NCBI GenBank assembly: GCA_025617745.1
Contig: CM046859.1
Coordinates: 29,377,371 to 29,441,370 of the forward strand
Direction of reading: 5' to 3'
DNA: 64,000 nt
DNA from: Heliocidaris erythrogramma
Lineage: Eukaryota; Echinodermata; Echinoidea; Camarodonta; Echinometridae
Position 1 is the stretch's first letter. Each line of letters starts with the position of its first letter. The notes beneath the pieces are model-generated. The model searched no databases, was not told the DNA's origin, and saw only the letters and a list, made by a program, of their open reading frames with translations. The translations under genes and the position numbers were made by a program. This document shows, in pieces, positions 1 to 64,000 of the stretch.

Positions 1-3000
1 ATGGAAAGAAATGAATGTTTGAAATGATAAGTCACAATTTCTCTGTACATATGGTTTCCACAATCTAGAAGGAAACTGCAGATCTTGACTACGATAAATA
101 GTTTGGCAGTACCCAACAACACAGTATAGAGAGGAACATTTTGTTAGTAATTTGTAGACCCTCCATTGCTGGAAAATTTTCACATTGGTTTTGTCGAAAC
201 AATTGTAGCAATATTTTTTTCCTTAAAATCTAGTTAACAGGATACTCACTTTAATAATTACAAAGTCCTACAACATACACTTAAGCATAGAGCATTAAAG
301 TGTAAAATAAAAACCAAACTTGAAAAAATAAAAAATGTAACGCTAAATTAGTGGCTGGAGAACATTTCCCCAATAACGGCAAACCATTCAACATGTAAAT
401 ATTTCAACTTCTAAATTCAACAGGTGCATAAAATATAACAAATTAACAGTCACTACATGTAAAATAAAGCTGAAGAGAAAACATTGCATAAAGAAACAAA
501 TATTTGAACAAGGGAGCACAAGTTATTCAGGATGTCAAAGTCAAGCTCATACAGCGGGACTATAAGGACACAAGGGAAACTTTACACAACTGAACAAACT
601 TACATACATTTCACATTCATTTTCGGTTGATAACACAGAGGATCCGAGGAAGAACTTAAACAAACTATCCTTCCAAGGTAATTCTGCCAGTTTTTTTGTG
701 TTAAAATGATTTTTTTTAGCTCTGATATAACAAGACTTCAACGTAACAGATTAATCTAATTTGTCCCAAGGAGTTTCAACTTTTTCAACTGTTAAAACTT
801 GACTTAACCACAGTATGGGAGGCTTGCATGCAATTTCAAATTAATCCTGTTTTCAACAACCATAGAAGCTTTCCTTACATTGTATATTTATTTATGCTGT
901 CCAGGGCTAAGTCACAGAAACACCATCTAATAGCTTTTTAGAAGAAATGAGTAATATGAGTAAACAAACATTTTAATTGCGATTGACTGCACTTGTTTGG
1001 CCCCATGACTCAAACAGTTTGATGATACACGGCTTGTGTATTAAAGAAGATTTGCTTCTCACTGTTACAATTATTCAATCTAAAAGACAGTAACTTTAAT
1101 GCTCTTAAGGGAAATGTATCTCGTGGAAATTGCGCAACAAAAACCATAGAAAGAAAAGCTGCATCAATGTTTGTAAGTCTACATGAAATAAATGTACCAG
1201 TGGGAATTCACAGAAGATGGAGAAAGAAGACAAAAAAAGATTGAATATTCACAATGGTTGAAACAAGATTAAAAAAATGTGTTGAGGGAAACAAATGAGA
1301 TATTCAGTCTACAAAATATGAAAGCTTTGTCATCTATCCTAACAAAGTGTCTCATTCATCATTTATCAAAACAACTTCCTTGAATATGTACAGGACAGAA
1401 TTTGTTTACCATTATCATTTCCAATGTTATCAGAGCTAATTCACATTCCCTATATACATCTATTTTACAAAAACAAAGCAAGTTTACAAAATGTTAAACA
1501 TTGTCAATAATTAGCACCTTTTGACCAATTCCTTTTTAGAGATTTTTCTTAAATAATTAAAGAATAAGATCATATCATACACCTATAATACAAAAATAAG
1601 TTTTTTTCCCTCTCTCTCTCTTTCACTTAAGTTGCTTTTTGGATATTGTATTGTTTGGAAAGATCACTTTAAGCACTTCTTGTTGAAGTAGTAGCCCTGA
1701 ATGTTCTTGGAACATTCCTGCATGCACTTGTAGATGGCATTTTCCTTTTGTAACATGAATACTAGTTGAATATTTACATCTCCACTTTACTTAGCTATCT
1801 CTACTTCCTCACCTCTCCTATCAAAATATATATACAAACAGAAGAATGTACAGCTTTACAAATCAAATCATTTTACCACGAATAGAGATGATTATGCAAC
1901 ATGACTATAAAACAAAACTTTGGTGCTGCCATTTACTAAACATTTACAACGCAATACCCAAAACTATGAGAATGAACAAAGTGTGCTGTAGCACAATACA
2001 AAAGCAACAGAACAACATGAAATGCTTCCGAGTCACATTTCATATTCAGAAAAAGGTCCGAGTTGTCAAAAAGGCCACATTATATTTACATGAATAAAAT
2101 AATTTAGTGTTGATCTTTTGAAAATGTGAGGTATATCTCTTGGGGAGATGGTGTTTAGAGTTTTACCCATTAGTATTTTGAGGGAACAAAATCAAATGGT
2201 ATCAAATGAAAAAAAGGGCATAAAATATTTTTGAATGCATAGCACTGAACTAAAAGCAGCACTTTTTACAGTTGACCTGAATAATTTCACATACGATAAC
2301 CAGTGACCAAGATTTGAAAATAAACTGAATAAACGAAAAAAACTTACAATTAAATGAGCTTTTAACTATCGGTAAAACGTTGTTATGCAAAGTTTTCCTA
2401 CAATTATTTTCCATTTTAGGCTCTAACATTCAAAATCATTGTTTTCTAAACAACTCATAATCAATTTACAAGGATGTACAATAATTTCTTCTAAGTGCAA
2501 TAATTTCTTCTGAGTACAATTGCAAATTATGGAAATACAGCCGATTAGAGATTTATAAAGATACTGTTTATAGCAGCAAACACAGACATTGGACATTGGC
2601 ATATATGCGAGAGGCATACATGCATAATTAATATCTCAGAATCTTTAGGCCCACTGTGAAATATACAATGAAAGAATTTGCTTTTAACAAATATACCAAT
2701 GAAATGAGTTACATTAAACTCCCACCCAAACAGGGAGCAACTGAATAACAGGAATGAATTTTGTTCAATAGCAAATCATTGACAAATATGCCAGAAAATA
2801 ACAGAAAGCACAGTGATGCTTTCATATGTACCATTGCACACAAGTTCACATACAATTATCCCACAATACCTACGTCACCCGTTGTGGCATTACAATAAAG
2901 AATACACGTTCTTTCTTTTCCAATTACATGTACCTGTCGAGCTCTCTTTACATGCCTGAGATTGTGAAACCTTGTCTTCTGACAACTTTTCTAATGCAAG

Positions 3001-3894
3001 GACACGTTAATACAGTTATTCATATCATTTGATATGAAAGTTACCTCCATCATTAGAATAATATACTATAGGATTGTCATCAGAGCAAGACTGATATTGT
3101 GAACATGATTAGTAAGCAACCTTCGTCTGCCATTTTCAAAACGAAAGCCAGGTAGTTATGATGAAAGAATCCTTGACGATTCAGATCATTAAAAGCACAT
3201 ACCTGGCGTGAATTAAACTTGCATTTTTACCAACTATCACCAAAGTGCAGTGCAGCTTAATAATGTCTACAGTCATAAAAGTTGGATGGAAACAAGTGCT
3301 TGCAAGTTGAAATTTAAGCACTAGAAGTGAAAAGGCCTACTACAACAGAGCTAACGGGTGGCTGCAACACTACATCATAATTTACAGCAATTTCATGTCG
3401 GTATTAACAGAGGAAGAAGTAGAAGAAAAATCTGGGCCCTATTTCATAAAACTTGTTATCATTAACAAGTTACAGTAACTGTTGTAAGCTACTGAAATCC
3501 TTGAATCTGATTGGCTGAAAGCGACTTTGTATAAGAAATGAGGCAGTTGTTATTGATCACGGGTTTTATGAAACAGAGCCCAGATCGGGGTGAGTAAAGG
3601 AATTCCTCCTGCTCTATGAAGCTGTTTGGAGTGGTATCCCATCACTTCAAACAAACTTCACACCAACTTAGCAAAAAGGACCATTTTCTATCTTAAACTA
3701 TCTATGTCCGTTTCTCTCTTTGGATAAGAAGTCAACTTCTTTCTTCTGTCTTTCACTCTCTTTTTTTTTTCTTTTTTACAAACTTACAATGAGGTGGTAC
3801 AAAAAATGGATCACATAGACTTTATCTTGCATCTGGCATATTTACATATTAACACACGGAATACTGCAGCACGTTCAAGACTAAAACATATCCA
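1..3894 (-). other. Probable MIER1 3' UTR and downstream flank
   Basis: No recognisable coding exon is present on either strand; the short open frames are low-complexity and AT-rich. The stretch follows the MIER1 stop on the minus strand and is mostly unique AT-rich sequence, apart from the MITE at 3434-3581. A TTTATT on the plus strand near 885-892 (AATAAA on the minus strand) is one candidate poly(A) signal. The true 3' end is not determined and may lie outside the window. Confidence 0.45.
3434..3581. mobile_element. GGGCCC-type palindromic MITE, copy 1
   Basis: About 148 bp with terminal inverted repeats beginning GGGCCCTATTTCATAAAAC and ending in TTTTATGAAACAGAGCCC. It encloses the core motif GAAATCCTTGAATCTGATTG, shared with six other copies in the window. 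No coding capacity. It lies in the MIER1 3' UTR or flank. Confidence 0.85.
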
Positions 3895-14862
<10,968 letters not shown>

Positions 14863-15190
14863 GACTGCAGTATTATGGGATAACGATGACCTGTGAGCTT
14901 GCTGACGTAATTAGTCGAAAATACCCGGATGTGAAATATTCTGCTACGTTCTGATAAAATCTAGGATAAAACTTCTAATTTGGTCCAGAAAATTTTGGAA
15001 TTGTTCCTTATCATCAAAAATAAATAACTGAATCATGGCAAAGTAAAAAACAACCATAGTTATTTTAAGTTTGGAATGTATTAGAGGGATTCGACAAATG
15101 ATCAATTGACCAATCACAGGCACTGGGCACGTGACGTTGCAGCAGAAAATTAACTCGGCATCCCATGGCAACTCGGTTGGCTTGTGTACT
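14863..15190. promoter_or_regulatory. Divergent MIER1/DNAI4 promoter region
   Basis: This short interval separates the MIER1 start codon (14862, minus) from the inferred DNAI4 first exon (plus). Visible elements are TGACGTAATTAG at about 14903 (CRE/AP-1-like), CCAATCA at 15110-15116 (NF-Y type), CACGTGACGT at about 15129-15138 (E-box overlapping a CRE-like motif), and CATCCCATGGCAAC at 15159-15172. The last matches the right half of an RFX X-box perfectly. There is no obvious TATA box. Transcription start sites are not determined; the promoter role is inferred from gene orientation. Confidence 0.65.
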
Positions 15191-15298
15191 GTAGTTTTTC
15201 AGAGTGAACATTGAAATACAAGACGCAATTTTTGTCGAGTGGGACTGAACAAAGTGATTTGGAGGGAACCGAGATAAGATACTGATGGACTTTTGATT
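15191..15298 (+). other. DNAI4: Probable non-coding first exon of DNAI4
   Basis: A GTAAGT donor at 15299 follows a stretch with no long open frame just downstream of the promoter. The next candidate exon begins at 19132 after TTTTTCAG and contains the start codon at 19168. The 5' boundary is a guess. Confidence 0.45.
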
Positions 15299-15374
15299 GT
15301 AAGTTTGTTTTAGGTGAATGATAGGATTTGATCAGGAGGAAAAAGGGAAGGTTAAAAGTAATTTACATATTTTA

Positions 15375-17055
15375 ACAAGATCTAGAATTTAAGTGATTTT
15401 TAAACGTTTGGAACTGGTTTTATGATTTTATTTGCAAATTGAAAAAAAATTGTTCACTATTTTTGGAATGAATTATGAATTAGGCCTAAAAGTTATATTG
15501 AAATAATGAAAATCATAAACTGGGGTAGACCGAAAAATCAGTCTATTTCGTTCGGGGATATGCTCTGCTGAGGCTACGACTACGTCTGGCTTCGTGGAAA
15601 TGATATTAACTCCTCCAAACAGACGGATTTTTCTGTCTAAAACTAAGTAAAACTGGGGTCATATTTTGAAAACGATGTTATCTTTTATTAATTTAAAGTT
15701 TAAGTTAACTTTAAGTTATGTTAGTAAAACGATGTTAATTGAAAAAACAAATCAAAATCAGGACAAGCATGACAAGTCATTGGTAAATGGTTGCACAAAG
15801 ATGGCTGCGTTCGCGTAAAGTTAACACTTAACTTTACGCGAGCACAGCCATGTTATGCACCTATCAATTGTAAGACGCACCCCTCGACCCCCGGGAAAGG
15901 TGCGTCATGGTTGGGTAATTTACCAACAAATGAATGACGCAGGGTATGGTCATGGAAGCATTTGGTCAGTCACAGCATGGAGAATGGGGTGCGTCATAGT
16001 CGGTCATTTTACATGGGTGCGTCATAATGCCTCGCTATGTTTACAAACGGGTCTGTCCGCGCAATACTCACCGCGTACCGGGCTTTTAAACATGCAAACT
16101 CCTTGAATATAAAAAAAAATATATTGACATGGAATCTATACTTTCGCACCGGGCGCCCAAAATCGAGTTTGATGACATCAAATAAAATGGAAACCCCCAA
16201 ATAATAATAATTGATCTCAAATCCTCTCTCATGCTGTCTTCTGTCTGGGTTCTCAAAAAAGGGAAGAAATAAGGTATTTTTCGTTACTTTGTTTATTTTT
16301 ACCCCGTTCGTTCCAGCACTGCGTTGGCTGGTTCGGTTCTTGCCGCGATGATCGCGATCGGTAGCATTTGTGCTAGGCTGGATTGAGACATGAATATTCA
16401 TGTGTTGACGTCACAAGAATGTCAGCGATTGCACTGTGTGACTTCTGCACATTTTCATATGTCATCGCCGATAATCTTATCTCGAGCTCGGCCTCAATAG
16501 CGTGCAGGATGATAACGTGTGTTTGTGTCTTCAGCTAGCGTTCATGCATGCATGTCGATATCAACAATGCATGCAATACTATACTAGCGCCGCGCCGATG
16601 CATAGCGTGCCACGTGCGCGCGGAGCTTTACCATGACGGGGTGCGTCACAATGGTAAGTCAAAGTCTAGAACTGGTGCGTCATATTTTTTCGTCCAGGCA
16701 CAGTCATTGTAAGAAAAGGTCCGTCATAGTCGAGACACACAGGTGCGTCATGGTATAGGAAAATCCGACTCACATCTGACAAGTGACGCACCATTCCCGG
16801 GGGTCGAGGGGTGCGTCTTACAATTGATAAGTGCATTAATTTACAGAGACATCTGCGCAAGCACCAATGATTAACTGTTAGTGTTTATTGTGCGCAATAT
16901 CAATTTGTTATGACAATTAACATAGTTTTCCTTAACATAAAAGATAACATAGTTTTCAAAATACCGCCCCTGATTGTTCATGTAAATAATAAAATTTTAA
17001 TACCACAATTACCAGTTCCAAACTTTTAAATATCACTTAAATTCTAGATCTTGTT
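15375..17055. mobile_element. Large fold-back structure in DNAI4 intron 1
   Basis: The left arm starts at about 15379 (GATCTAGAATTTAAGTGAT, TTTGGAACTGGTT). It recurs in reverse complement at 17012-17052 (ACCAGTTCCAAAC, ATCACTTAAATTCTAGATC). Further inward, 15662-15735 (TTTTGAAAAC, ATGTTATCTTTTAT) pairs with 16917-16963, and the block near 15778-15800 (TCATTGGT) pairs with about 16860. Blocks unique to the left arm interrupt the match. The centre is occupied by the 15855-16836 inverted-repeat element. Confidence 0.7.
15855..16836. mobile_element. Non-autonomous DNA transposon with ~50-bp TIRs and GCGTCA subterminal repeats
   Basis: The left end (ATGCACCTATCAATTGTAAG, then ACGCACCCCTCGACCCCCGG) is mirrored at the right end (CCGGGGGTCGAGGGGTGCGT, then CTTACAATTGATAAGTGCAT). 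GGTGCGTCA-type motifs recur about five times inside each end, on both strands, as expected of transposase-binding arrays. The internal roughly 600 bp is more GC-rich than the flanks and has no convincing transposase frame. The superfamily is not assigned and no clear target duplication was found. Confidence 0.78.
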
Positions 17056-18592
17056 AAATGTAGATCTAGACTAGATCTAATGTTACTAGGCCTAGATCTA
17101 AATTAGAGTCTAGACTACTGACGAGTAGTTTTAACCTTGATTGAAATTGAATTTACTTTGAAAATTTGTTATGTTCACTGTTGTTTTGAATTGAAGTCAA
17201 GTCAGAAAGACGAGATGAGCCTTTACTTAGAAATTGATATTGATATTATCAGCAATTCTTATTATCATTATGAAATCAGCAGTATTATTTCAGTTAGAAC
17301 TCCAGACACTATCAGCCTATCAGATCTCGTAGACATGTCATGGTAGAGGTCTATCTGAAAAGAAGTTACTTGTAAGTTGTAAATATCTTCTGTTTCTCTG
17401 AAGCCAGGCTGCAGTCTGAAGTGAAGCTAGATGAGTGAAGTCTGAAGAAGAGTTCTTGATTTGTGTATGATGAATCTACTTTCATACAAATCTGGACTCT
17501 ACAGACTACAGTAGGATGGGGGGTTGCATTTCCGGACACTTAACAAAAATTAGCCTGTCAATTTTGCTGTCAGATTTTACGAAAAACATGCATCAAGTAA
17601 CACTAAAAGTAAACCAGTAAATATTTGCAATTCACACGATTTTCAACCTATCCTGTGAAAGATTTGTGACGATTTGCATGAAAAGTTTTTGATTTACTGT
17701 TTAAAAATGATCTGTCCGGATTAACAACCTGTCCGGAATTACAACGTCTGGGTATACAGTCATGCTGATCATGCTGATATCAATGCTCATCATGTTGTGA
17801 GTGAATTAAATATAGGCCTTTGGATTTAAAACATGGGCAGAGTCAATATGACCACTATTCGTGGTGTGGGTTAAGATCTACTGCATTCGTCCCTTTTTTT
17901 GCAGACTTACACAAAATTCCGCAAAACTTTGCACAGGTTTAGTAGACATCCTATTCCTGTACATACTGCCCATGAAATTTCAAGGTCAAAAGTTCTGGAT
18001 AGAACTCCTTTGTAAGAAATGAAATTCTTGCTTTTGTCGCAGAGGGAACCATTCAGAAATCAAAGCAAAGTGCATGTAACAGTGATGGTCAAAAAGTAAT
18101 TTTAAAAATTTTAATTTTTTTTTTAATAGTAAAAAAAAAAGTGTTACAAATTGTTGTTACTAGATTTAGGTCTACTTAAAAGCAAATTATAATCCTTTTT
18201 ACATCTGCACAAATTTTCCAAATATAATTCTTTTGTAATTTAATGCATACTCTCACAACTTCAAAATTTAGGGCTGCAAAGGGATGAAGTACCTTTAAGG
18301 CCTATCCTTAGCCTTATTGTTGGAGGTGGATTATTTAAGAGTGCATGCATACTAACCTTAGTAACAACAGGCCCATGCCCCTAAACAAGTTTTACAAAAG
18401 AACCAAAAGAGAATGGAAGGGAGAGGAGGATATCAAACATCATGAACATGAAAAGTGGTATGGCTCCTTCTTCTACCAACTCTCTCTCACACGCTTTCCT
18501 GCTCTTGACATTGGCCTTGGTCGCTTGCGTTTCATCTACCCAGTATTATTGGCTTATGCCATCGTGATACCAGTGTCCCCCCCTTTTTTGCT

Positions 18593-18833
18593 TTAACCCT
18601 TGTAAAAAGGTACTGCAAAGTAATGCAGTAGTACTGCAGTAATCCTGCAGTATTACTGCAGTACTCGGAATATTTTTGAGGTACTTGCAGTACTCATAGT
18701 ACTTTTGCAGTATTACTGCAGTAAGTACTGCAGTACATTGCAGTACTTGTGGTACTGTTGCAGTACTTTCTGAGGTAGTAATTCATTATTACTGCACTAC
18801 TTGCAGTAGTACTGCAGTACTTTTTCACAAGGG
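18593..18833. mobile_element. CCCTTG-ended hairpin element made of CTGCAGTA repeats
   Basis: The ends CCCTTGTAAAAAGGTACTGC and GCAGTACTTTTTCACAAGGG are inverted. TTAA precedes the left end (18593-18596) but is not seen after the right end. The interior is a dense array of TACTGCAG/CTGCAGTA palindromes. CCCTTG plus TTAA hints at a piggyBac-type MITE. DNAI4 intron. Confidence 0.65.
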
Positions 18834-19167
18834 AATGCCCCCCTGGCCCCCTTCAGTGGCTAGACCCATGCTACACCGCTGGATGCATGGTCGTACTAGA
18901 CATGGTGCTGAATCAAAACCTCGGGCTGGCCAAAGATAACTTAGATCTGCCGGTAAACTGAAATCTTCTAGCGTAATTTTATTTCCTATTTCTTTGGAAA
19001 ACATTCAAACTACTTGTCTTCAGACAGATAATTTACCGAGCGTAACAAATATATTTTTTGTATGATGTTAGCTTAGAAATATAAAGGATTTAGGTTCTCG
19101 TGTTCAACTTATAAATTTGCTAATTTTTCAGTGTTATTAGGACAGGGTCTAAAGCTCCAAATTAATC

Positions 19168-22100
19168 ATGCTAAAACTTCCCGGAGGACAGAATGCTTCG
19201 ACCGTCATGAAGAGCAGCAAAATCAGCGGTTCAACCAGCCAGAATCGAATTGGCAAAGAACGTAATGTGACCCTGGGTATTGGGTCCAGAACGACCCTCA
19301 ACTCCAGCCGAAAGAGCCAGGTTGGGAGTGATAGCAAGACAGAGCATCACAAGCTTCCAGGGGCAAAATTCCATAATATTCAGGTAAAAATTCTATCATT
19401 TGTTCTGTATATTATCTTGCTTTTGGTCTCTGATTGAGTTTCATCAAAAGTGCACTCAATTAAGGGAGTTGATGCCAAACACAAGGTTGTCCTGCTATAT
19501 CTTTTACAGGCATTTAAAACTTTGTTTTTCTTTTTTTTAAACAAGCAAAATAGTTGAATTGTGCATACAGTGTAAATATATTTCACATTTACTCGAGAGA
19601 TAATTTTTGAAAGTTTCATGAATGATTTGCTTAAAAAGGGATTATAAGCCTTTTGGTTTGCATTGTAATATTTTTTTTCTTCTTATGTTGCTGTCTACAC
19701 TGCTGCATCACAGAAATAAAACATATAAAATGGGTTGCTCTTTGAATAGAAATATGTTTGATCATGTGAAGTGATCTTGACAGTTTCATGAACAAGAAAT
19801 TTACCATGATTGATGTAATGTTAATTAATTTTTTACAGGTATTGGACGAGGAGGGCCAAGATGTTACACCACAGCCATTGCTTGTTGCCGACCCTGCCAC
19901 AGTCAAACAGCAGCAAAGCAAGCTTTTCAATCCGGGTGAATCAAGTCATGGAACGGTAAGTGTTTTTACTTTGCCCTTTTATTTTTTAACCTCAAATTGG
20001 CAACAATTATTCTTATTTTCCACTCCTTTATAGTTTGAAAAAATAAAAGTGTTTATTAAATGAACCAATGGGAATGAAAAGTGCTATATTTAACTGAAAA
20101 ATTGCCAATTTGTACACCAAAAGAGTGATTATATATATTTCACCACATTGCCAATTTAGAGACTTTAATGATTAGATAGTATTAAATCGCTCTTTTTTTC
20201 GTGAACAACAAAACATACTGCATTGGAAATAGGCTAAAAAGTAACTGCATTTCTGCTCATGTATAACATGTAATTCTTAGCATTATGGATCAATAGATAA
20301 TTTTAAAATGTCACTGAAAGAAGATACTGCGCTGCGTGATGGGTTAATGACAGTGTAAGGTGTGGTGATCCAATGTATACTTCAACGACATTTGCTCTTG
20401 GCTTTATGTTGTCAAAGATATAGGGCGATGTTAGTGTTGCAATAGACATGTTTACAAATATAGTCAAAGGCTTGTCAGACATAGCAACAAGTAATGTATG
20501 CAAACTGGATTCCAAGTATTATAGTTCATTCATTAATAATAGGTTAATGGAATACCTTGTTACTAGGTCCCAAGGAAAGAAACATCCATAAATTTGAATC
20601 ACTTTGTACACGGGACTATTGGGTTTCAGGTAAGGTTTAGGGTTAGGTTTAGGTATAGGTTTGATTCAGGTTTAAAGTTGGGAATTTTGTTAGTGTTAGA
20701 AATTGACTGGAGAGCCATTGTAACCAAGGTTTAAAGAGAAGGCCGAGTTCTGGGAAAGGTGAAAGTAATTTGTGAGCTTTCTCATTCCTTTTATGTCGGC
20801 TTGGAAGAACACCATAGTAGAAATGTCCCCCGAGAAGGACTGCTCTTCAATCTCCCTCATATTCACAATATGACGAGATATATCGGAAGTGTTTGGGCTG
20901 AACATTCATGCCACATGAATGTGCGGTCCCATTTACCCATTCCTGTGTGCAGTGCATGTGCTTTACAGCGAGATTCGGTCAATTTCTTATCATTTTGACA
21001 TTTCCAAAACCTCACAGTATACACCAATTCTTATGTAGATATGATCAACCTTTCCAATTTGCTATTTTATGAGAAGGTTCCTTTCACAATGTAATCACAT
21101 GACCAGAACTCAATCAACATTGGCCCGTATACATGTACTCGAAAGTGGCCTAAGTTAAGCCTGGCTTAACTTAGGCCACTGATTGATGGGAGGCCATTCG
21201 TCAAAGTCATGTAACCAAATAACGAAACAAAATTATTTTCTGGCATGAAATGAGCATCAGAAATCAATTCTATCATGTGGGTTTTTGTATTTGTATTTAG
21301 TCCCAAAACTATGGTGATTTTGTAGGATTAAAAGAGGGTTACATTTGGCTCTCCATAATTTGGTGGCCTAAATCTACACACAATAAGCAGGGGCTTAAGT
21401 TAGGCGCCTTTCGAGAATACTGGCCATTATCTATAAAGGTAGTCGTGAGTTGTTCTGCATTTCAACAGAAACTGACCAGAAGTCATTCTACATACACACA
21501 GTCCCTAGTTTTATGTGCAGTAGATGGAATGTTTGGATCTGTTAAATGGAAACATTGCTGAAAATCCCATACGGTACACTAAAAAGCACCAGTACAGATA
21601 AGCATATATATACATGTATACAATCAGTTCAATTCCCTTAGCTTTGTATATACCAAGGAATCATTTATTTGTAGTTTATACAGTCAAGATTAAGTTCTAA
21701 AATTCCTGGTTCAAATTATGCCATGATGATGGTAATTTAAGTAGATGTACTTTCTTCATGAGATGTGAACTTATTTTCACGAGATCATAATATATTCCTT
21801 TCATGCTATTTCTATTCGTTAATCTACGTTTCTTTAAATTTCTTCCTCAGTTACTTATCTTTTCCTCTCCCTGACCTTTTATCTGATTTCCCTCTCTCTC
21901 TCTCTTTCCCTTTCCCTTTCCCTTTCTCTTTCTCTTGCTTTATAATATGTTGAATAAGATAGTGCATATCATTTCAATTTCTACTGTGGGTTGGAAGTCT
22001 GTATTTATATTCGTCCTAATTTGTTCTCAACTGTATCCAGTCAAACCTGAAAAAAAAATAAACCTGAAAGCTGAAACCTGAAAAAAAATAATTTGTGTAC

Positions 22101-25100
22101 AGCTAGAAAGCAAAAATCAACCTCAAAGAACTTTATCTGGCAATCTTTAGGTCAACAGTAAAAGAGTATGAAGGAAATAAAAGATAACATGAAAATGCTC
22201 GCGCGGAACCGAACTCTCAAGTTTGGTTGGTTCCGCGCAAGCCCATATCTTGGCGAGCAAGTACAGGTTTGTCTAGTAGTCTACTCACCAGTCGCTTTTA
22301 AATTTTATATTTTTTGTATGCACAATGTGAGGCAGGGCGGCCTTTATAGGCATGTAGCCATGCTTATTTACATTTTCTAAGTTTTCCTCTCTGGTAATGT
22401 CTGTAGCCTACTGATCTCATGTCACAAGCATCTATCTACCAGACTGGAGCAACAAGCTTTGCTGGACCCTTTACAAGGTACATTCCTGACTCCTTGTAGC
22501 TATTTCTACTTAATATATAAACATGACTGAATTTACCCTTCCTTCATATTTCATTGTTCATCGAAGAACAAAGTGTATTTGTTAGATGCACTTCCATATC
22601 CTGTTTAAAATTGGGATATGTATCTTTTGCAAATTAAATTATTTCATATCAAATCAATTTTACTGTTGTTTAAACTATTTTGTTAAGACATTCTAAATTT
22701 ATATCTCAGAATATACAGTACATTCTGCTATATCTATCTTATTTGGTTGATTTCTTGGCCAAACCATCCTGTCTTTTATTTCTTTCTGCTGTTAGATCTG
22801 TATTTGGTGCCAGTATGTCCCATGCATCTAGTCACTCCAACACAGAATCATTCACAGACGAGATAGCAGAGCCTACGTCTATGAAGGACATGCTCAGTGG
22901 GTTAGAAGGTAAAATAATATTATTGTGGCCGTAAAGAATCTTGTGACAGATTTAGATTGATTCTTTGATCAGTTAAGGGAAGTAGAAGTTCGGAAGAAAT
23001 ATCATTTCATCTAACCCTACTAGGCATATGATGTCCCACCAAATATTACCCATAATTCTTCATGTCCTTTTTTGGGGTAACGTTTAAACTAACCAAACTT
23101 TGAGTCGGTGCTGTGGCTCCAAGCAGTGCTCAAATTATTATTAATGAGGTCAAAAGAGCACAGTTTATCTTAAAAATGTAATGTTACTAATCATAGAATT
23201 GCCCATAACAAGTGACATAAATTTCCTTAACAGCACAGATAAGTTTTCCAAATATGCCCCCCCCCCAAAAAAAAAACAACAAAAAAACCCGTAAAACCTC
23301 AAGATTAGCTTCATACTGCATGTATGGCACTGAAAAGGTTATAACATCTTTGTCCACCTCATACACCAGATATCCAGACGAGAAGAGAGGAGACAATGGA
23401 GGATCTAACAGAAGACGACCTTGAGAAACTCATCCCCATCCACCTGACGGAGACAGAGACCATCTGGCTCCTAGACATCAATGGCGTCAGTCTGTCAACG
23501 GATGCAGAGGATGCAGCGGAAACCAAAGCCAGGAATGAAAAATACAAAGAGGTAAAGTGCGAACTGTGAGGAGAGAATGATTTATTAGAGAGAGATGTGA
23601 ATAGTCGAAGCAACTGATTCTTGCCCTTATTTTTTTAAAATGCTAATATTATTAATTGTATCCCCCGGCAGTATGCCGGAGGATACTTTGGATTCAGCAG
23701 CGTTTCGCCGCCGCCGCCGCCGCCGCGTCACATTCTTGTGTGCGCTCTAGCGGTCACATTTCTCGACGAATTTTTTTCAGACTTCCTGTGGACGTGTATC
23801 TTGGTAAAATCTGGACCCCTATAGTTTCTGGTGATGCTGCCCCCAGTGTTCCGTCTTTTATAGGGTAAAAGGCCATATTTTTGGGGATAGTGTGTGTGCG
23901 CTCTAGCGGTCACATTTCTCAACGGATTTTGTTCAAATTTTGTATGAAGGTGTCTCTTGGTAAAATCTGGAACCCTATAGATTTTCGTGATGCTGCCCCC
24001 AGTGTTCCGTCTTTTATAGGGTCAAAGGTCATATTTTGATAGATGTCTTGTGTGTACTCTTGTGTGCGCTCTGGCGGTCACATTTCTCAACGGATTTCGT
24101 TCAAATTTTGCATGAAGGTGTCTCTTGGTGTAATTTAAAAACCTATGGTGTTTGGTGATGCTGCCACCAGTGTTCCGTCTTTTATAGGGTCAAAGGTCAT
24201 ACTTCAGGGCATGGCGTGATTGCACTCTGCAGGCCACATTTCTCAACGGATTTTGTTCAAATTTTGTATGGAGATGTATCTTGGTATAATGTACACATGT
24301 TTAATTTTTGGTGATGCTGCCCTCATTGTTCCGTCCTTTATAGGGTCAAAGGTCATACTTCAAGGGATGGCATGAGTTCACTCTGCAGGCCACATTTCTT
24401 GATGGATTTCTTTCAAATTTTGTATGGAGATGTATCTTGGTATAATCTACACATCTTTACTGTTTGGTGGTGCTGCCCTCATTGTTCCGTCCTTTATAGG
24501 GTCAAAGGTCATACTTCAAGGGATGGCATGAGTTCACTCTGCAGGCCACATTTCTTGATGGATTTCTTTCAAATTTTGTATGGAGATGTATCTTGGTATA
24601 ATCTACACATCTTTACTGTTTGGTGGTGCTGCCCTCATTGTTCCGTCCTTTATAGGGTCAAAGCTCATTTGTCCATTTTGTGCACTCTTACTTCTGCATT
24701 TCTTGACGGATTTCATTCAAATTTTGTATGGAGATGTATCTTGGTATAATCTACACATATTTAATTTTTGGTGATGCTGCCCTCATTGTTCCGTCCTTTA
24801 TAGGGTCAAAGGTCATTTTTCCATTTCTTGCACTCTTACTTCTGCATTTCTTGACGGATTTCGTTCAAATTTCGCATGAAGGTGTTTCTTGGTGTAATCT
24901 AAAAACCTATAGTTTTTGGTGATACTGCCACCAGTGTTCCGTCTTTTATAGGGTCAAAGGTCATACTTCAGGGAATGGCGTGAGTGCACTCTGCAGGCCA
25001 CATTTCTTGATGGATTTCTTTCAAATTCTGTATGGAGATGTATCTTGGTATAATCTACACATCTTTCTGTTTGGTGATGCTGCCCTCATTGTTCCGTCCT

Positions 25101-28100
25101 TTATAGGGTCAAAGCTCATTTGTCCCTTTTGTGCACTCTTACTTCTGCATTTCTTGACGGATTTCATTCAAATTTTGTATGGAGATGTATCTTGGTATAA
25201 TCTACACATATTTAATTTTGGGTGATGCTGCCCTCATTGTTACGTCCTTTATAGGGTCAAAGGTCATTTTTCCATTTCTTGCACTCTTACTTCTGCATTT
25301 CTTGACGGATTTCGTTCAAATTTTGCATGAAGGTGTCTCTTGGTGTAATCTAAAAACCTATAGATTTTGGTGATGCTGCCACCAGTGTTCCGTCTTTTAT
25401 AGGGTCAAAGGTCATACTTCAGGGCATGGTGTGAGTGCACTCTGCAGGCCACATTTCTTGATGGATTTCTTTCAAATTTTGTATGGAGATGTGTCTTAGT
25501 GAAACCTACACATCTAATTTCTACACCATCCTTTTGTTTGAGGGAGGGGATGGGGGAGGGTCTTTGTCCTTCCTTCAAATCGCTGCCAGTGCCGGGGGAT
25601 ACATTTAGCATTGCGCGGCCCCAGCAATGCACATTTCTAGTTATAATAAGCTTAATAAATCATTGGATGTTTTGGGGCGAGAAAACAAAAGAACCTCACT
25701 GCTTACCAACTTGGGAAAGAAAAGAAAGTACAAAATAATAATGAGCTACATCACATTTAATTCGTGCAGGCAGTGACGGATCTTTCTTTTGAAACCCACC
25801 TGGCATACCTTATGTGCACGATAAAAAAAATTACCCCCTTAATTGGGTACTTTTCCGGCTCTGTTCCCCTTCTTTTATAAAATCCTGGATCCGCCCCTGA
25901 GTGCAGGAATAAGTATGTTTTAATAGATCTTTTGAAGGTGGCAGGACAAGTTAATTGTATAATGCAAGGAGTTGAGGCTTCTCATGTGAACATATAGTGA
26001 AGTGTGCTGATATAAAAATGATGGTTTGGCTTTTCCTTGAATATGACAGCATCTCACACCCATTCATAGTTTTTTATGGGAGACAATAGCACCCAAATAG
26101 CTGCCTATGTTTATTGAGGAAAAATAACTCGAACTTTAAAAAATAAGAAGAAATAGAGTCATCATGGAAAGAGAAATCTCACTGTCTGGACCTTTCTTGG
26201 TAATTGTAATGCAAACAAGATGATGCATTTCCATTGAAGTAACATGTACATGAGCTTCCAGTATATAAAAAATTAACCTAGATGCTGGGTTAGTACTGTT
26301 ACACACTATGTTCCATTATATGACTGGGGTAATTAGGAAACAAAAACTGAAGTATATACCAGTTGAATATTAACTAAACAAATACGTGTATGCACATAAT
26401 TTCTTTTCTATTTATAGCTATGCAAAAGTCGTGATGGCAATGACAGATATGCTGAGAGAGGCATGCAGACGTTCAATGACCTGCCTAAAAACAAGGAAAT
26501 CCAGACATCTAGAGTCAACTTTGTTGTAAGTCAACCTACTAAATTATTAAGTCTACATTGCTGATTATTGGAAATAATTTAAATTTTCATGTAAAAAGAA
26601 TTTCCAATGGGTTTCATCCTAATCAATTAAGTCTAAATGGCCTATTGTTGGAAATAAGCGAGATTTTCATGTAAAAAGCATTTGCAATGGGTTTCATCTT
26701 TGGTGTAGTTTCCATAGGGTTGATGATAGCATACTTCTTGGTTTAAGATTAGCAAACAGGGAGCTATCTTAGGGACTAAGTCATTTAGGATGGATGATGA
26801 CTTGAATGATTCAAATTCGGAGTCTGCATATCTAAGACAATGCAATGTTATAACTTCTGAGCCATTTTGTGTAACTTAGGACAATATTGCTGTATAGCTC
26901 GTAAACTACTTTTATAATTTTGCGGTATATAAATGTAATTGATTGTGAGTGAATATGAAATTGGCCAAAGACAGAAATGATCATGAAGCAAATTCACTCA
27001 ATTTCTGGTATTTTAGTTGGGGGGGGGGGGGGGATCAAAGCATTTTCTAGACACCTGTGGAGCATTTCGTCAAGTGTCTTGTCAGTGATTTTTACCAACA
27101 AATTAGCTTTCAGCCAATCAGATGCGAGGATTTCAGTAGCTTATAACAGTTGTCGGTGAAAATCACGGAAGAAACGCTTGATGAAATGCTGCCCGGATCT
27201 TATTCATCTTGTATAGATCTTATGTCTATATTACAGCTTTTATCATGATGATAAAGTACTGATAATCTGTGTATATTCAATAGTGTTTTTTCTTGCATAA
27301 AACAAAAAATACTAAATATTAACAAATGCATGGCATATTTTTTCTGCATATATTCACAGGACCAAGAGACCACAGTAACGAATTGGGATATGTATGACAC
27401 ATATCAAGATCAGGAAAAGAAACTCAACTGTAAGTAATAGTTCTGCGGTATGAATGGAATTTCTATGATTAGTGTCAAACTGAAAAAAAACAAACACAAA
27501 AGAAATTAGTTCATATGATTTTTTGTTTCGGAATAAAACAAGCCATGTTATCGATAGTGTTTCCATAAGATGTAAATGAATGGTTCTTTTTCATTCATAA
27601 AGGTGAACTACTATGTAGCAGGTTTTGCTTGAGTTCTTGGGATATACACTATTTTTATTGATATTCTCTGCTTACATGTTTACCAGGTGGTCAAAGTTTC
27701 ATGTAGGCAACAGAATACTCAGTGACCTCCTAGGCAGTGCCCAAATGATAATCATAAAAATAATATTGGATATTTATATAGCGCTCATATACACCATGCA
27801 ATGTGCTCAATGTGCTCTAATATTACCCCAGCTGCCGATTTGGGTGCGCTAACAGCTTTCAAGGCATTCCTTCCTGCCGGTACCCATTTAACACCTGGGT
27901 TGAGAGTGGCAAGTGTAGATTAATGTCTTGCAAAAGGACAGTAGTGCCACGCCGGGATTCGAACCCAGGACCTTCCCATCTTCAGTCAAACGTATAAACC
28001 ACTCGACTACGACACCTCTACAAATCATGTTGTGCACCCCTTCAATCTATATTTGTATACATTTAGTAAAACCCGAGTATAAAGACTCAATGAAATAAGA

Positions 28101-31100
28101 AACGGCATCTTTATCGGCAGTGATCTTTGTATTCAGAAGTAACAAGGAGAAGCACTGCTCAGGGGGGAAATGTGGGCCTTATAGTCAGATGATCTTTTAT
28201 ACACGGGTGGTTGCTAAACAGGTTAGACTGCATTTGATCTTTAATTTGGGATGTGCAGACTTTCATAAGCAAGTGGCCTTTCTATTGAGGCAATTTTGTT
28301 AAAGATCACATTGCAAGAAAATTCCATCAAAATAAATATTGTCTTAATACTTATTATTGCATAGATGGCATAAATTATACAAGGTTATCCAAATTCAACG
28401 CTTGGAAACATTTGAATTAATGATTATTATCAATTATAAAACAGTAAAATACAGCCCCCGATATAGCAGCTGAAGAGCTCCTTGAACGCTGCTGAGATGT
28501 GTGACGACACACGAAGGACCAGTCCTGTCTAAGCAGACGATGTCCCATAACATCTTACACATTTTTCAGTGCCTGTTTTGTCATCTCCTCTTCACTTATT
28601 TCTCTTACTTGACTAGCGTCAGTCTTAATGTTAGTCTGTTTCCTCACTCTTAAATTTGTGTATGGTATTATTTTGATGAAAAATGCAGCGTTAAAAAAAT
28701 AAAGGAATCTGTCACTTGTAAACAAAATAAGACGCCATTGTATTTTCAGCTGCTTGCACCGGGGCATGTTCGGCGTTTCAAGAGGGAACGAATACAATCT
28801 GTGATATTATTCGGAGGGCTTTTCAATTTGAAAATGGGGTTTATTTCATTGATCATTGACCCTTCTCCTGTGTATTTACAATCAAACGGTTTTAGTTATC
28901 AGAATCAGTTTCACTTTCCCTTTTAGAATGGTGTGAAATAAGGTCATGTTAAATATACCAAACTCTTTATAATTTGATAAATAATTGCATTGCAATTACG
29001 TTCATTCATTATAGGACGTCGTCTGCTTAAGCAGGATCGATCCCTAGTGTGACGACATCAAAACATCGCTATATTTCTGGCGAATCCTCGGATATTCCAG
29101 ATGCTTAGAAGAGCTTTTATTGTATCCCCCGGCAGTATGCCGGAGGATACTTTGGATTCAGCAGCGTTTCGCCGCCGCCGCCGCGTCACATTCTTGTGTG
29201 CGCTCTAGCGGTCACATTTCTTGACGAATTTCTTTCAGACTTCCTGTGGACGTGTATCTTGGTAAAATCTGGACCCCTATAGTTTCTGGTGATGCTGCCC
29301 CCAGTGTTCCGTCTTTTATAGGGTAAAAGGCCATATTTTTTGGGATAGTTTGTGTGCGCTCTAGCGGTCACATTTCTCAACGGATTTTGTTCAAATTTTG
29401 TATGAAGGTGTCTCTTGGTAAAATCTGGAACCCTATAGATTTTGGTGATGCTGCCCCCAGTGTTCCGTCTTTTATAGGGTCAAAGGTCATATTTTGATAG
29501 ATGTCTTGTGTGTACTCTTGTGTGCGCTCTGGCGGTCACATTTCTCAACGGATTTCGTTCAAATTTTGCATGAAGGTGTCTCTTGGTGTAATTTAAAAAC
29601 CTATAGTGTTTGGTGATGCTGCCACCAGTGTTCCGTCATTTATAGGGTCAAAGGTCATACTTCAGGGCATGGCGTGAGTGCACTCTGCAGGCCACATTTC
29701 TCAACGGATTTTGTTCAAATTTTGTATGGAGATGTATCTTGGTATAATCTACACATGTTTAATTTTGGGTGATGCTGCCCTCATTGTTCCGTCCTTTATA
29801 GGGTCAAAGGTCATTTTTCCATTTCTTGCACTCTTACTTCTGCATTTCTCGACGGATTTCGTTCAAATTTTGTATGGAGATGTATCTTGGTATAATCTAC
29901 ACGTATTTAATTTTTGGTGATGCTGCCCTCATTGTTCCGTCCTTTATATAGGGTCAAAGGTCATTTTTCCATTTCTTGACGGATTTCGTTCAAATTTTGC
30001 ATGAAGGTGTCTCTTGGTGTAATCTAAAAACCTATAGTTTTTGGTGATGCTGCCACCAGTGTTCAGTCTTTTATAGGGTCAAAGGTCATACTTCAGGGCA
30101 TGGCGTGAGTGCACTCTGCAGGCCACATTTCTTGACGGATTTCATTCAAATTTTGTATGGAGATGTATCTTGGTATAATCTACACATTTAATTTTTGGTG
30201 ATGCTGCCCTCATTGTTCCGTCCTTTATAGGGTCAAAGGTCATTTTTCCATTTCTTGCACTCTTACTTCTGCATTTCTTGACGGATTTCGTTCAAATTTT
30301 GCATGAAGGTGTCTCTTGGTGTAATCTAAAAACCTATAGTTTTTGGTGATGCTGCCACCAGTGTTCCGTCTTTTATAGGGTCAAAGGTCATACTTCAGGG
30401 CATGGCGTGAGTGCACTCTGCAGGCCACATTTCTTGATGGATTTCTTTCAAATTTTGTATGGAGATGTATCTTGGTATATCTCTCAACACATTTCTTTCA
30501 AATTTTATATGAAGATGTGTCTTAGTGAAACCTACACATCTAATTTCTACACCATCCTTTTGTTTGAGGGAGGGGATGGGGGAGGGTCTTTGTCCCTCCT
30601 TCAAATTGCTGCCAGTGCCGGGGGATACATTTAGCATTGCGCAGCCCCAGCAATGCACATTTCGTGTGTTTGGAGCCAGAAGGGCGTTAACTCATATACT
30701 TTAACACAGAGTTAACGCCCTTCTGGATCTCAACACACGATTTCTAGTTTATGTTGTTTTTATAATCATCAGATACGCAGTTGACATAAAACTTATACGA
30801 TTGCCATCTGTAAGCTTCCCAGTTTCTAGTGATACATTAATTGCCATATTTGTGATTTTCTTGCAATGTGATCTTTAATGACTCTTCTTTCATATTGCTT
30901 TCGGTGTCATCAGCTCAAGAGTTTGAATTCCGACAGGCAGATGAGGATAAGAAGAGTACGGTGGAGAGGCCCAAGAGTACCAAGTCTGGCGTCAGCTCAA
31001 TCACAGAAGAAGGATCAGGAAAGAAAGATAAAGAAGGGGGTATTTAAAATCTTTAGGATGCTTATACTGGCATATTAGTTTTATTGTTCGTTCACAATCT

Positions 31101-34100
31101 CTTTGTATTTAGGTATTGATTATTTTTTTCATTTATTCACCGTTTTCTAACATTTTAATATTACTCTACTTATGAAGACAGACAGGAAGTACCTTGGACA
31201 ATTTTTACTTTAAAATTATTGAAAATCAAGTATCACATCGATTCATGTTACTTTTTATCACTTAGTAAATGATATGAGCTATTAAATTCCAAAAGGGTTT
31301 GAGTCCTTTGATAGCAGAGTTGAAGTGATAGTTTTTATGAATAAAAAAATGAATAAAGTGGGTTAAATCAGCATTGAATTAATTGCCATCCTGACATCTC
31401 TTTGACTTTCTTCACTTTGTTCCTCAGAGGGGAAGACAAGTATGGTGAATGCATCTATGGTGAATGCATCTATGGTGGAGTCAGAAATAGGAGAGGGTGA
31501 AGATGACCGGGAAGAAACAAATGAATACACAGCAAAGTCACCTGAAGAAATTCTTGCTGTGAGTACTGTGATGAAAATGTGTATTTAATCACAAGAGGAA
31601 AAGAAATTTCAAAAGAGCTGAATTTGCAAACAAGTATATTTTTTCCATTTTCTATCACATTCTTCTGATAAAAAAAGATGTAGCATATACCTGAAATGAA
31701 ACTGTATGATTAATCATTACATATTAGGTTATGATAATTGCCAAATTCTAATGATAATTACATATTTATTAAAATTTGAAATTATTAATTTGATGATGTA
31801 AATGTTTTTCTGGTAAGTATCCATGGTACCAAATTATTCTACAAGAATATGTATGTTTGTTAGGTGCCTTGAGCATCCCTTGGGATGGATATGTGAGCAA
31901 TAGAAATGTTATTATTATTATTATTAAGAATAGACTCATATTATGCCATAAATTCTGCCTTAAAAATGCTTGACCATGTTGTACAGTCTGTATTGAAACA
32001 CAAGCAATTGTATTATTTTTTAATGATAACTGCTAAAGTAGTTCTAAATGAATGCAATGCAGTTTTTTCACATCCTGGAATTACCTTTTAAATTGATTTT
32101 ACTACAAATGTCTTCATAATTATGCAAAATAGTATTTTTTGTTAACTGATTAAAAAATTCCTACTTGTTTGCAGTCAGAGGAGTTGCACCGAGATCTGTT
32201 TGTAATGGAGAGAGTTGTCACTCTGAACACATTGCAACACAAGCAGGCTGCCTATAGAAACCTCCCTATTTATCCAGGTGAGATTGATTTTTTAATGGTG
32301 AAAACTAATATACATTTCACCTTAGAACTATTCTGAACAACAATAAGATTAGGTAGTAATCCACTGGCACTGACTACTTGTCATTTACACTTATCTAGCA
32401 GCTACAAATTTCCTAACTTGAGTCAGAGCAGACTTTGATTCTCGGAACAACACCAGGGGAGCGTTTCATCAAGCGTTTTGTCAGTGATTTTTACTGACAA
32501 ATTTGCTCTCAGCCAATCAGATGCAAGGATTTCAGTAGCTTATAACAGTTGTTAGTAAAAATCGCTGACAAAACGCTTGATGAAACGCTCCCCTGATAAG
32601 AAAATTGAGTCATTGACACAAAGACATGAACTATTACTGATTAATTGCTATTTAAAGAGAAGGTTGAGTTCTGGGAAAGGTAAAAAATAATTTGTGAGCT
32701 TTCTCATTCCTTTATTAGTTTGGAAGAACATCATAGTAGGAATGTCCCTGAAAAGGATTGCTCTTCAAATGCCCTCATATTCGAAATATGACTAGAAATA
32801 GTCGAAATGTTCGGGCCGAACATGCATGCCACTTTTTGTGTTCCCATTTCTGTGTGCAGTACATGTGCTTTTAATTGAGATTCGGTCAATTTCTTAACTT
32901 TTTTAATGATTCCAAAACAACGCAGTATAAAACAAGTCTTATGTAGACATGGTCAACCTTTCCCAATTGCTTTGAGACAGTTTCTTTCACTTGCGTGACC
33001 AGAACGACTTCATCTTTAATGGACACCTAAGAAAAAAATGCTAACACCACTGACTAAACAGAGCTAGACCAGATTGAGAGTAAAAACCCAATAAGAACAT
33101 TTAATGATTTGGAACACTATGTTAGTAACTAACTCTACAGTGAGTCTTGGTAACTCATATACATGTACATATTTTCTATCTTCTGTAGATGTTGACAGAG
33201 CCAGTGCAGACTGAGAGTTACACTTTTAATAACACCAAACACCTAATTCTAACATTAAGTTACTGACACCAACACCTGAACTATCACTGACGAATTGCCA
33301 TTTGCTAGACATAGACACCGACGTAAATGCTACTCTCAAATGACCTAATACTTTAACTTTGTATCTACTGTAGATGTTGACAGAGTGGAGCCAAAAGGGG
33401 CTTAAAGTCAGATTTAACATACATACTTACACCCCACTGCACCAACACCGACACCTAAACTGACATATAGTGAATACCACTGACACAGACCTTCTCCGAT
33501 ACTGAGTCACTGAACAGACCTAATCAGTAACTTCTGTAGATGTTTACATAGCGGGACATAAAAAACTGAAAGGCGTATTCACTCATACTGAAAACCACTT
33601 TTGCATTTTGTCATTGCTGTTAGCACCGACACCATCTGTTGGTCTTTACTCTTTAAACACGGTTCCTGTTTATCTTTATTTATAGATGTGGACAAAGTGG
33701 AAACGGAGGAGACGGAGAGCCAGGTCTCGATACCCACCACAGGGGCGGCCCCAGCAACGGCACCTGCCTCAACAGCCAACCAGGTTAACCTGACCCAGCT
33801 AGGACCTAATTTAGACCGGCTCTGGGCCTACTCCTGCAGTCTGACGAAGGGAAGGAATGTCAGCTGTATGGCATGGAATAAAGGCAATCAGGTAAGTACA
33901 ATGTAAAATTATGGAGAAGGTCATGCTACATTTTGAAGTGTTGGAACAGTTTTTTTTTATTTTTTTTATTTTTTATTTATTTATTTATTTTTTTATTTTT
34001 TTATTTTTTGTGGGGGTGGTGGTGGTGGGGGGAATCAAAACTTCTTAGGAATAAAGCATTGTTTTAGCTTTGTTTGCTGTTGGACATATACACGGGAGAC

Positions 34101-37100
34101 AAAAAAAATGTGGTCTTTATATAGACTGCTGGTCTTTCTATATACAGATGGACAGTAAAACCGGTCTGCATGTACATGTACATGTACATGTTCACCTATG
34201 TGAGATCCATCATGTTCAGTATATAACCAGTGCACCTTATTTTTCTTGTGGCAGGACTTATTGGCTGTAGGGTATGGTCAGTTCGGTTTCACTGAACAGA
34301 AAGGAGGCTTAGCATGCTGTTGGTCACTCAAAAACCCAGAGGTAAGAAAAGATGTATCCATTCTATCATTCTCATGGATGCTTTGTATCTTCAGAGGCAT
34401 GATACAAATGCACATGTGTATTGCAATTTAAAAAATGAGCAAATTTGAATTTTACAAAGCTGTCTAGAAAATACAGCTTCTGTTACATAATTTAATGATT
34501 TTTTTAGTTATGGTACGGAATAAATGATGATATGCAATTCACTTGAGCACATTCTTGGTAATTGTAATGTCATTGCTTGGAACAGTTTTCCAGTTTAGCC
34601 TAGCACAGGTATATGTACTGTGTGCTGATGAAGGCAGCTGGAGTTAAACACAAAGTTAACATTACTGTTGTTAGACAAATGAAAACTTCAAGATAGTAAT
34701 CTAACACGAGTTGGAGGGTGCTCACACGCCCCTTTTTTTTCATTTTTGTATCTCAATCTTTTCTAGTACCCCGAGAGAGTCTTCAATTGTGAGGCTGGAG
34801 TGACTGCAATGGATTTCTCTGGATCAAATCCAAATCTGTTAGCAGTAAGTACATACACTATAGATTATTAAGACAAAGATGATTTCATCTGAAGCTTATT
34901 ATATGGAACCATTTGACAATAGACATCAGTGTCAACATACAGATCTTGAAATGCTTGAGAAGCAATTCTGTGTTCTGTATTTTGTTTTTCTTCGAGGTGT
35001 GCATTTATGAAACGCATTTCCTAAAAGAAGCCATAATTTCCCAAAATTTCAAATTTCTTCGCTCAGTTTGCTTTTCAAGGTTACCTTGCTGTTTGTAACA
35101 ATTTATACTTATTGCTAACAGTAAGCCTTCCACCCCATCCTCCAGCCTACCAAATGCACTTTCACAACTGTTGACATTGTTTTGATGTGTATTGTACAAC
35201 CAGAAATTTTCGCGTGCATGAAACATTCGCGAGTGGTCAAGATTTGCGAAAGTTTCATGCCGCAAAATCATTAAATCACAATTGAAACAACATAACATTA
35301 TTGCAATTCGCGAAAGTTTTTTGCTGGAAAATTGGCTGTCATTAAACAATTCGCGAAAGTTTTATGTTTTCTGGTTTTACATTATTTGACTCTCATTAAT
35401 AAATTTTCTCCCCCCCATACAGGTTGGTCTATACAATGGCACAGTGGCAATATACAATGTGAGAGCTTCAAGTGATGAACCTATTCTTGACAGCTAGTGA
35501 GTATCTATTATGATTATTAGATTCTGAAGACTTCTAGTCGTATCTTCCGATATAGAAACTATGCCGCCCTGGTATTTCAGTACAAAGTAAATTCATCGTC
35601 ATATTCTGGAAGCGAAAAGTAAGCTTACATTAATTACAGTCATCTTTGATGGGTCTCTTTTACTATGGCTTTTCTCCTTTCTTTTCACAAGAGATGCAGG
35701 GCATTTGTTACAAACATGTATTTAAGATATTTGAGTATACAAGACAACCGTTTAACATTCTTTCCAAAGGACAAAGTTTCAATACATAACAGCAGAGCTA
35801 TGATAACGATCCCTTGTGTCTATCTTCTCTCGTAACAGTGAAAGTCGCTCTAAGCATGCTGCCCCAGTCTGGCAGCTACAGTGGGTGGACAAGGAAAGGG
35901 GGTCATCAAATGATGAAAGGATAGAAGTCCTAGTCTCGGTCTCTACAGATGGCAGAGTAACACAGTGGCAGATCAGAAAGGTATGGTTCTCTTCCCTTGA
36001 AGACTTTGCCAAGTTGTAATTACAGTAATTTGACTTATTTCTAATTCAAGTCTGATACGTAACATTGGTATCCATATTCATACATTGAAAACAAAAGTAA
36101 TTGAAATAATGCTTAGAATATAACACTATTTTGCAGCATAAGCATATTTGTTATCTTTCACCATCAAGGTGTTGAAGATTAGACATATCTTATCTATGAC
36201 TTCATTTTTTTAGGTGAAGGTACCCTCCAACTTTTAGTGTGCACTAGTATCAGTATCGGTAGTAGTAGTAGCAGTAGCATGAGCACTAGAACAGTATCAG
36301 CAGCTATAGAGATTATTTGAAGATGTTGAAGCAATACAAAATAAAGACATTTTTGCTTTTTGCAGTATTAAACAATATCTAGATGAGAAACTAAAAGTTG
36401 TACTGATGGCTTTGAGAGTTTAAACTAGTGAGCTTGCTCATTCTTGATTTGTCATTGATATTCCATGTGGTATTGTATGTTACAGGGCTTTGAGAGTGCA
36501 GAACTCATGAAGCTGAAGAAGACGGCTAAAGCTGCTAAGAAGCAAACGACACAGGCCAACAAAGACCAGAAAGAGAAGGGAGAGGCTTTCATCACAAGAC
36601 AAGCTGCTGGATTCTCTTTTGATTTCTATCCAAAGGACAGCAACATGTAAGTCTTGTAAAACTATGAAAGTGTTTATTAATTTATTGTACTTCTCCTTCA
36701 GGGAGAAAAGGTAACATCCTACATGTAGGTGTTTGAAGAAAAACTTGACACTTTTGCTAGTTAATAACTCTTATATGTTATAACTCGTATCACGTTGTAA
36801 GATTAAAAGGTTTCAAATAATTTAGAGTAAGGTTTAAAGTCTTTCTTTAAATATTCAGAGCATTAGATTTTCACTTTTTGAAGTTTCGAAACAAAAAAAA
36901 AATGACAACTCCTATCTTATATCAGAAGCAGACCTGCACTTATTTCAACCTCGAACAGCTTGCTAAGTTTGAAAGCTGTGTGAAAGATTGTACACACATT
37001 ATTTGGTTATTCCACTAGGTCTGTTGTAAGTGAATTATGAACGGAATGCACATGGAAACTGCTGACTGTGCTTTTAAAATGCAGGCTTGTGAACTCTCCC

Positions 37101-40100
37101 CTTTTTTTAGCGGAAATCCGCTTTTTTTATTAGTCTCGACGAATTCAATTTCTGCTTTTCCCCGTGTGCCATTCCCGTTATTTTATCGGCAACCATTATT
37201 TCAGTTTAGCTAAACGGCTGCGAGCGCGAGTGAGTCTCGCTCTCTTGCGACCAATGGAAAACAACGTACCGTATATATGTACTGTATGTGTTTTGCCTTC
37301 GCGCAAAGTGAAGTTCAAGCTGCTTGCATTGGTATACCGGAGAACTGTGGGCCGGGCCGCCGGTGGACAGCCGGTCAATCTGCATTACGTCAAATTAGAA
37401 GCGGAAGACAAGTAAATAGATGAGGTAAACTAGTTTCAACTTTTTTTCCATTCTTTTTTGAAACCCCACTCACAGGCTAGCTGTACGAGCTCCTTGGCTT
37501 ATCAATCTGGTACTGGCCTACGGAGCTGTGCATGGGATGCATATACTGTGTGTGGAGGGAGATATCAACAAAAAAAACTAGATCTAAATATCTCCATTTC
37601 TCACATACTGTGAGCCATGCAAACCACCCTCGGAGTTTGCTAAAGGGGTTACCTTCCAGGATCAACTAAGATTGTAAAAAAAAAATATGACACAAGATCA
37701 TGAACACCTCTTGCTGTCTCTGTATTTCTACTCAGTTTGAGAGTGGAATTCTGCCTTAACCGGTGTATTTTTCTGCCTTTTTTTCCCCAGCTATCTTGCA
37801 GGAACAGAGGATGGCTTGATCCACAAATGTTCATGTTCCTACAATGAGCAGTACCTAGACACTTATAATGGCCACACGGTAAGATTATCTAAAAAATGAC
37901 TAATATTCTGTTTCATCATTATTCTACCTGTATATGGATTGATAAGAAAGAAAAATATATTTGTATATATTACATACGTTACAATGTCATATATATTCAC
38001 AGAAATGTGAAGTTATAGGTTGGCATGGAAGAAATCTTCAGTTTTATTTCACGGTAGCATCCCTTTATTCAAGATCAGGTCATCATCCCTCAGCACACAG
38101 ATACATGAAGAAAGAACTAGCTAAAACATCAAATAATTCTTTGATTTCTCTCTTGTGGACAGGACCTAACAGTGATATAATGTACATTCACACGTAGAGC
38201 GATAGCATCGATGCTATCTAGGTTTCGAGACTATTTTGGTCATGACCAGATAGTTTTAAGACCAAACGCTGTCTGAACGCAGATAGTCACGAGATAGAAA
38301 CGAGTTGGAGCTAGGTTTCGAAATTATTCTGGCAGCGAGTTTGGCAGGAGTAAATCTCAGGATCCGGCAACAAAGCATTGATGCTTTGCCGTAGACTACC
38401 CACCGCGCTTGTGACTATTTGTAATGTGAACGCAATCGCTGCTTCACTCGCAACTTCGCATGATATGACCCCTGTGCACAAATTTCAATACCAATTATAC
38501 TCGGGTCACCGTGTGTGGCGCAGTAATTATTGTTTTGGCAGCGAGTGAGCGATGAATAGTCACGAGTGGGTGATAGAAGCAAGTCGATCAAATACTGGAA
38601 ATAGTTTCGAGACTTACAAAGCATCGATGCTATGTACTACGTAAAAAACATAACTATTATCTCAGATCTTGTTTGTATTTTCAACCCTTTCAAGACAATT
38701 GACCACATTTTGTGGTTTGGCTGATTCAGAGCTCTAAAAATATACCACATGCATGAATAGAAAGAGCAAAAATTCTTGCACACATTATGTCCATTTTTGT
38801 TGCTTGACCATATATTGCATTTGATGCCAGGAATTTTAAAGACGAAAATAAACTTTAAAATTTCTTAAATTGGCAATACACTTAGAGGTTCAAAATCTTT
38901 GGTTTTTAATAAAAATTGGCATTTTTTTCCAACAAAATTGATAATCATGTATATCTTTTCAAAGACATTACACCTTATTAGAACCACGGAGCACTAAAAG
39001 AAAAATATTATTGTTGCCAATTTGAAGACTAAAATGTGATAAATTTAGCCCTCAAATAATTCCTGTCCTGAAAGGGTTAATGTTTAGGATCCAATTTTAC
39101 AGGATCTGTCATAGATATATTTATTATGTGTTATTCAGTGTTTATGGCCATATTTATAAGATCTGTCAAAGATATCTCTTTTATTCTTCTTTATACGTCT
39201 TTTTACAAGATCCACCAAATACATCTTTTAATCTCTCTGTATGTTCCTTGTTAAGGGTCCGATTTACAAGATTCGCTGGTCACCGTTCCTCAACGATATC
39301 TTCTTGAGCTGTAGTGCTGACTGGAGTCTCCGTCTCTGGATGCAAGACCGTCTTCAACCTGTTCTCAACTTCTTCTCATCAACAGTAAGTCCCCTCTACT
39401 TTTAGATTTCAACAATAAGGAGTTTTCGGATGTGTCGACTAGAACGCCATCCTAGATCCTCCCAGCGACAATGGACTGCTTTGTGTTGACTGCATGCAAA
39501 GTAGGTGAAGCATGAAGCTAACAATGGGTGAAGCGAGGTTCATGTTTTAGAGAAGACGGCAAAACCATGTTTGACGCGTTCTTGATCTGACTAGTGGACG
39601 GGTGAGCCGTTCTTGCACATAGCGCTGTATGCAGCTAACACAAAGCAGTCCATTGTAGCTGGGAGGATCTAGGACGGCGTTCAAGTTGACACATTCGAAA
39701 GCTCACTAATATCATTTCATGAACTGACCACTAGTACTTTACACTTTGTGCATGCACAAGAATCATTTATTTACCCATTGGAAGACATACATATTAAATC
39801 ACATATAGTTTTGCATGGTGTTGAACAGCTGCAGTATTTAATACTGAATCAAACCTGTTGATCCAGTAAACCAGACGTCAAGATGTCAATGCTTATAACT
39901 CTATATTTTTACTGCTTCAGCAGATAAAATTCTGCAGGCAATATTGAGTGTTTTAGAGAGTATTGGGCATAGTAGTTTAGGGAAGTTCAGGTGTTGAGAG
40001 GATTGAATTGGGTGATTAATGGCTGTATATGAATTTACAGTGTTGGGTTTGTTTACCTAAAATTCATGGCTATTTGCAATGCAGTTATAGTAATCAAAGT

Positions 40101-43100
40101 TTGTATGTCATACTTGTGCTTGTATTTTGATAGTCTGCATTGAAATTTCCAACTGCAAACATGCCAATTATGCAACAATGCAGCATCTCCTTTCTTGCTG
40201 CTTTGATTGTGCACTTGCATTATTTACTCTGGCAATTTTGTAGATTTACAAATATAATTTTTTCCCAAAATATTATCATATGCTGTGTTAAAGCTGCTTT
40301 AGTTAGCATATGACAGCGCTCAACATACAGTTTTATATAGGGGGCCATTTTAAGGAAGATCTAAAACTGAATATTTGAAATGATTGTTATAGTGTGGGGT
40401 ATCATCATGACTTGGGGGGGGGGGGGGGAGGGGGGGGGGGGGAGTCATCCTGTTTTTTTTTTCTGCCCCTTTTATGTTGAGCCCTGGCTGTAGTTACCTG
40501 ACTGTATTATGCTGAATGTATTATGTACATGTATGTTACTTGAAGCATATCTATATTTCAGACTGTATGATATTTGCAGAATGTGTATGAGTAACGAAGC
40601 ATAATTATATTCATTTATTTCACAAAAGTCGTTATTTATTTATGCATATTAATAGTCATACATCATTTTATGTTTAATTACTCCACACACGTACATTATT
40701 AACCTCATAGTATCACATTCACTTTATAGCATTTACAATCATATATATATATATGTGAAAGAAATGAGAGAATAATGGTTGCGTGGCTTAAATCAAAGTA
40801 CCCCAGAGCTGTATAATATACACACTGTATTCACCCCGGCAGTATGCCGGAGGATACTTTGGATTCAGCAGCGTTTCGCCGCCGCCGCCGCCGCCGCCGC
40901 GTCACATTCTTGTGTGCGCTCTAGCGGTCACATTTCTCGACGAATTTCTTTCAGACTTCCTATGGACGTGTATCTTGGTAAAATCTGGACCCCTATAGTT
41001 TCTGGTGATGCTGCCCCCAGTGTTCCGTCTTTTATAGGGTAAAAGGCCATATTTTTGGGGAAAGTTTGTGTGCGCTCTAGCGGTCACATTTCTCAACGGA
41101 TTTTGTTCAAATTTTGTATGAAGGTGTCTCTTGGTAAAATCTGGAACCCTATAGATTTTGGTGATGCTGCCCCCAGTGTTCCGTCTTTTATAGGGTCAAA
41201 GGTCATATTTTGATAGATGTCTTGTGTGTACTCTTGTGTGCGCTCTGGCGGTCACATTTCTCAACGGATTTTGCTCAAATTTTACATGAAGGTGTCTCTT
41301 GGTGTAATTTAAAAACCTATAGTGTTTGGTGATGCTGCCACCAGTGTCCCGTCTTTTATAGGGTCAAAGGTCATACTTCAGGACATGTCGTGAGTGCACT
41401 CTGCAGGCCACATTTCTCAATGGATTTTGTTCAAATTTTGTATGGAGATGTATCTTGGTATAATCTACACATGTTTAATTTTTCGTGATGCTGCCCTCAT
41501 TGTTCCGTCCTTTATAGGGTCAAAGGTCATTTTTCCATTTCTTGCACTCTTACTTCTGCATTTCTGACGGATTTCGTTCAAATTTTGCATGAAGGTGTCC
41601 CTTGGTGTAATCTAAAAACCTGTAGTTTTTGGTGATGCTGCCACCAGTGTCCCGTCTTTTATAGGGTCAAAGGTCATACTTCAAGGGATGGCGTGAGTTC
41701 ACTCTGCAGGCCACATTTCTTGATGGATTTCTTTCAAATTTTGTATGGAGATGTATCTTGGTATAATCTACACATCTTTACTGTTTGGTGATGCTGCCCT
41801 CATTGTTCCGTCCTTTATAGGGTCAAAGCTCATTTGTCCCTTTTGTGCACTCTTACTTCTGCATTTCTTGACGGATTTCATTCAAATTTTGTATGGAGAT
41901 GTATCTTGGTATAATCTACACATATTTAATTTTTGGTGATGCTGCCCTCATTGTTCCGTCCTTTATAGGGTCAAAGGTCATTTTTCCATTTCTTGCACTC
42001 TTACTTCTGCATTTCTTGACGGATTGCGTTCAAATTTTGCATGAAGGTGTCCCTTGGTGTAATCTAAAAACCTGTAGTTTTTGGTGATGCTGCCACCAGT
42101 GTCCCGTCTTTTATAGGGTCAAAGGTCATACTTCAAGGGATGGCGTGAGTTCACTCTGCAGGCCACATTTCTTGATGGATTTCTTTCAAATTTTGTATGG
42201 AGATGTATCTTGGTATAATCTACACATCTTTACTGTTTGGTGATGCTGCCCTCATTGTTCCCTCCTTTATAGGGTCAAAGCTCATTTGTCCCTTTTGTGC
42301 ACTCTTACTTCTGCATTTCTTGACGGATTTCATTCAAATTTTGTATGTAGGTCCATTATAGATTACACCTCTACAGTTTTTGGTGATGCTGCCTCTAGTG
42401 TTCCGTCTTTCATAGGATCAAAGGTCATATTTTAGTGGATGTCTTATGTGCGCTCTGAGGTCATATTTCTTCCGAATTTTCTATAAAAATGCATTATACT
42501 CTAATCTACACAAATCGTTTTGGTAATGCTGCTCCTGGTGTTGACAATATTCCGGGCCACTGGCGGCAATTTCTACACCATCCTTTTGTTTGAGGGAGGG
42601 GATGGGGGAGGGTCTTTGTCCCTCCTTCAAATCGCTGCCAGCGCCGGGGGATACATTTCGCATTGCGCGGCACGAGGAATGCACATTTCTAGTTTTACAT
42701 GTTATTCATTGTATCCCCCGGCAGTATGCCGGAGGATACTTTGGATTCAGCAGCGTTTCGCCGCCGCCGCCGCCGCGTCACATTCTTGTGTGCGCTCTAG
42801 CGGTCACATTTCTCGACGAATTTCTTTCAGACTTCCTATGGACGTGTATCTTGGTAAAATCTGGACCCCTATAGTTTCTGGTGATGCTGCCCCCAGTGTT
42901 CCGTCTTTTGTAGGGTAAAAGGCCATATTTTTGGGGAAAGTTTGTGTGCGCTCTAGCGGTCACATTTCTCAACGGATTTTGTTCAAATTTTGTATGAAGG
43001 TGTCTCTTGGTAAAATCTGGAACCCTATAGATTTTGGTGATGCTGCCCCAGTGTTCCGTCTTTTATAGGGTCAAAGGTCATATTTTGATAGATGTCTTGT

Positions 43101-46100
43101 GTGTACTCTTGTGTGCGCTCTGGCGGTCACATTTCTCAACGGATTTTGTTCAAATTTTACATGAAGGTGTCTCTTGGTGTAATTTAAAAACCTATAGTGT
43201 TTGGTGATGCTGCCACCAGTGTCCCGTCTTTTATAGGGTCAAAGGTCATACTTCAGGACATGTCGTGAGTGCACTCTGCAGGCCACATTTCTCAATGGAT
43301 TTTGTTCAAATTTTGTATGGAGATGTATCTTGGTATAATCTACACATGTTTAATTTTTCGTGATGCTGCCCTCATTGTTCCGTCCTTTATAGGGTCAAAG
43401 GTCATTTTTCCATTTCTTGCACTCTTACTTCTGCATTTCTTGACGGATTTCGTTCAAATTTTGCATGAAGATGTCCCTTGGTGTAATCTAAAAACCTGTA
43501 CTTTTTGGTGATGCTGCCACCAGTGTCCCGTCTTTTATAGGGTCAAAGGTCATACTTCAAGGGATGGCGTGAGTTCACTCTGCAGGCCACATTTCTTGAT
43601 GGATTTCTTTCAAATTTTGTATGGAGATGTATCTTGGTAGAATCTACACATCTTTACTGTTTGGTGATGCTGCCCTCATTGTTCCGTCCTTTATAGGGTC
43701 AAAGCTCATTTGTCCCTTTTGTGCACTCTTACTTCTGCATTTCTTGACGGATTTCATTCAAATTTTGTATGGAGATGTATCTTGGTATAATCTACACATA
43801 TTTAATTTTTGGTGATGCTGCCCTCATTGTTCCGTCCTTTATAGGGTCAAAGGTCATTTTTCCATTTCTTGCACTCTTACTTCTGCATTTCTTGACGGAT
43901 TTCGTTCAAATTTTGCATGAAGGTGTCCCTTGGTGTAATCTAAAAACCTGTAGTTTTTGGTGATGCTGCCACCAGTGTCCCGTCTTTTATAGGGTCAAAG
44001 GTCATACTTCAAGGGATGGCGTGAGTTCACTCTGCAGGCCACATTTCTTGATGGATTTCTTTCAAATTTTGTATGGAGATGTATCTTGGTAGAATCTACA
44101 CATCTTTACTGTTTGGTGATGCTGCCCTCATTGTTCCGTCCTTTATAGGGTCAAAGCTCATTTGTCCCTTTTGTGCCTTCTTACTTCTGCATTTCTTGAC
44201 GGATTTCATTCAAATTTTGTATGTAGGTCCAGAGAGATTACACCTCTACAGTTTTTGGTGATGCTGCCTCTAGTGTTCCGTCTTTCATAGGATCAAAGGT
44301 CATATTTTAGTGGATGTCTTATGTGCGCTCTGAGGTCATATTTCTTCCAAATTTTCTATAAAAATGCATTATACTCTAATCTACACAAATCGTTTTGGTA
44401 ATGCTGCTTCTGGTGTTGACAATATTCCGGGCCACTGGCGGCAATTTCTACACCATCCTTTTGTTTGAGGGAGGGGATGGGGGAGGGTCTTTGTCCCTCC
44501 TTCAAATTGCTGCCAGCGCCGGGGGATACATTTCGCATTGCGCGGCACGAGGAATGCACATTTCTAGTTTTCAATGAAAATGAAATTCATTTCATTCAAC
44601 TTTTATGCATTTATCATATAATTCTATCACCTGCATTTAAACCATATCATGCCTTTGTTATTTGTGTGTTCTAAACTTATCCATATGTTACTTTTCATTT
44701 GTGTATTGCTCCACAAACTTGCACTTTTTTGGCACGTTTTAAACCATGCTTAGGATGATGGGCCGGTAAAGTATTGCTTCACTGTCAGTTATTAGTATTA
44801 CATGTATATTAGTTAACATTTAGTTGAAGTATTAGACCAAATGTTTAGAGTTGACATATAAATAGAAGTAAATGTTTAGTTTAGTATTTATCAATAATGT
44901 GTTCAAATTTTCATTTACATAATTATCATCTAGCATTCTACAAACCCCCTTTTCCCTATAATTTTAGCTGAAGCTTAATTTGATCAATGCAAATTCTGCA
45001 ATTCTCTTTTTAAAAAGTATTAAGAATATGTTGCCTACATGTATAACGTATTACAAATGTACAATTATTTCTATCACAATTAAGAAATGTATATTTGTAG
45101 GAAAAAAAAAGTGTTAAAATGGATAAAATGAATACTTCTTGTCAGCGTTAATTTTTTATTAAACATTCTGTGCATTGTCAGAAAATATTCCATCCATTTT
45201 ATAAAGAACCCATACTTATCATTAAGAATTTGTCATGTTAAATCTAAATTTGTGATGTATGGTTGTATAGTAGGGGTTACATATAACCTCAAACTAATAA
45301 CTAACAACTCTGTTATGGGAAATCTATGTGACTCATGTGGTTTAATGAATGTTTCTACCATTTTGACCTTGTTATTCTAAGACTAATAAGCATGACACAA
45401 TTAGGTACATATGCTGTTTATTAGAGTCAGGGCCTTTCAGGTTCTTGTTCCTTAAATTCTGTTTGTAAAATACATGTACATGTATACCTTTTATTATTTG
45501 GCTGAATTTTCTCTTCTTTCTATATTAAATGTAATTCATGCTGTATCAAGATGCATTATACACATGAACTTAATACTGACATACATGTATTTACAGAGAT
45601 GCCAACCGTTCCGGAATATGCATGAGGTCAAAATTAAAATGTGAATTACGCAACGGTTGAATGCTTGTGAGAGAAAACATGACAACAATAACCATGCTCT
45701 CCGCTATTCACTTGTCATGAAAGCCTTGAAATCCACCTCATACATATTCCGGAACAGTTGGCAACTCTGTATTTACCGGGTCCGCTAGCTATTCATAGAA
45801 AACCGCTATTCATTTAACACGCGTTATGAATAGCGGTCCTAATGAACTGTAATGAATAGTGGTCCTTATGAATAGCGAGGTAATTTGTCTATGGTTTGCT
45901 CGCTATTCATACAAAACCGCTATTCATTTAGTCCCGCGTTATGGATAGTGGTCCTTATGAATAAGTGGTCTTTATGAATAGCGGTTCTTTATGACTAGCG
46001 AGGTTACCCCGTATTTACATACATACCAGTACATACATGTATTGTACTCTGTTTCTATTGGTATTCAATGGTTCAGTAGTTGGATTCTACAATGCACATG

Positions 46101-49100
46101 TACTACCAATTACTAAAACATAATAACTTTTCAATTTTATCTAACATCGATTTTAAATGGGTGTGGGCCTTGGTATTCTTGGGCTTAATCTTCAATATCT
46201 TTAGATTCTAAGGTTCTTTTTTTGTTTCATATTCCTCTACACTTTGAGAGAATTTGGCCAATTAGGAGAGTTTTTTACATGGTAATTCCTTATCAAGAAC
46301 ATCTTTCAGTTTCTCACACTGTATAAATGGGCGACACGCGTAATTATCCATTGTTAGTGGGGGATGATCTATTCATCATCCCCCCCACTAACAATAGAAA
46401 GTGTGTTCGTATCTATGCCACTGACTGTATATAATCTGAAATTCACACTACATGATTTTAATGCATCTTCTCAGTGCCCCATTATACTGTACATTTTTTT
46501 TTGTCGGCAATAAGCAAAGATTAATTAAATATTAGGTATTATTACCTATACAGGGCATTTTGGCTGCAAAAAAGCGCTGTATTTTGCACGCTACTCCGAA
46601 TCCATAAACGGAGCGAGCAATATTTGCCATATCCAACCCTTTCTTGTCAGTGCGCTTTGTGTTCAAAGGCTTAAACCATGGATACGCGTGGTGACAATTA
46701 ACGTCACAATTGCTTGGCCCAGATTACATACCTGTATGAATAACCTGAAATCAGAGGGACTGTGACAGGCAAACAGACGTGTTTGTAATTACTACAAAAT
46801 AGGCATACACATGATATAGGTAATAATAATAATATTGACTGGCTCTACTTTCGGGGAATATTGAAAATATTGCCATTAAAAGAACCATATTGCCCTCGTC
46901 TTCGACTCGCGGCAATATTCTGATATCCCCCTCAAGGCCAGTCAATATTATATAATTGTTGGCCATTGCAGACAAAATGACAGCATGAAGGAGATAAAGA
47001 GTTGTGTTTATTTAAGACACAAATAAATACTAGTAATGCAGCCAAAAATTGAGGCGTCAATGTGAGAAATCATGATACAAGTTGCTGATAAAGAATTATT
47101 TGATGAGACCACAAGATAAAGGTGTTTTATTCTGAAAATTATTATTGTATTGGATTCCTTTGAACAATTTGCATGTTATGTTAGATATCTGAATGTAGGG
47201 CCTGTTGAATGAAAATTATACTTAAAGTCAAGTTACAATTTTTGTCATTCATGTACACCAATTTGGAGCAAGTTTGGTTGAAACTTTGGAAATTTGGAAA
47301 TCTGTACTTTCAATACTTGTGCTTTTCAGGAAACCCATAGTGAAATGATTCTAAGTCATTGTCTTCATCTTTCCTTCCTATGCATTAGAAAGCTGTCATG
47401 GACGTGTGTTGGTCTCCTACATCACCGACTGTTTTTGGATGTGTCAACGAGGGTGCCGTGGAAATCTGGGATTTGAGTGTGAACACGTAAGTTTTTGTTT
47501 TACTATCACAGTTGGTAGATGTATATGATGTGATTCAGCATACATTAAAGCCAAAAACTTGCGTGTATGAAACTTTTTTTCTTCCAGATTCGTGAAAGTT
47601 TAATGCCGAAAAAATAAATGAATTACTTCGAACGCAACACTGTCTTTGTCTAAATGGCTGCTGTTTACAAGCAACATATTCATTTCATGCAATTGTTTTG
47701 TTTGCAGTATTTTTTTAGCTGGACCTAAAGAATCATTGTTCCTGTAGGGTTTTATAATGTGGCATGATTTTGAACGTACGGTGTATGGAAATATGTACAG
47801 TATCCTCTATACCGGTATTAAAAAATCTGTTTTACTATTAATTACAGACATGAGTGTACATTGAAACGATGGACTAATCAGAACTAAGTGTAATGTATTA
47901 GCTCATAACGATTCTTGTATACTTATTATAGAATCTGTTTCTTCATATTTTGTAGGTTGGACCCTATCATTGTGAACGTTCCTGCACCTGGTGTGAAGCT
48001 ATCTTGTCTCATCTTTGCTCTCAACTCTAATGTGAGTATGATATTATTGTATCCCCCGGCAGTATGCCGGAGGATACTTTGGATTCAGCAGCGTTTCGCC
48101 GCCGCCGCCGCGTCACATTCTTGTGTGCGCTCTAGCGGTCACATTTCTCGACGAATTTCTTTCAGACTACCTGTGGACGTGTATCTTGGTAAAATCTGGA
48201 CCCCTATAGTTTCTGGTGATGCTGCCCCCAGTGTTCCGTCTTTTATAGGGTAAAAGGCCATATTTTGGGGGATAGTTTGTGTGCGCTGTAGCGGTCACAT
48301 TTCTCAACGGATTTTGTTCAAATTTTGTATGAAGGTGTCTCTTGGTAAAATCTGGAACCCTATAGATTTTGGTGATGCTGCCCCCAGTGTTCCGTCTTTT
48401 ATAGGGTCAAAGGTCATATTTTGATAGATGTCTTGTGTGTACTCTTGTGTGCGCTCTTGTGTGCGCTCTTGTGTGCGCTCTGGCGGTCACATTTCTCAAC
48501 GGATTTCGTTCAAATTTTGCATGAAGGTGTCTCTTGGTGTAATTTAAAAACCTATAGTGTTTGGTGATGCTGCCACCAATGTTCCGTCTTTTATAGGGTC
48601 AAAGGTCATACTTCAGGGCATGGCGTGAGTGCAATCTGCAGGCCACATTTCTCAACGGATTTTGTTCAAATTTTGTATGGAGATGTATCTTGGTATAATC
48701 TGCACATGTTTAATTTTTGGTGATGCTGCCCTCATTGTTCCGTCCTTTATAGGGTCAAAGGTCATTTTTCCATTTCTTGCACTCTTACTTCTGCATTTCT
48801 CGACGGATTTCGTTCAAATTTTGCATGAAGGTGTCCCTTGGTGTAATCTAAAAACCTGTACTTTTTGGTGATGCTGCCACCAGTGTCCTGTCTTTTATAG
48901 GGTCAAAGGTCATACTTCAAGGGATGGCGTGAGTTCACTCTGCAGGCCACATTTCTTGATGGATTTCTTTCAAATTTTGTATGGAGATGTATCTTGGTAT
49001 AATCTACACATCTTTACTGTTTGGTGATGCTGCCCTCATTGTTCCGTCCTTTATAGGGTCAAAGCTCATTTGTCCCTTTTGTGCACTCTTACTTCTGCAT

Positions 49101-51921
49101 TTCTTGACGGATTTCATTCAAATTTTGTATGGAGATGTATCTTGGTATAATCTACATGTACACATATTTAATTTTTGGTGATGCTGCCCTCATTGTTCCG
49201 TCCTTTATAGGGTCAAAGGTCATTTTTCCATTTCTTGCACTCTTACTTCTGCATTTCTTGACGGATTTCGTTCAAATTTTGCATGAAGGTGTCTCTTGGT
49301 GTAATCTAAAAACCTATAGTTTTTGGTGATGCTGCCACCAGTGTTCCCTTTTTGTATAGGGTCAAAGGTCATACTTCAGGGCATGGCGTGAGTGCACTCT
49401 GCAGGCCACATTTCTTGATGGATTTCTTTCAAATTTTGTATGGAGATGTATCTTGGTATAATCTACACATCTTTACTGTTTGGTGATGCTGCCCTCATTG
49501 TTCCGTCCTTTATAGGGTCAAAGCTCATTTGTCCCTTTTGTGCACTCTTACTTCTGCATTTCTTGACGGATTTCATTCAAATTTTGTATGGAGATGTATC
49601 TTGGTATAATCTACATGTACACATATTTAATTTTTGGTGATGCTGCCCTCATTGTTCCGTCCTTTATAGGGTCAAAGGTCATTTTTCCATTTCTTGCACT
49701 CTTACTTCTGCATTTCTTGACGGATTTCGTTCAAATTTTGCATGAAGGTGTCTCTTGGTGTAATCTAAAAACCTATAGTTTTTGGTGATGCTGCCACCAG
49801 TGTTCCGTCTTTTATAGGGTCAAAGGTCATACTTCAGGGCATGGCGTGAGTGCACTCTGCAGGCCACATTTCTTGATGGATTTCTTTCAAATTTTGTATG
49901 GAGATGTATCTTGGTATATCTCTCAACACATTTCTTTCAAATATATGAAGATGTGTCTTAGTGAAACCTACACATCTAAATTGTTTGCTGATGCTACCCC
50001 CACTGTACCACTTTCTATACAGTCAAATGTCATATTCAGGTTGTTGTTAGGGTCAAATGTCATATTTTCGTTGCATGCATTCTGGAGGACACATTTGTTA
50101 ACTCATTTCTTTCAGATTTTGTATGTAGGTCCATTATAGATTACACCTCTACAGTTTTTGGTGATGCTGCCTCTAGTGTTCCGTCTTTCATAGGATCAAA
50201 GGTCATATTTTAGTGGATGGCTTATGTGCGCTCTGAGGTCATATTTCTTCCGAATTTTCTATAAAAATGCATTATACTCTAATCTGCACAAATCGTTTTG
50301 GTAATGCTGCTCCTAGTGTTGACAATATTCCGGGCCACTGGCGGCAATTTCTAGATCTGTACCATCCTTTTGTTTGAGGGAGGGGATGGGGGAGGGTCTT
50401 TGTCCCTCCTTCAAATCGGTGCCAGTGCCGGGGGATACATTTCGCATTGCGCGGCACCAGCAATGCACATTTCTAGTTTGTTTTGATTTTAGCACTTTGG
50501 CTACATGTGGATAAAGGCAAAGTGTAAAAGAAACGTAGAGGCTGTAATATATACAACCCAACCATAACAAGATTTTCTGTCATCTTGATAGTATAATTAG
50601 ATTCACCAGTGATGCTTCTCAATAGACTGCTTCTGTAATGTATACAAATTTATGCACATATATTCTCTGAGCACCTAGTGACGAGCTATTCCATGAACCT
50701 GCTTTTTATAAATGAGCCTCAATGCTTGGAATCCAGTTTGCATACATTATTTGTTGCTATGTCCAGCAAGCTTTCAAAGGTATGCATAAAACTTGCATAC
50801 ATTACCGAAGCAGTCTATTATGAGAGCTATCGATTTTGCTTTCTGTGTTAAAAAAAAAAAAAAAAATCGGGGGGGGGGGGGGGGGGGAAGCTCTCTATTT
50901 GCACGTGAAATTCTTTTAAAGTTTTTATCTTGATAAAAAAAATTACCGGTAGGCAAAAAAAAAGAGAAAAATCACATCTTGATATTTTGTCCCATTAGTA
51001 TAGAGTCCATTGCAATTGAATATTGAAAAAATTGAAGAAAATATTATTCTGTCTTTTCTTCTCTTTCCCTCCTTCAGTGTATTCTTGTTGGTGACAGCGA
51101 GGGTCAGGTGTCTGTCTATCAGCTCAGATGTATGCCACCAGTGGAAGACAACCAGGTAAGCTACTCTGACTAGGCTCTGTTTTATAAAACATTTTTATCA
51201 GTAACACATGTCTAAATACAAATGATGAATGTACTCAGCCAGTTAAATGCAATTATTTCAGTAGCTTATAACAGTTATTGTAGCTTGTTATGGATAACAT
51301 ATTTTATGAAAAAGGGTCCAGATATGATGTGCGATACGTCGTTGGCGGGGTTTCTTATGAACCAGTGGGTATAAAAGGAAATTCTCTTCAAAGGGAAACA
51401 ATGAACATTTGAAGCACAAGGAACAGGCAACAGCCATGTTTGCTTTTGTTTTGTTTTTGTTTGTTTGTATGTGAGACTAGCGAAAATCAATTGCAAATCC
51501 CCCTTTTGCAATCGATTGCAAATATGATACATGTATTTTAAATGGAACTTGCAATCAATTGCAAGACTTGCGACTGATTTGGGGGATTTGCAATTGATTG
51601 CAACTTTCTTGCAACACCCCCTAGGTTTCCAGTTTGACTTTCCTAGATAACTTCATCATGAATCAGAAATTCCACTAAGAACAACAGTTTTTACACTAAT
51701 GATGAGTTTACAATTTGCAAGGCTATACAGTCATGTACCTTCAACCTTTTAATTCTCTAATTGTACATAACTATTTCTATATTTGTTTTTGTGGAATCTT
51801 TATCAGAATGTTTACAATGTCATTGTACGTTTACACATCTCAACTTGTTTTTTTTTTCTTTCAGTCTGAAAAACTGAAGCAGCTGCTGGAGCAGACGATT
51901 GCAGGACAGCTCAGGACCTGA
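19168..51921 (+). CDS. DNAI4: Axonemal dynein intermediate chain 4 (WDR78), 22 coding exons
   Basis: Coding exons: 19168-19383, 19839-19955, 22407-22477, 22796-22908, 23370-23551, 26418-26525, 27360-27429, 30914-31039, 31428-31558, 32175-32277, 33686-33891, 34255-34341, 34767-34844, 35423-35496, 35839-35980, 36486-36646, 37791-37878, 39256-39384, 47389-47486, 47956-48031, 51078-51155, 51865-51921. Phases join without a break into 836 aa; human DNAI4 is about 848. The N-terminal half holds the intermediate-chain motif VLDEEGQDVTP and an acidic linker. The C-terminal half (from about residue 440) holds seven WD40 blades, e.g. VSCMAWNKGNQ, VTAMDFSGSNPNLLAVG, PVWQLQWV, IYKIRWSPFLNDIFLSCSAD, VMDVCWSP, ILVGDSEGQVSVYQL. 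The family acts in motile cilia and is needed for inner-arm dynein f/I1 assembly in vertebrates. Exon 9 carries a 15-bp in-frame repeat (SMVNA). The first in-frame ATG of the exon is taken as the start. Confidence 0.95.
20731..21117. mobile_element. TTAA-type MITE (GAGTTCTGG family), copy 2
   Basis: Starts TTAAAGAGAAGGCCGAGTTC and ends near CCAGAACTCAATC. It aligns along its length with 32652-33019. The right terminus lacks a clear TTAA and abuts the element at 21122. DNAI4 intron 2. Confidence 0.7.
21122..21425. mobile_element. Inverted-repeat MITE with a perfect 18-bp hairpin in its left arm
   Basis: The left terminus GGCCCGTATACATGTACTCG pairs imperfectly with the right terminus CGAGAATACTGGCC, followed by CCTAAGTTAAGCC/GGCTTAAGTTAGG. 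At 21145-21181 the left arm is itself a near-perfect palindrome (AGTGGCCTAAGTTAAGCC and its complement around one T). DNAI4 intron 2. Confidence 0.68.
22093..22300. repeat. Dispersed repeat with GC-rich hairpin, copy 1
   Basis: Shares about 200 bp with 52029-52235, including ACAGCTAGAAAG, TCAACCTCAAAGAACTTTAT and AGTAGTCTACTCAC. It contains a hairpin at 22197-22242 with arms around GCTCGCGCGGAACCGAACT. DNAI4 intron 2. Confidence 0.75.
23658..25640 (+). mobile_element. Helentron/HINE-like non-autonomous element, copy 1
   Basis: The 5' end is a hairpin at 23658-23686 (GTATCCCCCGGC and GCCGGAGGATAC arms), then a (CCG)6 tract. The body is about 11 tandem units of about 148-155 bp. Near the 3' end GCCGGGGGATAC (25591-25602) repeats the 5' motif inverted. 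A hairpin GCATTGC..GCAATGC (25608-25630) lies 6 nt before the terminal CTAG. The element lies between two T residues. These are marks of Helitron-group elements, specifically the Helentron/HINE type. No Rep or helicase frame is present. DNAI4 intron 5. Confidence 0.8.
25771..25899. mobile_element. hAT-like MITE with GGCGGATCC-type ends
   Basis: Starts CAGTGACGGATC and ends GGATCCGCCCCTG. The flanks CGTGCAGG and AGTGCAGG match at 7 of 8 positions, fitting an 8-bp hAT target duplication. A related element is at 63226-63393. Confidence 0.65.
26549..26700. repeat. Local tandem duplication of about 90 bp after DNAI4 exon 6
   Basis: Two adjacent copies share ATTAAGTCTA, TTGGAAATAA, ATTTTCATGTAAAAAG and CAATGGGTTTCATC. 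The copies are diverged, so the duplication is not recent. Confidence 0.75.
27058..27193. mobile_element. GGGGAGCG-type palindromic MITE, copy 1
   Basis: Ends AGCATTTCGTCAAGTGTCTT and CGCTTGATGAAATGCT form the inverted repeat. The core (CAGCCAATCAGATGCGAGGA) is the same as in the GGGCCC family. A run of about 15 G lies just upstream. DNAI4 intron 6. Confidence 0.8.
27755..28018 (-). mobile_element. tRNA-derived SINE
   Basis: On the minus strand the head carries an A box (TAGTCGAGTGGTTTATACG, 28009-27991) and a B box (GGGTTCGAATCCC, near 27966-27953). A conserved body follows, then a tail GCGCTATATAAATATCCA ending in AT-rich repeats. The spacing and boxes fit a Pol III tRNA-related promoter, but the body is too long and unstructured for a tRNA gene. 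DNAI4 intron 7, antisense. Confidence 0.82.
28450..29082. mobile_element. Inverted-repeat DNA element of about 630 bp
   Basis: Left-arm blocks (CGATATAGC, GATGTGTGACGACA, CTAAGCAGACGATGTCCCAT) recur inverted at the right (ATAGGACGTCGTCTGCTTAA, GTGTGACGACATC, CGCTATAT). The arms are about 90 bp and the middle is AT-rich and non-coding. DNAI4 intron 7, just upstream of Helentron-like copy 2. Confidence 0.68.
29122..30747 (+). mobile_element. Helentron/HINE-like element, copy 2 (interrupted at its 3' end)
   Basis: Same structure as copy 1: 5' hairpin, (CCG)4, about eight tandem units, GCCGGGGGATAC motif and 3' hairpin. The final CTAG (30744-30747) is separated from the hairpin by a 77-bp palindromic MITE at 30663-30739. 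The 5' flank ends in T and the 3' flank begins with T. DNAI4 intron 7. Confidence 0.8.
30663..30739. mobile_element. 77-bp palindromic MITE nested in a Helentron-like element
   Basis: Ends CGTGTGTT and AACACACG. The inner arms AGAAGGGCGTTAACTC and GAGTTAACGCCCTTCT pair around a short AT loop. ATTT (30659-30662 and 30740-30743) flanks both sides as a 4-bp target duplication. Removing one ATTT and the element restores the family 3' end exactly as in copies 1 and 3-5. Confidence 0.85.
31862..31927 (+). repeat. SINE/LINE tail-like fragment with (ATT)n
   Basis: GTGCCTTGAGCATCCCTTGG followed by a (TTA)n tract resembles the 3' tail shared by many invertebrate SINEs. No head is visible. DNAI4 intron 9. 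Confidence 0.4.
32455..32594. mobile_element. GGGGAGCG-type palindromic MITE, copy 2
   Basis: 140 bp, ends AGGGGAGCGTTTCATCAAGC and GCTTGATGAAACGCTCCCCT, almost perfect inverted repeats of about 45 bp. The core CAGCCAATCAGATGCAAGGA is shared with the GGGCCC family. DNAI4 intron 10. Confidence 0.9.
32652..33019. mobile_element. TTAA-flanked MITE (GAGTTCTGG family), copy 3
   Basis: TTAA at 32652-32655 and 33016-33019. The left end AAGAGAAGGTTGAGTTCTGG and a right end with CCAGAAC match copies 1 and 2. DNAI4 intron 10. Confidence 0.75.
33180..33685 (+). repeat. Tandem array of decayed DNAI4 exon 11 starts
   Basis: Three blocks of 185, 166 and 146 bp precede the real exon 11. Each contains an acceptor-like TAG followed by GATGTTGACAGAG or a close variant (AG at 33187-33188, 33372-33373 and 33538-33539). 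The real site is at 33684-33685 (GATGTGGACAAAGTGGA). Between them recur ACACC(A/G)ACACCT-like motifs. The second copy still reads DVDRVEPKGA before a stop, against DVDKVETEE in the exon. Confidence 0.7.
34165..34195. repeat. TACATG microsatellite
   Basis: Four to five TACATG units in DNAI4 intron 11; the motif TACATGTA is frequent across the window. Confidence 0.7.
38192..38642. mobile_element. Palindromic MITE-like element with GCATCGATGCT ends
   Basis: The ends ACGTAGAGCGATAGCATCGA and AGCATCGATGCTATGTACTA-CGT are inverted. Internally, GTTTCGAGACTA/TAGTTTCGAGACT and repeated GCAGCGAG and AGTCACGAG motifs occur on both arms. Non-coding; DNAI4 intron 17. Confidence 0.6.
39421..39703. mobile_element. 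MITE with terminal inverted repeats of about 75 bp
   Basis: The left arm AGTTTTCGGATGTGTCGACT, then CTAGATCCTCCCAGC, TGGACTGCTTTGTGTT, is mirrored by AACACAAAGCAGTCCA, GCTGGGAGGATCTAG, GACACATTCGAAAGCT. The centre of about 130 bp is unique. DNAI4 intron 18, directly after exon 18. Confidence 0.85.
40827..42692 (+). mobile_element. Helentron/HINE-like element, copy 3
   Basis: The 5' hairpin is slightly altered (GTATTCACCCCGGC). A (CCG)7 tract, about 10 units, two divergent terminal units, GCCGGGGGATAC and a 3' hairpin with CTAG follow. It shares private variants with copy 4 (TTGGGGAAAGTTTGTGTG; GGCACGAGGAATGC in the 3' hairpin). DNAI4 intron 18. Confidence 0.8.
42711..44567 (+). mobile_element. 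Helentron/HINE-like element, copy 4
   Basis: Begins 18 bp after copy 3 in the same orientation, with (CCG)5. The order of units and the 3' hairpin variant match copy 3 closely, so one is a duplicate of the other. Flanked by T at both ends. DNAI4 intron 18. Confidence 0.8.
45594..45769. mobile_element. MITE with CAGAGATGCCAAC ends and GTATTTAC target duplication
   Basis: Terminal inverted repeats CAGAGATGCCAACCGTTCCG and CGGAACAGTTGGCAACTCTG continue inward through GAATATG. TATTTA (up to GTATTTAC if the outer base is counted as target) is present on both sides. The end sequence and a target duplication of up to 8 bp fit a hAT-type MITE. DNAI4 intron 18. Confidence 0.82.
45776..46008. mobile_element. 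Inverted-repeat element built of CGCTATTCAT repeats
   Basis: About ten copies of CGCTATTCAT or ATGAATAGCG occur in alternating orientation. The ends CCGCTAGCTATTCAT and GACTAGCGAGGTTACCCC are roughly inverted. GTATTTAC flanks both sides and is shared with the preceding MITE. Strong self-folding is expected. Confidence 0.65.
46350..46394. repeat. Hairpin of about 20 bp
   Basis: ATTGTTAGTGGGGGATGAT pairs with ATCATCCCCCCCACTAACAA across a 5-nt loop. DNAI4 intron 18. Confidence 0.8.
46550..46960. repeat. Imperfect inverted-repeat region with AATATTGACTGG arms
   Basis: AATATTGACTGGC (about 46833) is mirrored by GCCAGTCAATATT (about 46938), and GGCAATATT and AATATTGCC recur between them. Probably a degraded MITE. 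Confidence 0.45.
48049..50476 (+). mobile_element. Helentron/HINE-like element, copy 5
   Basis: The longest copy, 2.4 kb: 5' hairpin, (CCG)4, about 12 units plus divergent terminal units near 49980-50250, GCCGGGGGATAC, and a 3' hairpin GCATTGC..GCAATGC before CTAG. It begins only 17 bp after the end of DNAI4 exon 20. A small CTTGTGTGCG triplication lies at 48443-48480. DNAI4 intron 20. Confidence 0.82.
50850..50887. repeat. Poly-A / poly-G tract
   Basis: About 16 A followed by TC and about 18 G in DNAI4 intron 20. Confidence 0.9.
51173..51319. mobile_element. Diverged GGGCCC-type MITE
   Basis: Starts GGCTCTGTTTTATAAAACAT and ends TTTTATGAAAAAGGGTCC, with the core TTTCAGTAGCTTATAACAGT. It is the most diverged copy of the family here. 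DNAI4 intron 21. Confidence 0.7.
51484..51602. mobile_element. Palindromic element of TTGCAATTGATTGC repeats
   Basis: AATCAATTGCAAATCCCCC on the left is mirrored by GGGGGATTTGCAATTGATTG on the right, with further GCAATCGATTGC and GCAATCAATTGC palindromes inside. DNAI4 intron 21. Confidence 0.78.
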
Positions 51922-52028
51922 TCTGGTCTATGTGTACATCTGCTTTCTTCACTCCGTCCGTCCAACCAAACCAAGCCATGGTTGTTGGTCATATATATCA
52001 AAGTGTACCAATCGCCTGAAAATATAAT

Positions 52029-52235
52029 TTGTGTACAGCTAGAAAGTATAAAATCAACCTCAAAGAACTTTATCTGGCATTCTATACTAAAGGTCAACAG
52101 TTCAGGAGTAGGAAGGAAATAAAGGATAACATGAAAATGCTCGCGCAGAACCGAACTCCGAGTTTGGTTCCGCGCGAGCCTAATCTTGGTGAGCGCATCC
52201 GGGTGCGTTGAGTAGTCTACTCACGAGTCGCTCTT
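52029..52235. repeat. Dispersed repeat with GC-rich hairpin, copy 2
   Basis: Homologous to 22093-22300. The hairpin at 52139-52179 has arms GCTCGCGCAGAACCGAACTC and GAGTTTGGTTCCGCGCGAGC almost back to back. It lies within the DNAI4 3' UTR. Confidence 0.8.
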
Positions 52236-53902
52236 ACGTTTATAGAGAGTGTAATTAAAATTGCAATATCTCTGTATAGAATTAATATTTGAAGCCCATA
52301 TTTTGAATATAGTATAACGACATGGATCCTCTAGCATACAGAGCAAATTCTTTTTTGGCGATTGGTACCCTTTAATTTCATTTCAAAGTTCAGTAGACCA
52401 GATCAGAAATGTATTGTTTTTGAGTTCTTGCATTTGAAAAGTTGAAATGTAGTAAGCATATTAGTATATGATTTGTCAGTATGTCAGGCAAGCCTCTTGC
52501 AAACTTTTGTATCGTCATTATTTATGTCTGTTGTAAGGCAAGCATGAAATTTGAATACATTTGTGGACTGCTGAATTGCCATTTCTCTAAATCATTTAGA
52601 GGCCATGGCAATTAATTGGCTTTGCCCATACCTTCAAATTATTTTTAATCATTTTATGCCTACAAATTAAAGTGACCAATTCTTTGATGGTTTTGAATAC
52701 ATTATCATTTCAGCTCAAAGTGACATTCGCTAATTGATGCGAATCTGTGATTTGTCATTAAGCCTAAGGCAGATATTCAGTTTCATATTCATGATGAAAT
52801 TTTAACTCCAATTGCTCATATCTGAAGTAAAAAGCTCCATTTGTTACAAGATAATTCGAATCTATCTTAACTTCTAGAATGCGAACTTTTTTCAAAATAA
52901 GAAATTGCACATTTAGAATCAGTGTTTGCCGTTTTCCTTTATTTTAAATTACCATTTTTGAAAGATGACATTCTTTTTGAAGGAAAAGACATTTCCATTC
53001 AACATTTCCATTCAAACTTTCTTCAGTACTGAATCATTAATAACTATTATAGTGAAAACTCACTTCATGTACGAGGACGATGGGACCAGCAAAAGTACCT
53101 TTTTATATCAGGAATCTTGTTATATCAGAGCCTTTGATAACCTATTTCTGATGTATCTACCTTAATAACTTTCTTATGGAGAGTGCACAAAGTGGGCATA
53201 TCTCTGACATTTGCCTCCTAATATAAAAAGGCGTTAGTTGACTCGGTGTAAAATGGGGACTAACATCCAGCGCCCTTCTGTCTCGCAGTACTAATCTACA
53301 TTGTTGATATTAACTACACATGCTTCTTTTATCTTTGTTGATATTAAGATCTTCTATGCCACTCAAAGTACAAATGGGTATTACAAATTTGATTTTTCCT
53401 GAGGAAGATTCAGTTTGTCATTATTTCTATCATTGTCAAAAAAAAATTGAGTTTGAAATACCTTCCGTTAAAACGGGTATTGCAATTTCAAGAAGAAAAT
53501 TATTGGTGTTCTAAAGTCTGAAATCCCTCTTATATGGTACAGGAGGGGTTAAAGAATATATTTGTCATATTGCTAAGTTCCTAGCTTTTTAAATTGTATT
53601 AAAAAAATATGACTCATGAAGTTTATAAAGCCTCAGAATGGTCAAAACATTTTGGCAGCAGGTGGGTGTGTTGCCGGCTTCTTCTTGAGAAATTTAACAT
53701 GAATCCATCATTCTGGAACATTCCAATGTATATTTGTAATATATTACTTTCATGCATGGATTAAAATGAAATTGAATATTATCCATGCAAAACCTGTGTA
53801 CATGAACTATTTTTCGGGGGACTGAATTTCTACTGTGTGATATTGAACCCAAATGTATATTTGTTTATTGCTCATTTACACTTTGTCAGATGTATTTATT
53901 GT

Positions 53903-53908
53903 AATAAA
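53903..53908 (+). terminator. Poly(A) signal AATAAA for DNAI4
   Basis: Canonical hexamer with a GU-rich downstream element within 40 nt. Another AATAAA at 54419 could serve a longer form. Confidence 0.55.
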
Positions 53909-53925
53909 ATTATAAAAGAGAAAGT

Positions 53926-55008
53926 AGTCTTCCGTGTTTGTATGATATGTCTTGTCTTTCTTTCCGACTTGATAAATCATTTCATTATTAATTTGCACTG
54001 ATGTAAGGCTTATGTTGAATTCATGAAGGACCAAGTTTTTAGACCATGTTGGGCCAAACAAACTCATTTTCTTATCCAGTTACTGTATTCCTATTAGAAA
54101 ACTCAACTAAATGAAAAGCAAGCAGGCATCAAACACAGTGGACAATTGCAATTGTTTGAACTTTATCGTCAAAATATTTAAAATATGCAACCTCTTATAC
54201 CACCCCATGCTCCGTCTATATTCACAATGATTTCTCACATCTACCTCTTCCTTTCTCTACTTCACAATCTGACCTCCCCTTTTCTCTCTCTCTCTCTCTG
54301 GTTTCTCAATAAGCCCCTCTGGTTTCTCAATAAGCCCTTTTTCCTTCTTCAAAATGATTTTTTTTTCACAGCTCAACTGTTGTGCATAAAACAAACTATT
54401 CTACAACATTCACTTTTCAATAAAATCTTTTGTTTTATTCAACATCACACGTACACATACATGGTTGTGTAACCAAGCTTTCTCATTTCAGTGAAAATAG
54501 CATTTTCAATACCTTGTGTCTGGAACACACTATCTTTTTGTCTGCATAATCTCAAGCATTCATCATTGCAAGTCCAGGAAAGTGTCCGACTGATGGATTA
54601 CTTAAGAACTTAAAAAGGGAACAATTTCTTGGAAAATACTAATTGGGGGAAGGGAAGGAGGTAGACAAACTATCCTGAAATGTTCAATATTATTATTCTT
54701 TCCATGTTTTCCATACCTTTTTTTTGCTTTCTTCCTTGTTTTAACAGAAAAGAGTTTTAATAGAAAACCCCAAATATGACATAAACCATTCTGTTTCGTT
54801 GACACGTTTCTAAAGGCATCATTTTCACATATCACCAGTTGATGGCATTCTCACAAGAGTGCAATGATTTGTTTCACACAACCTAGTAAATAATTTGAAT
54901 ATGTACAAAAAGCTGATTTCGTCCACATCATCAGTTACTGGTCAGAGCCACACCCAGTTGTTCCATGATCATCTGACATCGATGATGTAGACGATGACAA
55001 ATGCCACA
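53926..55008. other. Convergent intergenic space and NDUFB6 3' UTR
   Basis: No coding exon was seen. It is AT-rich, with a short CT microsatellite near 54282-54300 and a duplicated TGGTTTCTCAATAAGCCC at 54299-54337. Confidence 0.5.
54434..54439 (-). terminator. Candidate poly(A) signal for NDUFB6
   Basis: AATAAA on the minus strand about 570 nt past the stop codon. Other A-rich hexamers exist, so the choice is tentative. The gene converges on DNAI4, whose own signal is about 530 bp away. Confidence 0.35.
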
Positions 55009-58000
55009 TCAATGATGTCCACCTCCTTCGGAGTGCTGTTGGTAAAAAGAAAGTTAGGAACCAAAAAAGAAAACTGTTTGAATAGTGATCACAAACCGCA
55101 AAAAGCTCAATTGAATCCATGCATTGTAAATACACAGATACATGTCAGAATTTTCTATATTTTTCTCTGATTATGTAAAGCACTTCTATATAAGTTTGAG
55201 AAATAGCTATCTACTTGGCTTCAACTCAAGGTCTCCTATTCAATGAATACCTCCCCTCTAAAGTTACAATCACAGTACTACATGTACTTCAGTAGTACTG
55301 TACTTGAATTGGAAAAATGGTTGCATGTCATTTTTCTGAAGGTTCATAATTACAAAATTTAAAGTTCGTTTTGCTAAAGATTTGTTTTTCCGAAGGTTCA
55401 TCATTCCAAAAGGTTTGCTATTCTGAAGTTTGTTACTACGAAGTTTTGTAATTCTGAAGGCTTGTAAATCCGAAAATGAAAAAGGGTTCATAATTCTAAA
55501 TATGAAACAGGGTTCTTAATTCAAAAAATGAAATGAGGTCCACAATTCCATAGGTTCTAGATTTTGAAATGCAATGGAACCGATATCATTTTTCAGAATT
55601 ACAAAATTTCAGAATTATGAACTACTTCCTTTTCAAAATATGGAACATTATTTTATTTTCAAAATTACAAATCTTCGCAATAAATGAACCTCTAGAATAA
55701 CAAACCTGCGAAATAATAAAAAAAATGTTTGGAAAAACAAACAAAATTAGTATTACCCAAATTTACCTCCAGAAAAATCACACACTGGTCATAAAATGTG
55801 TAATATCCTCCGAGACTAATTAAAAAAACCAAATAATCTACTAAAATACTTCCATTTTTAGGCAATTGCACATATGCACAGTTGTACGTAAAAATCAAGG
55901 GTATAATGCTGGTAGTATGTGGCATGTCGCTGCATGACCTGGACAAAGCACTATGGTAGTTTGTCATACAATGCATTAGTAAAAATAGTACAAGGTGATG
56001 TAGATATGGACTGCAATATGTAATATCAATTGTATCCACCAACTGACTTCAGAGACCAGCGACGGGGCTGAGACCTAACTTGGTCTCAAATTTTCAGTAT
56101 CTTGGTCTTGGTCTTGAATCCGAGCCCTATCTGAAACGAATGTAATCATAAGTTTCCTCCTGGTCTTGGGCCTGGGACCCCTGGTCTCGATGACAACACT
56201 ATAAGAGACATTTGTTGTGCAGCAAATGAAACTTGTGTCCTACTTTTGGCCGACTGCTTGCTCGCTTTACACCTCCCTCGACTGCAAATTGCGTGCTACA
56301 ACACACAAAAATTAAATCTTAACTGCTCCCATTCAAGCTGATTTCTCACTTTTGCTTGCTCGTTATAATGGGAATGATTAGCAATCTCTTTGTTTTAGAG
56401 GCACAAGATTTAGCTCTTTATAGCCGACCTCGCTATAAAGGTTTCTGCTGCCACAGAATTACACGCACATAAATTTGGGACCGTGACAATACTCTCTTTA
56501 TGTCGAGTTTCCCCTGTATCTCTTTATAGAAGTAATATCTGAAGCCTCTATTTTGAATATAGCATAACGGCATGGAACCTTAACATAGAGAGCAAAATAT
56601 ATTTGGGTGACAGGTATACTTTAATTGGATTTGGTTGATGTATTCTTACCAGAGGGTTCTCAGGAAACTCGGCTCGCTTTGCAGTGACAATAAATCCAGG
56701 TTGTGTCTGTAAAAAAAATAATAAAAGTTTTGTTTTAGCAATTATCCACCGTAGGGAAAACTCTTTTAAAGGGTAATCCGACCTTGGTAATAAGATGATT
56801 TGTGTGAAGGCAGAAAATAAAGAAAAACAGGATGGTGAAAATTTGAAAGATATTGGAGAAGGAATGAGAAAGTTATGGATGTTTGAAAAATGAGATCACT
56901 AAATCTATGCGAATCTCAAATTGGCAATTTGGTGAGTTGATTGTGACATATGGGCAGTCAACTCTCCCATTTGTTGTACACTAAAATTATTAATTTGCGG
57001 TTTTCTCCTAATCTCCATTTCCCTCTGGGCAGTACTCAAAATATATTGTATATAGCATCATTATATTCCTTGAATGCTTTAGCGCCTATCATGGCATCTG
57101 GGCTAAAGCCGGTGTAATAACATGATACTTTGCATAGTAGAGTATATTTGTATAGTAGCTGCACTACATAAATAAATGGACAATATTATTACAACTTTTG
57201 AAAATTCATAACCTTATGGCTGGTCTGATTCCATTCAAACTTTCATCACTCTGCTTCTCTGATTTATCTTCTTTCTTTAAGAACAACTTGCCATTAAGAT
57301 TGAATTGCCCTTTAACTATTAGCTGATCTTATGTGTACTATAATCTAAATTGTATGAATGTACAGACAAATCTTGCAATGACAAAGTTGCTTATAGCAAA
57401 ATATTGCAAATGGCACAATAACATGCAAATCCAAATTTTGCATAGCCTTTTGGTATATGCAGAAGCACTGAAAACAACTTGTACATTCCAGAAGACGAAC
57501 ATTTTGTTTTTTAAAATGTTATATCTCTCTGAACAATCAGACTTAAATAAAAGAGAGATTCTGTTGTCTCTAAATACCTCCGAGTTCCACTTTTTTGTCA
57601 AAGCAGGGCTTCGCACTTAATATTTTTTTGAAGGGCATCAGGATATCCGATTGGAATATCTGTTGGCATGAGCTCCATGTTAATATTTGAAAATTTTTTT
57701 TTTTTTTTTTTTTTGGGGGGGGGGGGGGGTCGGGACATAGATTTTGGACACCCATGTTAGGGTCAAACTCTGCCAAAAGTACTTCAAGAAGGCTCATTCA
57801 GACAAGCAGGAACTGCTTCATAAAAGGTGATGTGGCTAAATAAACTAATATGAACATGGTAAACTTCACATTTCTGCATCTTATGACAGAAATTACCCAC
57901 ATTGCATGCAGCTTTTACCCGGTACCCCCTCCCCCCATATTGCCTCTTGTCTCCTAATTCATATATTGGTTGCTATGCTGATTCAGTTAAATCCAAACCC

Positions 58001-61000
58001 AATGCTTGGTCTAAAGTCATGTTTGACAATTTTTAAGGAAATCTTAGCCGTTCCTAAGTTTGTTAAAACTCCACTTTAGACCCAAGGCCAGGTTTAAATT
58101 TTAGCAGAATTTAGGCAATAACACTTTGCTTGAATGGTCTTTTTAGGCAGGCTACGGAATCAAGTGTGAATTGGATTTCATAACCGACATCAATACTTAC
58201 TGCTAAATGGTACTTGACTACATAGTGGGTGATCCAGACTGGAAGAACGAACCATTTGAAGTAGACTCCACCTTTCCAGAGAAGGGGTCGTAACCTATTG
58301 CCCTGTAGGTGAAGAACAAAGCGGAAAAGCCACACAATCAGATAAAAAGCTTCACATAATATCAAAGAGTACGCGAGTGGAATGCAATCTACAAGCTTGC
58401 TTTTTAGCAGTCCACTCAGTTTCCAAAAGTAACTTAATTCTGTTCAAGGTTTTATATGTTTGTCATTTGCAGTTACCCATACGATAATTAGTTCGAATCA
58501 TTTGTATTAACTTTGTAAATATTATTTGAATTATGTTGTATTTATATTATTGTTTGGAAATGAAAATAAATGAAATGAAATGAAATGAAAGATGTCCATA
58601 TGGTGCTCCGACATACGCTCCATGGTATCTTTACGTCAAATACATCTAGGGTTAGTGTTAGGATTGCAATCAATTGGGTTTTAGGTCAAGTTTAGGGTTA
58701 GGGTTAGATACAGTGTTTGGTCCAGAGGCAAAGTCCAGGGCCCGTATTCCATTCAATACTTACGAATGAAATATGAGTAGTTTACTTAGTTTTCCGCCGA
58801 GATAAAATACTTGAGCAATTTTGGTATTCAGTTGAAAATTTTGGCTAAGTATGAATGAATTAATGAATGAATGAATTTATTACCATTTCTAAAACAATAT
58901 ATGAAACATATTTACAAGGCATTTACAAATGTGAATGGTAATGGGAGACCACGAAATAGCTGAAATGGCTAATGAATATGTGGTTCCCTGACAAAAATTA
59001 TGTAAATGTGATATAATTAAAGACTACGTAAAACACTAATTAAATTTTAAGAATACAAATACTCTACAAATTAAGGTCTTACAATAATCAGTAAAAACTG
59101 TACATACTGGCAAGAAGAGTATGTATATACACACACGCAATCAACATCAATAAAAGCAAAAACAAAAGTTTGTTCATTGAGTGTAAACAAAAGTTTGTTC
59201 ATTGAGTGTAAACAAAATACCTGTATCTATAAAATTATAGGTTATATTCACAAATACCAAGGGGGGGGGGGGGGGGGGAACAAAACAAAACAAAACACAC
59301 ACAAAAAAACAACAAACAAACAAACAAAAAAGTGATACATCACTCTAGATATTCCATTAGCATCATTTTCCTTAACTTCCTACAAAATGTTTTGACAGAC
59401 CGTTTCTCTTTAATATCTAAGGGCAATGAATTCCATATTCTAGAACCGTAGAATGAAATTGACCTCTTTCCATGCTCAGTCTTTACTTTTGGTAAAATGA
59501 GACTTTTGCTATCTTTTTGTCTCGTATGATACCTGTGATCGAAAAACTGGCAATATTCATATACAGAATGGGGAAGTTGTTGATGTATTAACTTATACAT
59601 GAAGGTAGCTGTTTGAAACCTGTGAAACTTGTAAATATTTAAGATTTTCAAAGCGAGAAATAAAGGCGCAGACGGTGTCATAAATCCACTAAAGGTAATA
59701 GCCCTAACAATCATTTTCTGTATAATGAATATTCTGTCAACAAATGAACTATACGCACATCCCCATACTTCAAGGCCATAGGAAATGTGTGGCTGAACAA
59801 AAGAATGATACAACAATAATAGTATGTAACGTGGAACAAGGTGCCTCAACCGATACATAATTCCAACTTTTTTGCGGAGCACTGTACATGTTCTATTTAT
59901 ATGATTCTTCCAGGTTAAATAATTATCAATGTGAATCCCAACAAAGGATGCAACTTCAACCTCATTCAGAATGTGGCCCTTCATTTTGATCAAACCTTCC
60001 GTATTTACCCGTTTTCTTTTGGATTTAATCACCATATAATTTGTTTTATTGTTATTTTATTTGCATCACACCAATCACTTATATAAGTCAAATTTTTGGT
60101 AATGTCTGATAAATCAATGTTTACTTGATTGGAGGGAAATGCATGGGAAATATTTGAATCATCTGCAAATAGTCTGAAATTAAAATAGGTAGATGATTTA
60201 GGTAAGTCATTAATGTATATTAAAAACAGAGTTGGTCCCAAGACAGATCCTTGAGGAACCCCACATACAATTGGTGAAAGCGAGGAAGTTGCACCATTGT
60301 GGTGTACATATTGAAACCTATAATGCAAGTAATCTCTAAACCATTTCAATGCGAGTCCACGAACACCATAATTCTGTAGTTTAGATAATAATATAGTGTG
60401 ATTGATAGTATCAAAAGCTTTCGCAAAATCAATGAAAATACCAACAGTTGTTCTTCCTTCATCTTGATAATGTATCAGTTGATTTATCAAGTTTATTACT
60501 GATAGTTTGGTACTATACTTTTCCCTGAAACCATATTGATGCTTATACAATATGCTGTTTCTTTCCAGGAAACTCACCAAGCGATTATTAACCAATTTTT
60601 CAAAAATCTTACTTAAAACTGGTAAAACCGATATGGGTCTATAATTACCTGGTTGATTTTTGGCACCCTTTTTAAAGACTGGACTCACTTTCGCAATTTT
60701 CATTGAATTTGGAAATTGGCCTGATTGTAATGATAAGTTGAATACAAATGAAAGTGGCTGAGATATATAGTCAGCACCATCACAAATAAGGTTCATCGGG
60801 ATATTATCATGCCCACACGCCTTTTTTCTATCAGAGTCTTTCAACACATTTTCTATTTCATTCTTAGTAATTGGAAGCCAGAAAAACGATTCTTGAACAG
60901 GATCACATAGATAATGATCAAATTTCATATTGGCGTTCTGGATTTGTTGAGCTAAATTATGACCAACATTAACAAAGAAATCATTAAAAATTTCAGCAAC

Positions 61001-62970
61001 TTCTTTAGGGTTATTTGATTCACGCTGTACACCATTTATATCATAGTTTAATTTCTCCACTGATGCTTTGCTACCATCTTGTCTACCTAATAATTCATTG
61101 ATTGTATTCCAAGTTTTACAAGCATTACCTTTGTGCTTCTGGAATAAGTTCCCATAATGTATTTGTTTTGCCTTACGCAAAGTTGTTGTTAACATATTTC
61201 TATATTTCTTATACTTTAAATGCACATCAGGATCAAAGTTTGATTTGAGAACCTTAGAGTACAGTCGATGCTTTGTCTTAATCGATTTGTGAATTGCCTT
61301 TGTTATCCACGGTTTAGAATGTATTTTAGAATAAGATTTTGTAACAAGTGGTGCATGCTTATTACAAGTTTTCATGAACAGAGCGAGAAACTTTGAGTAT
61401 GCTTTATCAACTTCTTTACATTCATATACCTCATTCCAAGGTAGAGTACAGCATCTACTGTGACGCATTTATTGCGCATGATTTTGGACAGGATATGTGA
61501 CGTCACAATGGATATCGGTAAGCATTTTTCCTCAAAGTCGACTTGCCAAAGTAAAGTGCTTAAATTTGATCTGAATACAAGTTAAGCCAGTTTACTTAGC
61601 AAAGCCAAATGCTATTCTGTAAACGTGGAATATTTCGCGGTGTGGTAATTTTTCGCGAAAATAAAAAAAAACGCAAATATTTTTGCTTATATATTCTTTG
61701 GCCCATGAGCCTAGCACGTCGGCAAAAATAAAAACGTGAAATTCACCTTACTTAAAAATTAATCGCGTGAAAATTTCCACTTTTATAGTTATGCGCGTTT
61801 TGATTTGAATACCGCCCCAGGGCAATTTTTGCCGCAGCATGTTTCATACATGCACATTCGTCCATATATATCCTATCATACATACTCATGGGCATACATT
61901 GTGTGCGGGCATGCCAGTATCCGATCACCGGGGGTAATAATAATGACTACCTGTTATTATTAAGCGCTTAGAGACATCGTCGATGTATTAGGCGCTATAT
62001 AAAAGTGGAATATTATTATTATTATTATTATCAGTAGGCCTGTCTATTCTTAGCTTCTTACTAAGAACGGATCCTAAGTAGATGGAAGCTCGCTACACCT
62101 TCCAACACTACTTCAATTTAGTACTTCTGAAAGGCACTGGTTGGGCTGGTGAGTAACTTGAGCTTTGAATTAACCCATTGCCCACAGGAACCGGGTGGTT
62201 CCTGTAGTAAACCTATGGGAACTACATGTAGAAAATTCAGTACTGTAAACGCGGAATCTTTCGCACGTTTCGCGTGGCATGACATTATTGCGAAAATAAA
62301 AATATGTGAATATTTTAGTTCATGTATTCTTTTGCCCATGAGCCCAGCGCGTCTGCGAAATTAAAACACGTGAAATTCACCGTACTCGACGAGGCAAAAA
62401 TTGTGCTGGGATAAATTGCCTTGTGGTTGGTGTTGTTTCTTTTCCTTTTGTAAGCTAAGTCTCCGAAATGGGAGAGAGTGTCCAATATCAGCCGTCCGCC
62501 TCTAGCCTACTGACATTGACTGAGTGATGCCAAGCAAAACTCCTCTCTCGTATCGTAGCTGTAACACCATCTGTGCACCCGTCCCTAGTCCCTAACCCTG
62601 ACTGATTTACCCCTTTTAGGGATGTTGGCCAGTATCTGCAGGAAGACAGAATCTAAGTAATTCATAACGTTAAACAGGCATGACAGGTTAAACTTAAAGA
62701 TCGACTCACAGTCAACCTGTCGATGGGGTTCAGCATCTGCCGGAATGGCTCTCGGAGCCGCTCAAGAAAGGGATTCCTCGGCCTCCATTCGGGTCTTGGT
62801 TCACTTGGATGAAGCTCTTGATCCCTCAGCCAATTTCTCCTACGTAGCCTCTCTTCTCCTACCCATTTTTCTAGAACATAATCACCCTTTGCCCACTCAG
62901 GAAGAGCGGGAGTTTTGCCTGCAGGAGGCCGTCTATCCGGACGAGACAGCGATCGTATGGGATTCGCCAT
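55009..62970 (-). CDS. NDUFB6: NADH:ubiquinone oxidoreductase subunit B6 (complex I B17), 4 coding exons
   Basis: Coding exons: 62970-62710, 58302-58201, 56706-56650, 55035-55009, giving 148 aa with uninterrupted phase; human NDUFB6 is 128 aa. Exon 1 contains [19 protein letters not shown], matching the family block LRRRWLKDQELSPREP. Exon 2 encodes the single membrane segment, [20 protein letters not shown], matching VFTHVLVPVWIIHYYMKYH. Exon 3 reads [19 protein letters not shown]. Exon 4 is a 27-nt end with HSEGGGHH and stop, echoing the human DQHH terminus. The start ATG lies in an AAGATGGCG context. This is an accessory subunit of the complex I membrane arm in the inner mitochondrial membrane. 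Intron 1 (4.4 kb) holds a LINE in the same orientation. The exon 1 donor is taken as ACT|GTGAGT; an upstream GACAG|GTTGAC is weaker. Confidence 0.92.
55300..55690. repeat. Degenerate short-unit repeat (TTCxGAAGGTTCATAATT)
   Basis: Many imperfect copies of a unit of about 22-26 bp built from GAAGGTTCATAATTC, with complementary versions toward the right end (GAACC, CGCAATAAATGAACC). It lies in NDUFB6 intron 3 and has no coding value. Confidence 0.7.
56310..56520. mobile_element. Relic related to 8165-9175 (reverse orientation)
   Basis: Shares AGCCGACCTCGCTATAAAGG, AGAGGCACAAGATT and the terminal GTCGAGTTTCCCCTGTAT with the 8165 relic. NDUFB6 intron 3. Confidence 0.55.
56766..57315. mobile_element. 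TTAA-flanked MITE with AGGGTAATCC ends
   Basis: TTAA at both ends, with AGGGTAATCCGACC on the left and ATTGAATTGCCCT on the right. About 550 bp, A/T-rich, non-coding. NDUFB6 intron 2. Confidence 0.7.
57694..57729. repeat. Poly-T / poly-G tract
   Basis: About 20 T followed directly by about 16 G, in NDUFB6 intron 2. Confidence 0.9.
58420..58590 (+). mobile_element. LINE 3'-end-like fragment with (GAAAT)n tail
   Basis: TATTATTGTTTGGAAATGAA followed by several AATGA units resembles the 3' UTR end and tail of CR1/L2-group LINEs. No coding part is attached. NDUFB6 intron 1. Confidence 0.4.
58852..61490 (-). mobile_element. 5'-truncated LINE (CR1/L2/Daphne-type group), reverse transcriptase
   Basis: A reverse-transcriptase frame spans 61468-60029. 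Fingers and palm motifs include [62 protein letters not shown] and the catalytic FADD box. The C-terminal thumb and tail continue at 60035-59340 in another frame ([23 protein letters not shown]), so one frameshift lies near 60030-60060. The endonuclease domain is missing and the frame begins within the linker ([14 protein letters not shown]). A 3' UTR of about 480 bp with a G run (59261-59278) ends in (ATTC)n at 58852-58876. Same strand as NDUFB6, within its intron 1. Exact subfamily not resolved. Confidence 0.88.
59261..59278. repeat. Poly-G tract in LINE 3' UTR
   Basis: About 18 G on the plus strand, followed by an AACAAAACA-rich stretch. Confidence 0.9.
61612..61830. repeat. TTTCGCGAAAATAAA dispersed repeat, copy 1
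   Basis: Shares TCTGTAAACG, TTTCGC, GCGAAAATAAA, GCCCATGAGC and ACGTGAAATTCACC with 62236-62400. NDUFB6 intron 1. Related CGCGAAAGTTT motifs recur near 35210-35370. Confidence 0.65.
61952..62031 (+). repeat. SINE-tail-like fragment with (ATT)n
   Basis: AAGCGCTTAGAGACATCGTC, then GGCGCTATATAAAAGTGGAA and (TTA)n. The GCGCTATATAAA motif also ends the SINE at 27755. NDUFB6 intron 1. Confidence 0.55.
62236..62400. repeat. TTTCGCGAAAATAAA dispersed repeat, copy 2
   Basis: Second copy of the repeat at 61612-61830, 400 bp away in the same orientation. NDUFB6 intron 1. Confidence 0.65.
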
Positions 62971-63225
62971 CTTTCCTTCAACAAAACTGAGGTTAATAAA
63001 AATGTAACCACGAGATGGCGCTGTTCATAAAAGCTTGCTTGAAAAAGACAGCAGCATGCAACTAACTACATGTACATGTAGTTCAGACGCAATTTTTTCT
63101 TGCACCTTGTAAATTATTGGCACATACACCCTACCCTTAAGACATACACACTATATCTCATAAAGTTCTGCAAGAAGTTCTTGAAGGAAGCAGACTACTC
63201 CTGAGAGGAAGAAGAGATGAGCTGC

Positions 63226-63393
63226 CAGGGGCGGATACAGGATTTTCAAAAAGGGGGCGCACGCTGAGGAACCCTCCGTTTGACGAAGCCAAACGGCCAT
63301 CTAGGGGGTCCGGGGGCATACTTTGTCAGACAAAACGGGGGGGGGGGCACACCCCCCTTGCGCCCCCCCCCCCCCCCTCTGGATCCGCGCCTG
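63226..63393. mobile_element. CAGGGGCGGAT-type MITE
   Basis: Starts CAGGGGCGGATACAGGATTT and ends GGATCCGCGCCTG, with GCTGC repeated on both sides. It contains G and C runs (63338-63377). Same end type as 25771-25899. It lies upstream of NDUFB6. Confidence 0.65.
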
Positions 63394-64000
63394 GCTGCTC
63401 AGTGATCTCTACGTTAAAAAAAAAATATGTAGAGATCAGTGCTCGATGTCACTCTCCCCCTTCTCTTTTTAAGGATCTTTGCCCAGGCATTCAACTTTTA
63501 TTTTTTAATATTTCATTTCCACCTATAATTTTGTATTATTTGTTTTCCTTATCCCTTTTTCTATCTTTCCTTTGAAGTTTAAAAACATGTTTTGGCCCTT
63601 TCTGAAACTTCTCTTTTTACTGATATCTTTCCCCGATTCTGTGATTGAACACCAAAAGCTTCTCATCTGTTTTCATCTTTCCCTATACAATTCTATTCAT
63701 TTTCAGTCTTATAGGCTGTCAAATCATGAGATTTGCCATTAGTTTTTGAACGATTTGGTCATGTAATTAAATTGGTCAATTTGTGATCGATTTGTCACAA
63801 TGCGGATAGAGAGCATCCTGCCAAAAACGTCCAGTATCTCTTTTTTCTTTGCAAGATAACCATCAGTTCTTTTCAGAATTGTGTAGAATACTGTAGTTCA
63901 TTAACTACTCCAACTCGAGTTCTTTTTAGAACTGGATCCTTTCCATGAAAAAATATTCTACTCCTCTATAGTAAGCACTACCTGATGCATGGTATTACCA
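63394..64000. other. AT-rich flank without recognised features
   Basis: A short hairpin (TGATCTCTACGTT and TATGTAGAGATCA, about 63401-63438) is the only structure noted. No coding exon is seen on either strand. Confidence 0.5.

Follow-up and report, generated by a model that had tools for sequence, protein, structure and literature searches.

Five very probable HINE elements of the Helentron/Helitron2 branch, with satellite-like bodies, within the DNAI4 gene of Heliocidaris erythrogramma

HINEs, non-autonomous elements of the Helentron/Helitron2 branch, have a characteristic plan. According to the description in PMC4067079, their subterminal repeats are palindromic and 12-15 bp long, the distance to the end is 38-60 bp for the 3' repeat and 8-35 bp for a palindrome, some copies contain tandem repeats and the target is T-rich. 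Families and subfamilies are delimited there by identical subterminal repeats of at least 11 bp. Helitron2, as presented in PMC3627910, has two hairpins and asymmetric inverted repeats, the 5' repeat being placed 0-2 bp from the end. For a Fusarium Helitron2-like element (FoHeli1), amplification of joined ends is described as suggesting circles (PMC5148889). Helraiser has served as an experimental model in which termination, read-through and the formation of circles can be followed. In the account of PMC4778049 its 3' hairpin serves as terminator, loss of the hairpin raises read-through, and no local hopping is reported.

We analysed a stretch of 64,000 nucleotides from the sea urchin Heliocidaris erythrogramma (hereafter the window), in which an earlier sequence-only reading had placed five co-oriented HINE-like elements inside one ciliary gene. 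All five were confirmed at the positions given in Table 1, and their summed length of 9,760 bp agrees with its figure of nearly 10 kb of intron. The host gene, DNAI4, is a cilium gene of animals. Its exon peptides all come from the + strand and, taken together as one query, reach E 8.3e-68 against human DNAI4; the stretch ending with the peptide at 23381 gives E 3.9e-6 by itself and the stretch holding the peptide at 51078 gives E 3.8e-4, and the first peptide (19839) is by itself a weak match that is not significant. The exon peptides at 23381 and 30910 enclose copies 1 and 2. Copies 3-5 are enclosed by the peptides at 36486 and 51078, an interval that may comprise one intron or several and in which about 110 human DNAI4 residues have no recovered counterpart. 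All copies are thus located in introns of DNAI4. Because DNAI4 is on the + strand, the five + strand copies are all in sense direction, which had also been claimed. We nevertheless rejected the orientation as a signal, since the two-sided P for five of five is 0.0625, not significant; this value counts copies 3 and 4 separately, and the two may be non-independent.

Table 1. Positions of the host gene, the element copies and their parts in the window
Feature	Position	Strand	Description
Host gene DNAI4	19839..51155	+	extent as recovered from exon peptides
HINE-like element copy 1	23658..25640	+	1,983 bp; 12 monomer matches; perfect 3' palindrome
HINE-like element copy 2	29122..30747	+	1,626 bp; 10 monomer matches; CTAG preceded by fold-back insert
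HINE-like element copy 3	40827..42692	+	1,866 bp; 11 monomer matches; mutated 5' repeat (GTATTCACCCCGGC); damaged 3' palindrome
HINE-like element copy 4	42711..44567	+	1,857 bp; 11 monomer matches; damaged 3' palindrome of copy 3
HINE-like element copy 5	48049..50476	+	2,428 bp; 16 monomer matches; near-identical 459-bp trimer duplicated
5' subterminal repeat and complement	23658..23686	+	hairpin GTATCCCCCGGC AGTAT GCCGGAGGATAC in copy 1; identical in copies 2, 4, 5
Central satellite-like array, copy 1	23757..25516	+	all monomers in same direction
3' subterminal inverted repeat GCCGGGGGATAC	25591..25602 (copy 1)	+	others: 30617, 42643, 44518, 50427
3' palindrome GCATTGC..GCAATGC	25608..25630 (copy 1)	+	6 nt upstream of CTAG
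Fold-back (MITE-like) insert	30663..30739	.	77 bp, within copy 2, bounded by ATTT direct repeats
Spacer between copies 3 and 4	42693..42710	.	18 bp, TTTTACATGTTATTCATT

The copies have a common terminal plan. On the 5' side, a 12-bp subterminal repeat forms a hairpin and is followed by a (CGC)5-8 microsatellite. On the 3' side, the inverted subterminal repeat is succeeded by a short palindrome and CTAG. The exact 12-mer GTATCCCCCGGC opens four of the five copies, and copy 3 (40827) starts with GTATTCACCCCGGC instead. Its counterpart GCCGGGGGATAC is present in all five and ends 38 nt before the element end in four of them, so that copy 3, by its 5' end, is the only exception to exact 12-bp repeats on both sides. 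The palindrome starts 33 nt from the element end in 4/5 copies. To call this terminal architecture complete, as the sequence-only reading did, is an overstatement: CTAG, the 3' repeat and a T on either side of the element are found in 5/5, but the 5' repeat of copy 3 is mutated, the palindrome of copies 3 and 4 is damaged and copy 2 carries an insert. For the same reason only a part of the claim of a palindrome 6 nt before CTAG can be retained. Copies 1 and 5 have it there in perfect form. In copies 3 and 4 it reads GCATTGC..GGAATGC, two C-to-G changes away from copy 5, and in copy 2 it is displaced by the insert.

The 5' hairpin is well beyond chance. Folded as DNA it reaches z -6.8 in copy 1 and -4.0 in copy 3, and its pattern has 4 matches compared with 0 in 100 shuffles. 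The 3' palindrome alone is energetically unexceptional in all five copies (z -0.70 to -0.06); this weakness, together with the damage in two of five, speaks against the HINE reading. When the first 15 bases were compared with the last 70, inverted matches of at least 12 bp appeared in copies 1, 4 and 5 (3/5), versus 1 of 14,322 random position pairs; copy 2 fails because of its insert and copy 3 because of its mutated start.

The insert of copy 2 separates a perfect palindrome from CTAG. It is a near-perfect fold-back (DNA fold z -11.1 for 30662-30740); an alternative reading gives it 76 bp and ATTTC repeats. By blastn it has no further copy in the window.

The five copies are closely related. 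Their left modules (first 520 bp) are 98.1-99.4% identical, and a right module, comprising the last 124-130 bp (205 bp in copy 2, insert included), is common to all of them. Outside the pair of copies 3 and 4, the remaining nine pairs show identities of 94.3-98.6%. Under the family/subfamily rule of PMC4067079, as described there, copies 1, 3, 4 and 5 agree in 54-59 of 60, copy 2 being omitted for its insert, and the 5' repeat of copy 3 departs from the rule; the right end of copy 2 can be aligned with the others despite the insert. Neither blastn (E 1e-3) nor the monomer profile (E 1) found further pieces of the family in the window.

Most of each copy consists of a tandem array of satellite-like monomers of about 150 bp. 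The monomer profile has 60 matches, 60/60 on the + strand and none outside the copies, and successive full monomer starts are spaced by 127 to 192 bp, mostly 148 or 156. Typing was based on the 51 matches of sufficient length, with nine partial ones excluded. The first two monomer types are identical in every array and the order is variable thereafter, copies 3 and 4 sharing an identical string of ten types. The two halves of the duplicated trimer in copy 5 (459 and 458 bp) are identical at 456 positions, and both contain the same 6-bp insert, which appears as a gap in alignments to the other copies. The variable order and the trimer duplication therefore indicate that arrays grow or shrink within single copies after the elements have separated. 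The last classified monomer type is common to copies 3, 4 and 5 and absent from copies 1 and 2, which points to two subgroups, 3/4/5 and 1/2.

No recognisable coding domain was found in the elements. The 10 + strand ORFs overlapping them gave no Pfam match above cut-off, and sub-threshold hits in two of the ten were taken as noise. Searches for known RNAs returned none in the window at gathering score, and in 42600-44700 the result was equally negative with E allowed up to 1. One motif of the monomers, AGGGTCAAAGGTCA, has 35 exact occurrences, every one of them on the + strand and within the elements (23658-50476). It resembles the DR1 nuclear-receptor site, given in PMC3252374 as AGGTCAxAGGTCA. 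About 0.0003 occurrences of its last 13 letters would be expected under a first-order model, the observed copies being homologous and hence not independent. The motif belongs to the better-conserved parts of the monomer, ranking 8th of 142 windows. Such a rank does not, therefore, argue for selection on it, and a regulatory meaning was rejected.

Insertion between T and T had been claimed as well, and a T is indeed present on both sides in 5/5 copies. Given the TT frequency of 0.118 in the gene, the chance of five such sites is about 2e-5. The surroundings are T-rich: within 4 nt of the ends 28 of 40 positions are T compared with a mean of 13.1, a count that none of 20,000 random sets attained, and within 10 nt it is 56 of 100 (P 5e-5). 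With the nearest two bases on each side excluded, because these possibly are element sequence, the excess of T is weaker (37/80, P 0.02), with P 0.003 for A+T. Target duplications longer than TT were absent from the five sites; at most TT (4/5) or T (copy 3) is repeated. Two points count against the HINE reading here: the conserved T or TT may be element sequence, and four of the five copies may be bounded by a 2-bp TT target duplication. The flanks are unrelated among copies, their longest common match being 12 bp (E 0.033; nine flank pieces).

Several other features were noted in the window. A 133-bp repeat is present just right of copy 5 (50642-50774) and, in inverted orientation and 77% identical, near the 5' part of the gene (20467-20599). 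At 26546-26698 an 80-bp unit is repeated head-to-tail (1.9 copies, 84% matches). Acidic exon-like ORFs at 6700-11796 (-) are reminiscent of the MIER family and lie head to head with DNAI4, as human MIER1 and DNAI4 do. Pfam and PDB searches lent no support to the MIER identity of these ORFs. An ORF at 62662-63024 (-) is weakly like NDUFB6 (E 4e-5, under the family cut-off). At 59340-61468 (-) there is a reverse-transcriptase ORF (RVT_1, E 1.5e-30) with an adjoining ORF without Pfam match, together probably a non-LTR retrotransposon.

No relative was obtained from the prokaryote, viral, phage and plasmid collections, where an animal element would hardly be expected. The 5' 22-mer matched no viral contig, the monomer 22-mer matched no prokaryote and no viral contig, and the first 643 bp of copy 1 matched no plasmid or phage. 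We did obtain matches of the 3' 16-mer to 7 viral contigs and of a degenerate 5' hairpin pattern to 30 prokaryote DNA stretches, and judged them all to be chance: the 3' palindrome pattern occurs in 0/37 loci, the viral loci lack a second copy of the 12-bp repeat and the prokaryote loci lack the 3' 16-mer. The 12-mer GTATCCCCCGGC was not found in the literature text searched, which says little, as such sequences often stand in figures or supplements.

We propose that the five copies very probably constitute one non-autonomous rolling-circle family of the Helentron/Helitron2 branch, that is, a HINE family with a satellite-like body. The family is new, its kind is already known. Inverted subterminal repeats, here of 12 bp and thus in the range of 11-15 bp, are located near both ends; the 3' repeat and the palindrome keep the HINE distances (38-60 and 8-35 bp) from the 3' end in 4/5 copies; and central tandem repeats and a microsatellite occur without coding domains in the 10 + strand ORFs. 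As in Helitron2, a hairpin-forming repeat stands at the 5' end and the 3' repeat just upstream of the 3' hairpin. The ends, the tandem repeats and the microsatellite match published anatomy, the T-rich flanks and the lack of duplications beyond TT are compatible with it, and together with the lack of a recognisable coding domain they support the HINE family put forward by the sequence-only reading. Its appeal to Helitron-group rules is valid for the Helentron/Helitron2 branch, and the 3' CTAG with its nearby palindrome is Helitron-like, but the canonical 5'-TC and the target between A and T are absent.

These absences weigh on the idea that the copies are canonical Helitron1 elements. CTAG fits the CTRR terminus and a palindrome is near it, yet the copies begin with GTATCC (4/5) or GTATTC instead of TC, are inserted between T and T in 5/5 instead of between A and T, and have a 5' hairpin and inverted subterminal repeats, which Helitron1 lacks in the descriptions of PMC4067079 and PMC3627910; we consider this assignment very improbable. 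A cut-and-paste MITE, derived from a TIR DNA transposon and filled with a minisatellite body, would account for 12-bp inverted repeats close to both ends, and the related bivalve element Pearl is described as having initially been named a MITE (PMC7492417, PMC5139131). The repeats are asymmetric, however, 0 nt from one end versus 38 nt from the other, the last bases are not the inverse of the first and the flanks repeat TT at most, all of which makes a MITE very improbable. That there are only plain satellite arrays at the five sites, without any mobile element, is hardly credible: the tandem array is indeed the bulk of each copy, but left and right modules with common ends lie outside the arrays in 5/5, the same first two monomer types open every array and the flanks are unrelated. 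On this evidence the preference for HINEs over simple satellite arrays, expressed in the sequence-only reading, was justified.

Because the plan fits HINEs, Cg_HINE and Helitron2, we infer that rolling-circle movement with the enzyme supplied elsewhere is the best reading; known families serve as the model for its enzyme, for a circular stage and for the direction in which replication would run. In such a scheme, Rep/helicase from an autonomous Helentron elsewhere in the genome would nick at the 5' hairpin end and one strand of the element would be peeled off. Termination would take place at the 3' end, marked by the inverted subterminal repeat, the palindrome and CTAG. The peeled strand would then circularise and insert between the Ts of a T-rich site without longer duplication. 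The central array would be inherited with the element, and later gains and losses of monomers and trimers would occur inside single copies. The present family, clean and well-bounded and with long satellite-like bodies, would be useful for tracing the spread of satellite repeats through genes.

Copies 3 and 4 deserve separate consideration. They are the closest pair (99.14% identity, 16 mismatches in 1,856 aligned), point in the same direction 18 bp apart and have the damaged palindrome in common. Their distance and their identity, the highest of all, suggest a local rolling-circle event, and a single event (circle or read-through) is attractive because Helraiser showed no local hopping. A possible, though rather unlikely, course is that both come from one rolling-circle episode: the donor palindrome would have been already damaged, replication would have continued past the weak terminator and two head-to-tail copies would have resulted, with donor DNA instead of target DNA as the spacer. 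If this were true, the pair would show, caught in nature, how a failing terminator yields tandem Helentrons. With its common damaged palindrome the pair could also be used to examine whether the terminator role described for Helraiser in PMC4778049 extends to a Helentron-type element of an animal. The high identity, the identical monomer order and the short distance would likewise follow from ordinary tandem duplication of the element and spacer by the host, an explanation that concerns this pair only. The spacer weakly resembles the 24 bases that follow copy 4 on the right (shuffle P 0.084); this resemblance falls far short of the 99% between the elements, and the 24 bases left of copy 3 show none (shuffle P 0.75), so that we regard host duplication, too, as doubtful. 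The two copies may also be separate insertions.

Among known systems, HINE-Mo of Metaseiulus is described in PMC4067079 with similar ends, namely subterminal repeats of 12-15 bp that are themselves palindromic, a 3' repeat about 38-60 bp and a palindrome about 8-35 bp from the 3' end, and a T-rich target. The Drosophila DINE-1 has a core sequence and HINE-Mo is without one in the same description; both are likened here to our elements by plan only. The position of the 3' repeat, 38 nt from the end, falls in the 38-60 range of the mite HINEs (PMC4067079), whereas about 20-30 bp is given for Helitron2 as first described (PMC3627910). With the canonical Helitron Helraiser the copies have in common a 3' hairpin near CTAG, and they differ from it in that a 5'-TC is described for Helraiser (PMC4778049) and Helitron1 is described as having no 5' hairpin (PMC3627910).

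The bivalve elements Pearl, CvA and DTC84 are modular as well and contain as many as six satellite-like units of about 160 bp in tandem, according to the descriptions from which we likened them, by plan only (PMC5139131, PMC7492417). The BIV160 primer has a few letters in common with our elements (GGGTCAAA), which does not amount to a test (PMC5139131). Cg_HINE of Crassostrea gigas, as portrayed in PMC7492417, offers many points of likeness: subterminal repeats normally of 11-12 bp whose complement lies at a distance of 1-12 bp, a microsatellite on the left, monomers of fixed direction and predominantly 140-180 bp, a right subterminal repeat with palindrome, and a preference for TT without duplication. 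Some Cg_HINE copies are located within non-coding regions of genes, and genome-wide they occur in both orientations (PMC7492417). The copies described here differ in their 10-16 monomer matches, compared with an average of about five or fewer in Cg_HINE, the longest of which has 29, and in their recurring trimer order and CGC microsatellite, a comparison made by description and not by sequence (PMC7492417).
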